Shown here one piece after another: positions 1 through 64,000 of a stretch of 64,000 nt of DNA. The notes below the pieces were generated by a model that was given only the letters and a program-made list of their open reading frames with translations, searched no databases and was not told the DNA's origin. The position numbers and the translations under genes are program-made. The stretch's first letter is position 1. Every line of letters starts with the position of its first letter. The stretch covers positions 1 to 64,000 of the forward strand of contig NZ_JAGFVL010000012.1 in the NCBI RefSeq assembly GCF_017599345.1. The letters are read 5' to 3'. Source of the stretch: Gracilibacillus suaedae (lineage in GTDB: Bacteria; Bacillota; Bacilli; Bacillales; Amphibacillaceae).

Positions 1-36
1 AGTTTTTAGGGTACATCCCTTTAATAACATACAAAG

Positions 37-153
37 TCTGGTGGCGATAGCGGAGAGGTCACACCTGTTCCCATGCCGAACACAGTAGTTAAGCTCTCCA
101 GCGCCCATGGTAGTTGGGGCTCGCGCCCCTGCAAGAGTAGGACGTTGCCAGGC
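37..153 (+). rRNA. rrf: 5S ribosomal RNA
   Basis: About 117 nt that reads as a typical Firmicutes 5S rRNA: a GGTGGCGATAGCGGAGAGG start, CACACCTGTTCCCATGCCGA, the TTAAGCTCTCCAGCGCC segment, and an AGTAGGACGTTGCCAGGC end that pairs with the 5' end to close helix I. It is the last gene of an rRNA operon whose 23S gene lies left of the window. Ends are set by homology to Bacillus 5S and may be off by 1-3 nt. Confidence 0.95.
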
Positions 154-158
154 AGTTG

Positions 159-197
159 AAAAAGCTTTTTAGTCGTATGACTAAAAAGCTTTTTATT
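159..197 (+). terminator. Rho-independent terminator of the rRNA operon
   Basis: A perfect AAAAAGCTTTTTAGTC / GACTAAAAAGCTTTTT hairpin followed by TATTTT, directly after 5S rRNA. No tRNA genes follow. Confidence 0.85.
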
Positions 198-279
198 TTA
201 AGGAAGAAAGTACATAACCATTGGTATCATAATTTTAATAAACAAGTAAGTAAGAAAAGGTTGATTAAAAAACAAGAAT

Positions 280-541
280 AGCTATTCAGATGGAGTTGCC
301 ATTTTGAAAGATAACTAATGCAAGTCTAACCACTAAGGCTGACCGTTTTAATTTCCAAGAGGCATGCTCTTTTAACTAACTTTTACAGGAGTAGTTCACT
401 CCTGTAAAGTGGATCTTTAGATCATGCTAACGCTAAAAGAAGTCGAAACGGTCAGCCTTCACTATATCTTTTTCTACAACGAATAACAGATAAAGCATAT
501 CGGTTTTAATGATGGACCGGCGGGTTTGCCGGTTTTTCTTA
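280..541 (+). repeat. Structured intergenic repeat, family B copy 1 (possible sRNA with terminator)
   Basis: This stretch fills the gap between 5S rRNA and the next gene. It starts with GCTATTCAGATGGAGTTGCC and ATTTTGAAAG, which recurs near 20108. A perfect 14-bp inverted repeat (AAGGCTGACCGTTT at 335-348, AAACGGTCAGCCTT at 446-459) encloses a perfect 11-bp hairpin (382-392 with 398-408, loop AGTTC) and a short GATC-TTTA-GATC hairpin. It ends with ACCGGC-GGGTTT-GCCGGT plus a T-run (516-538), which looks like a rho-independent terminator. This is either a mobile structured repeat or an independently transcribed RNA; no clear promoter is seen. Confidence 0.6.
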
Positions 542-707
542 TATAGCAAAAACTGTCCTAGCTTAAATGAAAAGGTGCAGTTAAATATAATTCAACTTAC
601 CAAGAAAAAAAGAACGAAAACTGTCATAAATCATCCTTTGACTTTCATACGCAATTGTATCATTATAGAGTCAGACTTCCATTACTACCAAGAGGAGGTG
701 AATACAG

Positions 708-1088
708 ATGGCTATAGAAATAATTGGTGAATTAATTAGTGATTTGCACCCAATGTATATTTACTTATCATTTTACATTACGCTGATTGGTTCCTATGGG
801 CTGCTTCACATCACCCATTACCAGCTTAAAAGCCATGAAAAAATAATCAATAATAATTACTACTCCATTCAACTACAACTACAACAAAAAGCATTGATTA
901 TCGGGCAATGGATAGATATCCTAAGTTGGCTCACCAACAAAATAAAGCGTAAAGAAAGTCCAGATGATGATGAAGATAATCATTCCTTCTCGTTCGTTCA
1001 AACTATTTCATTAAAACGAGGAGGACAAACATGCAATCTGTATTCACATTCATTAAAAATTATCGATTTATCGGACTGGCTCTATTAA
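708..1088 (+). CDS. Hypothetical small membrane protein overlapping yidC
   Basis: I do not recognise this 126-aa ORF. It has a very strong ribosome binding site (AGAGGAGGTGA, 6 nt before the ATG), the best argument that it is translated. Residues about 15-38 form one probable membrane segment, followed by a polar, Gln/Asn-rich region and an acidic patch near residues 85-95. Its last 58 nt overlap the start of yidC in another frame, so the two could be translationally coupled. The C-terminal part could also be an accidental extension over the yidC start region. Confidence 0.5.
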   Translation: MAIEIIGELISDLHPMYIYLSFYITLIGSYGLLHITHYQLKSHEKIINNNYYSIQLQLQQKALIIGQWIDILSWLTNKIKRKESPDDDEDNHSFSFVQTISLKRGGQTCNLYSHSLKIIDLSDWLY

Positions 1089-1855
1089 CGGTAGTCCTTT
1101 TATCTGGCTGTCAAGCTGCGGCATCAGGTGAGCCAATCGACCCTGAAACTGCTGGCTTTTTTGATAAATATTTTGTTTTAACATTTTCTAACATCATTAA
1201 AGGGGTAGCTTCTGTACTAGGTGGTAGCTATGGATTTTCCATTATAGTTGTAACATTAATCGTTCGTTTAGCATTGATGCCACTTATGCTCAAGCAATCA
1301 AAGAATAGTTATCAAATGCGTGACAAGATGGCCGTTATAAAACCTGAAATGCAGTCCATTCAGGCAAAATATAAAGGAAAAAAAGACGCAGAATCGCAAA
1401 AGAAAATGCAGCAGGAAACGATGGCATTATATCAGAAGCACAATTTTAATCCAATCGCTTCAATAGGATGTCTACCTATGATTATTCAATTCCCAATTTT
1501 AATTGGCTTTTATTATGCGATTCGGACAACGCAAGAAATTGCAGAACATAGCTTTCTTTGGTTTAATCTGGGACAAAGCGATTTAATTATGCCTTTTGTA
1601 GCAGCAGCGATTTACTACATTCAATTCCGTGTAACTCAAATTGGTATGGAACCAAATCAGAAGCAACAAATGGCTATCATGGGATTAATTTCTCCAATCA
1701 TGATTGGAGTAGTGTCTTTTAGTGCGCCAGCAGCATTACCACTTTATTGGGCAGTAGGTGGATTATTCTTAGTAGCACAACAGTTACTATCGAAGAAATT
1801 ATATATGCCAACATCAAGCGCAAACGTAACAGTAAATGCTAGTAACCAACATTAA
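1031..1855 (+). CDS. yidC: Membrane protein insertase YidC/Oxa1 family (YqjG/SpoIIIJ type)
   Basis: Inserts and folds membrane proteins, alone or with SecYEG. The 274-aa product has a lipoprotein signal with lipobox LSGC (Cys27), as in Bacillus SpoIIIJ/YqjG, then the five-TM 60KD_IMP domain. The conserved groove arginine is visible in TLIVRLALMP (Arg79), followed by the charged cytoplasmic hairpin (about 95-135) and the NPIASIGCLPMIIQFPI segment. Length matches the Gram-positive YidC family (about 260-280 aa). RBS ACGAGGAGG lies 6 nt before the ATG. It is not next to rnpA/jag here, so it is more likely the second paralogue (YqjG-like, YidC2) than SpoIIIJ, but sequence alone does not settle this. 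Confidence 0.93.
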   Translation: MQSVFTFIKNYRFIGLALLTVVLLSGCQAAASGEPIDPETAGFFDKYFVLTFSNIIKGVASVLGGSYGFSIIVVTLIVRLALMPLMLKQSKNSYQMRDKMAVIKPEMQSIQAKYKGKKDAESQKKMQQETMALYQKHNFNPIASIGCLPMIIQFPILIGFYYAIRTTQEIAEHSFLWFNLGQSDLIMPFVAAAIYYIQFRVTQIGMEPNQKQQMAIMGLISPIMIGVVSFSAPAALPLYWAVGGLFLVAQQLLSKKLYMPTSSANVTVNASNQH

Positions 1856-1895
1856 GTAAACTTGCCGATTGGTGAGCGCTTTGATGATAAAAGGA

Positions 1896-1935
1896 AAAAT
1901 CCAGACTATTTACTAAAAGTATAGTCTGGATTTTC
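1896..1935. terminator. Bidirectional terminator between yidC and ytfP
   Basis: AAAAATCCAGACTAT and ATAGTCTGGATTTT form a 13-bp stem with A/T tracts on both sides. It sits between the convergent genes ending at 1855 (+) and 1942 (-). Confidence 0.8.
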
Positions 1936-1941
1936 ACATGA

Positions 1942-3198
1942 TTAACTTAGGGTTTCCCAAGCGGCATGCATTCCTGCCACTCTACCGGTAACCATAGCTG
2001 AAGTGATATTATAACCACCTGTATAACCATGAATATCTAAAACTTCCCCACAAAAGTATAGGCCATGCATTAACTTAGATTGCATGGTGCTTGGTACAAT
2101 TTCTTTAATGGAGACACCTCCACCTGTAACGAAAGCTTTTTTTAATGGAAGACTTTCATGGACCTGAAAAGGGAAGCCTTTAAGGTCATTAATGAATCCT
2201 TCAAGCTTTTCACGGGAAATATTAGCACACTTTATAGTTGTTGAAATACCGTTTCGCTCTAATAAAAAATCCAAATATCTTTCAGGAACTAATCCTTTGG
2301 CAACATTTTTGAATGTCTTTTTGGAATGTTGATCTATCATGGTTGAAAGCTCAGAGAAAAGCTCGTGTACAGGTTTGTCAGGAATGGCGTCAATTTGTAC
2401 TTCAACATGTTTTAGACCTTTCATGAGCAATTTAACAATATATTGAGAGCATCTTAATACCGCAGGACCGGAAATACCGAAATGCGTAAAAAGCATATCC
2501 ATTTGATGTGTGATAACTTTCTTACCTTTTTCATCAAAAACCGATAATGCAATATCGCGTAAAGCAGTACCTTGCAATTTCTTGCTGCGAATAAAATCTT
2601 CATTAGAAACGATCGGTACCTCTGTTGGATATAGTTCTGTAATTGTATGTCCTGCCTTTTTCGCCCATGGATAAGCGTCACCAGTTGATCCTGTATGGGG
2701 AACCGCCTTTCCTCCAGCAGCAATAACAACTGCCTTCGATTCTATATTATCCTGATTATCTAATATGATTTGATGTGTACGTTCTCTGTAATCAATCGCT
2801 TTTACGACCGTATTTTTCTTTACAGTGACATGCAATTCATCCAATCGCTGAAGTAATGCATTGACAACATCATTTGCTTTATTACTAACAGGGAACATTC
2901 TGCCGTGATCTTCTTCCTTCAGCGCAACGCCTAGCCCTTCAAAAAAATCAATAATGTCATAGTTATCAAAAATAGAAAAAGCACTATAGAGAAAACGACC
3001 ATTTCCAGGAATATGTTTAATCACTTCATCAGCTGGTAATCGGTTCGTTACGTTACATCTTCCTCCACCAGATATCGCTAGTTTTTTTCCAAGTTTATTT
3101 CCTTTATCAATTAGCATGGTTTTGGCTCCTTGCTCTGCTGCAGCAATTGCCGCCATCAGTCCAGCTGGCCCACCACCAATAATCGTTACATCCATCAT
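1942..3198 (-). CDS. ytfP: NAD(P)/FAD-dependent oxidoreductase, YtfP/HI0933 family
   Basis: A flavoprotein of the HI0933/BaiN-like family, cytosolic; the physiological substrate is unknown. The 418-aa product starts with a Rossmann dinucleotide motif [12 protein letters not shown] (about residues 6-17) and the family signature [14 protein letters not shown] (about 40-53). A C-terminal FAD-binding segment contains GGGVSIKE and [19 protein letters not shown]. Length is normal. RBS GGAAGAAGG precedes tandem ATG codons; either could start. In B. subtilis ytfP is also close to murJ (ytgP) and the RsuA-like gene, which lie on the other strand just beyond a 250-nt gap here. Confidence 0.9.
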
Positions 3199-3243
3199 CT
3201 TAATCCTTCTTCCTTCCGTTCATATCTCATTGTAGTAAAATTT

Positions 3244-3346
3244 TTATCTCGGTGCTAATTGTCTGTAAAAACTTCAAGTAGCACAAGGAAACTAAGTAGG
3301 GTCAAAAGCTAACACCCTGATATGTTTCGCTATGGATCACTTTATC
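3244..3346 (+). repeat. TTTATC-bounded structured repeat, family A copy 1 (second hairpin missing)
   Basis: Begins TTTATCTCGGTGCTAA and ends CACTTTATC. It contains the family core AAGCTAACACCCTGATA followed by TTTCGCTA, which pairs with the 5' TATCtCGGTGCTAA. The second hairpin of the full element is absent. It lies in the divergent gap between ytfP and murJ. Confidence 0.75.
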
Positions 3347-3451
3347 GTAGTTCGACGAGATTCACAAATTATCTGTCGAAATCAATAACAATCTGTGGAC
3401 TGCTATGTTAAAATATTAACGTTACATAATTTAATGAATAAAGGTGAAAGT

Positions 3452-5074
3452 ATGTCAAGTTCAAACTTTTTACGTGGTACACTATTGCTTACGGGAGCAA
3501 GTTTTTTATCTAAATTTTTAGGGATGATTTATGTTATTCCTTTTACTAATATGGTTGGAGAAACTGGAATGACACTTTATGGATTCGCATATATTCCATA
3601 TACTATATTGCTCAGTATATCGACAGTAGGTGTACCGTTAGCAGTTTCCAAATTTGTTGCAAGATATAACACACTAAATGATTATTATACAAGTATGAGA
3701 ATGTTGAAAATAGGTAGCATCTTAATGCTAATAACTGGCTTCATATCCTTTTTAATCATGTATTTTGGTGCTGATTTGATAGCCAATTGGACTTTAGATA
3801 AAGACAGTGAAGATATAACATTGCATGAAGTGAAATCTGTTATTCAAATGGTTAGCTTTGCTTTAATTATTATTCCTAGTATGGCTATTATGAGAGGATT
3901 TTTTCAAGGAAACCAATCAATGGGGCCTACGGCAGTATCTCAAGTAATCGAACAAATTATCAGAATTATGTTTTTACTTGTTTCTGTTTTTGTAGTTTTA
4001 AAAATTGTAGGTGGAACGAAAGTGACTGCAATTGGTTTCGCAGCATTTTCTGCTTTTGTTGGGGGGATCGCATCTTGGATTGTGCTAGCTTTTTACTGGA
4101 AAAAACGGAAAAAGTATCTGGACAGAGCGATTGAGAATCAAAATGAAAAAGTGACTATTCCTGTAAGAGATTTATTAAAAGAATTATTTCGCTATTCAGG
4201 TCCATTTGTACTTGTTGGAATAGCCATTCCCTTGTATCAACTTATCGATCAATTTACGTTCGATCATGCCATGTCTGCAATTAGTAAAGGCGATATCGCA
4301 AAAGTAGCTTTTTCTGCTTTTAGTGTGCAGGGGCATAAATTAGTAATCATACCTGTTACCATTGCGACAGGGTTATCACTTGCTTTAATACCGGAAATCA
4401 CCCATGCTTTTAATGCTAAAAAGATAGAGAAATTAAATGCACAAATTAATCAAGCTTTACAAATTATTATGTTTTTTGTTTTACCAGCAGTATTTGGCTT
4501 AATATTACTAGCCGATCCGATTTATGGTGGCTTATTTGGATTAGATAACCTAAATATAACTGGTGAAGTGTTTGCATGGTATGCACCAGTTGCGTTAACT
4601 TTTGCTTTCTTTACAGTTACGTCATATATTTTGCAAGGTATTGAAAAACAGAAGTTTACATTAATAAGCTTATCTGCAGGTATACTGACCAAAATATTAT
4701 TAAATTCAGTACTTATTCAAATGTTAGAAGCAAAAGGGGCTATTATTGCAACTCTTGTAGCAACTTTCATTGCAGTAATTCTTAACTTGTGGCAAATAAA
4801 AAAAGCCATCAACTTTAGTTACCGTAGATTTTATAAATTATCGCTATTAATGCTGATTTTTACAAGTATAATGGTTATTGTTTTGTTAGTAGTGAAATAC
4901 GTATTTGGCTTGTTCTTAGATGTTCATGAAAATCGAATCCATGCTGTACTAATGATGCTGATTGGTGTCACTGCTGGAGGTTCCGTTTATCTATATTTAG
5001 GTTATGCATCAACTTTATTTGAAAGGATCACAGGAAGAAGAATTGCTATTTTAGATCGATTAATCAGAAGGTAG
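3452..5074 (+). CDS. murJ: Lipid II flippase MurJ (YtgP), polysaccharide biosynthesis/MOP superfamily
   Basis: Moves undecaprenyl-linked peptidoglycan precursor (lipid II) across the cytoplasmic membrane. The 540-aa, about 14-TM product begins MSSSNFLRGTLLLTGASFLSKFLG, typical of the MVF/PST family, and matches the length of B. subtilis YtgP (544 aa). I chose the ATG at 3452 because GGTGAAAG lies directly upstream; an upstream in-frame ATG at 3395 has no RBS and would add 19 unusual residues. The RsuA-type gene follows after only 16 nt and is probably co-transcribed. Other members of this superfamily export polysaccharides, but neighbours and length favour MurJ. Confidence 0.88.
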   Translation: MSSSNFLRGTLLLTGASFLSKFLGMIYVIPFTNMVGETGMTLYGFAYIPYTILLSISTVGVPLAVSKFVARYNTLNDYYTSMRMLKIGSILMLITGFISFLIMYFGADLIANWTLDKDSEDITLHEVKSVIQMVSFALIIIPSMAIMRGFFQGNQSMGPTAVSQVIEQIIRIMFLLVSVFVVLKIVGGTKVTAIGFAAFSAFVGGIASWIVLAFYWKKRKKYLDRAIENQNEKVTIPVRDLLKELFRYSGPFVLVGIAIPLYQLIDQFTFDHAMSAISKGDIAKVAFSAFSVQGHKLVIIPVTIATGLSLALIPEITHAFNAKKIEKLNAQINQALQIIMFFVLPAVFGLILLADPIYGGLFGLDNLNITGEVFAWYAPVALTFAFFTVTSYILQGIEKQKFTLISLSAGILTKILLNSVLIQMLEAKGAIIATLVATFIAVILNLWQIKKAINFSYRRFYKLSLLMLIFTSIMVIVLLVVKYVFGLFLDVHENRIHAVLMMLIGVTAGGSVYLYLGYASTLFERITGRRIAILDRLIRR

Positions 5075-5090
5075 AAAGGAGGAAACCATT

Positions 5091-5792
5091 ATTCGTTTAG
5101 ATAAATTTTTAGCAAATAGGGGTTATGGTAGTCGCAAAGATGTCAAAACGTTAGTAAAAAAGAAGAGAATAACTGTTAATAATCAACTGATCCGTAAAGC
5201 AGATATTCAGATCGATCCGAACAAAGACCAAGTAAAGTGTGATGAAACAGTCATTCAGTATCAAGAATATATCTATTTAATGCTGCATAAACCAGCAGGA
5301 TATTTGTCTGCAACAGAAGATCAAAGGCAAAAAACGGTTCTTGATTTGATAAAAAAACAGGATAAAGTGTTAGCCCCTTTTCCTGTTGGACGTTTGGATA
5401 AAGATACGGAAGGCTTATTATTATTAACAAATGATGGTCAGTTGGCACATGAGCTGCTATCACCAAAAAAACATGTAGATAAAACCTATATAGCAAGGTT
5501 AGCGAAAACGATTAGTGATCAAGACGTTAAACAATTTGCTGAAGGTGTTATGTTAGAGGATGGTTATGTCACTAGACCTGCGAGATTAAAAGCTATCAAA
5601 GATAAAATGGTGGAAATTACGATTACAGAGGGGAAATTTCATCAAATCAAGCGAATGTTTGAAGCATTAGATAATAGTGTGTTGTATTTGAAGCGATTGT
5701 CAATGGGTAGCTTATATTTAGATGAGAAATTAAAACTTGGAGAATACCGGGAGTTAACAACAGAAGAGGTGGATCAATTAAGCAGCAAATAA
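5091..5792 (+). CDS. RsuA-family 16S rRNA pseudouridine synthase (YtzG-like), apparent ATT start
   Basis: Makes pseudouridine in 16S rRNA. The reading frame from 5091 codes an N-terminal S4 RNA-binding domain (RLDKFLANRGYGSRKDVK) and then the synthase domain with MLHKPAGYLSATED and the catalytic-Asp motif GRLDKDTEGLLLLTNDG. Total 233 aa, normal for the family. In this frame an upstream stop lies at 5061-5063, and no ATG, GTG or TTG occurs before Met64 (5280), which would delete the whole S4 domain. The codon aligning with the usual initiator Met is ATT at 5091, 7 nt after a perfect AAAGGAGG. ATT at 5088 is a less well-spaced alternative. It is therefore likely a rare AUU start. Confidence 0.85.
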   Translation: MRLDKFLANRGYGSRKDVKTLVKKKRITVNNQLIRKADIQIDPNKDQVKCDETVIQYQEYIYLMLHKPAGYLSATEDQRQKTVLDLIKKQDKVLAPFPVGRLDKDTEGLLLLTNDGQLAHELLSPKKHVDKTYIARLAKTISDQDVKQFAEGVMLEDGYVTRPARLKAIKDKMVEITITEGKFHQIKRMFEALDNSVLYLKRLSMGSLYLDEKLKLGEYRELTTEEVDQLSSK

Positions 5793-5795
5793 AAT

Positions 5796-5824
5796 ACCAG
5801 TATTAGACCAATACTGGTTGAGAA
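5796..5824 (+). terminator. Weak hairpin after the pseudouridine synthase gene
   Basis: ACCAGTATT-AGACC-AATACTGGT makes a 9-bp stem directly after the stop codon. The T-run is poor, so termination efficiency is doubtful. Confidence 0.45.
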
Positions 5825-5843
5825 TATATTCAAATAAATTATA

Positions 5844-6062
5844 TTAGGAGATTTTTACTTTTTTATTTGTGATTTTCCAACGTCCCCGATTTGGACTATT
5901 AACAAGCCCATTATATGCTAGCAAATGTAAATCTCGTTGTACGGTGCGATCAGTAATGCCAAACTCTTCTGCTATTTGGCTCGTGGTGACCGGTCCATTC
6001 TCTCTAATAAATAGGTAGACAGCCTTCACACGAGTTAGCATGCGGGTGGTTGATTGACTCAA
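5844..6062 (-). CDS. ytzE: DeoR-type HTH domain protein, YtzE-like
   Basis: A 72-aa protein consisting almost only of a DeoR/HTH_11 winged helix: VTTSQIAEEFGITDRTVQRDLHLLAYNGLV (residues about 25-54) followed by a short basic wing. It lacks the sugar-phosphate sensing domain of full DeoR regulators, as does B. subtilis YtzE, which lies in the same neighbourhood. It is probably a small DNA-binding protein; its targets are unknown. Confidence 0.8.
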   Translation of the reverse strand: MSQSTTRMLTRVKAVYLFIRENGPVTTSQIAEEFGITDRTVQRDLHLLAYNGLVNSPNRGRWKITNKKVKIS

Positions 6063-6204
6063 AAAATCACTCCTTCAAAGTTTTCAAGTTAAACCTTGTT
6101 AAAGTATATTCATGATGTACTTTCTATTTTACACTTAATTTAATGGATTTTCTACAGATAACTTTTAATTTACAGATAATTAAAAAAATCGAGGTGAATA
6201 TCTG

Positions 6205-7218
6205 ATGCACATACTTAAACAATTAATGAAAAAAGTTATCCATATTCCAAATTATATGCTGTTTATAACCAGTATTCTGTTAGTTCTACTTTCATCTATA
6301 TTAATCGTGTTCATTGAGAGAGATTCCTTTCCAACCATTTTTGATGGTTTCTGGTGGGTGATGACCACCGTAACAACAGTCGGATATGGTGATCTCTATC
6401 CGGAAACGGTTGGAGGCAGATGGCTAGCATTATTTCTTTATGTCTTTGGTATTGGTCTTATTGGTGTAGTAATAGGAAAAATAATAGATAGTCTGGCGAT
6501 TTACCGTAAAAAAAGACAGGAAGGTGATATTGTGTATAAAGGAAAAGGACATTATATTATTATCGGGTGGTCTCAAAAGGCGAAGTTTGCTATTAAGGAA
6601 ATGCTTGCAACCCATCAAGATATAGAAATTATTATTATCGACCAATTAGAGAAAGCACCAATGCTAGATACAAACATTTATTACATAAAAGGAAACCCAT
6701 CTGAGAAGGAGCCATTAGAGAAGGCGAATATTAAAGAAGCAAAATCAGTATTAATCTTTGCGGATGATAAGATTATGGAAGGTCAATTAGCTGATGGTAA
6801 AACATTATTAATAGCTTCTACTATTGAATCAATGGCACCAGAAGTACATACAATCGTCGAAGTTATGGAAGAAAACCATATTAAGAATTTTAAATATATG
6901 CAAATTGACGAATTTATTATATCAAATGAAACCATTTCTTCTTTATTTGTGCGATCAGCATTTCGAAATGGGATGTCTAATATTTTTGGACAATTGCTTC
7001 GGAGATCACAAGGTGATGACTTATTTTATGTCCCTGTCAAATCGTCATGGCATACATACAAAGATGCTTTCGATGATTTATTGAGTCAAGGAGCAACACT
7101 TGTTGCAGATCGTGACCACTTAAATATCAATCGAATGCTGAATGAGAGGTTACCTGATAACGCTGAATTGTTTGTTATATGTGATAAACCAACCTATCAG
7201 AAAATAATAAGAGGGTAA
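6205..7218 (+). CDS. Potassium channel with RCK/TrkA-N domain (YugO-like)
   Basis: A two-TM K+ channel of the MthK/YugO type. The selectivity filter TVGYGD is at residues 58-63, flanked by TM1 (about 17-37) and TM2 (about 72-92). A cytoplasmic Rossmann RCK domain follows (GHYIIIGWSQKAKFAIKEM, about 112 on), then a C-terminal segment like the B. subtilis YugO C-terminus. At 337 aa the length fits YugO (about 328 aa). RBS GAGGTGA lies 8 nt before the ATG. The next gene starts 4 nt after the stop, so they form an operon. In B. subtilis YugO supports biofilm electrical signalling; that role is only inferred here. Confidence 0.88.
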   Translation: MHILKQLMKKVIHIPNYMLFITSILLVLLSSILIVFIERDSFPTIFDGFWWVMTTVTTVGYGDLYPETVGGRWLALFLYVFGIGLIGVVIGKIIDSLAIYRKKRQEGDIVYKGKGHYIIIGWSQKAKFAIKEMLATHQDIEIIIIDQLEKAPMLDTNIYYIKGNPSEKEPLEKANIKEAKSVLIFADDKIMEGQLADGKTLLIASTIESMAPEVHTIVEVMEENHIKNFKYMQIDEFIISNETISSLFVRSAFRNGMSNIFGQLLRRSQGDDLFYVPVKSSWHTYKDAFDDLLSQGATLVADRDHLNINRMLNERLPDNAELFVICDKPTYQKIIRG

Positions 7219-7222
7219 TAAG

Positions 7223-7771
7223 ATGAATACTACAAGACATTACTTTATTGCGGTTGAAATCGACCATGAGATAAAAAAATGGCTTTTTCAGAATCAACAA
7301 AAGCTAAAGGATGACTTTCACTATAAAAATTGGGTGGATCAGAACGATTTTCATATTACTTTACATTTTTTCGGTGCAATTGACAGAACGAAACTAAATC
7401 GGGTAGCTGATCAATTGCAACGGTTGGACAATCAAGCTTTTACAGTGGAAATTGGTGGACTTTCTACCTTTGGATCAGCAAATAAGCCACGTGTATTATG
7501 GATAGAGGTGGAAAAACACCCTGACTTAGTACAATTACATCATGATATACAACAAATAGTCGGGAAGTATGTAACGATAGATAAACGACCTTTTACTCCC
7601 CATATAACACTTGCAAAAAAATGGGCAAGTGAACAACAATTACAGAATAAAGCCATTCTTAACCAACCGACTGGTGAAAAACATCTACACATCAATAAGG
7701 TAGTTATATATGAAATACACCCAGAAAAAAAGCAAAAATATCAAATTTGGCAGCAGATTGAACTGAAATGA
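7223..7771 (+). CDS. thpR: RNA 2',3'-cyclic phosphodiesterase ThpR (LigT/2H family, YtlP)
   Basis: A 2H phosphoesterase that opens 2',3'-cyclic phosphate RNA ends. Both family H-x-T motifs are present: HIT at residues 44-46 (DFHITLHFF) and HIT at 127-129 (FTPHITLAK). At 182 aa the length is normal. It is linked to the upstream channel gene (4 nt) and the downstream ytlQ-like gene (9 nt). The order ytlP-ytlQ-ytmP-trmB is the Bacillus arrangement. Confidence 0.9.
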   Translation: MNTTRHYFIAVEIDHEIKKWLFQNQQKLKDDFHYKNWVDQNDFHITLHFFGAIDRTKLNRVADQLQRLDNQAFTVEIGGLSTFGSANKPRVLWIEVEKHPDLVQLHHDIQQIVGKYVTIDKRPFTPHITLAKKWASEQQLQNKAILNQPTGEKHLHINKVVIYEIHPEKKQKYQIWQQIELK

Positions 7772-7780
7772 GGTGACACA

Positions 7781-8707
7781 GTGGCTCAGTTAATTAAATT
7801 GGAAAATTACATTTCGCGTTATCAACGGGATATTTTTCATTACCCTAGTCAATTTTCGCGATTAAAAAAGGAAAACTGGGAACGTTTAAAATATTTATGG
7901 GAAGATCAGAAGCAACTAACACTAGAAGTCGAAAATGAAGAAGAGTTAAAAGAATCTAATTTTTCGAAATGGCGTTCTTTCTTCAAGAGTCGATCTGAAG
8001 CAGAGGATATCGATATGGAAGAAGATACAGATGACATCGATTTTTTACCAGCCTCAAAGGAAGAGCTAAAACACTATTTCTTAGATACATTAATTCCATT
8101 TCAACTTAAATGGGCTTCGACAACAATTAATGAAATGTCTTTTATAAATCGCTCATATTATCAGGATTTTTTATTGAGATACTTTTTACAACGCATACCT
8201 GATACGCATTTACTCATGTATTTCCCCATTTTTCAATTGAAAAATGGACCAATGGAAGGGGATATAGTATTAATTAGCCCTTTAGAAATTGAAATTATCA
8301 CACTACTTGAAAAGCCAAGGAATCAGACAATTATTCCAAATGATTCAAGGTTGTGGTTTATAGAAGAAAACAATATACAAAGTAAATTTCTAAGTCCATT
8401 AATAAGTACGAAGCGGACAGAAACTATTATTCAAAGTATCTTAAAAAAATACCAACTAGATTTTCCAATTAAAAAAGTAGTGTTATCTCGAACAAATGTG
8501 ATCGATTATCAATTAGAACCATATCATACCAAATTCATTGATCGTGATCACCATGAGGAATGGCTCAAACAGAAACAGCAATTATTTACACCATTAAAGC
8601 ATCAACAGCTAAAAGTAGCTGATATATTATTAAAACATTGTGAGTCGATTGCTGTAAAAAGACCAGAATGGGAACAAGATGAGACGTCAGATTCTTTTTC
8701 GAAATGA
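7781..8707 (+). CDS. ytlQ: YtlQ-like hypothetical protein
   Basis: A 308-aa soluble protein without a recognised catalytic motif. It starts at GTG 7781 with GAGGTGAC 6 nt upstream; the stop of thpR is 9 nt before. A middle segment (about residues 148-200: FQLKNGPMEGDIVLISPLEIEIITLLE) resembles the core of nuclease-related NERD-type domains (a G-x-E-G-D-I-V-x-I pattern), but similarity is weak to the eye. An acidic linker lies at about 60-95. The assignment rests on position between ytlP and ytmP homologues and on length. Confidence 0.65.
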   Translation: MAQLIKLENYISRYQRDIFHYPSQFSRLKKENWERLKYLWEDQKQLTLEVENEEELKESNFSKWRSFFKSRSEAEDIDMEEDTDDIDFLPASKEELKHYFLDTLIPFQLKWASTTINEMSFINRSYYQDFLLRYFLQRIPDTHLLMYFPIFQLKNGPMEGDIVLISPLEIEIITLLEKPRNQTIIPNDSRLWFIEENNIQSKFLSPLISTKRTETIIQSILKKYQLDFPIKKVVLSRTNVIDYQLEPYHTKFIDRDHHEEWLKQKQQLFTPLKHQQLKVADILLKHCESIAVKRPEWEQDETSDSFSK

Positions 8708-8847
8708 CATAAAAAGATATATTTTTTGTCGAAAATTAAATTTTCTCTTGAAATTATACCTGATTTTGCGTTAATCTATTATTACTATTCCCTTTTTAAA
8801 GATAAAGAGGTTAAGAGACTATTAAGAGGAATTGAGGGTGACAAGCT

Positions 8848-9651
8848 GTGGAACATATTCTAGGTGAAGATTGGACGATTATCCCTGCTGGTGGATCAAC
8901 CGGTGCGGCTTATTATGCCCAATCGAATCAGAAAAAGCTATTTTTAAAACGAAATTCATCTCCATTTTTGGCTGTATTATCTGCACAAGGTATTGTGCCA
9001 AAACTTGTTTGGACAAAGCGCCTTGAGAACGGTGATGTAGTAACAGCTCAACAATGGCTGGATGGCAAAGCCTTAAATATTGAAGAAATGCAGCACCCTA
9101 AAGTAGCAAAATTATTAAGTAAAATCCATCATTCCTCTGAATTATTAGATATGTTGTTACGGATAGAAAAAACTACTATCATACCAGATCAAATGTTAGT
9201 AAGAGTGAAGCAATTTGTACAAGGTAACAAATTTGCACGTCATTCACTTACGATCTATAAGGCGATTAAATATTTGGAAGAGCGGTTATTGGATGTTTAT
9301 TATGATCAGCAAGTGGTGTGCCATTGTGATTTAAATCATCACAATTGGATGTTATCTAAAAATGGAGAATTATATTTAATTGATTGGGATAATGCGCGTG
9401 TCGGAGATCCAGCTATGGATATAGGAAGAATTCTTCAATCCTATATACCAAAACAGGAATGGGACCAGTGGTTAGAACACTATGGCATGGAAAATAGCCG
9501 GTATTTAATGCAACGTATGCACTGGTATTTACTAGTTGAAGAAATTATTGGTTATGTATGGTCAGAAAATCGACATAGAATAAAAGAAGCCGATACTCAT
9601 TTAAATGAGTTGAATCAGCTTCTTCATCAAATTAATGATTGGAGTCTTTGA
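8848..9651 (+). CDS. ytmP: YtmP-like phosphotransferase (aminoglycoside/choline kinase fold)
   Basis: A small-molecule kinase of the APH/ChoK superfamily; substrate unknown. The catalytic loop is HCDLNHHN (His159, Asp161, Asn166) and the metal-binding motif is LIDWDNA (Asp179/Asp181), followed by DPAMDIGRIL. At 267 aa it matches B. subtilis YtmP. It starts at GTG 8848, 6-7 nt after a GAGGGTGA RBS. Its 3' end overlaps the convergent ytzH gene by 20 nt. It is not likely to be an antibiotic resistance gene, since it is part of the conserved Bacillus block. Confidence 0.85.
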   Translation: MEHILGEDWTIIPAGGSTGAAYYAQSNQKKLFLKRNSSPFLAVLSAQGIVPKLVWTKRLENGDVVTAQQWLDGKALNIEEMQHPKVAKLLSKIHHSSELLDMLLRIEKTTIIPDQMLVRVKQFVQGNKFARHSLTIYKAIKYLEERLLDVYYDQQVVCHCDLNHHNWMLSKNGELYLIDWDNARVGDPAMDIGRILQSYIPKQEWDQWLEHYGMENSRYLMQRMHWYLLVEEIIGYVWSENRHRIKEADTHLNELNQLLHQINDWSL

Positions 9652-9916
9652 TCACTTGTAACCATTGCTGAATGTCTGCTTGGTGTTGATTGATATGATC
9701 ATCTAAGTTGTTAGAAATCGCACCAGAAGTCCCATAATGGTCGATCACATCTATAATTTGGGATAAATCGCTATTTTGAATAGATGGTTGTTGTTGAAGA
9801 GATCTGATTAATCTTGATATTTGTTCGCATTCTGAGGCGCTGCCACAACATTCTTCAGCATGTAGACTTAAAAGATCATGCAGTAAATCTAGTTGGTTAT
9901 TTACATTTAATGTCAT
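9632..9916 (-). CDS. ytzH: YtzH-like small protein
   Basis: A 94-aa protein of the Bacillus-specific YtzH family, found antiparallel between ytmP and trmB, as here. It has a helical N-terminus and an ECCGSASECEQI segment with three Cys residues (about 22-31) that could bind metal or form disulfides; function is unknown. The 3' end overlaps ytmP by 20 nt. RBS GGTGGGAGAT precedes the ATG. Confidence 0.8.
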   Translation of the reverse strand: MTLNVNNQLDLLHDLLSLHAEECCGSASECEQISRLIRSLQQQPSIQNSDLSQIIDVIDHYGTSGAISNNLDDHINQHQADIQQWLQVIKDSNH

Positions 9917-10071
9917 AACTTATCTCCCACCTTTATGAGTAGCATGTTCTAAAAAAGAAAATAGTATACAGAAATTCAAAGTAGAAGGCTTTTGCTAAAT
10001 AATTGGCAAAAGCCGATTTAGTGTATGATTAAAGTGACAAAATGGCAAAATGAAACTTAAAAGATACGCTT

Positions 10072-10168
10072 GTGTCACGGTGCTAATCGTCTCAAATTTG
10101 ATCAAATCAAAGAAGAAATGTAAGGTTCACGACGTTTCGCTAACCATTAGTATCACCATTGATAAAGA
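10072..10168 (+). repeat. Degenerate family A repeat, copy 2
   Basis: Starts GTGTCACGGTGCTAATCGTCT like the family head and contains TTTCGCTAACCATTAGTATCACC, but the CTAACACCCTGATAAG arm is lost. It sits between ytzH and trmB. Confidence 0.5.
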
Positions 10169-10194
10169 CTTACTGTATAAAGGAGCTAAATTTC

Positions 10195-10836
10195 ATGAGA
10201 GCAAGACATAAACCATGGGCAGATGATTACTTGAAAGAAAATCACGATCTTGTAGAATTAAACCCCTCTGAATATAAAGGTAAATGGCGACAGCAGGTTA
10301 GTGAAGGTAAACCATTGCACCTTGAAATCGGTACTGGGAAAGGTCAATTTATTGAAGGGATGGCGGCACAATATCCGGAAATTCATTTTATTGGAATCGA
10401 AGTTGTCAAAAGCATTATTGTGTCTGCAGTGGAAAAAGTGAAAGATGCCGATCGCGCAAATGTCACATTAATAAATGAAAATGCCCAGGACTTATCGGAT
10501 TTATTTGAAGATAATGAAATAGATCAAATTTACCTTAACTTTTCGGATCCATGGCCAAAAAACAGACACGAAAAAAGAAGACTAACTTATCACACCTTTT
10601 TAGAACAATATCAAAGAATTTTGAAACCGAATGGAGAATTAGTATTAAAGACGGATAATAGAGGATTGTTTGAATATTCCTTAGTTAGCTTTTCACAATT
10701 TGGCTGTTCATTGGAAGAAGTCACATTAGATTTACATCGATTAGAAGACTCAACAAATGTGATGACTGAATATGAAGAAAAATTCTCAGCGAAAGGACAA
10801 CCTATTTATCGCAGTCGAGTGCAATTCCCTAAATAA
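10195..10836 (+). CDS. trmB: tRNA (guanine-N7)-methyltransferase TrmB
   Basis: Methylates G46 of tRNA with SAM. The 213-aa product (the same length as the B. subtilis enzyme) shows SAM motif I HLEIGTGKGQFIEGMA, motif IGIEVVKS, and the family signature NFSDPWPKNRHEKRRL. I chose ATG 10195, 9 nt after AAGGAG; an upstream in-frame start at 10159 lacks an RBS. The neighbours ytmP/ytzH are the conserved Bacillus context. Confidence 0.95.
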   Translation: MRARHKPWADDYLKENHDLVELNPSEYKGKWRQQVSEGKPLHLEIGTGKGQFIEGMAAQYPEIHFIGIEVVKSIIVSAVEKVKDADRANVTLINENAQDLSDLFEDNEIDQIYLNFSDPWPKNRHEKRRLTYHTFLEQYQRILKPNGELVLKTDNRGLFEYSLVSFSQFGCSLEEVTLDLHRLEDSTNVMTEYEEKFSAKGQPIYRSRVQFPK

Positions 10837-10873
10837 AAATAGGCAGACCACCCCGCCAAACTGCGAACTAGTT

Positions 10874-11060
10874 GAGCGGACATTGAGTACGTTATTTGAC
10901 GGAATAACACCCGTTTTTCGGGTTTGGCGGACATTGAATCCCTTAATTGGTTCATTTTGACTTCAATTAGCACTATTTTCGATGAATAGCGGAATAGATG
11001 TCCGCGACCACACTAAAAACGGCACTTTTGTTACAAATAGCGGAACAAATGTCCGCGCTC
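10874..11060. repeat. GCGGACAT repeat, family C copy 1
   Basis: Bounded by inverted ends GAGCGGACATT and AATGTCCGCGCTC, with internal GGCGGACATTGAATCC and ATAGCGGAATAGATGTCCGCG blocks. No transposase is encoded. Related copies lie near 14298-14435 and 54877-55060. It is a non-autonomous palindromic intergenic repeat. Confidence 0.7.
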
Positions 11061-11138
11061 AGCCCAGATTTACCTGGAAATCCACGTTACTGCTCAATTT
11101 GTGTTTATTGTTCATCATTTTATCCTTTTCTCACCTAA

Positions 11139-11166
11139 AAAACCGAGCTCTTTTGCTCGGTTTTTG
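11139..11166. terminator. Bidirectional terminator
   Basis: AAAACCGAGC-TCTTTT-GCTCGGTTTTT, a 10-bp stem with A and T tracts. It serves the minus-strand PepSY gene ending at 11174 and transcripts arriving from trmB. Confidence 0.8.
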
Positions 11167-11173
11167 ATAGACA

Positions 11174-11515
11174 TTATTTAGTAGCAGTATGGACTTGCTC
11201 TGGATGTTGTGGAAAGATATCAATTACAGTTCCAGTGTATGCATCTACATAAAATTCATATGGTACATATTCACTATCGATATGCTTAGTAATGCCACCG
11301 TGATACACTTCGTACTCAAGACCATTTTTTTGTAATGGCTCCGACTTCATATAGATCCACGAACCACTAACTTCGTATTTCTTTTGAAAATAATCTTTTA
11401 CGGCTTTCAATGCTTTTTCTGGTTTTATCCGTTGTTTCTCACTCTGTTGTTGTCTCAGAAAATATCCCAACATAAAAGCAAAGCCTGCAATAATAATCGT
11501 ATTCTTCTTATTCAT
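11174..11515 (-). CDS. Small membrane-anchored PepSY-type protein
   Basis: 113 aa. Residues about 6-20 form one uncleaved membrane anchor (TIIIAGFAFMLGYFL), followed by an extracellular PepSY-like unit: KPEKALKAVKDYFQKKY, a beta-rich middle, and YEFYVDAYTGTVIDIFP, the characteristic D-x-x-T-G-x-V/I end. Such domains are thought to inhibit or bind peptidases; the partner here is unknown. It is divergent from the M42 peptidase gene. The ATG is preceded by GGGGTGAAAC. Confidence 0.75.
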   Translation of the reverse strand: MNKKNTIIIAGFAFMLGYFLRQQQSEKQRIKPEKALKAVKDYFQKKYEVSGSWIYMKSEPLQKNGLEYEVYHGGITKHIDSEYVPYEFYVDAYTGTVIDIFPQHPEQVHTATK

Positions 11516-11693
11516 CGTTTCACCCCATCCATTTAATTAAGTTAAATGACGAAACATACATCTTCATCTTAAGGATAATAATAGAAAAAAAGCAAGTAAA
11601 AAGCTATCTAAGCCTTATTTTCTTTTAAATGTATAATGCTTTTCGTATAATAATTAATAATGATATAGTGTATGAAAGAAAGGATGACGATAA

Positions 11694-12755
11694 ATGAATA
11701 ACGAAACATTAGAGCTTTTTCGAACGTTAACAGAACTTCCGGGTGCTCCAGGTAATGAGCATGCAGTTAGAAAGTTTATGAAACAGGAATTAACGAAATA
11801 TGCTGATGACATCATTCAAGACAGGCTAGGTGGAGTTTTTGGTGTAAAAAAAGGACAAGGTCCAAAAGTTCTTGTAGCAGGTCATATGGATGAAGTAGCA
11901 TTTATGGTGACACAGATAACAGATAATGGTATGATTCGTTTTCAGCCATTAGGTGGATGGTGGTCACAAGTGCTACTATCCCAACGAGTGGAAATACATA
12001 CAGAAGATAAAAAGGTCATTGGAGTTGTTGGCTCCATTCCACCGCATAACCTTACACAAGCTGAGCGCTCCAAGCCAATGCAACAGAAGAATATGCTGAT
12101 TGATATTGGGGCAGATAATAAAGAAGACGCAGAGAAAATCGGGATAAAACCTGGTCAATCTATTATCCCTGTTTCCGAGTTTACGCCAATGGCTAATGAG
12201 AAGAAAATTCTAGCGAAAGCTTGGGATAATCGTTATGGGTGTGGTTTAGCGATAGAATTGTTAAAGGAATTGCAGGGTGAAACCGTACCTAACCAACTTT
12301 ATTCTGGTGCTACTGTTCAAGAAGAAGTAGGTCTTCGTGGCGCGAAAGTAGCAGCCAATATGATTAAGCCGGATATTTTCTATGCATTAGATGCTTCACC
12401 TGCTAATGATATGTCAGGAGATGATAAAGAATTTGGTCAGCTAGGTCAAGGGGCACTCTTGCGCATTTTTGACCGATCGATGATTACACACCATGGAGTG
12501 AGAGACTTTGTCTTAGATACAGCAGAAAGTAACAATATACCGTATCAATATTTTATTTCTCAAGGTGGAACCGACGCTGGCAGTGTTCATTTATCGAACC
12601 AGGGGGTTCCTTCAGCTGTTATTGGTATTTGCTCTCGCTATATTCATACACATGCATCCATTATTCACGTTGACGATTATCAAGCAGCCAAAGAATTGTT
12701 AATTAAACTGGTAAAACAAACTGATCAAAATACAGTAGATACAATTATAGGATAA
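11694..12755 (+). CDS. ytoP: M42-family aminopeptidase YtoP
   Basis: A di-metal (Zn/Co) cytosolic aminopeptidase/glutamyl aminopeptidase of family M42. The 353-aa product shows [12 protein letters not shown] (metal ligand His64, Asp66), WDNRYGCG, the catalytic Glu pair in [21 protein letters not shown], and [32 protein letters not shown] precedes the ATG by about 8 nt. It is followed after 16 nt by the DUF84 gene. M42 members have been called cellulases/endoglucanases in older annotation; these motifs support a peptidase. Confidence 0.92.
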
Positions 12756-12771
12756 TGGGTGACTATTCATC

Positions 12772-13281
12772 ATGAACATTGTAGTAGGATCACATAATAA
12801 AGCAAAAGTTGCTGCAGTACAGCGTATATTCACTACAGCAACTATTAGAAGGGCTGATGTTGCCTCGGAAGTAAATGCGCAACCGAAATCGGATAAGGAG
12901 ACAATGCAAGGAGCAATCAATAGAGCAAAAGCAAGTAAACAAATAGAAGAAGATTGCTATGGTATCGGTCTTGAAGGCGGAATTATGCAAATCGATAATC
13001 AATGGTTTTTGTGTAATTGGGGAGCTCTAGTTACACCATCTGACCATTTGTATATTGCAAGTGGTGCTAGAATTCCCTTACCAGATGAAATTGCTCAACC
13101 TTTATTTAATGGACGAGAATTAGGCGATATTATGAAAGGATGGACCAATATACCTGATATTCGCCATCATCAAGGTGCTATTGGCATTTTTACAGATTCA
13201 CATGTATCACGTGAGGATATGTTTACACATGTTGTAAAGCTTCTGGCAGGACAAGCGCAATACCATCGCAACAGTAAATAA
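12772..13281 (+). CDS. DUF84 non-canonical purine NTP phosphatase (inosine/xanthosine triphosphatase, YjjX type)
   Basis: Likely removes ITP/XTP from the nucleotide pool. The 169-aa product starts with the family motif VVGSHNKAKVAAVQRIF and contains ETMQGAINRAKAS, IGLEGGIMQIDNQWFLCNWGAL and SGARIPLP, the order seen in YjjX/DUF84 proteins. RBS GGGTGACT lies 9 nt upstream. It is probably co-transcribed with ytoP. Confidence 0.88.
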   Translation: MNIVVGSHNKAKVAAVQRIFTTATIRRADVASEVNAQPKSDKETMQGAINRAKASKQIEEDCYGIGLEGGIMQIDNQWFLCNWGALVTPSDHLYIASGARIPLPDEIAQPLFNGRELGDIMKGWTNIPDIRHHQGAIGIFTDSHVSREDMFTHVVKLLAGQAQYHRNSK

Positions 13282-13369
13282 ATGGCATGAATTTTCTCTT
13301 GTGAAATAATTAAAAAATAGTATGATAGTAAAAGGGGGAAAATAGGACTAAAATATCAGGAGGATTTAT

Positions 13370-13900
13370 ATGAAAATGGAGAAAACTGGTTTGGTAGTTG
13401 TTTCCTTTTTAATCTTTTTTTTAATAGGAATGAGTTTTTGGATGATCAAACCAACTGAGGAAGTCTTATCAGAAGCTGTTGAAGTAGCAGAGCAACAATT
13501 CCAACAAAGTGCAAAAGACCAAAATCAACAAGTAGATCACTTTTCATTATATGTACCAGAAGAATTTGAGGTAGAAGAACAAACAGTTAATAATTTGTTA
13601 CTGACCAAAGAAGAACAAACATTTATTTTATTTTATAATGCCTTAGAGTCGCAAACGAGTAGGTTAAATTATGAAGCAGCAAAGGAAGAACAGGACCATG
13701 AGTGGTTAGTTTCCTTTGAAGATCAGGATCGTTTTGGTTATATTAATATAGTGGAGCATGAAGAGCAATTTGAAGTACAATTAGGGGTTGGTGGTGTGAA
13801 GGTTACGACTATCAGTGAGAAAAGTGAACTAGAGCAAGATGTTAAGGATATGATGGATATCGCCAACTCTATAGCATATGAAGAGACAGGAGCATCGTAA
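13370..13900 (+). CDS. Hypothetical membrane-anchored extracellular protein
   Basis: I do not recognise this 176-aa protein. One N-terminal membrane segment (about 7-26, VVVSFLIFFLIGMSFWMI) is followed by a strongly acidic, Glu/Gln-rich extracytoplasmic domain. An AGGAGG RBS lies 8 nt before the ATG at 13370. Its stop codon precedes the ytpP start by 1 nt, and the ytpP RBS lies inside its last codons, so translational coupling is likely. It may be the local member of a poorly conserved family found upstream of ytpP. Confidence 0.75.
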   Translation: MKMEKTGLVVVSFLIFFLIGMSFWMIKPTEEVLSEAVEVAEQQFQQSAKDQNQQVDHFSLYVPEEFEVEEQTVNNLLLTKEEQTFILFYNALESQTSRLNYEAAKEEQDHEWLVSFEDQDRFGYINIVEHEEQFEVQLGVGGVKVTTISEKSELEQDVKDMMDIANSIAYEETGAS

Positions 13901-13901
13901 T

Positions 13902-14216
13902 ATGAGAACTTTACAATCAGAACAAGAATTTGAGCAATTGCAGAACGAAGAAAAAGTAATCTTTTTATTTTCAGCCGATTGGTGTCCGGACTGTCGAGTT
14001 ATTGAGCCTATTTTGCCTGAAATAGAAGAGAAATATCAAGACTATTTATTTGTATATGTTGACAGAGATCAATTTATTGATATATGTGCAAACAATGATA
14101 TTTTCGGAATTCCAAGCTTTTTAGCTTATGATCATGGAAAAGAACTAGACCGTTTCGTGAGTAAAGATAGAAAAACGAAAGAAGAAATCGAAAATTTTAT
14201 TGATAAATTAGCTTAA
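13902..14216 (+). CDS. ytpP: Thioredoxin-family protein YtpP
   Basis: A 104-aa single-domain thioredoxin fold. The active site is WCPDC (residues 27-31) instead of the usual WCGPC, followed by the cis-Pro loop FGIPSFL. I chose ATG 13902 because AGGAG lies 9 nt upstream, inside the previous gene; a longer frame from 13878 has no RBS. The CPDC motif predicts a redox potential different from thioredoxin A. YtpP has been linked to bacillithiol-dependent reduction in other Bacilli; that link is family knowledge, not visible here. Confidence 0.9.
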   Translation: MRTLQSEQEFEQLQNEEKVIFLFSADWCPDCRVIEPILPEIEEKYQDYLFVYVDRDQFIDICANNDIFGIPSFLAYDHGKELDRFVSKDRKTKEEIENFIDKLA

Positions 14217-14224
14217 ATCATTTG

Positions 14225-14258
14225 TAAAGAATCTATCTATTCAGGTAGGTTCTTTTTG
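14225..14258 (+). terminator. Terminator after ytpP
   Basis: AAAGAATCTATCT and AGGTAGGTTCTTTTT pair imperfectly with a downstream T-run, right after the ytpP stop. Confidence 0.65.
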
Positions 14259-14297
14259 CTATAGTTGAATTAACATGACTGCTTAGGTTAGACCTAG

Positions 14298-14435
14298 GTC
14301 GAACATTGAATCTGTTATTTGTGCGTTTTTAAGGCGCACGCGTACATCTATTCTGCTATTTATCAAAATAGTGATCAATTAAGCCAAAATGAATCGAATA
14401 ACAGCTTACCCAACACCAAATAACGTACTGAGCAG
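14298..14435. repeat. Degenerate GCGGACAT repeat, family C copy 2
   Basis: GTCGAACATTGAATCTGTTATTTGTGCG matches the GCGGACATT..TTCCGTTATTTGTGACG pattern of the 54.9-kb copy, and CGTACATCTATTCTGCTATTTATC matches its inner GCGGACACCTATTCCGCTATTCGTC. It lies between ytpP and ytpQ and is decayed. Confidence 0.55.
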
Positions 14436-14513
14436 ACGGGGTATTTTCCATTTCCATAAAAAAGTGTTACAATACCACTTAGTGTTTTCTTCCGCAAAAG
14501 GAGGATGAAGATA

Positions 14514-15317
14514 ATGAAAATAACTTCAATAAAAATGAAAAGAAAACTAGATGAATTATTCCAGCGTGATGAATGGCGAGTCTCTTTTAATCGTGATAAA
14601 GACGTTTATCGTGTTGAGTGGAAGGACACCAAACAAGGTGTTTCGATAAATATTCCTAATGTGATTGCAAAATATGAACGAAGAGGCGACGTAGCACTGG
14701 AGGAATTACAATTCCATGTGAGCGAGTCGCTAAAAATGATGCATGAAGAACACCAGCTTGAAGGACAGGAAAAGCAAATTTACCCTGTTATTCGTGCAAC
14801 ATCATTCCCAAAGAAAACGAAGGCTGGAACACCTTTAGTATATTCCGAACATACAGCAGAGACGAATATCTATTATGCGTTAGATTTAGGAACGACTTAT
14901 CAGTTAATTGATGAAAAGATGTTAACAGAACAAGGCTGGTCATATGAAAGGTTAAAAGAAATTTCCATGTTTAATATTCGTTCTTTATCTGTTTCACCGA
15001 AAAAAGATACGGTGGCAGACAATGACTTTTATTTTATCGCGACACAGGACGGATATGATGCCAGTCGCATATTAAACGAGGCTTTCTTAGAAGAAATGAA
15101 AGCTAACGCGCTTGGAGAGGTAGTTGTGGCTGTTCCTCATCAAGACGTATTGATTGTAGCAGATATTAAAAATGAAACAGGATATGATATTGTTGCACAG
15201 ATGACGATGAAATTTTTTGCTGAAGGACGAGTGCCGATTACTTCATTACCATTTATCTATGAAGATAAGCATTTGGAACCAGTATTCATCTTAGCAAAAA
15301 ATAAACCAAAAGAATGA
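14514..15317 (+). CDS. ytpQ: DUF1444 protein YtpQ
   Basis: A conserved Firmicutes protein of unknown function (DUF1444). I chose ATG 14514, 8 nt after a perfect AAAAGGAGG; the earlier ATG at 14505 overlaps that RBS. The 267-aa product is soluble. Typical segments are MKRKLDELFQRDEWRV near the N-terminus, YPVIRATSFPK (about 90-100), and VVVAVPHQDVLIVADI (about 200-215). It lies 17 nt before ytpR, as in the ytpPQR cluster of Bacillus. Confidence 0.88.
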   Translation: MKITSIKMKRKLDELFQRDEWRVSFNRDKDVYRVEWKDTKQGVSINIPNVIAKYERRGDVALEELQFHVSESLKMMHEEHQLEGQEKQIYPVIRATSFPKKTKAGTPLVYSEHTAETNIYYALDLGTTYQLIDEKMLTEQGWSYERLKEISMFNIRSLSVSPKKDTVADNDFYFIATQDGYDASRILNEAFLEEMKANALGEVVVAVPHQDVLIVADIKNETGYDIVAQMTMKFFAEGRVPITSLPFIYEDKHLEPVFILAKNKPKE

Positions 15318-15334
15318 GAGAGGAATAAGAAGCG

Positions 15335-15934
15335 ATGTTTGTTTACTATAATCAAAAAGGTATTGGAGATGTACTACTTTTTCCCGTCAAAAATAGTGAG
15401 AAAGTAACATTTGAATCATTTGGAGATGTTGTCAAGATTATCGATGAAAAAACAAATGAAGTTGTAGGATATAATATTTTCCGTGCTTCGAACTATTTCA
15501 CTGATTTAGCAGATGGCAAAATGAAATTAACGGAAGAACTTCTTGCAGAAATGAAAAAAGCATTCGAACAAAATAATCTGACAGATCCATTAGAGTTAGA
15601 TTTGTCGCCTAAATTTGTTGTCGGTTATGTAAGTGAGATCAAACCTCATGAAAATGCGGACAAATTACGTGTCTGTCAAGTTGATGTTGGCAATGATCAA
15701 TTACAAATTGTCTGTGGAGCACCGAATGTAGACCAGGGGCAAAAAGTAGTTGTAGCAAAAGTAGGGGCTATTATGCCAAGCGGAATGGAAATTAAGCCGA
15801 CTAAACTAAGAGGTGTAGACTCTCATGGTATGATATGTTCACAGAAAGAATTAGGTTTGCCAAATGCACCACAAGAAAAAGGCATTTATGTATTGTCAGC
15901 TGATAAAGAAGTAGGTAATGAGTTTCAATTTTAG
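15335..15934 (+). CDS. ytpR: YtpR, tRNA-binding (EMAP/OB-fold) domain protein
   Basis: A 199-aa protein with an N-terminal DUF4479-like domain (1-85) and a C-terminal EMAP/tRNA-binding OB domain (about 90-198): VGYVSEIKPHENADKLRVCQVDVG, IVCGAPNVDQGQKVVVAKVGAIMPSGMEIKPTKLRGVDSHGMICSQ is read in separated pieces with the hallmark G-A-x-N, SGM and G-V-x-S-x-G-M-I-C-S motifs. This is the same domain as at the N-terminus of PheT and the C-terminus of MetG. It likely binds tRNA; its precise role is unknown. Confidence 0.9.
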   Translation: MFVYYNQKGIGDVLLFPVKNSEKVTFESFGDVVKIIDEKTNEVVGYNIFRASNYFTDLADGKMKLTEELLAEMKKAFEQNNLTDPLELDLSPKFVVGYVSEIKPHENADKLRVCQVDVGNDQLQIVCGAPNVDQGQKVVVAKVGAIMPSGMEIKPTKLRGVDSHGMICSQKELGLPNAPQEKGIYVLSADKEVGNEFQF

Positions 15935-16074
15935 AACCTTTGTCTCCGGACAAGGGTTCTTTACATGTTTTACCGTAATTTTTCAAAAAATAGAACTATT
16001 ACAAGGAGCCTTTTCATGATAAAATAGGGAAAGAGTTCTCGATTGTAAAATCGTACATAAATTAGGAAGAGAGC

Positions 16075-18153
16075 GTGAATCGTACGATGTGGAAAAATAT
16101 TAAAAAAAGATGGGAACACTTATTTGAAGAGAACGAGCCAGAATTAACGAGTGAAAAAAAACCGTTACAATATAAAACGATAGAAACGAAAATGGCATAT
16201 AGATATCCAAAAAGTCATACAGCTGACACCATTTTAAAAAGAAAAACTGTACATAAAGAACATCATTCGTTAGATCAACAACAGGAAGAATATGCAGAGC
16301 GCCAAGAGAAGCAACAGCCTTTTAGAGCACAGGATGTACCATCACCTGTACATGGTTTTCGAAACCGTTCTAAAATAGTTGTAGAAGCCGATAAATCGTT
16401 GTTGGATAGTTACGACGAACCGGCAGTGGAAAATCAAACTGTCGATTCAAAAAGTGAAATGATCGAGGATGAACCGATTGTAGAAAGTGAATCCCGATCA
16501 CCGTCAACTTCATCTGTTATCGAAGAGAAAAAGCAGCACGAAAATAAAATAAAACCTAGTAAAACAGTTGAGATATCGAAAGTAATGGAAACCAGGAAGA
16601 AAGATAATAATGAACGTAAAGCTAATGTTAAGCCGATAAATGTGATGATGACACCTCGGGATAAATGGAAACATCAAAATCAACGGAAAAATCCAGCACA
16701 ACCAAAAACGGCTAATCATCACTCCACTTCAGGACATGTTCAAATACAAAAATCGGTGCCTATTCACTTGCTCAATGATGTGGAGCAAACCGAGCTACAA
16801 CATGATGATTGGGTTAATGAACAAGCAGAAAAATTACAAACAACGTTACGATACTTTAATATAAAAGCTAAAGTCGTTGATAAAACACAGGGACCGTCTG
16901 TGACCCGTTTTGAAATTCAACCAGAACCGGGTGTGAAAGTAAGTAAGATTAAGAATTTAAGTGATGATATCAAATTGAATTTAGCGGCAAAAGATATTCG
17001 GATTGAAGCACCTATTCCAGGGAAAAACACCATTGGAATTGAAGTGCCTAACTTGAATCCTGAGCCGGTCTTTTTGCAAAAAATGTTAGAGAGTAACACA
17101 TTTCAAGAAAGTACATCACCGTTAACTGTTGGACTTGGCTCTGATATTGAAGGACAATCTGTTGTCACAGATTTGAAAAAAATGCCGCACGGACTTATTG
17201 CTGGTGCAACTGGCTCAGGTAAAAGTGTATGTATTAATACCATCTTAATTAGCTTGTTATATAAAGCAAATCACGAAGAAGTGAAATTTTTGTTAATTGA
17301 TCCGAAAATGGTTGAGTTAACACCTTATAATGATATCCCACACTTGGTAGCGCCTGTGATAACGGATGTAAAGGCCGCAACCTCTTCATTAAAATGGGCT
17401 GTTCAAGAAATGGAGGACAGATATGCCAAGTTTGTTGAGGAAGGTGCGCGGGATATCAATCGCTATAATGAGAAGATGAAACAACAAAATCGTCCAGAAG
17501 ATCACATGCCCTATATAGTGATCGTGATTGATGAGTTGGCAGACTTAATGATGACCTCACCACAAGATGTGGAAGATGCGATTTGTCGGATTGCTCAAAA
17601 GGCAAGAGCATGTGGTATTCATCTACTTATAGCTACACAAAGACCATCTGTAGATGTCATTACAGGATTAATAAAAGCTAACATTCCTAGTAGAATAGCA
17701 TTTAGTGTATCTTCACAAGTGGATTCCAGGACGATTTTAGATACAAATGGTGCGGAGAAATTATTAGGTAAGGGCGATATGTTATTTGTCGAGAACGGAT
17801 CCGGGGAAACAAAGAGGATACAAGGAGCATTTGTGTCTGATGATGAAATAGAACGAATTACTAACTATGTCAAGCAAATAGCAAGCCCAAACTATTTATT
17901 TGAGCAAGAGCAACTAATCCAGCAAGTTTCCTCTAGTGAAGATACAGATGAACTCTATCATGAAGCGGTTGATTTTGTCCTCGATTATAATGGAGCTAGT
18001 GCTTCTTTATTACAACGTCGATTTAAGATTGGCTATAACCGTGCCGCAAGACTAATTGATATGATGGAGGATAATGGTATTATTTCTGGACAGAATGGAA
18101 GTAAACAACGAGAAATTTTAGTATCTCGTCACGATGTCATAAACAATAATTAA
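16075..18153 (+). CDS. sftA: DNA translocase SftA (YtpS), FtsK/SpoIIIE family, soluble
   Basis: A hexameric dsDNA pump that clears chromosome termini from the division septum. The 692-aa product starts at GTG 16075. It has no N-terminal TM segments, unlike SpoIIIE. About residues 1-240 are a low-complexity, charged linker. The alpha/beta motor follows with Walker A GATGSGKS (377-384), Walker B VIVIDELADLM (Asp486-Glu487), and ATQRPSVDVITGLIKANIPSRIAF. A C-terminal gamma winged helix recognises polar DNA motifs. The linker is shorter than in B. subtilis SftA (about 950 aa). The ytpR-sftA-murC order is conserved. Confidence 0.93.
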   Translation: MNRTMWKNIKKRWEHLFEENEPELTSEKKPLQYKTIETKMAYRYPKSHTADTILKRKTVHKEHHSLDQQQEEYAERQEKQQPFRAQDVPSPVHGFRNRSKIVVEADKSLLDSYDEPAVENQTVDSKSEMIEDEPIVESESRSPSTSSVIEEKKQHENKIKPSKTVEISKVMETRKKDNNERKANVKPINVMMTPRDKWKHQNQRKNPAQPKTANHHSTSGHVQIQKSVPIHLLNDVEQTELQHDDWVNEQAEKLQTTLRYFNIKAKVVDKTQGPSVTRFEIQPEPGVKVSKIKNLSDDIKLNLAAKDIRIEAPIPGKNTIGIEVPNLNPEPVFLQKMLESNTFQESTSPLTVGLGSDIEGQSVVTDLKKMPHGLIAGATGSGKSVCINTILISLLYKANHEEVKFLLIDPKMVELTPYNDIPHLVAPVITDVKAATSSLKWAVQEMEDRYAKFVEEGARDINRYNEKMKQQNRPEDHMPYIVIVIDELADLMMTSPQDVEDAICRIAQKARACGIHLLIATQRPSVDVITGLIKANIPSRIAFSVSSQVDSRTILDTNGAEKLLGKGDMLFVENGSGETKRIQGAFVSDDEIERITNYVKQIASPNYLFEQEQLIQQVSSSEDTDELYHEAVDFVLDYNGASASLLQRRFKIGYNRAARLIDMMEDNGIISGQNGSKQREILVSRHDVINNN

Positions 18154-18168
18154 TTTGTATTAAAAATG

Positions 18169-18311
18169 TTTATCATGGTGCTAAACGTATGTATAGCTCC
18201 CAATTCATGCTTCAATTAACACAAGGAAGCAAGTGTGGGGGATAACAGCCCAAGTACTCTGATAAGTTTCGCTAATGATTAGTACACACAGAGGTCATAG
18301 TTCACTTTATC
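18169..18311 (+). repeat. TTTATC-bounded structured repeat, family A copy 3
   Basis: Head TTTATCATGGTGCTAAACG, inner arm with CATGCTTC..GAAGCAAGTG pairing, CTGATAAGTTTCGCTAATGATTAGT, tail TTCACTTTATC. Both ends show TTTATC. It sits in the sftA-murC gap. Confidence 0.75.
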
Positions 18312-18368
18312 GAATAGTTCAAAATGATTAATGAACATTCAACATCAATTCGGTATATAATGGCAGAA

Positions 18369-18430
18369 AGTGAGACTTTCATCAGTGAGGCTTTTTCACT
18401 CATCACTGATGATCAGCGCCGTGATAAAAT
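18369..18430 (-). repeat. Short family A repeat, copy 4 (inner arm deleted)
   Basis: Read on the minus strand: TTTTATCACGGCGCTGATC joined directly to the second hairpin (TCATCAGTGATGAGTG with CCTCACTGATGA) and the tail AAGTCTCACTTT. The first hairpin arm is missing, so this is a minimal version of the element in opposite orientation to copy 3. Confidence 0.65.
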
Positions 18431-18584
18431 ACTTTTTCGAGTAATAAATATGCATAAAGACTTGACACAAATGGAGATTTATTAGAAGATAATTTCTTGT
18501 GTTATATAAATTCTAAAAGATGATTAGAAAAATAATCATGATGAGACGGGTTAATTTTATCATTGATTTTGGAGGTTCTGTTTT

Positions 18585-19880
18585 ATGAAGATTTACCATT
18601 TTATTGGTATTAAAGGGACAGGAATGAGCGCCCTGGCACAAATCCTTGCAGACTCTGGTGAGCAAGTTCAGGGTTCTGATATTGAAAAATATATATTTAC
18701 ACAAGATGCTTTAGAAGATAAGAACATACCAATATTACCTTTTTCAGAAAATAATATTAAAGAAGGTTTAACGATTATAGCAGGAAATGCCTTTAAAGAT
18801 GATCATGAGGAAATCAAGAAAGCAAAGGAATTAGGCCTTCCATTCTATCGATATCACGAGTTCTTAGGTGAATGGATTAACCAATATACAAGTATTGCAG
18901 TTACCGGTGCACATGGAAAAACATCTACAACCGGCTTACTTGCTCATGTTCTGGATAAAGCTTGTCCAATTTCCTATCTCATTGGAGACGGAACCGGAAA
19001 AGGTGCAGAAGACAGTGAGTATTATGTATTTGAAGCATGTGAATACCGACGTCATTTCTTAGCGTATAAGCCAGATTATGCAATTATGACAAATATTGAT
19101 TTTGATCATCCGGATTATTTTAAGGATATTGATGATGTGTTTGAATCTTTCCAACAAATGGCTGATAACGTAAAGAAGGGTATTGTTGCTTGTGGGGATG
19201 ATGAGTATTTACAGGCAATCCAAGCAAAAGTACCTGTGCTTTATTATGGTCTAAATGACACGAATGATTTTTGTGCTAAAAATATTCAAGTAGATGAAGT
19301 AGGTACGACGTTTGATGTTTTTGTGCGTAATAACTATTATGACACGTTCCAAATTAATGCATATGGAAACCATAATATATTGAATGCGTTAGCTGTAATT
19401 ACCATTTGTCATTATGAAGATTTCACAGCGTCTCAAATTAAAGAGATTGTATCATTTAAAGGGGTAAAAAGACGGTTTTCAGAGAAGCAATTTGGAAATC
19501 AGATTTTAATTGATGATTATGCTCATCATCCAAAAGAGGTAGAGGCCACGATTGAGGCAGCTCGCAAAAAATATTCTGAAAAGGAAATTGTTGCGATATT
19601 TCAGCCTCATACGTATTCCAGAACGAAAACCTTTATGAAGGAATTCAGTGAAGCTTTATCACAAGCGGATGCTGTATACTTATGCGATATCTTCGGGTCT
19701 GCAAGAGAATCCCAAGCAAACTTGTCTATTAATGATTTGAAACAGTTAATTGACCAGAGTGAATTATTGGAATTAGATAATATTCACCTTTTAGAAAACC
19801 ACCAAGATAGTGTGTTAGTCTTTATGGGTGCAGGAGATATTCAGAAATACCAGGAAGCATATGAAAAAAGTATAAAATAA
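18585..19880 (+). CDS. murC: UDP-N-acetylmuramate-L-alanine ligase MurC
   Basis: Adds L-Ala to UDP-MurNAc (ATP-dependent) in cytoplasmic peptidoglycan synthesis. The 431-aa product is the usual length. The N-terminal Rossmann motif is [16 protein letters not shown] (GTGMS at 11-15), the ATP-binding loop is GAHGKTS (108-114), then [36 protein letters not shown] and [19 protein letters not shown] lies 9-10 nt before the ATG. Its position after sftA is conserved in Bacillus. Confidence 0.95.
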
Positions 19881-19927
19881 GAAGGATTCGACCATCTTTT
19901 GTCTATTTCGATAGAAAATGTGTAAAA

Positions 19928-19954
19928 AGAGAAGGGAGGATACCTTCTTTTTTT
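19928..19954 (+). terminator. Terminator after murC
   Basis: AGAGAAGG-GAGGATA-CCTTCTTTTTTT: short stem with a strong T-run, about 50 nt after the murC stop. Confidence 0.65.
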
Positions 19955-20107
19955 CATGGAAATTATAAAAGTTGACCATGTGGATCAATATGGGCGTGTT
20001 GAGCCTCGTCCGCGAAGTCCTCAGAAACTAGGCGACTTCACGAATCGCCTTACGATAAAGAAGACTTGCCGATTGGTAATGAGAGGCTTAGTTGCATAGG
20101 TGAAAGT

Positions 20108-20277
20108 GGCTATTCAGATGGAATTGTCATTTTGAAAGTTAAACCCTACGCAAAGGGAAGTGGGCAGCCGGAGTGGTGGTCAAACAGTCATATATTTCAT
20201 AATGGCTACTAGAAGAATCGCAGATCTACTTAGCAGGTAGTGATAAGAACTGAGCGGGTTTACCCAGCTTTTCTTAT
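20108..20277 (+). repeat. Structured intergenic repeat, family B copy 2
   Basis: Opens with GGCTATTCAGATGGAATTGTC and ATTTTGAAAG (as at 280-310) and ends GAGCGGGTTTACCCAGCTTTTCTT, a terminator-like end as in copy 1. The middle (TATTTCAT.., GCAGATCT) resembles copy 3 near 41.2 kb. The preceding 19985-20060 stretch (GCCTCGTCCGCGAAGTCC, GGCGACTTCACGAATCGCC) is another repeat fragment partly echoed near 59670 and, for CTTGCCGATTGGT, at 1861. Confidence 0.55.
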
Positions 20278-20336
20278 TTAAACTTGACTTTTTCCAACCA
20301 TTGTTTTCCTTATTACGTGCAATTTAATATTATCTT

Positions 20337-20361
20337 GTTTAGAATAGCAAATAAAGGGTAT
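20337..20361 (+). promoter_or_regulatory. Sigma-B-type promoter of ytxGH
   Basis: GTTTAG (20337-20342), a 13-nt spacer, then GGGTAT (20356-20361), against the sigma-B consensus GTTTAA-N12-15-GGGTAT: 11 of 12 bases match. It lies about 50 nt before ytxG. The ytxGHJ operon of B. subtilis is a known sigma-B general stress operon, so position and function agree. Confidence 0.8.
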
Positions 20362-20413
20362 ACCATAATTATTAGGTTAATTAGTAATACATAACGAAGG
20401 AGTGAAGGTTCGA

Positions 20414-20821
20414 ATGGAAATTCTCTTATACCTTGCAGCCATTATCGCAGCAGTTGCTTTTGCCATTTTAGTTATCTACTTAGTAAAAGTCTTAAAAGAA
20501 ACGAAACGAACTATGTCACATGTGGCAGATACACTAGAAGGTTTAGAAAAACAAATGGAGGGTATTACAGTAGAGACAACGGCTTTATTAAATAAAACTA
20601 ATAAATTAGCCGAGGATATCAATGAAAAAACAACAAAACTAAACACATTAGTAGATGGTGTAAAAAATATTGGGGATAGTGTCAAAGACTTTACCCAATC
20701 CATTCGTAACGTATCACAATCTGTAAATCGTATTGCAGATGAGAATAAGGAAACAACGGCAGAAGCCATTAAATGGAGCACTGTTGTAATGGAATTGTTT
20801 AAAAGAAATAGAAATAAATAA
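20414..20821 (+). CDS. ytxG: General stress protein YtxG (DUF948)
   Basis: A 135-aa membrane-anchored protein: N-terminal TM helix (about 3-25), then a long amphipathic coiled coil with repeated hydrophobic heptads (about 35-110). I chose ATG 20414 because MEILLYLAAIIAAV is the usual start; GAAGGAG and a second GAAGG lie upstream. A GTG at 20402 overlaps the RBS. It is driven by the sigma-B-type promoter and followed by ytxH after 22 nt. Confidence 0.88.
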   Translation: MEILLYLAAIIAAVAFAILVIYLVKVLKETKRTMSHVADTLEGLEKQMEGITVETTALLNKTNKLAEDINEKTTKLNTLVDGVKNIGDSVKDFTQSIRNVSQSVNRIADENKETTAEAIKWSTVVMELFKRNRNK

Positions 20822-20843
20822 TATCATATAGGAGGAATGAGAA

Positions 20844-21281
20844 ATGACGAATCAAAATCAAAACCAGAAAGAAGAAAACCAAAACATTAACAGCAAAGAC
20901 TTTTTAATAGGATCACTAATTGGTGGAATTGTTGGGGCATCATTAGCATTAATTTTTGCTCCAAAGTCAGGTAGAGAATTAAGAAGCGATCTTAACCAAG
21001 GAGCACACTATGTAAAAGATCGCGCTAATGAATGGAAAGATGTCGCTTATGAAAAAGGAAGTGAATGGAGAGACTATGCCAAAGAACAGTCTCAACAACT
21101 AAGTCAGACGGTTTCGGAGAGATCACAAGATCTAACTAGTAAGTTGAAGGAAACAAAAGATACGATACAAGAAAAAATATCTAAAAATGAAGATCCGGAA
21201 AAAGCTGCAGAAGAAGTAGCACAAGCCATTGAAGAAGCAGCAAAGGCTGTAGAAGAAGAAAATGATACAAATCCATCATAA
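20844..21281 (+). CDS. ytxH: General stress protein YtxH
   Basis: 145 aa. The glycine-rich single TM segment (about 23-41, FLIGSLIGGIVGASLALIFA) followed by PKSGRELRSDL is the hallmark of the YtxH family (sometimes misnamed gas vesicle protein). A long charged helix follows, ending in an acidic Glu/Ala tail. RBS AGGAGG lies 8 nt upstream. It forms an operon with ytxG and is closed by a terminator. Confidence 0.9.
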   Translation: MTNQNQNQKEENQNINSKDFLIGSLIGGIVGASLALIFAPKSGRELRSDLNQGAHYVKDRANEWKDVAYEKGSEWRDYAKEQSQQLSQTVSERSQDLTSKLKETKDTIQEKISKNEDPEKAAEEVAQAIEEAAKAVEEENDTNPS

Positions 21282-21311
21282 ACTGTCCTAAAGAGCTGCT
21301 TAATAACGTAC

Positions 21312-21349
21312 AAACCCGTTTCAGTATTATCCATGAAACGGGTTTAAAT
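21312..21349 (+). terminator. Terminator after ytxH
   Basis: AAACCCGTTTCA and TGAAACGGGTTT form a perfect 12-bp stem with a short A/T tail. It separates ytxH from ytxJ, which in B. subtilis are one operon. Confidence 0.8.
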
Positions 21350-21360
21350 TTGGGACAAGT

Positions 21361-21499
21361 TTTATCACGATACTAATCGTCTGTAAGCGACCGACTTCAA
21401 GCTTCAAGTAACACGAGGATAACAGGGGCTAACAACCTGATAAGTTGTTAATGATCAATGGGCGTTAAACACTCTCTCTGATCATAGTCTCACTTTATA
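21361..21499 (+). repeat. TTTATC-bounded structured repeat, family A copy 5
   Basis: Head TTTATCACGATACTAATCGTCTGTAAG, inner arm CTTCAAGCTTCAAGTAACACGAGG, GCTAACAACCTGATAAG, second hairpin ATGATCAATGGGCG..CTCTGATCAT, tail AGTCTCACTTTATA. It lies between the ytxH terminator and ytxJ. Confidence 0.75.
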
Positions 21500-21557
21500 A
21501 GATGCTAACCATCAGTGTGGATTAAAAATTCCCTACTGATGGGACTTTTACTTTATC
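21492..21557 (+). repeat. Partial family A repeat, copy 6, fused to copy 5
   Basis: The CTTTATA end of copy 5 doubles as the head of this copy (TTTATAAGATGCTAA). Only the second hairpin (CCATCAGT..ACTGATGG, arms at 21509 and 21533) and the tail GACTTTTACTTTATC remain. It ends 12 nt before the first possible ytxJ start codon. Confidence 0.65.
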
Positions 21558-21578
21558 ATCAGTAAGGATGTGGTAAAA

Positions 21579-21899
21579 ATGGAAATAATAAATATCGATT
21601 CGGTAGAACAATTTAAGCAGATTGTTGAGGAGAATCAGGAATTTACTTTGTTGAAGAATAGTTTAACTTGTCCGATAAGCTCGGCTGCCAATCAAGAATA
21701 TGAAAAGTTTAGTGAAAAGTCTGATTGTCCGCTATTTCGATTACATGTCCAGCATGCAAGAGAGCTATCTAACTACATAGCTGATACGTATCAGATAAAG
21801 CATGAATCACCACAAGTAATAAAAATAGTGGATGGGGAGCCCGCTTGGAATACAAGTCATTCAGATATTAGCGTAAGCAGCTTAGAAAGTAATTGTTAA
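21579..21899 (+). CDS. ytxJ: Bacilliredoxin-like protein YtxJ (DUF2847)
   Basis: A 106-aa thioredoxin-fold protein of the monothiol bacilliredoxin family, expected to remove bacillithiol from protein thiols in the cytosol. The active-site Cys31 sits in SLTCPIS, typical of YtxJ; the cis-Pro stretch ESPQVIKIVDGEPAW follows. I chose ATG 21579 (AAGGA 10 nt upstream); GTG at 21570 is an alternative. It is cut off from ytxGH by a terminator and two family A repeats, so it may have lost sigma-B control. Confidence 0.85.
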   Translation: MEIINIDSVEQFKQIVEENQEFTLLKNSLTCPISSAANQEYEKFSEKSDCPLFRLHVQHARELSNYIADTYQIKHESPQVIKIVDGEPAWNTSHSDISVSSLESNC

Positions 21900-21918
21900 C
21901 GAAAGAGAGTCGCACAAA

Positions 21919-24057
21919 TTAGATTTGGCGACTCTCTATATTTATATCAATCGTATCATTAGGTTGTAACTCTTCAAAGAACGTTGCAGGCGCTCCGTTT
22001 CGTTTTAATTCGACTCTGCCTTTTGCCTGTGTTAAGTCTAGTGATATGAACCGGAAGATATCCTGGAAAATAAATGGATCTGCTTTTTGTTCAATGATTT
22101 GCAGTTTATCTTGATCTTCGATAAAGTCTCCCAAAGATAGTACCTCTCCGCGGCGATAGACTTTCACTAACTCTTTTGAAAGAGTTAGACGCTTCTTATT
22201 GAAGGTAATCGTCATCTCAGTCTGATAGTGAATCTCTAGTTTCTCTAAAAGTTCTTGTAACGTAGGAGTTACTGCTGCATATGTTTCTATTTTGTCACCA
22301 TTTTTAAGAGGATGACCTATCTTAGCTGGTTTTCCATTATGTAGCAATGTTTGACTGTAATTTTCTAAGGCTTTTTTATTATCATCAATCCATATGGTAA
22401 ATGGCGTGTTGACATGTTCTGAAATTTGAAAATGATGTAAGAAGTCTTGTAAAGTAATTTGCTGATTGTACTCGATTTTATCTCCGTCTTTTAATAGATA
22501 GTTAGATTCAACGCTTCTATTATTCACAAGAATCTTTGGTTGCATTTGGAAAGCTTCTTGGTTGTAATAGACGGTTATGACAGAAGTTTCACCAACCAAT
22601 TCTTCTATACTCATTTCTGCAGATGCTCCGTCCTGACCTTTCTCAATAACTAATACATCTCCATTATGAACAATATCATCGACGTTGGATTCGTTACCAT
22701 TCAATAAAATCTTTGGTGTTGTTCCGAATCCACCTGGTAACGTGACTGGTTTACCATTGTATTCAACCATAGCCGCCATTCCTGGTTTGCCATATAGTTT
22801 TTTGATATTAATTCCTGCTGCCAGAAGGCAATCTGCAACCGCTAAGTCTTTCATTTCAAATAAACGAATGACTTGCTCATTCACTGTTACACTTATATAA
22901 TGTACCGGGTTTTGTTTTGCTGCAATAGCAATACCGATAGGGGTAATAAACTCAGGACCAATAGGCAAGCCTTCATCTTTTGATAATAGTTGAATGGCAT
23001 CTACACCTCTAATCGCTACTCGGTTAGTCGGGAGTTTCAATTTGATCGCAAGCCTTTTGGCTAACTCAGGTGTTTGACTGCCTCCACCAACTAACATGAC
23101 TGCTTTAGGCGCTTTACCATTTAAAGCAATTATCTCTTCTGAAATCGAGCTGGCCAATGTGTCTACTGCAGGTGAAATATGTTCGATTAATTCTTCGTAA
23201 TTTACTTCTTGGTCAAATCCAAGAATATCAGAAACGATAGCTTTTTTATGCAATGTGATTTCTTTTTTGAAATCTTCGGCTTGATTAAAATCTAATAAAT
23301 AATGATCACTAATTGCCTCTGTAATCTCATCTCCTGCTCTCGGGACCATACCGTATGCTGTGACCGTGCCTTCAGATGTTAGTGCAATATCACTCGTACC
23401 TGCACCAACATCCACTAACGCCACGTTTAATCGTCTCATGGACGGTGGTATTAACACATGGATAGCGGCAATCGGTTCTAAGGTTAACGCTTCTAATTGT
23501 AACGCTGAGCGATTTAGGGCAGATAGTAATGATTCTACTACCACTTTCGGTAAAAAAGTTGCAATTATTTCGACTTCTGCTGTTTCACCTTGTTGATCAA
23601 TTAATGAACCGATTTCTTCCCCATCTAATGAATAATGAATGACAGAGTAACCAACACAATAGTAATGATGACTCGCATCTTCCTCACCTGTTGCCAATTC
23701 ATATTGCGCCTTTTGCACAGCCTCTAATTCTAAGAATAGAATGTCTTCTTCATTCATTAATGGTTGTTTCTTGATTTCTTTCGTAGTTTGAACCCGTTTT
23801 GTTTTTAAAGCACGTCCAGCAGCAGCTACACAAACTTTCTCTAACACAGTATTATGCTTTTCTTCTAAATGAATTTTGACCTGTTGTATCACTTTAGCAA
23901 CAGAGACAATATCATGAATTTGCCCGTCTAACATGGAGCGTTCATCATGTTCTACCACGTGATAGTCAATCAAATGGTATTGATCATTTTTCTTTTCCAT
24001 TAAAAGACCTACAACAGACCTGGTACCGATATCTAGTGCGAACATTTGCTCATTCAT
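21919..24057 (-). CDS. Large FtsA-like (PilM/SHS2) actin-fold ATPase with C-terminal beta-grasp-like repeats
   Basis: A 712-aa protein. Residues 1-about 370 form an FtsA-type actin fold: phosphate-1 motif FALDIGTRSVVGLLM (7-21), SHS2-like insert around 80-180, phosphate-2 VALVDVGAGTSDIAL, and VMLVGGGSQTPELA. Normal FtsA is about 420 aa. The extra 340 residues contain about five units of the pattern (I/L)LxNG-x8-L-x-x-GDxI (for example ILVNNRSV..LLKDGDKIEY and LLHNGKPA..LKNGDKIETY), resembling small beta-grasp modules. No TM or FtsA membrane-targeting helix is evident. It is probably a cytoskeletal/envelope scaffold found in several Bacillaceae in addition to true FtsA. It is divergent from aroA. 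Confidence 0.75.
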   Translation of the reverse strand: MNEQMFALDIGTRSVVGLLMEKKNDQYHLIDYHVVEHDERSMLDGQIHDIVSVAKVIQQVKIHLEEKHNTVLEKVCVAAAGRALKTKRVQTTKEIKKQPLMNEEDILFLELEAVQKAQYELATGEEDASHHYYCVGYSVIHYSLDGEEIGSLIDQQGETAEVEIIATFLPKVVVESLLSALNRSALQLEALTLEPIAAIHVLIPPSMRRLNVALVDVGAGTSDIALTSEGTVTAYGMVPRAGDEITEAISDHYLLDFNQAEDFKKEITLHKKAIVSDILGFDQEVNYEELIEHISPAVDTLASSISEEIIALNGKAPKAVMLVGGGSQTPELAKRLAIKLKLPTNRVAIRGVDAIQLLSKDEGLPIGPEFITPIGIAIAAKQNPVHYISVTVNEQVIRLFEMKDLAVADCLLAAGINIKKLYGKPGMAAMVEYNGKPVTLPGGFGTTPKILLNGNESNVDDIVHNGDVLVIEKGQDGASAEMSIEELVGETSVITVYYNQEAFQMQPKILVNNRSVESNYLLKDGDKIEYNQQITLQDFLHHFQISEHVNTPFTIWIDDNKKALENYSQTLLHNGKPAKIGHPLKNGDKIETYAAVTPTLQELLEKLEIHYQTEMTITFNKKRLTLSKELVKVYRRGEVLSLGDFIEDQDKLQIIEQKADPFIFQDIFRFISLDLTQAKGRVELKRNGAPATFFEELQPNDTIDINIESRQI

Positions 24058-24117
24058 AACTGTTTTTTTCCTTTCTATTGTGAAAAAATTATAAATATTC
24101 TATAAAATATTCTTTCT

Positions 24118-24151
24118 AACTGGTGACAAGTCGCCAGTTTTTAGCTATAAT
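24118..24151 (+). promoter_or_regulatory. Promoter of aroA with palindrome over the -35 box
   Basis: GTGACA (24123-24128), 17-nt spacer, TATAAT (24146-24151). The -35 lies inside a near-perfect palindrome: AACTGGTGAC-AA-GTCGCCAGTT (24118-24139, 9 of 10 pairs). This geometry suggests a repressor operator; a factor-independent hairpin is also possible, but there is no upstream + strand gene to terminate. Confidence 0.6.
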
Positions 24152-24218
24152 TATCCGTAATTCTATAGAAAGTATAACATTTTTTTAGGAATTTAAAATA
24201 GGAGTAGGGGGATTTATA

Positions 24219-25283
24219 ATGAGTAATGAACAATTGGATCAGCTTCGTGAAAAGCTTGACCAAGTTAACTTAGAGATATTAGAGTTAATAAATAAACGTG
24301 CTGAATTAGTAAAGGAAACTGGTCAAGTAAAAGAAAAGCAAGGTGCTAATCGTAGTTATGATCCAGTTCGTGAACGAGATATGCTTAATTTAATTACCAA
24401 GCATAATAATGGCCCATTTGAAAATTCTACGATTGTTCACTTATTCAAAGAAATTTTTAAAGCTGGCCTAGAATTACAAGAAGATGACCATAGTAAAGCA
24501 TTACTAGTATCGCGTAAGAAAAAGCCTGAAGATACTGTAATTGATATAAATGGCGATAAATTCGGTGATGGTAATCAGCACTTTATTTTTGGTCCATGTG
24601 CGGTGGAAAGCTATGACCAAGTAGCTGAAGTTGCTTCTGCTATTAAGAAAGAAGGATTGAAATTAATTCGTGGCGGTGCGTTTAAACCGAGAACATCACC
24701 ATATGATTTCCAAGGTTTAGGTTTTGAAGGGCTTGAAATATTGAAGAAAGTCTCTGAAGAGTATGGATTAGCAGTTGTTAGTGAGATTGTAAATCCCGCA
24801 CATATTGAAGAGGCAGTTAATTATATAGATGTGATACAAATTGGTGCACGTAACATGCAAAATTTTGAACTATTGAAAGCGGCAGGTGAAACAAATAAAC
24901 CAGTGCTGTTAAAACGTGGTATGTCAGCTACTATTTCTGATTTTATTAATGCAGCTGAATACATTAATTCTAAAGGTAACGGACAAATCATTCTATGTGA
25001 ACGCGGAATTCGAACTTATGAGAAAGCGACTCGTAACACGCTAGATATAACAGCTGTTCCAATTTTAAAACAAGAAACACACTTACCTGTTATGGTTGAC
25101 GTAACGCATTCAACTGGTAGGAGAGATCTATTATTACCAGCAGCAAAAGCAGCGTTAGCAATTGGAGCGGATGGTGTCATGGCAGAAGTACACCCAGATC
25201 CTGCAGTAGCACTATCTGACGCAGCACAACAAATGGACATCCCAACGTTCCATAACTTTATGAATGAATTATTAAGTAAATAA
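24219..25283 (+). CDS. aroA: Bifunctional chorismate mutase / 3-deoxy-7-phosphoheptulonate synthase
   Basis: First step of the shikimate pathway (PEP + erythrose-4-P to DAHP), fused to chorismate mutase, which acts as the feedback sensor in the B. subtilis enzyme. 354 aa: N-terminal AroQ mutase (about 1-90: [26 protein letters not shown] and R-x-Y-D-P-V-R-E), then the type I DAHPS barrel (about 105-354: [67 protein letters not shown]). Bacillus calls it aroA, which elsewhere denotes EPSP synthase. ccpA follows after a terminator, as in B. subtilis. Confidence 0.95.
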
Positions 25284-25286
25284 TGT

Positions 25287-25320
25287 AAAAACTCCTGTTA
25301 ATTAATGGCAGGAGTTTTTA
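25287..25320 (+). terminator. Terminator after aroA
   Basis: AAAACTCCTG and CAGGAGTTTTT: 9-10 bp stem, loop about 11 nt, T-run. Confidence 0.8.
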
Positions 25321-25738
25321 TTATATGAAGAGAAAGTATATAATCCCCGATACCAAAGTATTTTGTCATCCAAGTGTTGATTCTGAAGCCGCTACGTTTC
25401 TAAACGGGCGCTGTGTGCTTTTCTTATGTATTCGATCAGTATGTAAAAATAACCTAAAATCGCCTCATCTTAAGTGGTTAGTAGCAAATGTAAGTGATTT
25501 TACGTGGCTGTTTATCAATAATGTGGTATCTTTATGAAGGATTTTATCCGAGTGTACGCGAGTAAAATGAAAAATTTTCATAAAATAATTGTTTTGATGT
25601 TAATTTTTGTGCAAAATTTGTTATAATATGAATGATATACATAAATAATGTAGATATCGTTTATTTTTTGCAGAAATACTCTTTGTAGCGTATGATGAGA
25701 GAAATATACCGTTAATTAGAATATTGGAGGTTATAATA
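25321..25738 (+). other. Intergenic region upstream of ccpA
   Basis: About 420 nt without a supported gene. A 70-codon open frame at 25325-25537 has no RBS and no recognisable protein character. A TATAAT at 25622-25627 is the best -10 candidate for ccpA, without a good -35. Nothing else is recognised. Confidence 0.4.
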
Positions 25739-26734
25739 ATGAATGTAACAATTTATGACGTAGCAAGAGAAGCTAACGTCTCCATGGCTACTGTATCACG
25801 TGTTGTGAATGGAAATCCGAACGTGAAGCCAGCTACAAGAAAGAAAGTATTAAATACAATTGAAAGGCTAGGCTATCGCCCGAATGCTGTTGCACGAGGT
25901 CTGGCAAGTAAAAAAACAACGACAGTAGGGGTTATTATCCCGGATATTTCAAGTATCTTCTTCTCAGAATTAGCAAGAGGTATTGATGATATTGCTACTA
26001 TGTATAAATATAATATTATTCTGAGTAATTCAGATCAAAATAAGGATAAAGAGTTGCGCCTAATTAATACCATGTTTGAAAAGCAAGTAGATGGATTAGT
26101 TTATATGGGTGCTACTATTACTGAAGATCACGTACAGCAATTAAAAACATCACCTGTACCTGTGGCATTAGCTGCTACTATTGATTCGAGTGAGACGATT
26201 CCATCCGTTAATATTGATTATGAACAAGCAGCGTATGAAGCAACTTCTCTTCTTATCGAAAATGGAACCAAACATCCAATTTATGTTAGTGGGGAAGAAG
26301 ATTCTGCCGTCAACGAAAAGAAATATGCAGGTTACGTAAAAGCAGTTAAAGAATCAAATAAAGAAGTAAACGAAGAATATATCATAACGGCAGATTTCTC
26401 TTATGAATCAGGTATGAAGGCTGCTAATCAGATCATTAACATTAAAGATTATCCAAAGGCTATTTTCGTAGCAACAGATGAAATGGCATTAGGTGTTATC
26501 CATGGTCTGCAAGATAACGGAGTAAGTGTTCCTGAGGATGTTGAAGTAGTTGGTTTTGATAATACAAGATTAGCGACAATGGTACGTCCAACACTTTCAA
26601 CAGTTGTACAACCTATGTATGACATTGGTGCAGTTGCAATGCGTTTATTGACTAAATTTATGAATAAAGAAAATGTAGAAGAACAAAATGTTGTTTTACC
26701 GCATCAAATTGTTAAAAGAAACTCAACAAAATAA
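25739..26734 (+). CDS. ccpA: Catabolite control protein A (LacI family)
   Basis: The global carbon-catabolite regulator; it binds cre sites with HPr-Ser46-P. The 331-aa product has the LacI HTH ([20 protein letters not shown], residues 4-23), the hinge [17 protein letters not shown], and a periplasmic-binding-protein-like core ([61 protein letters not shown]). I chose ATG 25739, 8 nt after TTGGAGG; a TTG at 25724 overlaps the RBS. The aroA-ccpA-motPS order is the Bacillus arrangement and identifies it as CcpA rather than another LacI regulator. Confidence 0.95.
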
Positions 26735-26746
26735 AATAAATGCCGA

Positions 26747-26793
26747 TAATAATGCTAGGGTGATTTCATGACACCCTAGCATTATTAATTTTT
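26747..26793. terminator. Terminator between ccpA and motP
   Basis: AATAATGCTAGGGTG and CACCCTAGCATTATT form a perfect 15-bp stem followed by AATTTTT. In B. subtilis some motPS transcription comes by read-through from ccpA; such read-through would have to pass this hairpin. Confidence 0.88.
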
Positions 26794-26823
26794 AGGAGCT
26801 TTTTTACTGGGGAGAGAATACGA

Positions 26824-27648
26824 ATGAACAAAAGAGATTTTTTAACTCCAATTGGTATTACCGTTGGTTTTCTGATGATTATGTTTGGAATAGTTAGTAG
26901 TGGTGGTATGGGAGGATTTGTTGGATTTATACAAGGGTCCTCGATATTAATTGTACTTGGTGGTTTAATAGCTGCTCTACTAGTAAATTTTAATATCAAA
27001 CAAATCAAAACAACGAAAAATGTTATCCAGGAAGTTTTTAAGCAAAATGAACATAATCTGGCTGATCTGATTGAATTATTTGAACGATTATCTGAACGTG
27101 CAAGACGAGAAGGTTTATTGGCACTAGAAAATGAATTAGAAGAAGTCGACGACCCTTATATTAAAAAAGGTGTATTATTAGCCATTGATGGAATTGAGCC
27201 TGAAGTGATTAATGACATCATGAATGCCGAAATTGATGCAATGGAAGATCGCCATTACCGCGGCCGTCTAATCATTGAAAAAGCTGGTGAATATGCCCCG
27301 GCTTGGGGGATGGTCGGTACATTAATAGGTTTAATTCTCATGCTGCAGAATTTAGAAGATCCAACTACACTTGGTCCAAGTATGGCCGTAGCATTACTGA
27401 CCACATTCTATGGAACTGTTTTGGCGAATCTAGTTTTTACTCCAATGGCTGGTAAACTAGAAACGAAGACAAATGAAGAAGTCTTTATAAAACAAGTTAT
27501 TATAGAAGGAGTAATTGGTGTGCAATCTGGACAAAACCCAAGAATTTTGAAAGAAAAGCTAAGTGCATTTTTATCGAATAAAGAAAAGGATAAGAAAGAA
27601 GAAGTAGAAGAGGAGAATTTCACGGAGGAATCCTTTAATGAAGCGTAG
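26824..27648 (+). CDS. motP: Flagellar stator protein MotP (Na+-type MotA homologue)
   Basis: With MotS it forms the sodium-driven stator of the flagellar motor. The 274-aa product has four TM segments (about 8-25, 34-52, and two in 150-205), the cytoplasmic loop with RRREGLLALE-like sequence (ARREGLLALENELEE) that contacts FliG, and the motif AGEYAPAWGMVGTLIGLILML. The start follows GGGGAGAG. It overlaps motS by 11 nt, which gives translational coupling. Confidence 0.93.
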   Translation: MNKRDFLTPIGITVGFLMIMFGIVSSGGMGGFVGFIQGSSILIVLGGLIAALLVNFNIKQIKTTKNVIQEVFKQNEHNLADLIELFERLSERARREGLLALENELEEVDDPYIKKGVLLAIDGIEPEVINDIMNAEIDAMEDRHYRGRLIIEKAGEYAPAWGMVGTLIGLILMLQNLEDPTTLGPSMAVALLTTFYGTVLANLVFTPMAGKLETKTNEEVFIKQVIIEGVIGVQSGQNPRILKEKLSAFLSNKEKDKKEEVEEENFTEESFNEA

Positions 27649-28447
27649 GAGTAGGAACAATCGTCCAGAGAATAAAGGTGCACCAAAATGGATGGTAACA
27701 TATTCTGACATGGTAACATTGATTTTAGTATTTTTTGTCCTCTTATTTTCGATGTCACAAATAGATGCGGAGAAGTTTAAAGCAATTGCGGAAGCTTTTA
27801 GAAGTGAAACTATATTTGAAGCAATGCCGTCTATTATTGAAGAACAATTTCCCACCGAAAATGTGGAAGTACTAAAAGAAGAAGAGAATGATGACAAATC
27901 TGAAGACACAACTCCAGGTGAAGATCAAGAAGCAGAAGAACAAACTGAACCAGAATTGAATACAGTAGAAGGTATACCAGATCAAGATGAGTTGGACGAG
28001 TTATTAGCTGAAGTGGAATCCTACTTAAATGAAAATGATCTAAATGATGTTATTTCTGCTACTAGAACTGATCAAGGTGTTGTACTGGTATTACAGGAAA
28101 GTGTTCTATTTGAAACAGGGGAGGCAGTTGTTCTTGACCCAGCGAAGCCTTTTTTGAATAAAGTTAGTACGTTATTGGCTAATATTCCAAACGAAGTAAG
28201 AGTAGAGGGGCATACTGATAATCGTCCCATATCAAGCTACCGGTATCCCTCGAATTGGGAGTTATCAGGTGCTCGTGCCAGCAGTGTTATTCGCTTTCTC
28301 TTAGATTCCAATGATTTTAATGAATCTCGATTTATTGCTACCGGATTTGGAGATACAAGACCAGTAGCCTCCAATGATAGTTCCGAAGGGTGGAGTGCCA
28401 ATCGTAGAGTCGAAATAGTAATACTTGATTCTACTGAAGAATCTTAA
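27638..28447 (+). CDS. motS: Flagellar stator protein MotS (Na+-type MotB homologue)
   Basis: The 269-aa product has a basic N-terminus, then PKWMVTYSDMVTLILVFFVLLFSMSQID with the ion-binding aspartate (Asp24) at the start of the single TM helix (25-40). A long acidic linker (about 75-120) is followed by a C-terminal OmpA/peptidoglycan-binding domain (VEGHTDNRP, NWELSGARASSVIRFLL, ANRRVEIVI). The pairing with motP after ccpA identifies MotS rather than MotB. The ion specificity is inferred from family, not proved by sequence. Confidence 0.93.
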   Translation: MKRRSRNNRPENKGAPKWMVTYSDMVTLILVFFVLLFSMSQIDAEKFKAIAEAFRSETIFEAMPSIIEEQFPTENVEVLKEEENDDKSEDTTPGEDQEAEEQTEPELNTVEGIPDQDELDELLAEVESYLNENDLNDVISATRTDQGVVLVLQESVLFETGEAVVLDPAKPFLNKVSTLLANIPNEVRVEGHTDNRPISSYRYPSNWELSGARASSVIRFLLDSNDFNESRFIATGFGDTRPVASNDSSEGWSANRRVEIVILDSTEES

Positions 28448-28475
28448 GGATGACGACAGAGTCATCCCTTTTTGT
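28447..28475 (+). terminator. Terminator after motS
   Basis: GGATGAC-GACAGA-GTCATCC followed by CTTTTTG, directly after the motS stop. Confidence 0.8.
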
Positions 28476-28517
28476 ATTCTTAACATTTAAAACACTGGAT
28501 TTTCGTATGTACGTGAC

Positions 28518-29687
28518 TTAATCAGATATTTTTCCTCTTTTATTATCAATGAATTTTAGTACTTGTTGATACATTCGTCGATTATTTTCTTCGATCTCTT
28601 TCCGTCTAGGAATCTTCCGATAACCCTCTAATCTGTCGTGCCATGTATTAGGTAGAGGAACAGGAGAATGTGCTTCCCATGTATTCAACCATTTTGGAGG
28701 TATGCTACCTTTAAATGTTTCGCTTGTATTCATTACCTGCCATAATTGTGACCAGGCTCTTGGAACAACTCTCCAAATATCATAACCACCACCACCTAAA
28801 GCCACCCATTTCCCATCGCAATACTGATGGGCAAGTTGATGAATAACTTTAGGTATTTCTTCGAATAGGTGAAGGGTACTATGTAAATGAGTAAGGGGAT
28901 CAAGATAATGAGCATCGACACCATGCTGACTGACAATGATATCTGGTTGAAAGTACTCCGCAATTTCTTGGATAGAAGAATGAAATACTTCAAGAAAAGA
29001 ATCATCTTCCGTAAAAGCATCCAAAGGGAAGTTAAAAGAATAACCAAACCCTTCTTTTATACCGCGCTCACTTGTTTTCCCTGTGCCTGGATATAAATAA
29101 CGACCAGTTTCATGAAAAGATACCGTACAAACATTAGCATCATGATAAAAGCAATGCTGTACCCCGTCCCCATGATGCGCATCTGTATCAATATATAACA
29201 CTTTGACATCATAGTGCTTCCTTATATGTTGTATAGCAATGGCAATATCATTAAAGATACAAAAGCCAGAAGCACGGTTTGGAAAGCCATGATGTAGTCC
29301 ACCGCCAAGACTTAATGCATGGGATACTTTACCTGTCATCACTTGTTCAGATGCCTCAACCGATCCGCTTACTGAAATCAGTGATGCCTCAAACATTCCT
29401 GAAAAAATAGGAGTGTCATGTGTTCCTATCCCATAACTTTCATAGGAGATAGGAAGTTTTTTACTCGCTTTCTTTACTGCATGAACGTATTCAGTGTCAT
29501 GAATAGAATATAAGATCTCTTCGTCTAATTGTACCGGTGCAACGATTTGATCCTTTGTTAATCCTTTGCTTATTTCTAGTAGCTCTTTCGTTAACAATAG
29601 TCTTTTCTGATTAAAAGGATGTTCTTCATGGAAGGAATAATCTAGGAATTCATCTGTGTAAATAAAAGCGGTGTTCTCAGATTTCAT
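28518..29687 (-). CDS. acuC: Acetoin utilization protein AcuC (NAD-independent lysine deacetylase)
   Basis: A zinc deacetylase of the class I/II HDAC fold that, in B. subtilis, removes the acetyl group AcuA puts on acetyl-CoA synthetase. The 389-aa product shows SLGGGLHHGFPNRASGFCIFND, YIDTDAHHGDGVQ (Asp/His zinc ligands) and ALGGGGYD near the C-terminus. I chose the ATG at 29687, preceded by AGGGAGG at 8 nt; a longer frame to 29747 has no RBS. It overlaps acuB by 11 nt. Last gene of acuABC. Confidence 0.93.
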   Translation of the reverse strand: MKSENTAFIYTDEFLDYSFHEEHPFNQKRLLLTKELLEISKGLTKDQIVAPVQLDEEILYSIHDTEYVHAVKKASKKLPISYESYGIGTHDTPIFSGMFEASLISVSGSVEASEQVMTGKVSHALSLGGGLHHGFPNRASGFCIFNDIAIAIQHIRKHYDVKVLYIDTDAHHGDGVQHCFYHDANVCTVSFHETGRYLYPGTGKTSERGIKEGFGYSFNFPLDAFTEDDSFLEVFHSSIQEIAEYFQPDIIVSQHGVDAHYLDPLTHLHSTLHLFEEIPKVIHQLAHQYCDGKWVALGGGGYDIWRVVPRAWSQLWQVMNTSETFKGSIPPKWLNTWEAHSPVPLPNTWHDRLEGYRKIPRRKEIEENNRRMYQQVLKFIDNKRGKISD

Positions 29688-30327
29688 CTTGATCCTCCCT
29701 ATGTGGATAGAGTATTTGATATTCAGTATGCTGAAAATCGTTAACAACCGGTATTGGATTCATCGTTTGAATGCGAAAAACGAGCACTTTGTAATCTGGT
29801 GCAGTAGTATCTGGATAACTGTAAACGGATACAATTTTAATATTTCTATTGGTGAAATATTGACACACATCTGATAAAACACCTATTCGATCAGGGACTT
29901 TGATTTCAAGCTGTGTACTAGGTGAATGAGTGCCAGTTAATTGTATAAAAGCATACAACATATCTTTTTCCGTAATCATTCCAACTAGTTGATGATTTTT
30001 AACTACAGGTAAGCATGCAAATTCCTTCTGGTAGAAAATAGTAGCGACTTCTTCAAAAAATTCATAGGGATGAGTAGTAATAACAGGTGTAGACATAATA
30101 TCTTGAATCGATCTAGATAGTACTTCTTTGTTTATTTCATCATCTAAAATTGAGGGACTGGCATCACGTACGTCTCGATCTGATACAATACCTAGGACAT
30201 GCTTACCTTGATTAACAACCGGTATATGACGGATACTGTGTTTTTGTAATAACTGCAAGGCATCAGACACCGTAGCATCAGGTTGTAAAGTAACTACTTC
30301 TGTTTTCATTATATCTTTTACTAACAT
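29677..30327 (-). CDS. acuB: AcuB, CBS-domain and ACT-domain protein
   Basis: 216 aa with two CBS domains in tandem (about 1-60: MLVKDIMKTEVVTLQPDATVSDALQLL; about 73-130: IMSTPVITTHPYEFFEEVATIF) and a C-terminal ACT-like unit (about 140-205: LEIKVPDRIGVLSDVCQYFTNRNIKIVSV). It presumably senses adenylates and modulates AcuA/AcuC or acetyl-CoA metabolism. It lies 11 nt after acuA and overlaps acuC. Confidence 0.92.
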   Translation of the reverse strand: MLVKDIMKTEVVTLQPDATVSDALQLLQKHSIRHIPVVNQGKHVLGIVSDRDVRDASPSILDDEINKEVLSRSIQDIMSTPVITTHPYEFFEEVATIFYQKEFACLPVVKNHQLVGMITEKDMLYAFIQLTGTHSPSTQLEIKVPDRIGVLSDVCQYFTNRNIKIVSVYSYPDTTAPDYKVLVFRIQTMNPIPVVNDFQHTEYQILYPHREDQDEI

Positions 30328-30338
30328 TAGCCCACTCC

Positions 30339-30971
30339 TTAAGTAAGAAATCTTAGCTTTTTAAACAATGCTTGGTCTTCTTGAGAGACATTTTTCCCAA
30401 TCCGAACCATTAAACAATTGGCTGGATGAGCCATTATTTCGGGTTCGTTTGTAGGTGCGGGATACAGATTGCCAGCTTTCATCATTTTCTCCATGATTTT
30501 TCGATAGTCCCACACACTTAATTCTGAATAGTTTAAATCCCAATGCCAATAATACTCGGTTGAAATAATAATATAATTTTCCATATTTTCATCTTGCATA
30601 GAGGTCTCGATTAAACGGGAACCGAGCTTATTTCCTCGATAGGCTGGTGCAATTTCAATAGCTCCTAATTCTAATAGATTATCTTTAGGGTATTGCGACC
30701 ATCGTTCAATAGGGTCTGGGTGTAGGTATGTTACATAGCCAATAATTTGCTGATTTACTGTTGCTATCAAGATTCTACCTTCTGGTAAATCAGCTATTTC
30801 CTTCAATGCTTCTAGCTGCTCATTAGGAGGTCGAAAAGCTGTCAATGCTTCATGCATGGTTAAACGTGAAAGTTTTTCAGACGATACGGGTCCCTCTATG
30901 AAAATACTTGTATTACCGGATTCCATTTTTAAGGACTGGTATAATTTATCGTGTATCACAAGTTCTATCAC
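30339..30971 (-). CDS. acuA: Protein acetyltransferase AcuA (GNAT family)
   Basis: In B. subtilis AcuA acetylates the active-site lysine of acetyl-CoA synthetase AcsA and inactivates it. The 210-aa product has the GNAT core GAIEIAPAYRGNKLGSRLIE (acetyl-CoA loop R/Q-x-x-G-x-G/K-type, residues about 107-126) and the family segment YYWHWDLNYSELSVWDYRKIMEKMM. The start is GTG 30971 behind a weak ACTTGGGGTG RBS. acsA, normally divergent from acuA, is absent here; a family A repeat and a PBP gene occupy that place. Confidence 0.9.
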   Translation of the reverse strand: MIELVIHDKLYQSLKMESGNTSIFIEGPVSSEKLSRLTMHEALTAFRPPNEQLEALKEIADLPEGRILIATVNQQIIGYVTYLHPDPIERWSQYPKDNLLELGAIEIAPAYRGNKLGSRLIETSMQDENMENYIIISTEYYWHWDLNYSELSVWDYRKIMEKMMKAGNLYPAPTNEPEIMAHPANCLMVRIGKNVSQEDQALFKKLRFLT

Positions 30972-30989
30972 CCCAAGTCAATTTCCATT

Positions 30990-31140
30990 TTTCACGGTGC
31001 CAAACGTCTGTAATACCCCCACTTCAAGCTTCAAGTAACACCAAGAAGCTAAGTGTGGGGAACAGATGCTAACACCCTGATAAGTTTCGCTAATGATCAG
31101 TGGGGGTTAAAACCCTTACTGATCATATTCTCACTTTATA
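30990..31140 (+). repeat. TTTATC-type structured repeat, family A copy 7 (most complete)
   Basis: Shows the full architecture: TTCACGGTGCCAA pairs with GCTAACACCCTGA; CGTCTGT (31004) pairs with ACAGATG (31062); CCCCCACTT..AGCTTC pairs with GAAGCTAAGTGTGGGG; then TTTCGCTA, and a second hairpin ATGATCAGTGGGGGTT / AACCCTTACTGATCAT; tail TCACTTTATA. Confidence 0.8.
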
Positions 31141-31246
31141 TCATTATAACGTAGAATGAAAGCAGTGAACAGCAAGAAAAGCTTAGTTGCCCGTCTAGTT
31201 TCTGGGCACTTGTGTGGATAAACACCCAATGTATATCTAGTAAAGA

Positions 31247-31283
31247 AAAGAACTCTTATCCATGCTAGGATAAGAGTTCTTTG
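31247..31283. terminator. Terminator of the PBP gene
   Basis: AAGAACTCTTATCC-ATGCTA-GGATAAGAGTTCTT, a perfect 14-bp stem. On the minus strand it follows the PBP stop by about 15 nt. Confidence 0.8.
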
Positions 31284-31297
31284 ATTCTTAATCATCA

Positions 31298-34282
31298 CTA
31301 ACTGTCTTCTGTTTGTGGTTGCTCTGGCTCTTGGTCTTGATCTTGGTCTTGATCTTGATCTGGTTGAGACTCATTATCGGATTGCTCATCTCGGTTATTA
31401 TTGTCACCTGAATTATTATTAGATCCATTGTTACCAGAATTGTTGTTCTTTTTCTTAGGTTTTTCATCATCTTTGTCTTCGTCGTCATCTTCTTCTGGTT
31501 TTGAGAAATCTCCTTTTTCTACTACGTTACTCGGCTTAGACTCTTGTCCAAAATAATCAACGGCCTTAACCTGGTAGACTGCTTTACTGCCAGGAATGGA
31601 AAATGATGTATCAGCGGTAGAGCCAACCCGCTGAAAATCATTAGAATCAGGATCACTTGCTCGATAGATGCGATACCCAACCACATCAGAGCTCTTTGAT
31701 TTATTCCAATTCAGTTTTTGACCATTTAACTTTAAGGAAGTAGGGGCACTTGGTGCATTTCCATCATTTTTTACCTCATTGTCATCACTAGGATATTTAA
31801 TTTTTTCCCATGCACCGCCTTTACCTGCTGTTAGTTGTTTAATATTTGCTAGTTTATCATAGCCCATATCTTCCAACCATTCAGGGTTAAAGCTTACACC
31901 ATCTCCATCAGAAAACTCATCTGGTGTATTTTCACCTGCCAGTACTACGTCACCGTCAATGGTAGCGTAGTTTTCTTTAATAAGACTATAATCTTCTTTA
32001 GAAGGAAGATAATCAGCATTATAAATATCTGATTGAACTAATCCAAGCTCACTGCACTCATCTGATGGTAACAGTCCTGAGACAGCACAATATGATCTGG
32101 AAACAATACCACCTGGTCTTTCAAATTTTTCAGAAGGTGCCATTAATTCTGGTCGAACTTCAGTAGCAGCATTGACTAGTTTTGCCCAGAAAGTATTATT
32201 ACGGGTACTATAACCGTCTCTGTCTAACTTTTGTCTATAATCATAGCCCATCCAACTACTAAGTGTTACATTCGGATTGGTTGCAATAAACCATGTATCA
32301 CGATAATCATTAGTTGTTCCCGTCTTTCCGGCCCAATCGACACTTTTATTAGCTAGGTTGGCTCTGGCAGCAGTACCAGTACCACGTGTGAGCACATCGC
32401 GCATCACGTCAATCATCAAATAACTTGTTTGCGGACTAAAAACTTCAGTAGGCTCCGATTCATGTTGATAAATAACTTCGCCATCTTTTGTTTCAATTTT
32501 TTCAATCATATAGCCTTCAACGAATTCACCTAAGTTACCAAAAGTTGCATATGCATTTGTATTGTCTTCTACTGTTAATTCGATAGTACCTAAGACAGTA
32601 GCTGCTAAACTAGTTTGGGTTTCTGTTATATCTTCTAATCCCATTTTCCAAAGGAAGTTTCTGGCTAATTCAGGACCTCTGATTTCATTAAAAACGGAAA
32701 CAGCTGTAGCGTTATGTGACCGGTATAACGCTTCTCTAACAGAGGTTAAACCATAATAACGTTGAGAATAGTTTCCTGGTGTATAATCATCACCATAAGT
32801 TTTTGCTACATCCGCAATGACAGAACCTGGTTGAACAACACCTAGCTCCATCGCAGGACCGTAACCGGCAATAGGCTTCATCGTACTACCAAATTGTCGT
32901 GCTACATTTGTCGCATGATTTTGTTGAGATTTCTCGAAATCACGACCACCGACAAAACTTAATATTTTCCCTGTACTATTTTCAATCAATACACTGCCAA
33001 CTTGAACAGGTTGTTCGCCTAATTGTTTCATTTCACCAGTATCTGGGTCTTCAATCATAATCGGCTCGTTTGTATTTTCATTTCTAGCTAGTTTATCTCT
33101 TCCGTAATTATCATATTCACGAGCAACTTTTTGAAAAACATCGTAGATTTCTTTATCAATGGTGGAGTGTATTTTATAACCATTGCTACCAATCTCACGA
33201 CTTGCTCTTATCTCGTATTCTTCTTGTAAAATATCACTGGATTCTAAATCCTCTTTCGTATAACCATCTTGTTCCGCTAAAACTTCAACTAAAATATCAA
33301 CAGCTCTATCTTGTAGTTCACGCATTAAATAAGGATATTTTTCCAGAACGGAATCTTCGGGTTCTTTAAAGTCAGCGACAATATCATATTCTAATGCGTC
33401 CTGATATTCCTCATCATTAATGTATCCTGCTTCTAACATTCTACTTAAAACAGATTGCATCCGATTTAGCCCAGGCTCCAGACCTTCTTCACTTTTTAAT
33501 CCACCACCGTTTAGGAATGGTGTATAATAAGATGGACTTTGAGGAAGACCAGCAATGAATGCTGCTTGTGGAAGGTTTAAATCTTCGGCATTGACACCGA
33601 ATATACCATCCGCAGCGGTTTGTATACCTGCTATGTTTTGACCCGAAGCGTTTCGACCAAATGGTACAATGTTTAAATATGCTTCTAATATATCATCTTT
33701 CTCAAAGAAGCGTTCCAATCGCATCGCTAGGAGCATTTCTTTAGCTTTTCGTTCAAAAGAGACTTCGTTTGTTAAGATTTGATTTTTGACAATTTGTTGC
33801 GTCAATGTACTTCCACCAGACTTGGTAGAGGAGTTGGTAATCTCTTGGAACATCGCTCGAAAAATCGCTTTCGGAACAATGCCATTATGTGTTTCAAAAT
33901 ATTCATCTTCTGTAGCGATAACAGCATTTTGTGCATATTCACTTACATTTTCAAGAGATGTTTCATCTCGTAATAATTCAGAGCTAACATCTGACAGGAA
34001 TTCATTATTGGCGAAATATAATTCAGATGTTTCTTCATAGTTATAAATAGCACTTGCCATTTGTTCTTCCGTTTGGATTTCTTCGTCATCAACTAAGGAT
34101 GCAAAATAACCTGCACCAAGACCGGCAACGAAAAATCCACCAACAATACCAATCGTAATAAAGAATAATACAATATTCCAAATGATATGATAGCTAATTC
34201 TCGTAGATCTTTGAATAATATTTTTATTCCAAGTTTCTTTCATAGACTGCCACATATTATGAAAAAAATCTTTTATGTCCAT
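31298..34282 (-). CDS. Class A penicillin-binding protein (transglycosylase/transpeptidase, PBP1A family)
   Basis: Polymerises and cross-links peptidoglycan outside the membrane. 994 aa: short cytoplasmic N-terminus, TM (about 31-60), GT51 domain (catalytic Glu125 in EDEYFETHNG; STKSGGSTLTQQIVKNQ), transpeptidase with SxxK in FGSTMKPIAGYG, SxN in RSHNATAVSVF and KTG in AGKTGTTNDYRDTWF. A fibronectin type III domain follows (APSAPTSLKLNG ... YQVKAVDYFGQES) and a low-complexity Asp/Asn/Gln tail. ATG 34282 is 6-7 nt after AGGAGGG; a longer frame to 34306 lacks an RBS. It is divergent from the tyrS T-box. It is likely one of several PonA-like paralogues. Confidence 0.93.
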   Translation of the reverse strand: MDIKDFFHNMWQSMKETWNKNIIQRSTRISYHIIWNIVLFFITIGIVGGFFVAGLGAGYFASLVDDEEIQTEEQMASAIYNYEETSELYFANNEFLSDVSSELLRDETSLENVSEYAQNAVIATEDEYFETHNGIVPKAIFRAMFQEITNSSTKSGGSTLTQQIVKNQILTNEVSFERKAKEMLLAMRLERFFEKDDILEAYLNIVPFGRNASGQNIAGIQTAADGIFGVNAEDLNLPQAAFIAGLPQSPSYYTPFLNGGGLKSEEGLEPGLNRMQSVLSRMLEAGYINDEEYQDALEYDIVADFKEPEDSVLEKYPYLMRELQDRAVDILVEVLAEQDGYTKEDLESSDILQEEYEIRASREIGSNGYKIHSTIDKEIYDVFQKVAREYDNYGRDKLARNENTNEPIMIEDPDTGEMKQLGEQPVQVGSVLIENSTGKILSFVGGRDFEKSQQNHATNVARQFGSTMKPIAGYGPAMELGVVQPGSVIADVAKTYGDDYTPGNYSQRYYGLTSVREALYRSHNATAVSVFNEIRGPELARNFLWKMGLEDITETQTSLAATVLGTIELTVEDNTNAYATFGNLGEFVEGYMIEKIETKDGEVIYQHESEPTEVFSPQTSYLMIDVMRDVLTRGTGTAARANLANKSVDWAGKTGTTNDYRDTWFIATNPNVTLSSWMGYDYRQKLDRDGYSTRNNTFWAKLVNAATEVRPELMAPSEKFERPGGIVSRSYCAVSGLLPSDECSELGLVQSDIYNADYLPSKEDYSLIKENYATIDGDVVLAGENTPDEFSDGDGVSFNPEWLEDMGYDKLANIKQLTAGKGGAWEKIKYPSDDNEVKNDGNAPSAPTSLKLNGQKLNWNKSKSSDVVGYRIYRASDPDSNDFQRVGSTADTSFSIPGSKAVYQVKAVDYFGQESKPSNVVEKGDFSKPEEDDDEDKDDEKPKKKNNNSGNNGSNNNSGDNNNRDEQSDNESQPDQDQDQDQDQEPEQPQTEDS

Positions 34283-34419
34283 TCGATACCCTCCTAAATA
34301 ATCCACTACATATTATAGCACAACAGTCAATTAGTTTTGTTATAAATTTACCAAAAAAATATTGCATTTTTATTACGAATATGCTAATAATGATATAACA
34401 ATTAAACATCCATAATACG

Positions 34420-34640
34420 ATGAAGGATTGAAGTAGTGGAAGATTCCCTTTTATAGAGAGCTGGCGGTTGGTGCAAGTCAGTAAATAATCTTACCATGAA
34501 TTACGTTCTGGAGTATCTTCATAATGAATGAAGACGGTGTGGTCTGCATCGTTATTTCCTTAAGTGGCAGTTCATTAGAATTGCAACAAGGGTGGTACCG
34601 CGAATATCTCGTCCCTTATATGAGGGAGGAGTTTTTTTTA
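34420..34640 (+). promoter_or_regulatory. T-box leader (tyrosine) of tyrS
   Basis: A tRNA-sensing riboswitch. The T-box sequence AAGGGTGGTACCGCG is at 34588-34602; its ACC/GGTGG core binds the uncharged tRNA NCCA end. Upstream, GAGAGCTGGCGGTTGGTGCAAGTC is stem I. The probable specifier codon is UAC (34502-34504, in GAATTACGTTC), matching Tyr. The terminator is CTCGTCCCT-TATATG-AGGGAGGAG plus eight Ts (34608-34639). Uncharged tRNA-Tyr should favour the antiterminator and tyrS expression. Confidence 0.93.
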
Positions 34641-34680
34641 TGGATTTTTTTTACTAACAAAAAAGGAGTGTTTTATTAAA

Positions 34681-35952
34681 ATGCATATTTTAGACGAATT
34701 GGCAAAAAGAGACCTGATTCAACAGACAACTGACGATGATGGTTTAAGAAAACATTTAGATAACAATATTGTCACCTTATACTGTGGTTTTGATCCTACA
34801 GCAGACAGCTTACATATTGGACATCTATTACCGGTTTTAATGTTGAAAAGATTCCAAAAAGCTGGTCATCGTCCAATTGCTTTAATTGGTGGTGGAACAG
34901 GTTTAATTGGTGATCCAAGTGGCCGTTCAACGGAAAGATCTTTAAATAGTCCAGAAGTAGTAAAAGGATTTAGTGAAAAAATTAAAGAACAGTTGGCAAG
35001 CATTTTAAACTTTGATCAAGGGGAAAATAGTGCTGTAGCTCGTAATAATCATGAATGGCTAGCGAGTTTGACCTTCATTGAATTTTTGCGTGACATCGGT
35101 AAACACTTTAGTATCAACTATATGCTAGCTAAAGATTCAGTAGAATCCAGATTGGAAGGGGGCCTTTCCTTTACAGAGTTCAGTTACATGATGCTGCAAT
35201 CGTTCGACTTTCTGAATCTATACGAAAAAGAAAATTGCACACTGCAAATTGGTGGTAGTGATCAATGGGGGAACATTACCGCAGGGATGGAATTAATCCG
35301 TCGTAAACGATTTGAAAACGAGGAAGAAGAAGCAGAAGTATACGGTTTAACAGTGCCTTTGATTACCAAGAGTGATGGAACCAAATTCGGGAAAACTGCT
35401 GGTGGAGCAGTATGGCTTGATCCGGAGAAAACAACACCATATGAATTTTACCAATTCTGGATTAATACCGATGATCGTGATGTAATCCGGTTTATTAAAT
35501 ACTTTACGTTTATTGATTTTGATGAAATAGCAGCTTTAGAGAAAGAGTTAGAAGAAGCTCCGGAAAAACGCATCCCGCATAAACGCTTAGCAGAAGAAAT
35601 GACCAAACTGGTTCATGGCGAAGAAGCATTAAAACAAGCACAGAAAATCACAGCAGCTTTATTCAGTGGGGATTTAACAAGCTTGAATGCTGCTGAAATT
35701 GAGCAAGGGTTTAAAGATGTACCTTCTGTGACTATAGAGAATAAAGAAATTGGCTTAATTGATTTATTGGTGGAAGCTAATATTTCCTCTTCCAAGCGTC
35801 AGGCGCGTGAAGATATTAAGAATGGTGCCATCTACATTAATGGTATTAGGAATCAAGAATTAACGCATCAATTAACAGAGGAAGACCGAATCGAAGATAA
35901 ATTTACGATTATTAGAAGAGGAAAGAAAAAATACTTTTTAATTCGTTTTTAA
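34681..35952 (+). CDS. tyrS: Tyrosyl-tRNA synthetase TyrS
   Basis: Class I aminoacyl-tRNA synthetase. The 423-aa product has the HIGH-type motif (DSLHIGHLLPVL, about 40-50), the KMSKS-equivalent KFGKTAGGAVW, tyrosine-binding SGDQWGNI-type sequence (GGSDQWGNITAGMEL), and a C-terminal S4 domain (SKRQAREDIKNGAIYINGI). Length and motifs fit Bacillus TyrS. It is regulated by the preceding T-box. GGAG lies 12 nt before the ATG, a slightly long spacing. Confidence 0.96.
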   Translation: MHILDELAKRDLIQQTTDDDGLRKHLDNNIVTLYCGFDPTADSLHIGHLLPVLMLKRFQKAGHRPIALIGGGTGLIGDPSGRSTERSLNSPEVVKGFSEKIKEQLASILNFDQGENSAVARNNHEWLASLTFIEFLRDIGKHFSINYMLAKDSVESRLEGGLSFTEFSYMMLQSFDFLNLYEKENCTLQIGGSDQWGNITAGMELIRRKRFENEEEEAEVYGLTVPLITKSDGTKFGKTAGGAVWLDPEKTTPYEFYQFWINTDDRDVIRFIKYFTFIDFDEIAALEKELEEAPEKRIPHKRLAEEMTKLVHGEEALKQAQKITAALFSGDLTSLNAAEIEQGFKDVPSVTIENKEIGLIDLLVEANISSSKRQAREDIKNGAIYINGIRNQELTHQLTEEDRIEDKFTIIRRGKKKYFLIRF

Positions 35953-35962
35953 TAATCTAGGA

Positions 35963-36004
35963 GAATAACTAGGCTTGAGAATTCTCAAGCCTGGTTATTC
36001 TTAT
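35963..36004. terminator. Shared convergent terminator of tyrS and the cyd operon
   Basis: GAATAAC-TA-GGCTTGAGA and TCTCAAGCC-TG-GTTATTC form an 18-bp stem with one internal loop, then TTATTTTA. Its right edge abuts the cydS stop codon at 36001. Confidence 0.85.
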
Positions 36005-36099
36005 TTTATTTTGGTATTTTTTGCGACGAACCAAAATGTAAAAATAATACTGATGATCAGTATAATAAATGGTGCATAGAAGTAAAGAAATTCGTTCAT
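36001..36099 (-). CDS. cydS: CydS-like small subunit of cytochrome bd oxidase
   Basis: A 32-aa single-TM protein (MNEFLYFYAPFIILIISIIF then TFWFVAKNTKIK) with a perfect AGGAGG 8-9 nt before its ATG. The start M-x-x-F-L-x-x-Y-A-P and the F-W in the middle match the pattern of the Geobacillus bd-oxidase subunit CydS (about 33 aa), which fills the place of the short cytochrome bd helix next to the haems. It lies 84 nt after cydB on the same strand. Confidence 0.82.
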   Translation of the reverse strand: MNEFLYFYAPFIILIISIIFTFWFVAKNTKIK

Positions 36100-36183
36100 A
36101 TGTGAGATACCTCCTAGTTTTAGATCCACAGGATGATACGTCCACTACCATCCATGAGGATTAAAAAGACACAGATGAAAAGT

Positions 36184-37209
36184 TCACTTTAACTTGCCCT
36201 CCACGTAATCCTTGTTGAAAAGAAATAAACGTAATAATAACCATAGTGAAGGAATTAATAAGCAAAATCCTGCAATAAAAGCGATGATTAATGCAATGGC
36301 CATGCCTTCACTTGTGAAACCTTCATCTATAGTCAAATATGGATAAAGCAAGTAAGGATAATGAGAGATTCCATAAGCATAGAAAGCAATAAAAAATTGA
36401 CCCGTAAGTAAGAAAAAAGCAAGACCATAAGATCTTTTTTGCCATATTAAATAGACGGTTGCGATAAACAATATTCCCGAAATTGCAAACATCCACCATA
36501 GGTCAAGCATTCTTTGAAAATGAACCGGATTATGGGTTCGCAATTCAACAATAATCCCAGTAGCAGTTATAATAGCAGGACCAGCCCACACTAAAGCGTA
36601 TTTCCTTAATAGAACAGTTGCTGGCCGATCTTTTGCCTTATTAGCGTACCAAGTAAGAAAAACAGCGGAAATATAAAGCACAGAAGTTAAACTTAAAATC
36701 ACAATACTCCATGTCAACGGACTCGCAAATAAAGGAGTGTATTGTAAGGAAAGTTCGTTATTATTTTTCTCAATAAACCCGCCTTCAGAAATGGTTAATA
36801 CAATCGAAAGCGAGGCAGGGATGAATAAGCCAGAAAAACCATATAAGTAAGTCCAAAAATTACTTCTTAATTTGCCGTAAGTAGTGAAGGCATAATAAGC
36901 ACCTCTAATTGCTAATAGGATGAGCGACAAACTGGCAGGCACTAATAAGACGGTTCCATAATAATAAGCTGTACTCGGAAAGAAACCTACAATGCCAACG
37001 AAGAAAAACACTAGAAAAACATTGGTAACCTCCCAGACCGGTGAAAGGTAGCGTTGGACAATTTTACTTATAATGTGATGTTTATTAGTTAAGACACTGT
37101 AGGCATGAAAGAACCCTGCTCCGAAGTCGATCGAGGCCACGATAATATATCCGAATAAAAATAGCCATAGCACTACAATACCAATGATTTCATAGGACAT
37201 GTAGTTCAC
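36184..37209 (-). CDS. cydB: Cytochrome bd quinol oxidase subunit II
   Basis: 341-aa membrane protein with about eight TM helices. It opens with IVVLWLFLFGYIIVASIDFGAGFFHAY, the conserved G-Y-x-x-x-x-x-D-F-G-A-G segment of CydB. With CydA it reduces O2 with electrons from quinol without pumping protons. It overlaps cydA by 4 nt (ATGA). Length fits the B. subtilis YthB type. Confidence 0.93.
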   Translation of the reverse strand: MNYMSYEIIGIVVLWLFLFGYIIVASIDFGAGFFHAYSVLTNKHHIISKIVQRYLSPVWEVTNVFLVFFFVGIVGFFPSTAYYYGTVLLVPASLSLILLAIRGAYYAFTTYGKLRSNFWTYLYGFSGLFIPASLSIVLTISEGGFIEKNNNELSLQYTPLFASPLTWSIVILSLTSVLYISAVFLTWYANKAKDRPATVLLRKYALVWAGPAIITATGIIVELRTHNPVHFQRMLDLWWMFAISGILFIATVYLIWQKRSYGLAFFLLTGQFFIAFYAYGISHYPYLLYPYLTIDEGFTSEGMAIALIIAFIAGFCLLIPSLWLLLRLFLFNKDYVEGKLK

Positions 37210-38543
37210 CTTCCGTTTCTTTGTTGATCCAATAGTTCTCGCTCTACTGGATTGTTTTTAAACATTCGTGTTAAGACAATAACACTCGCTAACCCGAGTA
37301 CGATATATAGTCCAATAAAGAGAAAAAGCATTAAATCGACATGATTACTTGTCGTAGCAGCATTTTCTGTTCGTAAGATACCACGTAATACCCATGGTTG
37401 TCTGCCAACTTCAGCTAACCACCACCCAGCTTCAATGGCGACCATTGATAATGGTCCTGTACTTACTATCAGCCATAGAAAAAATCTGTTCCTGACAAAT
37501 GTTCTATTTAAGGCATTACCAACAATGTAAAATAATGCGATTATCATTGTAATCATACCGATCATAACCATAATGTTAAATAAATAGTGGATGTAGAGTG
37601 GAGGGATCTCATCTTCTGCAAACTGGTCTAAGCCGATTACTTCTGCGTTTGGGTTGCCATGCGCAAGAATACTTAATGCATAAGGAACCTCTAGCGAGAA
37701 TTTAATCTCTTCTCCATTGGCTAAAAATCCGAACAATGTCAATGATGCCTGTTCCTCTGTTTCAAAGTGCCACTCCATTGCTGCTAACTTTTCTGGTTGG
37801 TATTCCGCGAGGTACTTACCAGCAAAATCTCCAATAACAGCTGAAGCTATGGAGAATACTAGTCCAACTTTCAGTGTCAGTAAAAGAGCTTTTTTGTGGT
37901 AGATATGGTTAGAGCCTCTTAGCATACGGAAGGCGCCAATTGCCGCTAACACAAAAGCAGACGTCATGTATGCTGTTGCTACAACATGGGCAACTTTAGT
38001 CGGCATTGCTGGGTTAAACATGGCAACAAGCGGTTCAACGTTAATAAGTTCACCATTCATTAGTTCAAATCCTTGTGGTGCATTCATAAAGGCATTGACC
38101 ATCGTAATAAAAACGGCAGAAAACGAAGCACCTATTGCTACAGGAACTAACAGTAACATATGCTTCCGTTGGTCACGAAACCTGTCCCACGTATACAAGT
38201 AAATTCCAAGAAAAATAGCTTCAAAGAAGAAGGCGAATGTTTCCATAAACAAAGGGAGTGCTATTGCCTGTCCAGCTAACTCCATAAAGGTAGGCCAAAG
38301 TAAGTTAAGTTGTAAACCAATTGCTGTCCCTGTGACGACTCCAACAGCAACGGTGATGACGAAACCTCTCGTCCATCTTCTAGCTAATAAAATGTAGTGC
38401 TCATCCTGTTTCTTTATGCCAAGCCACTGTGCGATAAATATAAGAAACGGAATCCCTACACCAATCGTTGCATATATAATGTGGAATGAAAGTGTTAATT
38501 CAGTTAATAGTCTACTGAAAAAGACAGCTTGTTCACTTTCCAT
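37206..38543 (-). CDS. cydA: Cytochrome bd quinol oxidase subunit I (YthA type, short Q-loop)
   Basis: The 445-aa catalytic subunit carries haems b558, b595 and d. Visible: His21 in LTLSFHIIYATIGVGIP (haem b595/d ligand), VVTGTAIGLQLNLLWPTF, HVVATAYMTSAFV (second His), a short periplasmic Q-loop (about 245-270), and WWLAEVGRQPWVLRGILRT, the GRQPW signature. The short Q-loop and length place it with the Bacillus/Geobacillus YthA-like oxidases. RBS GAGGGAG lies 6 nt before the ATG, immediately after the stop of a 31-aa ORF. Confidence 0.94.
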   Translation of the reverse strand: MESEQAVFFSRLLTELTLSFHIIYATIGVGIPFLIFIAQWLGIKKQDEHYILLARRWTRGFVITVAVGVVTGTAIGLQLNLLWPTFMELAGQAIALPLFMETFAFFFEAIFLGIYLYTWDRFRDQRKHMLLLVPVAIGASFSAVFITMVNAFMNAPQGFELMNGELINVEPLVAMFNPAMPTKVAHVVATAYMTSAFVLAAIGAFRMLRGSNHIYHKKALLLTLKVGLVFSIASAVIGDFAGKYLAEYQPEKLAAMEWHFETEEQASLTLFGFLANGEEIKFSLEVPYALSILAHGNPNAEVIGLDQFAEDEIPPLYIHYLFNIMVMIGMITMIIALFYIVGNALNRTFVRNRFFLWLIVSTGPLSMVAIEAGWWLAEVGRQPWVLRGILRTENAATTSNHVDLMLFLFIGLYIVLGLASVIVLTRMFKNNPVERELLDQQRNGR

Positions 38544-38555
38544 AGTTACTCCCTC

Positions 38556-38651
38556 TCATCCTGAAAAAATACGTCCTAGTATTGATAAACCAATCACAAA
38601 TGCAACAAAAAAAGCTAAAATGATTAACCAGCGTTCCTGTTTCTTATACAT
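38556..38651 (-). CDS. 31-aa membrane peptide at the head of the cytochrome bd operon
   Basis: The ORF encodes MYKKQERWLIILAFFVAFV followed by IGLSILGRIFSG: a short polar start and a single TM helix ending GRIFSG. CGGAGGAT lies 7-8 nt before the ATG. Its stop codon is 12 nt before cydA, with the cydA RBS directly after it. It is too short for most gene finders. I do not recognise the family. It may be an additional bd-oxidase subunit, an assembly factor, or a leader peptide coupling translation to cydA. Confidence 0.65.
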   Translation of the reverse strand: MYKKQERWLIILAFFVAFVIGLSILGRIFSG

Positions 38652-38792
38652 GCCTAGTATCCTCCGATTAGCGATAAGCTATTGGTAGTGTATAACTCCA
38701 TAGAGAAGAATATACCTTTTTACATAAATTAAATACAAAAATGTGAATGATTGTTCAAAGTTCTACATATGAAATGATGAGGAGGGATTTAA

Positions 38793-39248
38793 ATGCCAAA
38801 TGGAACACATTTTGTCCAGTTGGATTTGCCGATTGAGAAGGTTTGGGAGTTTGTCAGCGATATAAACCGGTGGGCACCGTTAGCCCCGGGGTATATCGAC
38901 CACAAGATTATTGATGACCATCATTCGACGTGGCATTTTAAAGGTGATGTTGGTAAGTTGCAAAAGAAGATAGGGCTCAAAGTAAACATAATAGAATGGG
39001 TGGCACCAACCAGTGTCAGGTTTAAGTTAGAGGGAATAAGTGAAAACTTAGAGGGAAGTGGTTATTTTCAAGCGCAGAAAATTACTGCTGAAAGAACGAA
39101 TGTCACTGGGTGTTTATCTATATCCGCTGGTGGTATGATGGCACCGATGATAAATAGTATATTAAAGTCGGTCGTACCAAAGACAACGATTGAATTTACA
39201 GAGTCTGTTGCAAACAGATTGATGAAAGAACAAGCTGTTTCAAAATAG
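38793..39248 (+). CDS. SRPBCC/CoxG-family protein
   Basis: 151 aa with the START/SRPBCC fold as in CoxG: FVQLDLPIEKVWEFVSDINRWAPLAPG at the N-terminus, a beta-rich middle (STWHFKGDVGKLQKKI), and SISAGGMMAPMINSILKSVVPKTTIEFTES, the usual CoxG C-terminal helix. No CO-dehydrogenase genes are nearby, so the CoxG name says only fold. It probably binds a hydrophobic ligand. RBS GAGGAGGGA precedes the ATG. Confidence 0.8.
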   Translation: MPNGTHFVQLDLPIEKVWEFVSDINRWAPLAPGYIDHKIIDDHHSTWHFKGDVGKLQKKIGLKVNIIEWVAPTSVRFKLEGISENLEGSGYFQAQKITAERTNVTGCLSISAGGMMAPMINSILKSVVPKTTIEFTESVANRLMKEQAVSK

Positions 39249-39361
39249 CTACATATCCCTTTTCCATCCATTGGATAAGGGATTTACTTGTTTTTTTGGA
39301 GGATGTATATTATATTATGTAATTTAGGGATAGTTTTTTCATAGGGAAGGAGTGGAACATC

Positions 39362-40786
39362 ATGGACAAACTAGAATGGATAGCTTCCAAAATAGTCGAA
39401 TGGGGTAACCTGATTCTATGGGATTACGTATTAATTTACTTATTGATAGGTGCAGGTTTATTTTTTACACTTCGATCTAATTTTGTTCAATTTCGCTTAT
39501 TCGGAGATATGTTTAAAGTTATTTCAGAAGAAGCAGTCGAGCAAAGCGGTAAAAAAGGAACCAATGCCTTCCAAGCATTCAGTATTACGATCGCATCAAG
39601 AGTTGGGACAGGTAACCTAGCTGGTGTAGCGTTAGCCGTTGCAATTGGTGGACCTGGTGCAGTGTTCTGGATGTGGGTGATCGCATTAATTGGAATGGCA
39701 ACTGCATTTATCGAGAGTACACTTGCCCAAGTTTATAAAGTTCCAGATAAAGATGGTTTCAGAGGCGGACCGGCTTATTATATGGAAAAAGCTTTAGGAC
39801 AGAAATGGATGGGGATTTTATTTTCGATTTTGATAACCATTACATTTGGCTTTATTTTTAATGCTGTACAAGCCAATACGATTTCAGCTGCAGTAGAACA
39901 AGCGTTTAATGTTGATAAGGTGTGGACAGGTATTATACTCGTTGTATTAGCGGGATTAATTATTTTTGGTGGTATTAAACGTATTGCTTCTGTTGCAGGA
40001 GTGATTGTACCTATTATGGCAGTAATATATATGGCTGTTGCACTTTATGTGGTATTCACCAATATTACAGCGATTCCAGATGTGTTTATGATGATCATTA
40101 AGAATGCATTTGGATTAGAAGAAGTATTTGGTGGTGGAGCTGGTGCAGCAATGATGTATGGTATTCGTCGCGGACTCTTTTCCAATGAAGGTGGTATGGG
40201 TAGTGCGCCTAACGCAGCTGCAACTGCAGGAGTCAATCACCCGGTTAAACAAGGACTTGTACAATCACTGGCAGTATTTTTTGATACGATTGTCATTTGT
40301 AGTTTAACAGCCTTTATTATCATTCTCTATGATAATTTTCATCAAGCATCAGAAGATGGTATTCAGTTGACACAGGTTGCCTTAAGTGCACATGTAGGGG
40401 ATTGGGCATCGATTTTCTTAGCGATCACGATCTTCTTCTTTGCCTTTAGTTCTGTAATTGGTAACTATTATTATGGTGAGACGAATGTCAGTTTCTTAAA
40501 TCCAAAGGGAATATGGGTTAACGTTTATCGTGTTGTCGTTTTAGGGATGGTCATGTTCGGTTCATTGGCATCTATCCAGATTGTTTGGGATATGGCAGAC
40601 CTCTTTATGGCAATGATGGCTGTAGTCAACTTAATTGCAATTTTATTATTAAGTAAAATTGCAATAGATGTACTGCAAGATTATGTGAAACAGAGAAAAC
40701 AAGGAACAGATCCAAAATTCCACTACAAGAATATAAAAGGTTTAAAAAACATTTCTTGGTGGGGAGCACAAGAAGAGAAAAAATAA
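39362..40786 (+). CDS. Alanine/glycine:cation symporter (AGCS family)
   Basis: A Na+ (or H+)-coupled importer of alanine/glycine in the cytoplasmic membrane. The 474-aa product has about 11 TM helices. Family signatures are ASRVGTGNLAGVALAVAIGGPGAVFWMW, FRGGPAYYMEKALG, RRGLFSNEGGMGSAPNAAATA and VIGNYYYGE. Length matches AlsT/DagA/YrbD-type transporters. RBS GAAGGAG lies 10 nt upstream. A single-gene unit closed by a terminator. Glutamine or other small amino acids are possible substrates. Confidence 0.92.
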   Translation: MDKLEWIASKIVEWGNLILWDYVLIYLLIGAGLFFTLRSNFVQFRLFGDMFKVISEEAVEQSGKKGTNAFQAFSITIASRVGTGNLAGVALAVAIGGPGAVFWMWVIALIGMATAFIESTLAQVYKVPDKDGFRGGPAYYMEKALGQKWMGILFSILITITFGFIFNAVQANTISAAVEQAFNVDKVWTGIILVVLAGLIIFGGIKRIASVAGVIVPIMAVIYMAVALYVVFTNITAIPDVFMMIIKNAFGLEEVFGGGAGAAMMYGIRRGLFSNEGGMGSAPNAAATAGVNHPVKQGLVQSLAVFFDTIVICSLTAFIIILYDNFHQASEDGIQLTQVALSAHVGDWASIFLAITIFFFAFSSVIGNYYYGETNVSFLNPKGIWVNVYRVVVLGMVMFGSLASIQIVWDMADLFMAMMAVVNLIAILLLSKIAIDVLQDYVKQRKQGTDPKFHYKNIKGLKNISWWGAQEEKK

Positions 40787-40812
40787 TATTAAAAACATAT
40801 TTTTAGCCTGAT

Positions 40813-40873
40813 AAGCAGTTCGACTTAAGAGTACAACGAATTCAAGTGTACTCCTAAATCGACTGCTTTTTTT
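40813..40873 (+). terminator. Terminator after the AGCS symporter gene
   Basis: AAGCAGTTCGA..TTAAGAGTACA and TGTACTCCTAAATCGACTGCTTTTTTT form a long imperfect stem with a strong T-run. Confidence 0.8.
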
Positions 40874-40950
40874 ATAAGACCAGAAAGTATAAAATCAGCG
40901 CAATGACCGTGTTAATCGAAGTAGTTATCTTGAAATGTTTGATGTATATT

Positions 40951-41060
40951 TGCAACGCTCCGACTAATTACTTCGCTTTCCACGGCATGGCCTCAACTAA
41001 CTTTGCAAAGTGGATTTTCGGCTCGTGCTATTCCCGCAGGAGTCTCCGTAATGAGTCCCC
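40951..41060 (-). repeat. Bacillales intergenic repeat (GACTCCTGCGGGAA type)
   Basis: On the minus strand it reads GGAGACTCCTGCGGGAATAG, CACGAGCCGAAAATCCACTT, then GAGGCCATGCCGTGGAAAGC and GAAGTAATTAGTCGGAGCG. I recognise this layout as a dispersed non-coding repeat common in Bacillaceae genomes. It is non-coding and decayed here. Confidence 0.6.
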
Positions 41061-41128
41061 GCTATGAAGAGGTGTAACAACTCTTGTCATAAGTAATAGG
41101 TTGACTTTTTACAATGGACAAAGTGAAA

Positions 41129-41231
41129 ATTGCTACTTGTCATTATAAAAGCAACCGTATTATTTCATGCTAGCGTTGTAGAGCAGATCTTAAATTAGCC
41201 TTTAATAAAGGACCGGTGGGTTTTGCTCGTT
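41129..41231 (+). repeat. Structured intergenic repeat, family B copy 3 (shortened)
   Basis: ATTGCTACTTGTCATTATAAAAG aligns with the family B head after a small deletion (read as two pieces), TATTTCATGCTAGCG with GCAGATCT matches copy 2, and AGGACCGGTGGGTTTTGC resembles the terminator end of copy 1 (GGACCGGCGGGTTTGCC). No gene lies between 40787 and 41428. Confidence 0.5.
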
Positions 41232-41428
41232 TTGCGTATTGTTTGTAGTTGAATATAACTTGTAAATACTTTGTTTAAATAATGTGAATAATCTTAATTA
41301 TATGTGAAAAGATAGTAAATTTGTCCAAAACTTCCATGGTTTATGATTTAATGTGACTAGCTTCAGGTAGAAGATACAACTCAGTTTAAAAATGGAAAAA
41401 CTACTTACGAATCATGGAGGGAAATATC

Positions 41429-42457
41429 ATGCAAAAAAAATGGTTTCTTGGTGTTGTGTTCCTTGTAGTTACTGTAATGTTAGTAGCTTGTTCGGAAAAT
41501 GCAGAAGGGGAGGAAACAGGTTCGGATGATGTCATTGATATTGTCTGGTATCCAAATGAATCTGGTAATGATTTAAAAACAGCACGTGATGCAATTGGTG
41601 ATGCAATTGCTGAAGCAACTGGTAAAGAAGTAGAACATCATTTAACGACTGATTATGCAATTGCGATTGAAACGATTGTTAATAATAATGCAGACGTTGC
41701 ATTTATGGGGGCGCAAGGTTATATCGAGGCTAGTGATCAGAACGAAGCTATTCAGCCAATTGTTGTATCTACTGGTCCGTCCGGTACTTTAGATGATGCC
41801 ATGTATCACAGCTGGCTGGCGGTGAAAGTTGAAGATCAAGATGACTACAAAGTGGATGGAGAGTTTTCATTAGATACTCTTGAAGACACAAGATTTTCTT
41901 TTGTCTCTAACAGCTCAACTTCTGGGTTTGTTGTGCCTTCTTCTACGATAATAGGGCATTTCGCTGACAAGGATTTAACAGAGGAAGATTTAATGGAAGG
42001 CGGACCACTTTTCTCACAAGTCTTGTTTGGGGGTTCTCATCAAGGTTCAGCTGTCAACCTATTAAATGATAGTGCGGATGTTGCAGCGTTTTGTGATTCT
42101 TGTGTAAACAATTATGTGGAAGTTGCCGAAGGTGAAGAAAATACAGTCGGTAGTGTATATCGAGTTAAAGACGACGCGGCAGAACCATTTAATACCGTGA
42201 CTGGTAGTGAGTTTATGTTAATGAGTGTTACACCAGTATTAAATGCACCATTTGTTGCTAATATGGATGCATTGGGACAAGAAGATTATGATCTCATTCA
42301 AGAAGTATTTGCCTCTGATGAAATGGCAAATAATGAGGATATCTTTGTACCAGAAGATTCTGACGCATCTGGCTTATTCTCTAAATCAGATCAAGAAAGG
42401 TTTGTTCCGGTAGAGGACGAGTGGTTCAATCCAATTCGTGAACTTTCTCAAAATTAA
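41429..42457 (+). CDS. phnD: Phosphonate/phosphate-type ABC transporter substrate-binding lipoprotein
   Basis: 342-aa PhnD/PtxB-family solute receptor. Signal with lipobox LVAC (Cys about 21), then DDVIDIVWYPNESGNDL and the ligand-loop regions NNADVAFMGAQGYIEA, FVSNSSTSGFVVPSS and VLFGGSHQGSAVNLLNDSADVAAFCDSC. The protein is strongly acidic. I chose ATG 41429 (GGAGGGA 7-8 nt upstream). It heads a phnDCEE operon. No C-P lyase or phosphonatase gene is nearby, so phosphonate, phosphite or phosphate remain possible ligands. Confidence 0.88.
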   Translation: MQKKWFLGVVFLVVTVMLVACSENAEGEETGSDDVIDIVWYPNESGNDLKTARDAIGDAIAEATGKEVEHHLTTDYAIAIETIVNNNADVAFMGAQGYIEASDQNEAIQPIVVSTGPSGTLDDAMYHSWLAVKVEDQDDYKVDGEFSLDTLEDTRFSFVSNSSTSGFVVPSSTIIGHFADKDLTEEDLMEGGPLFSQVLFGGSHQGSAVNLLNDSADVAAFCDSCVNNYVEVAEGEENTVGSVYRVKDDAAEPFNTVTGSEFMLMSVTPVLNAPFVANMDALGQEDYDLIQEVFASDEMANNEDIFVPEDSDASGLFSKSDQERFVPVEDEWFNPIRELSQN

Positions 42458-42534
42458 TAAAAAGCCCAAGAGGGGTATGCATGAGTAATGCATACTCCAT
42501 ATTTTCTAAATAAAATGAAAAAGGAGTTTGTTCC

Positions 42535-43299
42535 ATGTCATTACTTAAAGTGGAAGGACTAAGTAAGTTTTATGATGGGGAAACCAAAGTCTTAAAGGAT
42601 GTTAATTTTGAGGTGCAAGCCGGAGAATTCTTATCGATTATTGGCCCTTCTGGTGCAGGAAAGTCAACCTTGCTTCGCTGTATAAATCGCTTAGTGGAGA
42701 TTAATGAAGGGAAAGTCATGTTTAATGGGTTAGATGTAGGTGCAATGAAAAAGAAGGAATTGCGAAAGTTGCGTACGAATATCGGAATGATTTTTCAGCA
42801 TTATAATCTTGTGCCACGTTTAACAGTGATAGAAAACATACTCCACGGTCGTTTCGGTTATAAATCAACGATCCAAGGTGTACTTGGTAGATTTACAGAA
42901 CAAGAAAAGGAACAGGCTTTTTATCTATTAGAGAAGCTTGGGATTTCAGAGCATGCATACAAACGCTGTGACCAATTAAGCGGTGGTCAGCAACAGCGTG
43001 TCGGAATATGTCGTGCGCTTATTCAGGAGCCGAAATTGATTCTTTGTGATGAGCCGATTGCCTCTTTAGATCCAAATTCCTCCAAAGTAATTATGGATTA
43101 TTTAAAATCGATTAGTACGGAAATGGGAATTACTTGTATTGTTAACCTCCATCAAGTGGAAGTAGCAAAGGAATATGCCAGTCGAATTATTGGCTTAAAA
43201 CAAGGTGAAATTGTTTTTGATGGTCCTAGTAAACTTCTTTATGGTGAGCAGATTGAAAATATTTATGGAATTGAATCAAGAGAATTAATAACGGTTTAA
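42535..43299 (+). CDS. phnC: Phosphonate-type ABC transporter ATP-binding protein
   Basis: 254-aa ABC ATPase: Walker A GPSGAGKS (37-44), Q-loop IFQHYNLVPRLTVIENI, signature LSGGQQQRVGICRAL, Walker B LILCDEPIASLDP, H-loop NLHQVEVAKEYA. Energises import with the two PhnE permeases. RBS AAAGGAG precedes the ATG. Confidence 0.93.
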   Translation: MSLLKVEGLSKFYDGETKVLKDVNFEVQAGEFLSIIGPSGAGKSTLLRCINRLVEINEGKVMFNGLDVGAMKKKELRKLRTNIGMIFQHYNLVPRLTVIENILHGRFGYKSTIQGVLGRFTEQEKEQAFYLLEKLGISEHAYKRCDQLSGGQQQRVGICRALIQEPKLILCDEPIASLDPNSSKVIMDYLKSISTEMGITCIVNLHQVEVAKEYASRIIGLKQGEIVFDGPSKLLYGEQIENIYGIESRELITV

Positions 43300-43312
43300 G
43301 GGAGTAGATAAC

Positions 43313-44098
43313 ATGGACGCAAAGCAAATGCGCAAGAATAAATGGCAAACAACGATCTTTTTAATTCTCATCATTATGATCACCTATTTATCTTCTTTCA
43401 TAACGAAGTTTAATTTAATCGAAAGCATTGCAACGATACCAGCTGCGTTTAGTTGGATATTCTCTAATCTCTTAATCACCCAGGAGTCTTTGGAAAAACT
43501 GCCTCAGATACTAGAAAAACTAGGGGAAACCATTTTTATGTCGATTGCTGCTACGACATTGGCGGCCATAGTATCACTTTTTCTAGCAATAATGGGATCA
43601 AAAACTACGAAAGTGAATCAAACATTTAGTGTTATCGCTAGATTTATCGCCTCGTTTTCAAGAAATATTCCGGTTGTTGCATGGTCACTAATCTTGCTAA
43701 TCTCGTTCGGACAAAATTCTGTAACCGGCTTTTTGGCTTTATTTGTTGCTACAGTGGGTTTCTTGACTAGGGCATTTATTGAATCGGTAGATGAAGCCAA
43801 TCAAAGTTCTGTTGAAGCACTTACTGCGACAGGTGCAACCTATTTTCATATGATTAGTAAAGCTGTTATTCCACAAAGCCTACCGCAGATGCTTAGCTGG
43901 ATTTTATTTATGATTGAGACTAATATTCGTAGTGCTACATTGGTTGGGATCTTGACAGGTACTGGTATTGGATACATGTTTGATCTTTATTATAAAAATA
44001 TGAATTATAACCTAGTTGCACTCATTACATTTACCATTATTATCGCCGTTATTGCCATTGAATTAGTATCTAATAAAATACGGAGGGTGATCTTATAA
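43313..44098 (+). CDS. phnE: Phosphonate-type ABC transporter permease PhnE (1)
   Basis: 261-aa, about six-TM BPD permease. It has the EAA-type motif around EALTATGATYFHMISKAVIPQSLPQML (about 165-195) that docks on PhnC. The stop shares one base with the next start (TAATG), so translation is coupled. It pairs with the second PhnE as a heterodimer. Confidence 0.9.
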   Translation: MDAKQMRKNKWQTTIFLILIIMITYLSSFITKFNLIESIATIPAAFSWIFSNLLITQESLEKLPQILEKLGETIFMSIAATTLAAIVSLFLAIMGSKTTKVNQTFSVIARFIASFSRNIPVVAWSLILLISFGQNSVTGFLALFVATVGFLTRAFIESVDEANQSSVEALTATGATYFHMISKAVIPQSLPQMLSWILFMIETNIRSATLVGILTGTGIGYMFDLYYKNMNYNLVALITFTIIIAVIAIELVSNKIRRVIL

Positions 44099-44964
44099 TG
44101 GAGATGGTGAAAGAACTCGATCCGGCTCTTATTAAGCGTAAGAGAAACGGTCAAATTAATATTAAATCTGGGAATAAAATGGATGCTGTCGTGAAATGGA
44201 CGATATGGGTGCTCACTGCGTTAACGATATTAGCTTTTTTCTTCTTTGATTATACAGGACTTCAGTTAGAACGTGCATTTACAGACACACTCCACAATAT
44301 TCGAGTGATGTTTTTGGAACCAGGGTTAAGTCATTTTAGCTGGGGCGAAGCGTTTTATCAAGTAGGAGTAACTCTTGGCTTAGGTGTGTTAGCAACGATT
44401 TTTGGTGCGATAATTGCCTTCTTTCTTGCCTTAATGGCAGCGGAAAATCTCTCCAAACCTTGGCTATCCAATACTGTTCGGGTTGTAGTAGCATTTATTC
44501 GTGCAGTGCCAACAGTACTATGGGTGTTAATTTTTGCTATTGCTGCTGGTCTTGGAAGTGAAGCAGCAGTACTTGGGATGTTGTTCCACTCCGTAGCTTA
44601 TTTGGTAAAAGCATTTTCTGAATCATTTGAGGAAGTGAATCCGGGGATAATTGAAGCGTTACGAGCAACAGGATCTAGTTGGTGGCATATTGTCATCAAT
44701 GGTGTCCTGCCATCCACTTTCACTTATTTATTGTCTTGGACGTTTTTACGTTTTGAGATAAACTTTTCTGTAGCAGTTGCAATGGGTGCGGCTGCCGGAG
44801 CAGGTGGTATTGGATTTGAACTGTTCATGGCCTCTGGTTTCTATTTTGATTTACGAGAAGTTGGTTTTATTACATATGCCATATTAATTATTGCTATTAT
44901 CTTAGAGGTTATTTCCACTCGTTTGAAAGAGCGTTATTTTCCTTCTTCGGTTAAAACGAGATAG
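44098..44964 (+). CDS. phnE: Phosphonate-type ABC transporter permease PhnE (2)
   Basis: 288 aa with a longer cytoplasmic N-terminus (about 1-35), then TM helices and the EAA-type loop EALRATGSSWWHIVINGVLPSTFTYLL. GGAGGG lies 9 nt before the start, inside phnE1. Last gene of the phnDCEE operon; a terminator follows. Confidence 0.9.
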   Translation: MEMVKELDPALIKRKRNGQINIKSGNKMDAVVKWTIWVLTALTILAFFFFDYTGLQLERAFTDTLHNIRVMFLEPGLSHFSWGEAFYQVGVTLGLGVLATIFGAIIAFFLALMAAENLSKPWLSNTVRVVVAFIRAVPTVLWVLIFAIAAGLGSEAAVLGMLFHSVAYLVKAFSESFEEVNPGIIEALRATGSSWWHIVINGVLPSTFTYLLSWTFLRFEINFSVAVAMGAAAGAGGIGFELFMASGFYFDLREVGFITYAILIIAIILEVISTRLKERYFPSSVKTR

Positions 44965-45010
44965 AGTTCAATAGCATTGATAAATGATTTTTGACTATTA
45001 ATATGTGAAT

Positions 45011-45047
45011 AAAAATCTCCCCATCTAATTTAGGTGGGGGTATTTTA
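45011..45047. terminator. Terminator between phnE and the sulfotransferase gene
   Basis: AAAATCTCCCCATCTAA and TTAGGTGGGGGTATTTT form an imperfect stem with A/T flanks. It serves both convergent genes. Confidence 0.7.
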
Positions 45048-45061
45048 CGTTTACAGAACAT

Positions 45062-45778
45062 TCAGGTATTGAATTGCTTGATCCATTTGTTTAATTCCTT
45101 TTGTGTATCTTTATCAAGAGAGTTCAACTTTTTAATGAAATGCTGCTTTGCCCATTCATATAGTTCTTTATCATGATGATTGACTTGTTCAATAGACTGA
45201 ATGATGTTTGGAGCAATGCTATCCATCTTCGGTCTGTTGTTTGTTTTATTTTTTCTATTAATAGATGCAAAATGCCAACCATAAATTTGATGCATACAAA
45301 ACAAAGATTCAAGATACATGTCTGTAAATCCTACTAAGTCAAAATGTTTGGTGATATGATGTTTCGCTTTTTCTAAATCATTGGGATCACCCCCGGATAC
45401 ATATCGTGTCGCGAGGTTAACCGTTCTATAACGAATATTACGAATATCGCTTTTGTTATATGGTTGGTTTTCTATGTTTTCATTTTGCATATATTCGACA
45501 AATTCTTGCAAGGTCATTTCATTAACTTTTTGATATAAGGCATCTCGTTGATAACTTCTTATATAATAATAAGTAGAAATAACACGATCAGCTGGATCTC
45601 TTAGAAACGTGAAAAAGCGAATTGGTTTTTGATATTGCTTGAAATACCTATTGTGCCAAACATGGATAGTATCTTGTTGTCTTTCGAATAAGTCCCACAA
45701 AGTCTTTCCACCTGTTTTCGGTATATGCAAAAAAACTGGGTTCTCAGGGTTCGTAGCTTCTTTATCAAAAATAATCAC
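45062..45778 (-). CDS. Sulfotransferase family 2-like protein
   Basis: 238 aa with the PAPS-binding 5'-phosphosulfate loop VFLHIPKTGGKTL (about 14-26) and the 3'-phosphate motif FLRDPADRVISTYYYIRS (about 58-75), as in heparan-sulfate 2-O-type and bacterial carbohydrate sulfotransferases. The acceptor is unknown; an envelope glycan or capsule is a guess. RBS GAAGAGAG precedes the ATG. It stands alone next to a decayed gene, which suggests an accessory locus. Confidence 0.82.
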   Translation of the reverse strand: MIIFDKEATNPENPVFLHIPKTGGKTLWDLFERQQDTIHVWHNRYFKQYQKPIRFFTFLRDPADRVISTYYYIRSYQRDALYQKVNEMTLQEFVEYMQNENIENQPYNKSDIRNIRYRTVNLATRYVSGGDPNDLEKAKHHITKHFDLVGFTDMYLESLFCMHQIYGWHFASINRKNKTNNRPKMDSIAPNIIQSIEQVNHHDKELYEWAKQHFIKKLNSLDKDTQKELNKWIKQFNT

Positions 45779-46024
45779 GCTCTCTTCAGCCTTTCTGTAT
45801 CATTCTTATCTATAAAATGATTACTGTATTATAAGCAGGTGACAGAATTATGTGTAGGTTATTAATAGGAACTGAGAGGCTTATTGGAAACTTTGCTTCA
45901 GTGGCATTTCAAATGAACTATCATTTTACAGTAACGTTCGATTTTTTGTGGAATAGATCCATAATGGTTGTAAAATTTCAGTTAACTAAAAGCAGGAATA
46001 TTTGCCCTTTTTGTCGAAATTATT

Positions 46025-46247
46025 TATGAAAGGCTCTTTTGGTTTACAGGGTATAGCCAGGAAGAGTTGGAAGGACAACTGGCATAATAAACAGGCTTTG
46101 CATCCATCTTTAAGGAAACTCTGAGTCTTCACGGACTTTCATTAAAGGTGTGATAGCGGTATTTGAGTAGAAGATCTTAAAAAAACAACCATGACGGTAG
46201 TTCACTATTTGGATAAGCTGATCGATGAGTTAACAAAGGAAAAGTGA
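46025..46247 (+). pseudogene. Decayed DUF2200-type gene
   Basis: Pieces in different frames match the C-terminal half of DUF2200 proteins: LFWFTGYSQEELEGQLA (frame at 46034-46084, then stop), TGFASIFKETLSLHG, RTFIKGVIAVFE (then stop) and HYLDKLIDELTKEK ending at 46247. At least two frameshifts and internal stops break the frame, and the N-terminal half is gone. The rest of 45779-46372 shows nothing else I recognise. Confidence 0.7.
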
Positions 46248-46372
46248 TGGGAAGATTCTCCGAAAATAGTTGTCTTGTGATTTTTTATAGTGAGAGATAT
46301 TATAGAACTACATATATAAGAAATTGATTAGTGCGATAATAGTAAATAAAAATATTCAAGGTAGGGTTTTCT

Positions 46373-46558
46373 ATGGTTCAGTTTTTTGCTATGTTTGGAT
46401 TTTATTTATTACCAATTTATTGTATTATTTTCTGTTTGAATTTGGTATCAATCATAAAAAAAGTAAAATATGAAGAGGATACGGATAAAAATACACTCTG
46501 GTTTGGAGCGTCTTTTATATTAATAATAATGACTATCGCCTCAATTGCAGCTTTGTAA
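46373..46558 (+). CDS. Hypothetical small membrane protein
   Basis: 61 aa with two probable TM helices (about 3-27 and 43-60) and a charged cytoplasmic loop KKVKYEEDTDKN between. AAGGTAGGG lies 5-6 nt before the ATG. Not recognised. It could be chance, but the hydropathy pattern and RBS favour a real gene. Confidence 0.5.
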   Translation: MVQFFAMFGFYLLPIYCIIFCLNLVSIIKKVKYEEDTDKNTLWFGASFILIIMTIASIAAL

Positions 46559-46596
46559 TAACATTTACGCTGTTCTAGAAAACTCTAAAAACAAAC

Positions 46597-46641
46597 AAAA
46601 ACCCTAGAACACTTGATATGACAAGGTTCCTAGGGTTTTTA
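46597..46641. terminator. Terminator downstream of rpsD (bidirectional)
   Basis: AAAAACCCTAGAAC and GTTCCTAGGGTTTTTA form a 12-13 bp stem with one bulge and A/T tracts on both sides. Confidence 0.82.
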
Positions 46642-46667
46642 AAACTGCTAAAAAATATGCTCTGAAA

Positions 46668-47270
46668 TTAACGAGAGTAGAACTCAACAATAAGCGCTTC
46701 GTTAATTTCTGCAGGTAATTCAGAACGCTCTGGATAGCGAGTGTAAGTACCTTCTAGTTTGTCTGCGTCGAATGATACAAATTCAGGTGTGAAAGTGTTA
46801 GCCTCAATAGCATCAGCGATAATATCTAGCTTTTGAGATTTTTCACGAACACCGATTACCTGACCAGGTTTTACTTGGTAAGAAGGAATGTCAACGCGAC
46901 CTCCATCTACAGTAATGTGACCATGGTTTACTAATTGACGAGCCTGACGGCGAGTACGTGCAAGACCTAGACGGTAAACCAGGTTATCAAGACGAGATTC
47001 AAGAAGGATCATGAAGTTCTCACCGTGGATACCTTTCATTTTACCAGCTGCATCAAATAGATTACGGAATTGACGTTCGTTCACTCCGTACATGAAACGT
47101 AGCTTTTGTTTTTCTTGTAATTGTAAACCATATTCAGATAGTTTACGACGTTGATTAGGTCCGTGTTGACCTGGTGCGTAAGGACGTTTGTCTAACTCCT
47201 TACCAGTACCTGTTAATGAGATACCAAGACGACGAGACTTTTTCCATACAGAACCTGTATAGCGAGCCAT
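46668..47270 (-). CDS. rpsD: 30S ribosomal protein S4
   Basis: 200-aa primary 16S rRNA-binding protein, starting [20 protein letters not shown], with the S4 domain in [29 protein letters not shown]. As in Bacillus it is a separate transcription unit, not part of the alpha operon. It is preceded by a structured leader likely bound by S4 itself. AAAGGAG lies about 10 nt before the start. Confidence 0.97.
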
Positions 47271-47329
47271 TGTGCATCTTCTCCTTTATATATGAATTTT
47301 GCATAAAATAAGACAGTGTGTCCCTATCT

Positions 47330-47425
47330 CGACAGCCATTTTGTTTTCATGCATCCTCGCCCTAGTAGCAGAGAGTTACACGATGCACCTCGCTTTAGCT
47401 TTTCCAGTGAGGAACAAAATGGTCA
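47330..47425 (-). promoter_or_regulatory. Structured rpsD leader, probable S4 autoregulatory RNA
   Basis: Within the 5' UTR, CCATTTTGTT (47336-47345) pairs perfectly with AACAAAATGG (47413-47422). Inside, TGCATC (47350-47355) pairs with GATGCA (47382-47387), and CTCGCT/AGTGAG makes another hairpin. Autoregulation of rpsD by S4 through its leader is known in B. subtilis; the match here is structural inference. Confidence 0.65.
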
Positions 47426-47508
47426 GCCAGCGGTTCACATAGGCTACCTTTTTTACACAAAGTCCATTATATGATGCAAGGGAAGTAATGTCAACAGCTA
47501 TATGTGGG

Positions 47509-47988
47509 CTAAATATATTTTTCTAAAATTTGAACGAATTGTTCTAAATATTTCTTGTCTGTTTCATCAAAGCGATTTTTATTAGGGCTATCAATATCTA
47601 ATACACCGAAAATTTCACCGTCTTTAATAATGGGTACAACGATTTCTGATTGGCTTGCTGCATCACATGCAATGTGACCAGGGAATTGGTGTACATCTGC
47701 TACCAGTTGGGTTTTCTTTTCCGCAACAGCTGTTCCACATACTCCTTTGCCACTTTTAATTCGTACACATGCAGGTAGCCCTTGAAATGGTCCCAACACT
47801 AATTCGTCGTCTTTCCAAAGATAAAAGCCTACCCAGTTCACATCTTCTAAAAATTGGTTTAATAATGCCGATGCATTAGATAAATTTGCAATTACATCTG
47901 GCTCGTCATGTAAAAGGGCATCTAATTGCTTAATAACGATTGGATAATCTTTCTGTTTAGCACCGTTATAACTTTGTGTTTCAAACAT
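47509..47988 (-). CDS. ytsP: GAF-domain free methionine-R-sulfoxide reductase (YtsP)
   Basis: A 159-aa single GAF domain. The fRMsr cysteines are visible in GPFQGLPACVRIKSGKGVCGTAV, then HIACDAASQSEIVVPI and GVLDIDSP. It reduces free Met-R-sulfoxide in the cytosol. I chose the ATG at 47988 (GGAGTGGGG upstream); a longer frame to 48048 has no RBS. Its position next to rpsD is the Bacillus arrangement. Confidence 0.9.
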   Translation of the reverse strand: MFETQSYNGAKQKDYPIVIKQLDALLHDEPDVIANLSNASALLNQFLEDVNWVGFYLWKDDELVLGPFQGLPACVRIKSGKGVCGTAVAEKKTQLVADVHQFPGHIACDAASQSEIVVPIIKDGEIFGVLDIDSPNKNRFDETDKKYLEQFVQILEKYI

Positions 47989-48229
47989 ATGTCCCCACTC
48001 CTCAATATGAATTTTATTTATCATACAACACATTGACTTAAGTGACAAATCATCAAACTTATTATAGGAAAAAACAGATTTCGATAAAAATATTCAAAAA
48101 TAGTAAAATTTTTAGCAAAAAGGTGTAGAAACATGGTATCATAACAAGTAACAATAAACTCGTCTAAAAATATAAGGAAATTTAACTATACATATACAAG
48201 CTATCGGTTGTTTTGAAGGAGGATTACTT

Positions 48230-49936
48230 ATGTTGGAATTCGTGATCGGTGGAATTCTTATTATTATTGTATTACTTGTTATTGGACTAATCTTTAGGAA
48301 AAAGGTCTATGATAATGTCGATCGCCTGGAAGCATGGAAGATGGATATTATGAATCGAAATGTTACGGCAGAATTGGCCAAAGTAAAACAGCTAAATTTG
48401 TCAGGTGAAACACAAGAAAAATTTGAAAGCTGGAAAGAAAACTGGGACTTCATTCTAACAAGAGAACTGCCAGATATGGAGGAATATTTGTTAGATGCAG
48501 AAGAAGCTGCAGATAGGTTTCGAATTAATGCATCGAAGAAAAATCTGCAACATGTTGAAAAGACTTTGCAAAATATTGAAAAGAATATTGAAGACATGTA
48601 TACGGAACTTGATCATTTACTTAATTCAGAGAAATATGTTCGACAGGAGATTAAAGAATTAAATCCGAGAATTAAAGAACTGAAGAAATACCTCTTACAT
48701 AATCGTACGCAATTTGGTCGAGCAGAAATTGTTTTTGAATCAGAATTAACGAAGTTGGAGAAACGCTTAGCAGAGTACTCCATGTTAACAGATGACGGAA
48801 ATTATATGGAGGCACAAGATTTAATTGAAGCACTAAAAGACGAAATAGAAAATATAGAAGAAAGAATCAGTGCTTTTCCAGGTATCTATCGCCAATGCAA
48901 ACAACAAATTCCAGAGCAGATGAAAGACTTGCTTAGAGGTATGGCTGAAATGGAAGAAGAAGGTTATCGTGTACAGCAGTTTGGCTTTGAAAAAGAATTA
49001 AAGCAATATGAAAATATGTTAAAAAATGCGATAAAAGAATTAGATAACGGTGAGACAAATAAAATTGAAGAATCATTAGAACAAATGGAAGAACGTCTGA
49101 ATGAAATGTTTCAGTTATTGGAAAAAGAAGCAAAGTCAAAATCAATTGTAGAAAGTCAATTTCCGAATGCGAGACAACATTTAATTGATATTCAACAGCA
49201 GGTAGAAAGCACTTCTAATGAGATTAAAGAATTACAACAAACATACTATTTAGAAGAGGCTGATCTAGAATTGTTCCTTAGTATTGAAAAATGGCTTGCT
49301 AAAACAGAAAATCAATTTGAACAAATTGAAACTGAATATGAAGATCGTAAAGCAAATCATTTAGAAATTAAAGATAAATTGGATGCTTTCTCGGAGGAAC
49401 TTGATAAGTTAGATAAAGCACAAGCAGATTTCCAGTTACAAATTAAAGATTTAAGAAAGGATGAAATGGAAGCAAAAGAACAGATTGCTAAATTAAAGCA
49501 ACAATTAATCCATACCGATAAGAAGTTACAGAAAAGTAATATGCCAGGAATTCCTTCTTTTATTATCAATGCATTGGAAGAATCAACGGAAAAATGTGAA
49601 GTGGTTTTAAAACAGTTACAGAAACATCCGTTAGATATGGGGAAAGTGCAGCATAGTATTGCGGAGGCGACTAAATCCGTTAATAATTTTGTTGAGCAAA
49701 CCAATTTGTTATTGGACCAAGCACGCTTAGTAGAGCTTGCTATTCAATATGGAAATCGATATCGAAGTAGTCATCCATTATTAGCTTCCCATTTATCGGA
49801 AGCAGAACAATTATTTAGAGATTATAAATATGAAAATGCATTAGAAACAGCGGTAAAGGCATTGGAGGAAGTTGATCCCAATGCCATGGCAAAAATTGAA
49901 GAGATGGATAAAGCATTTCAGCGAATGGCTAATTAG
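48230..49936 (+). CDS. ezrA: Septation ring formation regulator EzrA
   Basis: 568 aa: one N-terminal TM (about 3-21) with the rest an almost continuous cytoplasmic coiled coil (spectrin-like repeats), rich in Glu/Lys/Leu. EzrA limits FtsZ ring formation to midcell and links to PBP1. Length fits B. subtilis EzrA (562 aa). RBS GAAGGAGG lies 9 nt upstream. The rpsD/ytsP-ezrA-nifZ-thiI order is conserved. Confidence 0.94.
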   Translation: MLEFVIGGILIIIVLLVIGLIFRKKVYDNVDRLEAWKMDIMNRNVTAELAKVKQLNLSGETQEKFESWKENWDFILTRELPDMEEYLLDAEEAADRFRINASKKNLQHVEKTLQNIEKNIEDMYTELDHLLNSEKYVRQEIKELNPRIKELKKYLLHNRTQFGRAEIVFESELTKLEKRLAEYSMLTDDGNYMEAQDLIEALKDEIENIEERISAFPGIYRQCKQQIPEQMKDLLRGMAEMEEEGYRVQQFGFEKELKQYENMLKNAIKELDNGETNKIEESLEQMEERLNEMFQLLEKEAKSKSIVESQFPNARQHLIDIQQQVESTSNEIKELQQTYYLEEADLELFLSIEKWLAKTENQFEQIETEYEDRKANHLEIKDKLDAFSEELDKLDKAQADFQLQIKDLRKDEMEAKEQIAKLKQQLIHTDKKLQKSNMPGIPSFIINALEESTEKCEVVLKQLQKHPLDMGKVQHSIAEATKSVNNFVEQTNLLLDQARLVELAIQYGNRYRSSHPLLASHLSEAEQLFRDYKYENALETAVKALEEVDPNAMAKIEEMDKAFQRMAN

Positions 49937-49960
49937 CGATAGCAAAGGTGGGAAGACATC

Positions 49961-50308
49961 ATGAAATGGTTAGTAATGGCACTATCTACGGTGACAGTTA
50001 CGACCTGGGGAATTGTTCTATTCTTTTATTTAGATTTAGGGCAAACAACCTATATATATGCTGATCAACATGAATCTGTGCAACATAAACATGATCACAA
50101 ACAGACTAATTTTATATTTAGATCGAAGAAAATGCCCGACAATACTGACATTGGAGCACAAAACGGAGAATCGAGCAGGGCAGATACTGAATCTGAACAA
50201 TCGCAGCAGGTTCAAAAATCTTTAGCAAACATGACTCTGGAATTGAATGATGACAATACAGTTTCTATTGATGAATTAATGTCGAAGTTAGGTATTGAGG
50301 TAGAATAA
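49961..50308 (+). CDS. Hypothetical membrane-anchored protein
   Basis: 115 aa, unrecognised. N-terminal TM/signal anchor (about 2-24), then a polar Ser/Gln/Glu-rich region (about 35-90) and a conserved-looking C-terminal amphipathic end (DDNTVSIDELMSKLGIEVE). AAAGGTGGG lies 9 nt before the ATG. It is placed 24 nt after ezrA, so it is probably co-transcribed; a role at the envelope is a guess. Confidence 0.7.
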   Translation: MKWLVMALSTVTVTTWGIVLFFYLDLGQTTYIYADQHESVQHKHDHKQTNFIFRSKKMPDNTDIGAQNGESSRADTESEQSQQVQKSLANMTLELNDDNTVSIDELMSKLGIEVE

Positions 50309-50453
50309 TAAAGTCGAGAAGATATTCCTGTATTGATATAGGGATATCTTTTCTATTGTCAGAAGCAAACTTTTGTCAGGCATAACTTATTTGCACGATC
50401 GGTAAAATATGATAAGATATGCGAATGTTAATCGAAAAAAGAGGGGTTCAAGG

Positions 50454-51596
50454 ATGATTTATTTAGATAATAGTGCTACGACAAAACCAAATCCACAAGT
50501 ATTAGAGAGCTTTACGAAAGCATCTACTGAATACTTTGGTAATGCATCATCGATTCATGGGATTGGGATGGATGCGGAACGTTTATTACGTAAATCTCGA
50601 GAACAAGCTGCATCATTATTAGAGGTTAACCCGAACGAAATTATCTTTACATCGGGAGGTACAGAAGGCAATAACTTAGCGATTAAGGGAATTGCGCTGG
50701 AACATCAAAATAGAGGAAAGCATATTATTACCTCTTCTATTGAACACCCGTCCGTTATTGAAACATGTCAAGGTTTAGAAGCCCTAGGTTTTGAAGTGAC
50801 CTATTTGGATGTGGATAAGTCAGGCTTAGTGGATATAGATAACCTAAAGAAAGAGATACGTGAAGATACAATATTAGTATCTATCATGCATGTAAATAAT
50901 GAAATAGGCACGGTTCAGCCGATCAAAGAAATAGGCGAAGTCGTTAATAGCTATCCGAAAGCATTTTTTCATGTTGATTATGTCCAAGGATACGGAAAAG
51001 TCCCATTAAATATTCAAGCAAGTCATGTGGATTTATGTACGATATCTGGTCATAAAATCCATGGGTTGAAAGGAACTGGAGTTCTTTATGTAAAGCAAAC
51101 AGTCAAGTTGTTTTCATTAGCTCACGGTGGTGGTCAGGAAAGAAGGATACGCTCAGGTACAGAGAATGTTGCTGGGATCGTTTCATTAGTAAGAGCGATG
51201 CGTCTCGCTAAAGAAAAGCAATCAGAACTTCATAAGAAGTTAACTACTTTAAAGCATGCATTAATAGAACAACTACAAAGGTTAGATAGAGTTGTAATCA
51301 ATACACCCCAAATCGACAGTGCGCCGCATATAGTAAATTTCTCTGTTCGTGGATTAAAACCTGAAGTAGTCATACATGCATTAGAAGACTTTGATATCTT
51401 TATCTCGACTAAGTCTGCTTGTTCATCGAAGAGTGCGGATGAAAGTGCTGTGCTTATTGCTTGTGGCAAAGATCGGGATATTGCAATTTCCGGTTTGCGT
51501 GTTAGTATGTCTTATGAGACAACCAAAGAAGAGATCGATTATTTTTTTCAAAAATTGACCGAAGTTATTAAAAATTTAAGTGAAGTAATGGGGTAG
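50454..51596 (+). CDS. nifZ: Cysteine desulfurase (NifS/IscS family, NifZ type)
   Basis: A PLP enzyme that takes sulfur from cysteine as a protein persulfide. 380 aa: MIYLDNSATTKPNPQVLESF start, PLP contacts SGGTEGNNLAIKG and HVDYVQGYGK, Schiff-base Lys in TISGHKIHGLKGTG (about 200), and catalytic Cys in FISTKSACSSKS (about 325). I chose ATG 50454 behind GAGGGG. It is 6 nt before thiI; in B. subtilis NifZ supplies sulfur to ThiI for 4-thiouridine. Confidence 0.92.
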   Translation: MIYLDNSATTKPNPQVLESFTKASTEYFGNASSIHGIGMDAERLLRKSREQAASLLEVNPNEIIFTSGGTEGNNLAIKGIALEHQNRGKHIITSSIEHPSVIETCQGLEALGFEVTYLDVDKSGLVDIDNLKKEIREDTILVSIMHVNNEIGTVQPIKEIGEVVNSYPKAFFHVDYVQGYGKVPLNIQASHVDLCTISGHKIHGLKGTGVLYVKQTVKLFSLAHGGGQERRIRSGTENVAGIVSLVRAMRLAKEKQSELHKKLTTLKHALIEQLQRLDRVVINTPQIDSAPHIVNFSVRGLKPEVVIHALEDFDIFISTKSACSSKSADESAVLIACGKDRDIAISGLRVSMSYETTKEEIDYFFQKLTEVIKNLSEVMG

Positions 51597-51602
51597 ATAT
51601 CA

Positions 51603-52805
51603 ATGCAATATGATCATATAGTAATTAGATATGGAGAACTTACATTAAAAGGCCGTAATCGAAAATTGTTTACAACGCAATTAGCTAAAAATGTCCGTCA
51701 AGCATTGCGCAATTTTCCGGCTATTAAAGTAGATAAAAAGCGTGACCGCATGTACATCGTGTTAAATGGTGAGAATCCGGAAGCAATCATGGAAAGATGC
51801 CAAAAAATATTCGGTATTCAAAATATGAGTGTGGCTCTTAAGGTCGAAAATGATGAAACAGCCATTAAAGAGCAAGCACTTAAACTTTTAACCGAAACAG
51901 AGAATGTTAGAACTTTTAAAGTATCAACCAAGCGTTCTAATAAAGAGTTCCCAATTGGATCACAAGAATTTAATCATGTGCTTGGTGGATACTTATTGTC
52001 CAACACGGATGGAATCACAGTTGATGTTCATCAGCCAGATTTGGAAATTACCGTTGATATTCGTTCAGAAGCAACCTATTTAACATCGCAAAAGGTTCCA
52101 GGAGCCGCTGGTCTTCCAGTAGGATCTTCCGGAAAATCATTGCTGCTTTTATCTGGCGGGATTGATAGTCCTGTTGCCGGTTATTTAACGATGAAACGTG
52201 GTGTTCAATTGGAAGCAATTCATTTCCATTCACCACCATACACAAGTGAAAGAGCGAAAGAAAAAGTATTAGATTTAGCGGAAAAACTGTCTTTCTATGG
52301 TCATTCGATCAAAGTGCATATTGTGCCTTTTACAGCATTACAGCAGAAAATACATCGTGAGATTCCTCATGGTTATTCTATGACAGTGATGCGTAGAATG
52401 ATGATGCGTATCAGTGAAGCTGTTGCTGAACAAGAAGGAATCTTATCACTCGTAACTGGTGAAAGTCTTGGACAGGTAGCCAGTCAGACAATGGAAAGCA
52501 TGCACGCGATTAATGCTGTAACCAATTATCCTGTTATTCGACCATTAGTCGCAATGGACAAAGACGAGATCATCAGAGTTTCAGAAGAGATTGATATGTA
52601 TGATATCTCTATTCGTCCTTTTGAGGATTGTTGTACAGTATTTGTACCTAAACAGCCAAAAACGAAACCGAAATTGGAAAAAGTAGAGCAATTTGAAGCA
52701 AATATAGAGTTTGACCAAGATATTCAGGAAATATTGTCATCGATTGAAACCGTTGAGATAGAGGCAAAAGATAAACAAAAAGAGGAACTGGAGGATTTAC
52801 TATAA
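51603..52805 (+). CDS. thiI: tRNA 4-thiouridine synthase ThiI
   Basis: 400-aa ATP-dependent sulfurtransferase that makes s4U8 in tRNA. N-terminal ferredoxin-like/THUMP domain (about 1-165: RYGELTLKGRNRKLFTTQLAKN) and PP-loop ATPase (SGGIDSP, about 184-190), with VTGESLGQVASQTMESM and the cysteine motif FEDCCTVFVPKQPKTKP. It lacks the C-terminal rhodanese domain of E. coli ThiI, as usual in Bacilli. Operon with nifZ. Confidence 0.95.
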   Translation: MQYDHIVIRYGELTLKGRNRKLFTTQLAKNVRQALRNFPAIKVDKKRDRMYIVLNGENPEAIMERCQKIFGIQNMSVALKVENDETAIKEQALKLLTETENVRTFKVSTKRSNKEFPIGSQEFNHVLGGYLLSNTDGITVDVHQPDLEITVDIRSEATYLTSQKVPGAAGLPVGSSGKSLLLLSGGIDSPVAGYLTMKRGVQLEAIHFHSPPYTSERAKEKVLDLAEKLSFYGHSIKVHIVPFTALQQKIHREIPHGYSMTVMRRMMMRISEAVAEQEGILSLVTGESLGQVASQTMESMHAINAVTNYPVIRPLVAMDKDEIIRVSEEIDMYDISIRPFEDCCTVFVPKQPKTKPKLEKVEQFEANIEFDQDIQEILSSIETVEIEAKDKQKEELEDLL

Positions 52806-52844
52806 CAGTTGGATGAATTAACAACAACTACCAGTTAATATTTT

Positions 52845-52874
52845 GCATGATTTCACCTCTAAAAGTTCATGATA
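52845..52874 (+). promoter_or_regulatory. Sigma-G-type promoter of the SASP gene
   Basis: GCATG (52845-52849), exactly 18 nt, then CATGATA (52868-52874). This fits the forespore sigma-G consensus GHATR-N18-CATNHTA at every defined position and lies 30 nt before the SASP start. Confidence 0.82.
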
Positions 52875-52903
52875 GTAATGTAGTCAAGAGGAGGTGAAAG
52901 CAA

Positions 52904-53110
52904 ATGGCGAACAACAACAGTTCAAACAATCTAGTAGTTCCTGGAGTAAGCCAAGCTCTAGATCAAATGAAAGTTGAAATTGCACAAGAGTTTGGTGTAA
53001 ACTTAGGTGCTGACACTACTTCACGTGCTAATGGTTCAGTTGGTGGAGAGATCACAAAACGTCTTGTACAAATGGCTGAACAACAAATGGGTGGTCAAGC
53101 AAATCAATAA
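52904..53110 (+). CDS. sspA: Alpha/beta-type small acid-soluble spore protein
   Basis: A 68-aa DNA-binding SASP that coats and protects spore DNA. It contains both signatures: the GPR cleavage site region [10 protein letters not shown] (E-x-A-x-E/Q-x-G) and [30 protein letters not shown] lies 8 nt upstream, and a perfect sigma-G promoter precedes it. The location after thiI corresponds to sspA in B. subtilis. Confidence 0.95.
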
Positions 53111-53116
53111 TAAAAT

Positions 53117-53147
53117 GGAGGATAGTGCTAAGTGCACTATCCTTTTC
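53117..53147 (+). terminator. Terminator after the SASP gene
   Basis: GGATAGTGC-TAAGT-GCACTATCC followed by TTTTCTT. Confidence 0.85.
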
Positions 53148-53212
53148 TTATGGATGACTTTTTGCTATCGTTATATCATAATCAACAGAAGAATATTAGG
53201 CTAGGTGATAGA

Positions 53213-54808
53213 ATGGGTACACTCTTTTATGGCGGTACAATTTACACAATGGAAGATGAAACATCGATAGCAGAAGCTGTTTATGTAGAAGATGGAACAA
53301 TCATGGGCCTCGGGAAAGAATCAGAGTTAAGAAATACATGGATGAAAAGCATAGACGACGAATACAATCTGAGTGGTGCAACCATGTACCCTGGTTTTGT
53401 CGACAGTCATTTACATATAATTGGTCATGGTGAAAAATTGTTACATTTAGACTTATCATCTATGAAATCTGCAAATGGAGTATTACAAGCTTTAGAAAGA
53501 AAAGTACAGGAATTAGAACCAGAGGAATGGTTAATTGCAGATGGATGGAATGAAAATCAATGGACAGATGCCAGAATTATTAATAAAACAGAGTTAGATG
53601 AGATTTCGAGTGGACATCCTATCATATTATCCCGAATATGTCGCCATGCTGTCATTGTTAACTCAAAAGTATTGGAAATAGCAGGGATAACAAGGGAAAC
53701 GGAAGATCCTCAAGGTGGGAAAATTATTCGAGACCAATCAGGGGAGCCAACCGGGTATTTATTGGATCAAGCCCAAGAATTAGTAAAGGAAATAATGCCG
53801 CAGATATCAGAATATAAACTACAGGAAACTGTTAAGGTCGCAATTGAAGATCTACTTCGATTAGGTTTAGTTGGTGGACATAGTGAAGATCTTTCTTATT
53901 ATGGTGGGTTTGAACGAACATTGAATGCGTATCACAAGGTTTTACCTGAGAAGTATAAATTTAGAGCTCACCTATTAGTTCATCACCTTGTTTTTAATGA
54001 AATGTTAGACCAAGGTTTACAGTATGGTGATGGGGGAAAATTTACTACTCTTGGTGCAATGAAGATATTTTCGGATGGCGCATTAGGAGGAAGGACAGCC
54101 TGGTTGAGTGAACCATACCATGATGATCCTAGTAATGTCGGGATCCCAATTCATAAGCGGCATAATTTAGAGATTTTGTTTCAAAAAGCGCGAAAAACAG
54201 AGCATCCTGTAGCTGTTCATGCAATAGGTGATCAGGCGGTTGAGGAGATAGTAGCTTGTATCGAAAAGTATCCATTACATAATGGTTTAAAAGATCGGAT
54301 CATCCATGCTCAAATTATGAATGACAGGTTATTGGACAGATTAAAGAAAATTCCTGTTGTGTTGGATATTCAGCCTTCCTTTGTTGCATCGGATTTCCCG
54401 TGGGTCAAGGATAGGCTAGGTGATAGAAGAACGAATGATGCCTATCCATGGAAAACCTATTTAAATAATGGCATTGCTTGTGCTGGAGGATCAGACGCAC
54501 CAATTGAAGAGGTAAACCCGTTATTAGGGATTCAAGCGGCTGTAACAAGAAGATCAAACATTGATGGACAAGTGTATGGCAGTCACCAAAGGCTTTCGGT
54601 TTTTGAAGCGATCTCTTTGTATACCAAGGGCAGTGCCTATGTTATTAATCATGCCCATGACCGAGGTATGATCAAGCCAGGCTTTGTGGCGGATTTTACC
54701 ATATTGGAAAAAGACTTGTTCAAATACGATCCGGAATTATTCCACGAAGTAAACGTACAAGCAACTATCGTAGACGGAGAAATTATGTACGAAAAACCAG
54801 AGGCATAA
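53213..54808 (+). CDS. ytcJ: Amidohydrolase YtcJ (amidohydrolase-3 family)
   Basis: 531-aa metal-dependent hydrolase. MGTLFYGGTIYTMEDETSIAEAVYVEDG is the beta-sandwich start; FVDSHLHIIGHG has the H-x-H metal site. VGGHSEDL, KIFSDGALGGRTAWLS, VAVHAIGDQAVEEI and GGSDAPIEEVNPLLGIQAAV follow in the family order. I chose ATG 53213 (AGGTGAT upstream). The substrate is unknown; relatives hydrolyse N-substituted amides/formamides. Confidence 0.88.
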   Translation: MGTLFYGGTIYTMEDETSIAEAVYVEDGTIMGLGKESELRNTWMKSIDDEYNLSGATMYPGFVDSHLHIIGHGEKLLHLDLSSMKSANGVLQALERKVQELEPEEWLIADGWNENQWTDARIINKTELDEISSGHPIILSRICRHAVIVNSKVLEIAGITRETEDPQGGKIIRDQSGEPTGYLLDQAQELVKEIMPQISEYKLQETVKVAIEDLLRLGLVGGHSEDLSYYGGFERTLNAYHKVLPEKYKFRAHLLVHHLVFNEMLDQGLQYGDGGKFTTLGAMKIFSDGALGGRTAWLSEPYHDDPSNVGIPIHKRHNLEILFQKARKTEHPVAVHAIGDQAVEEIVACIEKYPLHNGLKDRIIHAQIMNDRLLDRLKKIPVVLDIQPSFVASDFPWVKDRLGDRRTNDAYPWKTYLNNGIACAGGSDAPIEEVNPLLGIQAAVTRRSNIDGQVYGSHQRLSVFEAISLYTKGSAYVINHAHDRGMIKPGFVADFTILEKDLFKYDPELFHEVNVQATIVDGEIMYEKPEA

Positions 54809-54876
54809 CGCATTTGGTTTTAGTGTAAAAAGCATAAATTGCAAGTAACGTGTATTCTCGTAAAAATCGGGCATTA

Positions 54877-55060
54877 GTGCGGACATTCCTTCCGTTATTT
54901 GTGACGAAAGTGGCGTTTTTAGGCTGCTTGCGGACACCTATTCCGCTATTCGTCGAAAAACACGTCAATTTTTAACGAAAGGAATCAAATAAGGGATTAA
55001 ATGTCCGCCAACATCGAAAAAAAGGTGATATTGTCCCAAATACCGCACTAAATGTCCGAC
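54877..55060. repeat. GCGGACAT repeat, family C copy 3
   Basis: Ends TGCGGACATT and AATGTCCGACCA, internal TTGCGGACACCTATTCCGC and TTAAATGTCCGCCAACATC. It shares TTCCGTTATTTGTGACG-type blocks with the 10.9 and 14.3 kb copies. It fills the whole gap between ytcJ and the NAD kinase gene. Confidence 0.7.
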
Positions 55061-55087
55061 CAACATAACAGTAGGATAACGTTCTAC

Positions 55088-55888
55088 TTACAAGAAAGTT
55101 CGTTGAACGCGATCCCAGAAGGAGTTGTTTTTCAGCTTCACGGTTTTAATCCGTTTATCACTTAGCTGAATCGTTAAAGTTTGTATGTTTCTTATCGAGT
55201 AAGCCTCATTATCAAGCCCTACAATCGGATAATCATTACCATCCTGAATGACTTCCAGACGCAAAGTTCGATCTTGATTTAAAACAAACGAAGAGCCTAA
55301 CGTACGGTAGCGGTTATTGTTTAAAGAAGCAAGCTCCGTTACTTGCAAACATGGAATTTTCGGGTCAATCACAGCACCTGAAGTTGACTTATTATAGCCT
55401 GTACTTCCAGTAGGAGTTGCTACAATTAATCCATCTCCACGAAAGCGTTCGAAATGATTATCATCTATAAATACATCTATAACAATCGTTTTAATAATAG
55501 CTGAGCGAATAGCTGCTTCATTTAAACAATGGAATGTTGACTGCCCATTAATCGTAACATCAATTATCGGAAAACGGCGAACCTCAATACTATTATTTTT
55601 CATTGATTCCACCATTTCACCATACTGGTCAATATTAAAGTCGCAGTACAAGCCTGATTCATCTGCTTGCGTAATGCCAACATATAAGCAATCCTGACGA
55701 AAGTTTGTATGACGGACAGCTTGCAAGAATTCACCGTCCCCACCGACGCTGATTATAATATTAGCTTCTTTAGCCTCTTCTACGATTTGAAAGCCTTGAC
55801 TTTTAACATATTCAAATAGCGGTTCCAATTTTTTAATAAGTTCCTCGTTTTTCTTGTAGTAAAAATATAAATTACTTCTGTTGTCCAT
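55088..55888 (-). CDS. nadK: NAD kinase (YtdI/NadK2 type)
   Basis: Phosphorylates NAD to NADP. 266 aa with the diacylglycerol-kinase-like motif SVGGDGEFL (GGDG at 49-52), GDGLIVATPTGSTGYNKSTSG, and ASLNNNRYRTLGSSFV. I chose ATG 55888, behind AGGAGG; a longer frame to 55906 starts within that RBS region. The ytcJ-nadK-ytfI-ytfJ-ytxK-ackA layout equals the B. subtilis ytdI locus, so this is the second (quinolinic-acid-responsive type) NAD kinase rather than NadK1. Confidence 0.93.
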   Translation of the reverse strand: MDNRSNLYFYYKKNEELIKKLEPLFEYVKSQGFQIVEEAKEANIIISVGGDGEFLQAVRHTNFRQDCLYVGITQADESGLYCDFNIDQYGEMVESMKNNSIEVRRFPIIDVTINGQSTFHCLNEAAIRSAIIKTIVIDVFIDDNHFERFRGDGLIVATPTGSTGYNKSTSGAVIDPKIPCLQVTELASLNNNRYRTLGSSFVLNQDRTLRLEVIQDGNDYPIVGLDNEAYSIRNIQTLTIQLSDKRIKTVKLKNNSFWDRVQRTFL

Positions 55889-56041
55889 TTTCTTTCCTCC
55901 TAACAAGCATATGTATCTGTTCTCATCTTATCATGATTTATAAGGCTATCCCATTGATAACTTTGATTATTTTGTGTTGATTGTTACGACTTTATGATTA
56001 ATCTAGTATTTACTCGTAAATAATAAGGATGAGGTGAGAAT

Positions 56042-56578
56042 ATGCTGATTGTCTTATTATTGATTATAATCGTTCTTTTCATTATCATACTGTTAATTTT
56101 TCTAATGTCGAAAGTATATATATCATTGGACTGGCAATGGGATGAAGAGGATAAAAATGTCCAATTTAAAATCAGTATATTGCGTTTTACTTTTTATCAA
56201 GAGACAATCGATTTCACTAAGTTAGATTTACCATCTTTCGAAACAGATAATAATGGGGATATAAAGAAGAGGTATCATCTTGTAAAAAGTTTGTTGAAAA
56301 AATCAGAAATCGAAACTTTACACACCAAAACAATTGTTGCTACATACGATCCATCGATTACAGCATATCTTTACGTGTCTATCACCACGTTAGCTGAATG
56401 GATTAAGGCTCATTATAGTAGTAAAAGAGACGTTGAAATTAATATAGCAGCAGATTTTGAACAAGAAACTTTTCAATCAGTAGGTGAGTGCATGATATCG
56501 GTAAAATTGAGTAAGACTATCAAAGAAATGAAGAAAATGAAAAAAATACGGAAGGAGTCAGTAAATGATGGAAGATAA
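56042..56578 (+). CDS. ytfI: DUF2953 protein YtfI
   Basis: 178 aa: N-terminal TM (about 1-23, nearly pure Ile/Leu), then a cytoplasmic or extracellular beta-rich DUF2953 region with VYISLDWQWDEEDKNVQFKI and TTLAEWIKAHY. It overlaps ytfJ by 14 nt, giving translational coupling. In sporulating Bacilli the ytfIJ pair is expressed in the forespore; function of YtfI is unknown. Confidence 0.85.
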   Translation: MLIVLLLIIIVLFIIILLIFLMSKVYISLDWQWDEEDKNVQFKISILRFTFYQETIDFTKLDLPSFETDNNGDIKKRYHLVKSLLKKSEIETLHTKTIVATYDPSITAYLYVSITTLAEWIKAHYSSKRDVEINIAADFEQETFQSVGECMISVKLSKTIKEMKKMKKIRKESVNDGR

Positions 56579-57029
56579 TAACCAAAATGTGCACCCGTTA
56601 GAAGGATTTATGAATTTAACGATGGCTAATTTAAAACAATTAATTGAAGTGGATACAGCAATTGGGAAACCAATAGAAGTTCCAGATGGCAGTTTGATCA
56701 TTCCATTATCCAAAGTAAAATTTGGCTTTGCAGCTGGAGGCAGTGAGTTTGTACCTGGTGGAGGACAAGATCAGCAGGGTGAAGAAAGTGGGCAAGAGGA
56801 TAATCAATCAGAATCGATCATCCCGTTTGGTGGTGGAAGTGGTGGAGGTGTTTCTATCATACCTTCAGCGTTTGTCATTGCTAATAAAGAAGGAGTCCGA
56901 CTCTTACCACTCAATGAATCCACGACCGCTTATGAGAAAGTGTTAGAGAAAAGCCCGCAAGTGATTGACCAGGTTTTGGATATGTTAAAACAAAGAAGAG
57001 ATGGAAAGCAGCAAGGTAATGATATGTAA
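56565..57029 (+). CDS. ytfJ: Sporulation protein YtfJ (GerW family)
   Basis: 154 aa. Family features: HPLEGFMNLTMANLKQLIEVDTAIGKPIEVPDGSLIIPLSKVKFGFAAGG, a glycine/acidic linker (about 65-100: PFGGGSGGGVSI), and IPSAFVIANKEGVRLLPL, here listed in shorter conserved blocks. GerW-type proteins act in spore germination/dormancy. Tandem ATG codons at 56565/56568 follow AAGGAG. Confidence 0.88.
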   Translation: MMEDNNQNVHPLEGFMNLTMANLKQLIEVDTAIGKPIEVPDGSLIIPLSKVKFGFAAGGSEFVPGGGQDQQGEESGQEDNQSESIIPFGGGSGGGVSIIPSAFVIANKEGVRLLPLNESTTAYEKVLEKSPQVIDQVLDMLKQRRDGKQQGNDM

Positions 57030-57068
57030 TGCTTCTCAGTAGACAATTTGATTTCACTGCCTTCATAA

Positions 57069-57193
57069 TATAGTGAGACTTCCATTAGTGGGATTTACAC
57101 CACTGATGGTTAGCGAAACTTATCAGGGTGTTAGATCCATGCTTATCACTAGGATCCGTTGCAAAAACTTGCAGGAAGTTAGCACCGTGATAA
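57069..57193 (-). repeat. TTTATC-type structured repeat, family A copy 8
   Basis: Minus strand: TTATCACGGTGCTAACTTCC, an inner arm with a different sequence (GATCC..GGATC), CTAACACCCTGATAAG, TTTCGCTAACC, second hairpin CATCAGTGG..CCACTAATG, tail AAGTCTCACTATA. The outer stem is kept while the inner arm is replaced. It lies between ytfJ and ytxK. Confidence 0.75.
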
Positions 57194-57236
57194 GATAGGC
57201 AGTGAATCATTTTGTATATTGTGGAGGGAACAAAAA

Positions 57237-58214
57237 ATGTCGTTTGATATAGAAAAAGCTTTTTCAGATTTGGATCAACTAACATCTACTATAGAAGAAA
57301 CAGAAAATGAACCATATTTAGAAAGTTTAATTTTTGCGTTACGTGCTATCCAAACTGAAGAAGCATTAGATTTACCTACTAAAAAGACAGCAGATAGTTT
57401 AGCATCACTTAAAAAATCATTTTATAGTGAAGATACTACAAGTGAATCGATTCGAAAAGTCATTCAGCTAGCCTTAATTAAAGGAATGAAGGGATCTACT
57501 CAACATCAACACGTTGTAACGCCTGACAGTGTCGCTATGTTTATGGGCTATTTTATTCAAAAGTTAATGCCTAAGACTAACCATTTACGACTATTTGATC
57601 CAGCAAGTGGTGCGGCGAATTTGTTAACTGCTGTGATTAATCAGGTAGAAGCAGATGTTACGGGATATGGAAGTGAAATTGACCCGACATTAATTCAATT
57701 AGCAGTAGAAAGTTCGAACTTGCAAGAGGTTGAGGTTGAATACTTTCACCAAGATAGTTTAACTCCATTATTGTTAGAACCGGTTGATGCGGTTATAGCT
57801 GATTTACCTGTCGGATATTATCCAGATGATGAACAAGCGGCCAAATTTGAATTAAATGCTGATCAAGGACATGCTTATTCACATCATTTATTTATCGAAC
57901 AGAGTATGATCTATACAAAAGATGCAGGTTACTTATTATTTGTTATACCTAATTTCCTTTTTACTAGTGACCAAAGTGATAAATTACAAAAATACCTACG
58001 CAATAATGCCCATATATTAGCATTGCTACAATTACCATTATCGATGTTTTCTTCCGAACAGCATGCTAAAAGTATCTTAGTCTTACAGAAGCAGGGTAAG
58101 GATACAAAGCCACCAAAGCAAACATTAATGGCCCAATTGCCATCCTTTAAAGATGTCAATAAGACCCATAATATCCTTCAAAAAATCGATAATTGGTTTA
58201 AAACTGAAAAGTGA
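57237..58214 (+). CDS. ytxK: YtxK, class I SAM-dependent methyltransferase-like protein
   Basis: 325 aa with an N-terminal helical domain (1-95) and an N6-adenine-methylase-like fold: FMGYFIQKLMPK, LFDPASGAANLLTAVI (SAM motif I), GSEIDPTLIQLA, and IADLPVGYYPDD in the place of the catalytic D/N-P-P-Y/F motif. I chose ATG 57237 (GGAGGG 9 nt upstream). Bacillus YtxK lies directly before ackA, as here. The substrate is unknown; no restriction genes are nearby. Confidence 0.88.
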   Translation: MSFDIEKAFSDLDQLTSTIEETENEPYLESLIFALRAIQTEEALDLPTKKTADSLASLKKSFYSEDTTSESIRKVIQLALIKGMKGSTQHQHVVTPDSVAMFMGYFIQKLMPKTNHLRLFDPASGAANLLTAVINQVEADVTGYGSEIDPTLIQLAVESSNLQEVEVEYFHQDSLTPLLLEPVDAVIADLPVGYYPDDEQAAKFELNADQGHAYSHHLFIEQSMIYTKDAGYLLFVIPNFLFTSDQSDKLQKYLRNNAHILALLQLPLSMFSSEQHAKSILVLQKQGKDTKPPKQTLMAQLPSFKDVNKTHNILQKIDNWFKTEK

Positions 58215-58241
58215 GAAAAATCAGAAAATAAAAATTTTACG

Positions 58242-58298
58242 AAGCAAACGTTACCATTTGATATTCCGGTTGCAAACTTATTCTGACGGTGTTTAAAT
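58242..58298 (+). promoter_or_regulatory. ackA promoter with upstream cre site
   Basis: cre candidate AAGCAAACGTTACCA (58242-58256) differs at one position from WTGNAANCGNWNNCW. Promoter: TTGCAA (58270-58275), 17-nt spacer, TTAAAT (58293-58298). The cre centre is about 56 nt upstream of the predicted start, the position of the activating cre of B. subtilis ackA. Confidence 0.65.
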
Positions 58299-58380
58299 GG
58301 ATATGGGAATGTTTGAACAGATGTAAAAACATTGATTTTTTTAGTCAGGGTAAGTAAACGAAAGAATGAAAGGATTGAAA

Positions 58381-59571
58381 ATGTTGCGTAAAATTTTAGC
58401 TGTAAACGCTGGAAGTTCTTCACTGAAGTTTCAACTAATTGAAATGCCGGAAGAAAAAGTGTTGTCAAAAGGACTAGTTGAACGAATTGGCATTGCTGAT
58501 TCCGTTTTTTCTATTGAATTTGATGATAAGGAAGATGAAGAAACTAGAGATATTCCTGATCATGCTGTAGCTGTCAAGCTCTTACTTGATAAATTAACAT
58601 CATTTGGTGTGATTAAAAGTTTGGATGAAATTGATGGTATTGGGCATCGTGTTGTACATGGTGGAGAGAAATTTAATGATTCGGTCGTGATTACGGATGA
58701 AGTAATTAAGGAAATTGAAGAAGTATCTGAGCTAGCACCGTTGCATAACCCAGCAAACTTAACAGGTATTCGTGCTTTCCGTGAAGTGTTACCAGATGTT
58801 CCTTCTGTAGCAGTATTTGATACAGCATTTCACCAGACAATGCCTGAGCAATCTTATTTATATAGTTTACCATATGAATATTATCAAAAATATGGCATCC
58901 GTAAATACGGATTTCATGGTACATCACATAAATACGTCTCTGAACGTGCTTCAGAGTTAATGGGTGTACCTTTGGAACAATTACGTCTGTTATCTTGTCA
59001 CTTAGGAAATGGCGCAAGTATCGCAGCAATTGAAAAAGGTAAGTCAATTGATACTTCTATGGGCTTTACACCTTTAGCTGGTGTGACAATGGGGACAAGG
59101 TCTGGAAATATTGACCCGGCCTTAATTCCATATATCATGGAAAAAACTGGACAATCTGCTTCAGAAGTAATGAATGTGTTAAACAAGAAAAGTGGTATGC
59201 TAGCTTTATCCGGATTTTCTAGTGATTTACGAGATATCCAGGAGAAAGCAGAAAATGGTGACAATCGTGCTGAATTAGCACTTCAAGTATTTGCAGAAAG
59301 AATTCATAAATACATTGGTTCTTACGCAGCTAGAATGCATGGTGTGGATGCAATCATCTTTACGGCTGGTGTAGGTGAAAATAGTATAACCATTCGTGAA
59401 CGTGTATTAAAAGGATTAGAGTTTATGGGTGTATACTGGGATCCAAGCCTAAATAACATTCGCGGTAAAGAAACATTTGTAAACTATCCGCATTCACCTG
59501 TAAAAGTAATAGTTATCCCAACTAATGAGGAAGTAATGATTGCTAGAGATGCTGTTAGGTTGACACAATAA
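58381..59571 (+). CDS. ackA: Acetate kinase
   Basis: Converts acetyl phosphate + ADP to acetate + ATP in overflow metabolism. 396 aa, normal length. [12 protein letters not shown] at the N-terminus, [66 protein letters not shown]: all acetokinase motifs in order. ATG 58381 follows AAAGGA. Likely CcpA-activated. A terminator follows. Confidence 0.96.
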
Positions 59572-59583
59572 ATTTATTGTAAA

Positions 59584-59625
59584 AAAGATCTTTATCCTAT
59601 TTAAATAGGGAAAGATCTTTTTTAC
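59584..59625. terminator. Terminator after ackA
   Basis: AAAAAAGATCTTTATCC and GGGAAAGATCTTTTTTA form a strong stem with A/T tracts. Confidence 0.85.
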
Positions 59626-59812
59626 TTGTATAACGAATGTTTACGCAAACGACCAGAGATATGCGACTTCACGAGTCTTCATACAGGAGAAAGGAAGATT
59701 TCTTTTGATAATGATTAAGCCTACTATTATAATTCAATGTTCAACATAGTAATAACTGAAACTTACTTATCTTGAGATAAAAAAGTATGGGAAATTATTT
59801 GACAAAATTGCT

Positions 59813-59840
59813 TGAAAGTTTGGGAAATTTCAGTTATATT
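59813..59840 (+). promoter_or_regulatory. Probable sigma-A promoter of the peptide-binding lipoprotein gene
   Basis: TTGAAA (59813-59818), 16-nt spacer, TATATT (59835-59840), about 60 nt before the ATG. The rest of 59626-59900 shows only a fragment (GCGACTTCACGAGTC) shared with the repeat near 20030. Confidence 0.5.
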
Positions 59841-59900
59841 ATAACATGATTATATATTACATAATCTTTACAAATATTTAAAAGAGGGGGGTTTAGATTA

Positions 59901-61523
59901 ATGAAATCTAAACATTTAGTTTTAATGTTATCTCTTCTGTTTGTGCTATCGATTGCACTTGTTGCTTGTGCAGGTGACGGTGAACCGGAAGAAACAACAG
60001 ATGAAAACGATTCAGCAGAAGAAGGCAGCGAGAACGAAGAAGCTGCAGGTTCCGGAGGAGACTTAGTGATAACTGTACCATCTGATGTAGTTTCACTATC
60101 AGCTCAAGGGCAAAATGACGTACCTTCAAGTAATGTACGTGAAAATATTTATGAAACACTAACTACGCTGAACGAGGATCAAGAAATTGAGCCAGGTTTG
60201 GCGACTGATTGGGAACAAGTTGATGATGTAACATGGGAATTCCATCTGCAAGAAGGTGTCACGTTCCATGATGGTGCTGAATTCAACGCTGAAGCAGTTA
60301 AAAAGAGTTTTGATCGTTTAGCAGATGAGAAAATTGCTTCTCCGTATGTATTCTTAATAGAACAAGTTGAAAGTATTGAAGTGGTTGATGATTACACCGT
60401 TAGATTTAATTTAGAGTATCCATATGCTCCATTATTAGCTAATCTAGCGCATAGTGGTACAGGGATTATGAGTCCTACTATTATTGATAAAGATTATGAA
60501 CAACTAGAAGATGGTGGCGATGTTGACGAATATATCAACAAAGAACCTAGTGGTACAGGACCATTTAAATTAGAAGATTGGACTGCAGGTGAGAGCGTAA
60601 CATTAACACCATATGAGGATTATTGGGGAGACAATGCTAAATTAGACTCTGTTCAATTTAAAGTAGTATCAGAACAAAGCTCACGAGTAGCAGAGTTAGA
60701 AACAGGTGTGACTCATGTAGCGGATCAAATTGGACCGAATAATATGTCTCGGGTTGATGGTCTAGCAGATGCAAGTGTTTTACAATCTCCAAGCGTTTCG
60801 GTATCTTATATCGGATTTAATACAGAGAAAGAACCATTTGATGATGTCCGAGTGCGTCAAGCACTTTCTATGGCAGTGGATAAAGATGAGATCATCAATG
60901 GTGTAATGAATGGTGTAGGTATCCCTGCAATTGGTGCTTTAGCGCCACCTGTATTTGGATATGATGATTCTATTGAAGGTTTACCGTATGATGTAGAAAA
61001 GGCGAAAGAATTATTAGCTGAAGCAGGATATGAAGATGGGTTTGAAACTACTATCTGGACAAATGATAATGAGCAGCGTGTTGATACAGCAGTAGCACTT
61101 CAAGCACAATTAGGCGAGATTGGTATCGATGTTGAGATTCAAGAGTTAGAATGGGGAGCATACTTAGAACGTACTTCTAATGGAGAGCATGATATGTTTA
61201 TTCTAGGTTGGTCTACTGTAACTGCTGACGCTGATTATGGTTTATATCCATTATTCCATAGCTCTCAGCAGGGTGAGCCAGGAAACCGTTCTTTCTTAGC
61301 TGATGATGAAGTAGATGAATTATTAGATGAGGGACGTCGTGAAACAGATCCTGCAGCACGTCAAGAAATTTACACTGAAGTACAGGAAAAGCTTGTTGAT
61401 CTTGCTCCTATGATATATACGCATCACCAAGAGTATCTACTAGGTGTAAGTGATTCAGTTAAAGACTTCAGCATCAATGCACAAGGTATCTACCAAATTA
61501 AAGATGCATATATTGAAGAATAA
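59901..61523 (+). CDS. Oligopeptide/dipeptide-type ABC transporter substrate-binding lipoprotein
   Basis: 540-aa SBP_bac_5 family receptor. Signal with lipobox LVAC (Cys23), an acidic linker (24-52), then ENIYETLTTLNEDQEIEPGLATDWEQVDDVTWEFHLQEGVTFHDG (in pieces: the typical PGLA..W, W-x-F-x-L-x-x-G-V-x-F-H-D-G signature), EPSGTGPFKLEDW, VRQALSMAVDKDEI and LFHSSQQGEPGNRSF. A very acidic protein. GAGGGGGG precedes the ATG. No permease is adjacent on this strand; it may serve the convergent importer genes at 62.7-64 kb or act with a distant one. Confidence 0.9.
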   Translation: MKSKHLVLMLSLLFVLSIALVACAGDGEPEETTDENDSAEEGSENEEAAGSGGDLVITVPSDVVSLSAQGQNDVPSSNVRENIYETLTTLNEDQEIEPGLATDWEQVDDVTWEFHLQEGVTFHDGAEFNAEAVKKSFDRLADEKIASPYVFLIEQVESIEVVDDYTVRFNLEYPYAPLLANLAHSGTGIMSPTIIDKDYEQLEDGGDVDEYINKEPSGTGPFKLEDWTAGESVTLTPYEDYWGDNAKLDSVQFKVVSEQSSRVAELETGVTHVADQIGPNNMSRVDGLADASVLQSPSVSVSYIGFNTEKEPFDDVRVRQALSMAVDKDEIINGVMNGVGIPAIGALAPPVFGYDDSIEGLPYDVEKAKELLAEAGYEDGFETTIWTNDNEQRVDTAVALQAQLGEIGIDVEIQELEWGAYLERTSNGEHDMFILGWSTVTADADYGLYPLFHSSQQGEPGNRSFLADDEVDELLDEGRRETDPAARQEIYTEVQEKLVDLAPMIYTHHQEYLLGVSDSVKDFSINAQGIYQIKDAYIEE

Positions 61524-61528
61524 GTATA

Positions 61529-61564
61529 AAAAAGGAAGCCTACTGTGTTGGCTTCCTTTTTTAG
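61529..61564 (+). terminator. Terminator after the peptide-binding lipoprotein gene
   Basis: AAAAGGAAGCC-TACTGTGTT-GGCTTCCTTTTTT. Confidence 0.85.
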
Positions 61565-61763
61565 TATTGAAAATGAGAATATCGATAAGGCAAAGTTCTT
61601 TAAGACTAGTTTGATGTCCATACATACGTGATACGGTAATTATTTGAATAACCTACAAACAGAGCAGTGTTCAAAACGTTAAGGTGAGCATATCGAGGAG
61701 AATGTGATTATCTTGTTATAAATCTTAAGGACTATAAAAAATGAAAAAAACGATAAGAAACTG

Positions 61764-61927
61764 TTTATCACGGTGTTAAACGTCCGTAATACCAATACAC
61801 CACTTCCAGATTCGGGCATAAGCAAAGAAGCTAACGGGTATAAACGGACGCTAACTTCCTGATATGTTTCGCTAATAATCAGTGGGGGTTTTAACTAAAC
61901 TCCAACTGATTGAAGTCTAGCTTTATC
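61764..61927 (+). repeat. TTTATC-bounded structured repeat, family A copy 9
   Basis: Head TTTATCACGGTGTTAAACG, CGTCCGT pairing perfectly with ACGGACG (61852), GCTAACTTCCTGATATG, TTTCGCTAA, second hairpin AATCAGTGGGGGTTT / AACTCCAACTGATT, tail AGTCTAGCTTTATC. Compared with copy 7 the CGTCTGT/ACAGATG helix carries compensatory changes. Confidence 0.8.
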
Positions 61928-62029
61928 ATGTGCTAAACGCCTGTAAGACCTCCGCTTCAGTTTCAATTAACAAAGGGATATTAGGTTTTTAGGAATGATA
62001 GCGCCAACACCCTGATCAGTAGCGAAACT
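61921..62029 (+). repeat. Family A repeat, copy 10, tandem to copy 9
   Basis: Begins with the CTTTATC that ends copy 9: TTTATCATGTGCTAAACGCC and TGTAAGACCTCCGCTTCAG, then GCGCCAACACCCTGATCAG and TAGCGAAACTT. The second hairpin is lost. Confidence 0.65.
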
Positions 62030-62119
62030 TCATCTGTACGTTGTTTTTGTATACATTGTTGCTAATTAGAAAAAAGTCCTTAAGAATTAGGGTATAATTT
62101 AGAAGAAGGAAGTGATTGC

Positions 62120-62488
62120 ATTAAATTTATAAAATCAATGGACTTCATTGTTATTTTGATATTTACACTTTTATTCCTTTATGACTATTTCCCTAGGTTA
62201 CCACTTGCAGACTTCATCCCAAAAAGCGTTTTAGTTGCTCTCATTTTAGGAGTATTATGGTTTAGTTTGATGTTCAAGAAGTACAGAGACTCAGATAATA
62301 AAGAGATACTAAAATGGCAAATTTCTATGACCATCTATTTCCTTTTTTTAATGGGGATATTTACAATTTTAGGAGGACAATCATCTTCAGGTATAGCCTT
62401 TAAAAATAAGTTTTTGTGGCTAGTTTTATTAATTTCCATATTTGAAATGCATTCACAGTGGAAGAAGGTAAAAAGTTCAGAAGCATAG
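62120..62488 (+). CDS. Hypothetical small membrane protein, probable ATT start
   Basis: Unrecognised protein with about four TM helices (Ile/Leu/Phe-rich). The first ATG is at 62138 but has no RBS. AAGGA (62106-62110) is correctly spaced (9 nt) for an in-frame ATT at 62120, which would add six residues and give a start of the form M-KFIKSMDFIVIL, 122 aa. So either a weak ATG start or an AUU start. Preceded by family A repeats. Confidence 0.55.
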   Translation: MKFIKSMDFIVILIFTLLFLYDYFPRLPLADFIPKSVLVALILGVLWFSLMFKKYRDSDNKEILKWQISMTIYFLFLMGIFTILGGQSSSGIAFKNKFLWLVLLISIFEMHSQWKKVKSSEA

Positions 62489-62636
62489 GTATTCTGTTGT
62501 ATACTTTCAAAAAAACACTGAGCGATGAATGTGGAGGTAACTGTCCAATTGTTTCTTTGCGACAATCTATAGGTTTCAGCAAATAATACTTGAAATGTAA
62601 CATCTAATTGTTGAAGCATATGAAGGAAAAGGATAT

Positions 62637-62680
62637 GAGAAAAGAGCTTAGATTGCTTTAAGCAATCTAAGCTCTTTTCT
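62637..62680. terminator. Terminator of the peptide ABC transporter operon
   Basis: AAAAGAGCTTAGATTGC-TTTA-GCAATCTAAGCTCTTTTC: a perfect 17-bp stem. It immediately follows the minus-strand ATPase gene and also can stop transcription from the small membrane gene. Confidence 0.88.
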
Positions 62681-62683
62681 TCA

Positions 62684-63682
62684 TTAATGCTCTGCTGCAA
62701 TTTTTTCAATGTGATGACACGCAGCACGATGACCTTCTTTCATATTATCCAAATTACGCAATTCAGGAACTTCCTGTCTACAAATATCCGTAGCGAAAGG
62801 ACATCTTGTGTGGAATCTGCATCCTTGCGGTGGATTAATAGGAGACGGTACATCCCCTTTCAAGATTATTCTTTCTTTCTTTACCTCGGGATCAGGTGTC
62901 GGAATCGAAGAAAGTAACGCTTTCGTATAAGGGTGCTGAGGATTATCAAATAATGATTTTTTATCAGCAATTTCTACGATTTTACCTAAATACATTACAA
63001 TAATTCGATCGGAAATATGACGAACAACACCTAAATCATGTGCAATAAATAGAAATGTCAAATTAAATTCTCTCTGAAGCTTCTTAAGTAAGTTAAGAAC
63101 TTGTGCCTGTACAGATACGTCAAGAGCAGATACAGCTTCATCACAAATGATTAATTTTGGATCAACAGATAATGCACGTGCGATCCCAATACGTTGTCTC
63201 TGGCCACCTGAGAATTCATGTGGATAACGATCGATTTGATCGGCGTTTAGTCCGACTGTTTCTAGTAATTCGATTGCTCGTTCACGGCGTTTTTCCTTTG
63301 GTACAGCATTTTGTATTGCCATAGCTTCCGTTAAGATCTTTCCTACAGTTTGTCTCGGATTAAGCGAAGCATAAGGATCCTGAAAGATTACTTGCAAATC
63401 TTTTCGTTTCTTCCTCATGTCTCTTCTACTTAATGAAAGTAAGTCGACACCATCAAACTCAATGGAACCATCTGTCGGTTCGTCTAAGCGTAGAATGGCA
63501 CGACCCGTCGTTGATTTTCCACATCCAGACTCACCCACAACACTTAAGGTTTCACCTTCATATATATCGAAAGTAACGTCATCAACAGCTTTGACATGAT
63601 TTACAGTTCTTCCTAAGATTCCCCCTTTAATAGGGAAATGTTGCTTTAAATTATTCACTTTCAGCAGTTCTTTTTGACTCAC
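62684..63682 (-). CDS. Peptide/nickel-family ABC transporter ATP-binding protein (OppF/AppF/DppF type)
   Basis: 332 aa: Walker [20 protein letters not shown]-loop [16 protein letters not shown], signature [15 protein letters not shown], Walker [21 protein letters not shown]-loop [10 protein letters not shown], and the C-terminal oligo-HPY domain with cysteines ([18 protein letters not shown]). GTG 63682 is optimally spaced from GGAGGTGA; an ATG at 63688 touches the RBS and is the alternative. It overlaps the preceding OppD-like gene, as expected for paired ATPases. Confidence 0.92.
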
Positions 63683-64000
63683 GTACATTCACCTCCGGAT
63701 CTCCGTCCCAACGGTCTGTGTAAACCCAGCAACGTACTTCGCTACCATCTGCCTGAGTATCTAGACTTGGCAATTCTTTTTCGCATAACTCTGTGGCAAA
63801 CGGACAACGTGGTGCAAAACGACAGCCGACAGGCATATCTTTTGGACTTGGTACATTGCCTTTGATAGGCTCTAATTCATCTACATCGGTATCATGTCTA
63901 GGGATAGAATTAAGTAACCCTACCGTATATGGATGTTTAGGAGATTTAAATATTGATTTAACATCTTGGTATTCTACTACTTTACCACCGTACATAACAG
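63651..64000 (-). CDS. Peptide/nickel-family ABC transporter ATP-binding protein (OppD/DppD type), partial
   Basis: Only the C-terminal about 115 residues are in the window; the gene continues past position 64000. MYGGKVVEYQDVKSIF and HPYTVGLLNSIPR begin the oligo-HPY domain; GCRFAPRCPFATELCEKELP is its cysteine cluster. It overlaps the OppF-like gene by about 30 nt and should be the first ATPase of the same operon. Confidence 0.9.
   Translation of the reverse strand, partial: VMYGGKVVEYQDVKSIFKSPKHPYTVGLLNSIPRHDTDVDELEPIKGNVPSPKDMPVGCRFAPRCPFATELCEKELPSLDTQADGSEVRCWVYTDRWDGDPEVNVRESKRTAESE

Follow-up and report, generated by a model that had tools for sequence, protein, structure and literature searches.

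TTTAT flanks the Bacillus cereus repeat bcr1 on either side, and the repeat forms a double hairpin; insertion sequences of the IS200/IS605 family insert 3' of an intact target oligonucleotide with no target duplication. bcr1 (Bacillus cereus repeat 1, group A bcr1-bcr3) is described as a 147-167 bp, MITE-like element with conserved stem-loops and a mobility-linked TTTAT motif, mostly chromosomal and present in high copy (PMC6542083, PMC2267715, PMC3446304, PMC3733652), and is reported to be confined to the B. cereus group (PMC8725734). For IS200/IS605 members such as IS608 and ISDra2, hairpin ends and a preference for the lagging-strand template are described, while REP/BIME elements with RAYT (TnpA-REP) are described as small, scattered hairpin elements presumed to move as single-stranded DNA through an activity supplied in trans (PMC6006769). 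PATEs are described as ends-only elements that are movable in trans (PMC7290912).

The window, i.e., the whole stretch of 64,000 nucleotides of Gracilibacillus DNA that was analyzed, contains a dispersed family of comparable repeats. Its head motif TTTATCACGGTGCTAA, with up to three mismatches, has 12 matches in the window compared to 0.76 expected, a number reached in none of 100 shuffles; three of these matches fall within long ORFs and a fourth overlaps in antisense, which leaves eight. Covariance model R2 identifies seven window copies at E<4e-5, and both lines of evidence confirm the dispersed repeat family of the original prediction. The repeat unit measures 130-165 bp and comprises two hairpins with TTTAT at both bounds (Table 1). 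Five copies run end to end, two of them having one hairpin shortened or decayed; the other five are truncated, degenerate or internally deleted. The at least ten copies that had been claimed can thus all be accounted for, but those placed at 61921, 10072 and 21492 are degenerate or deleted and only five are end-to-end. Both orientations occur, as stated earlier, with two copies on the minus strand and the others on the plus strand. The claim that all copies are intergenic needs one exception: the end of the copy at 10071-10178 reaches into an ORF called from a TTG start at 10159, while the others lie between listed ORFs. The tandem copies at 61764 and 61922 have the TTTAT at 61922-61926 in common. 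Neither R2 nor R3 matches the copies at 61922 and 10071, which are recognized by the sequence-only model R1, and the mini-copy at 21494 receives no score from R2 or R3 on the plus strand. Two sequence details are revised. The bound is TTTAT and not TTTATC, because the base following the right TTTAT varies (A48/T35/C21/G15 in 119 copies), and the second hairpin, while itself upheld, has TGATCAGT, CCATCAGT or CAATCAGT with the complement as its base.

Table 1. Repeat copies in the window and component parts of the best end-to-end copy.
Feature	Position	Strand	Score or basis
Best end-to-end copy	30988..31139	+	R2 155 bits, E=3.8e-32; R3 114.9 bits
Long hairpin 1 of the 30988 copy	~30987-31085	+	
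Linker TTTCGCTAA of the 30988 copy	between hairpin 1 and hairpin 2	+	
Hairpin 2 of the 30988 copy, then tail ending TTTAT	~31093-31126	+	
End-to-end copy, first in tandem pair	61764..61926	+	R2 113.5 bits
Degenerate copy, second in tandem pair	61922..62021	+	R1 only, 61930-62021, E=1.7e-7
End-to-end copy, first in tandem pair	21361..21498	+	R2 95.3 bits
Mini-copy with internal deletion: shared TTTAT, CTAACCATCAGT hairpin 2, tail ACTTTAT	21494..21556	+	read by eye
End-to-end copy, hairpin 1 shortened	57068..57194	-	R2 94.8 bits
End-to-end copy, hairpin 2 partly decayed	18169..18310	+	R2 89.7 bits
Mini-copy, hairpin 2 joined directly to the left end	18365..18469	-	R2 32.4 bits, E=3.8e-5
Truncated copy: hairpin 1 retained, most of hairpin 2 gone	3243..3345	+	R2 47.8 bits, E=1.6e-8
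Very degenerate copy	10071..10178	+	head motif with 2 mismatches; R1 only, E=0.005

Searches with the covariance model beyond the window yield 126 matches in the Gracilibacillus source genome and relatives in 103 of the 159 genomes of the family, in 52 of 398 genomes sampled from the class and in 42 of 398 sampled from the phylum (Bacillota). Rfam gives no match above the gathering score for the window and 20 loci, and two elements have sub-threshold Rfam matches that look fortuitous. Should the phylum sample be typical, Rfam misses a large class of intergenic DNA in Bacillota. Plasmid searches with four elements return matches only in Pseudalkalibacillus, Peribacillus asahii and one Klebsiella record, and the one element searched against phages has no match there. 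The phylum-wide spread, the target-site mechanism and the strand bias did not feature in the original prediction.

The two-hairpin structure that had been proposed is supported by covariation with a consensus fold imposed. RNAalifold, unaided, proposed no structure on the alignments, and the consensus fold was therefore imposed and tested (86 of 133 matches passed filtering into an alignment). Alignment A3 contains 125 double-changed cells (53 ± 8 when shuffled) and alignment A4 contains 191 (59 ± 7). Paired cells amount to 84.5% versus 35-42% in slid versions for A3 and to 86.8% versus 32-45% for A4, a comparison in which a consensus-derived structure tends to win for that very reason. Double changes occur at 40 of the 51 pairs in A4; in A3 they occur at 26 pairs, with one slid version reaching 27. 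Pairing to TTTAT is mostly lost in the GATTGG subfamily. Such strong folding (as RNA, -58.5 kcal/mol and z -7.8 for 30980-31150), together with the intergenic location and the description of bcr repeats as often lying within transcripts (PMC3446304), would fit a conserved regulatory RNA, for instance an attenuator or UTR stabiliser. We nonetheless consider this explanation highly unlikely, as the copies have empty sites, tandem arrays, a mixed gene arrangement and no Rfam match, and no G.U excess is seen outside GT-majority columns. With these columns excluded, the ratio of G.T to A.C cells is 119:125 in A3 and 67:77 in A4, and it is this equal frequency that makes the fold look conserved as DNA. 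A secondary role as regulatory RNA may exist beside mobility.

Comparisons between sequenced genomes show that the copies are mobile: near-identical copies reside at unrelated loci (up to 99.4% identity in G194, 97.5% in G298 and 98.7% in G002), relatives span the insertion junction, and tandem copies share 5 nt. The empty sites sought in relatives were found at 11 of 17 joined loci, these 11 being the ones that aligned and the other six not. By their coordinates, tandem copies overlap by exactly 5 nt at ten junctions in eight genomes, the junction sequence having been read in four of the eight genomes and at the two window junctions. At four traceable sites, one side of the copy retains the non-TTTAT letters of the relative (GTTAT and TTCAT on the left, TTTAC and TTTAG on the right). 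As far as these four sites go, three of which rest on one relative each and one of which (site A) has a nearby 2-nt difference, they show a strand exchange within the target, at TTT(A)^T, and no target duplication. With the exchange placed after position 3 or 4 of TTTAT, target positions 1-3 come to lie at the left end and position 5 at the right end. Among 119 copies (93 of the 97 rows of A6 and 26 named-locus rows of A3), the left 5-mer is variable at positions 3 and 4 (13 and 15 copies) and has C at position 5 in seven, while positions 1-4 of the right 5-mer vary in 3, 3, 4 and 3 copies and position 5 is T in 112; copy ends had been adjusted, by no more than 2 nt, to fit TTTAT best, which favours TTTAT in these counts. 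Loci F, H, I and K, where the 5-mer of the relative is not TTTAT yet both copy sides are, are uninformative or mildly against the exchange model, and G551 carries a different element at site C, with TTTAT on the right though two empty relatives have TTTAC. The identical copy sides at these four loci and the direct TTTAT at both ends are what a DDE-type MITE with TTTAT target duplication would leave. However, left and right differ at the four traceable loci as crossover, not duplication, predicts, and the family has no terminal inverted repeats and shows the strand bias described below; even with the four other loci undecided, a DDE origin is hardly credible.

The strand carrying TTTAT coincides with the G-rich strand in 54 of 69 copies (39 of 48 in G012 and 15 of 21 in G002), compared to 539 of 1173 intergenic TTTATs (46%; p=7e-8), with local GC skew as a proxy for replication direction. 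The G012 copies are not fresh, since they are at most 94.2% alike. A mixed set of 154 copies, with repeats and short contexts excluded, has a weaker bias (101, or 66%, versus a 53% baseline). Gene orientation around the copies is balanced (23 co-directional, 19 opposite). Integration of a circular element by a tyrosine or serine recombinase, with TTTAT as core, would explain hybrid left and right cores, as at a crossover site, and also the nearly constant T at right position 5, which would be target-derived. On its own, though, this mechanism predicts neither the strand bias nor a conserved DNA fold, and we deem it improbable. The reading that we favour, with somewhat better than even confidence, is a non-autonomous, non-coding mobile DNA element, MITE-like but lacking terminal inverted repeats, that travels as a folded single strand and inserts into single-stranded DNA at forks. 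The TTTAT strand would be the lagging-strand template, so that the target would be single-stranded DNA exposed at the replication fork. Cutting and joining of TTT(A)^T at both ends would fall to a trans-acting single-strand transposase or recombinase, and the central GATAAG/GATTGG, paired to the left end, may help to position the exchange point.

Searches with Y1 (Pfam) and RAYT profiles found no mobilising enzyme. In G002, a one-contig genome with a recent burst (20 full-length copies with a 157-nt query), neither Pfam Y1 nor the RAYT profile has a match at E<=1e-3. Nor does it contain an autonomous parent with left and right ends separated by a gene; at position 1921086, the left piece directly adjoins the right piece, an internal deletion. 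A PATE, an ends-only relative of IS200/IS605 mobilised by a standard Y1 transposase of the TnpA(IS200) type, would share the hairpin ends, the lack of target duplication, the fixed short target and the lagging-strand template bias (by the local skew proxy), and PF01797 matches occur in 13 of 15 genomes. Yet G002, despite its burst, and G013 have no PF01797 match, and no autonomous IS with such ends was found in G002. Around just two of 18 Y1 loci does the fetched stretch contain an R3 match of any strength (L204, 36.5 bits at ~1.1 kb; L206, 18 bits), neither bracketing the gene. Unlike in IS200/IS605, the window family has no gene inside, and exchange at the four traceable sites falls within the 5-mer, not after it. 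We therefore regard a PATE as unlikely.

The resemblance to REP/BIME is one of short, dispersed, hairpin-forming elements, but REPs are GT[AG]G-footed palindromes, whereas the window family is a 130-165 bp two-hairpin unit bounded by TTTAT, and no GT[AG]G foot occurs at a hairpin in the alignments read. Movement by RAYT/TnpA-REP gains some support from RAYT-like profile A8, which matches in 19 of 40 genomes and of which all six rows match NCBIfam REP_Tyr_transpos (the first row below the cut-off). A8 has no match, however, in G002, G012, G013, G010, G298 and G551, and whereas REP repeats flank their RAYT gene, 24 of the 25 matched loci lack a copy in the fetched stretch (~1.5 kb), the exception being a G450 locus with a copy ~0.6 kb away. 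This origin is unlikely as well. The earlier description as a bcr/REP-like mobile structured repeat is hence right in kind (mobile, structured and not in Rfam), while its link to a REP-type transposase finds no support. The mobilisation question can be put to the test thanks to the empty sites, the traceable point of exchange, the strand bias and the one-contig genomes that carry recent copies, and the same evidence directs attention away from the enzymes commonly invoked.

Among described elements bcr1 comes closest, likened here by description only; 'BCR1m' in PMC9031142 is an unrelated primer and not a bcr1 sequence. The plasmid searches with four elements gave no B. cereus-group match, bcr1 itself being mostly chromosomal. 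Tentatively, and with less than even confidence, one may envisage a Bacillota-wide superfamily of mobile DNA elements that transpose as single strands, with bcr1 perhaps one twig, and that are moved by a non-Y1 enzyme or a host single-strand DNA enzyme via exchange in a TTTA^T core at the fork. Like bcr1, the window family is ~150 bp long, has TTTAT at both ends and two hairpins, and is mobile, with variable loci and empty sites in relatives. Unlike bcr1, which is reported from the B. cereus group only, it occurs in Gracilibacillus and across the phylum sample.

The head motif, i.e., the left-end sequence of the element, occurs 12 times in the window at up to three mismatches, against 0.76 expected, and R2, a structural covariance model, recovers seven copies (E < 4e-5), confirming that the originally predicted dispersed repeat family is real. 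Three of the head-motif matches lie within long ORFs and one represents an antisense overlap, leaving eight. The ten predicted copies comprise the seven recovered by R2, while those at 10072, 21492 and 61921 are present in decayed or internally deleted form. They were described as all intergenic, which holds for every window copy except the degenerate one at 10071, the end of which runs into a TTG-started ORF call. On the right, the element is bounded by TTTAT instead of the TTTATC that had been proposed.

Coordinates of features in the window and elsewhere, with the 5-mers flanking the copy at the four traceable loci
Feature	Coordinates	Left 5-mer	Right 5-mer	Remark
5S rRNA	37-153			
Direct repeat	281-314; 20109-20142			34 nt, 91% identical
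Second intergenic repeat	10871-11091; 54844-55064			Inverted 221-nt stretches, 75% alike; no Rfam match in window scan
GCGGACATTGAAT-like motif	10922; 14294-14321			Shared by the second intergenic repeat; also at these positions
Mini-copies	18365-18469; 21494-21556			Left end and hairpin 2 only
T-box leader	34411-34619			
Inverted repeat	62638-62680			Terminator-like; perfect 21 nt, 1-nt gap; flanked by converging ORFs 62138-62488(+) and 62684-63688(-); within doubtful 130-aa ORF call
Copy in L144	1501-1712			~57 extra nt inside hairpin 2
Array in L067 (G009)	4449-4631			Gracilibacillus massiliensis; TTTAC in place of TTTAT
Klebsiella grimontii plasmid CP079755.1	221561-221631			Half-element match, 78.7% over query 87-161
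Locus A		GTTAT	TTTAT	One relative
Locus C		TTTAT	TTTAC	Two relatives
Locus E		TTTAT	TTTAG	One relative
Locus G		TTCAT	TTTAT	One relative

The window genome (G000) holds at least 126 R2 matches at E ≤ 1e-3, degenerate copies counted and the best 150 of 1633 candidates scored. Both main subfamilies are present in it, and the best match of R3, a second covariance model, is of the CCCGATTGG type (L160). A 27-base pattern retrieved 60 stretches from named genomes (59 Gracilibacillus, one Saliterribacillus), in a scan that may omit records of the window's own genome. The element occurs in 15 out of 17 genomes of the genus, G000 among them, and at family level in 103 out of 159 genomes and 33 out of 46 genera. 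In a sample of the class (Bacilli), 47 out of 398 genomes are positive by R2 and 52 by R3; in a sample of the phylum (Bacillota), 42 out of 398 genomes and 34 out of 267 genera are, with 39 of these 42 genomes lying outside the class, both ranks being deduced from the genus. The E-values of the models are approximate, and since the large searches scored only the top candidates of each genome, copy numbers are minimum values. The copies read (28 from the class scan, nine from outside the class) keep a common plan: TTTATC, exact or slightly altered, an internal TAAC/CTAA, GATAAG or GATTGG, ACTAA (likewise exact or nearly so), hairpin 2 and a AAGTTTCACTTTAT-like tail. The Klebsiella grimontii plasmid match may be due to either transfer, contamination or chance.

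Hairpin 1 is long, with a base formed by the left TTATC paired with a central GATAA, and the short closing stem of hairpin 2 adjoins the right TTTAT; columns 108/161 of alignment A4 read U-A in 24 sequences and A-U in five. In alignment A3, 84.5% of the cells are paired compared to 35–42% with a slid fold, a control that keeps kinship and is handicapped because the fold was derived from the consensus; 125 double changes occur versus 53 ± 8 after shuffling, a control that ignores kinship. For alignment A4, these values are 86.8% compared to 32–45% and 191 versus 59 ± 7. Pairs with any double change number 40 in A4 versus 17–26 in slid versions, and 26 in A3, where one slid version reaches 27. 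RNA under selection is expected to favour G.U. Yet, without GT-majority columns, G.T and A.C cells are about equally frequent (119:125 in A3, 202:125 raw; 67:77 in A4, 77:78 raw), for which reason we read the fold as probably conserved as DNA. The two strands fold similarly well. Some copies possibly also act in transcripts. Judging from the L144 copy, the loop of hairpin 2 may be able to carry cargo.

Near-identical copies occur at unrelated loci, with identities up to 99.4% (G194), 97.5% (G298) and 98.7% (G002) and homology that stops at the TTTATs. Copies in G012 reach 94.2%, and seven in G013 are up to 91% alike. A comparison of 17 joined flanks to five genomes of one genus yielded relatives spanning the junction; 11 out of 17 loci were aligned with a relative, which for loci I, J and K extends only ~16–28 nt beyond the junction on one side. 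Locus H, where a PDDEXK_5 gene is interrupted by the copy, may have been aligned with a paralogue. If copies insert into each other's ends, tandem junctions sharing 5 nt are expected, and such junctions occur: ten in eight genomes (G009, G010, G066, G424 twice, G464, G441, G244, G645 twice) overlap by exactly 5 nt in match-list coordinates, a further one in G003 being left out as an adjoining match overlaps it. Where junction letters were read, TTTAT is common to the copies in G010, G066, G464 and both window pairs. In the G009 array, the shared letters at two junctions are TTTAC, perhaps reflecting a shifted target preference.

At eight of the 11 aligned loci, the relative carries a 5-mer other than TTTAT, and at four (A, C, E and G) its deviating letters are kept on one side of the copy, which places the putative cut between positions 3 and 5 of TTTAT, to the left or right of position 4. 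A target duplication would leave both sides equal to the target, and a cut past the entire 5-mer would leave position 5 on the left side; neither fits these four loci. Locus E has two further relatives with a different sequence at the site. Contrary to the proposed cut, left position 5 is C in seven copies, and G551 carries at site C a different element with a right TTTAT, while two empty relatives read TTTAC. At loci F, H, I and K, the relative is non-TTTAT, yet the copy has TTTAT on both sides; either the relative has diverged from an original TTTAT target, or the cut model fails there. Among 119 copies, most variation in the left 5-mer falls on positions 3 and 4, positions 1–4 of the right 5-mer are more constant, and each side has T at position 5 in 112 copies. 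From this pattern, recognition of the target seems to involve both sides of the cut. One chromosomal TTTA^T site is occupied by different elements in L186 (G551) and L170 (G298), pointing to independent insertions.

The TTTAT strand is the locally G-rich strand in 54 out of 69 copies (39/48 in G012, 15/21 in G002), compared to 539 out of 1173 intergenic TTTATs in the same stretches, most of which were picked for holding copies (p = 7e-8). In a mixed set, the bias is weaker (101 out of 154 copies versus 53% of all TTTATs). No clear bias exists relative to neighbouring genes (23 co-directional, 19 opposite, nine convergent, 18 divergent), and none of the 69 copies lies inside an ORF of at least 70 aa. 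In both chromosomes, the sampled stretches have opposite skew in different parts, and gene strand agrees with skew in 13 out of 14 stretches, L240 being the exception. Since the leading strand is G-rich in Bacillota, we infer that the element strand is the lagging-strand template, with local skew as a stand-in for a mapped origin.

Matches to the Y1 transposase profile PF01797 occur in 13 out of 15 genomes, in some (G000, G010) only as fragments; none was found in G002 or G013. In G002, one subfamily has 20 full-length copies, several at 98–99%, and no autonomous parent with the element's ends was found in this genome. All 20 full-length members of this recent subfamily map to the 0.2–2.64 Mb interval of the 4.51 Mb contig G002:C1. 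A RAYT-like profile (A8), made from six proteins, matches in 19 out of 40 genomes, fragments included (three matches in G001; two each in G006, G009, G353 and G415); among these 40, which include G005, without copies in the genus scan, no match was found in G002, G012, G013, G010, G298 or G551. Each of the six profile rows hits NCBIfam REP_Tyr_transpos, with row one scoring under the curated cut-off, and a copy lies near one of 25 matched loci. The mobilising enzyme is possibly lost, plasmid-borne, too divergent or of a different class.

In listings of open-licence papers, no description of this element beyond the B. cereus group was found. PMC6542083 and PMC8725734 describe bcr1 as specific to that group, with mobility linked to TTTAT. 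By description, the element has the length range and repeat type of bcr1 and may belong to it; it is not filed as bcr1 here. Its working is likened to single-strand transposition of the IS608/ISDra2 type, as outlined in PMC6006769.
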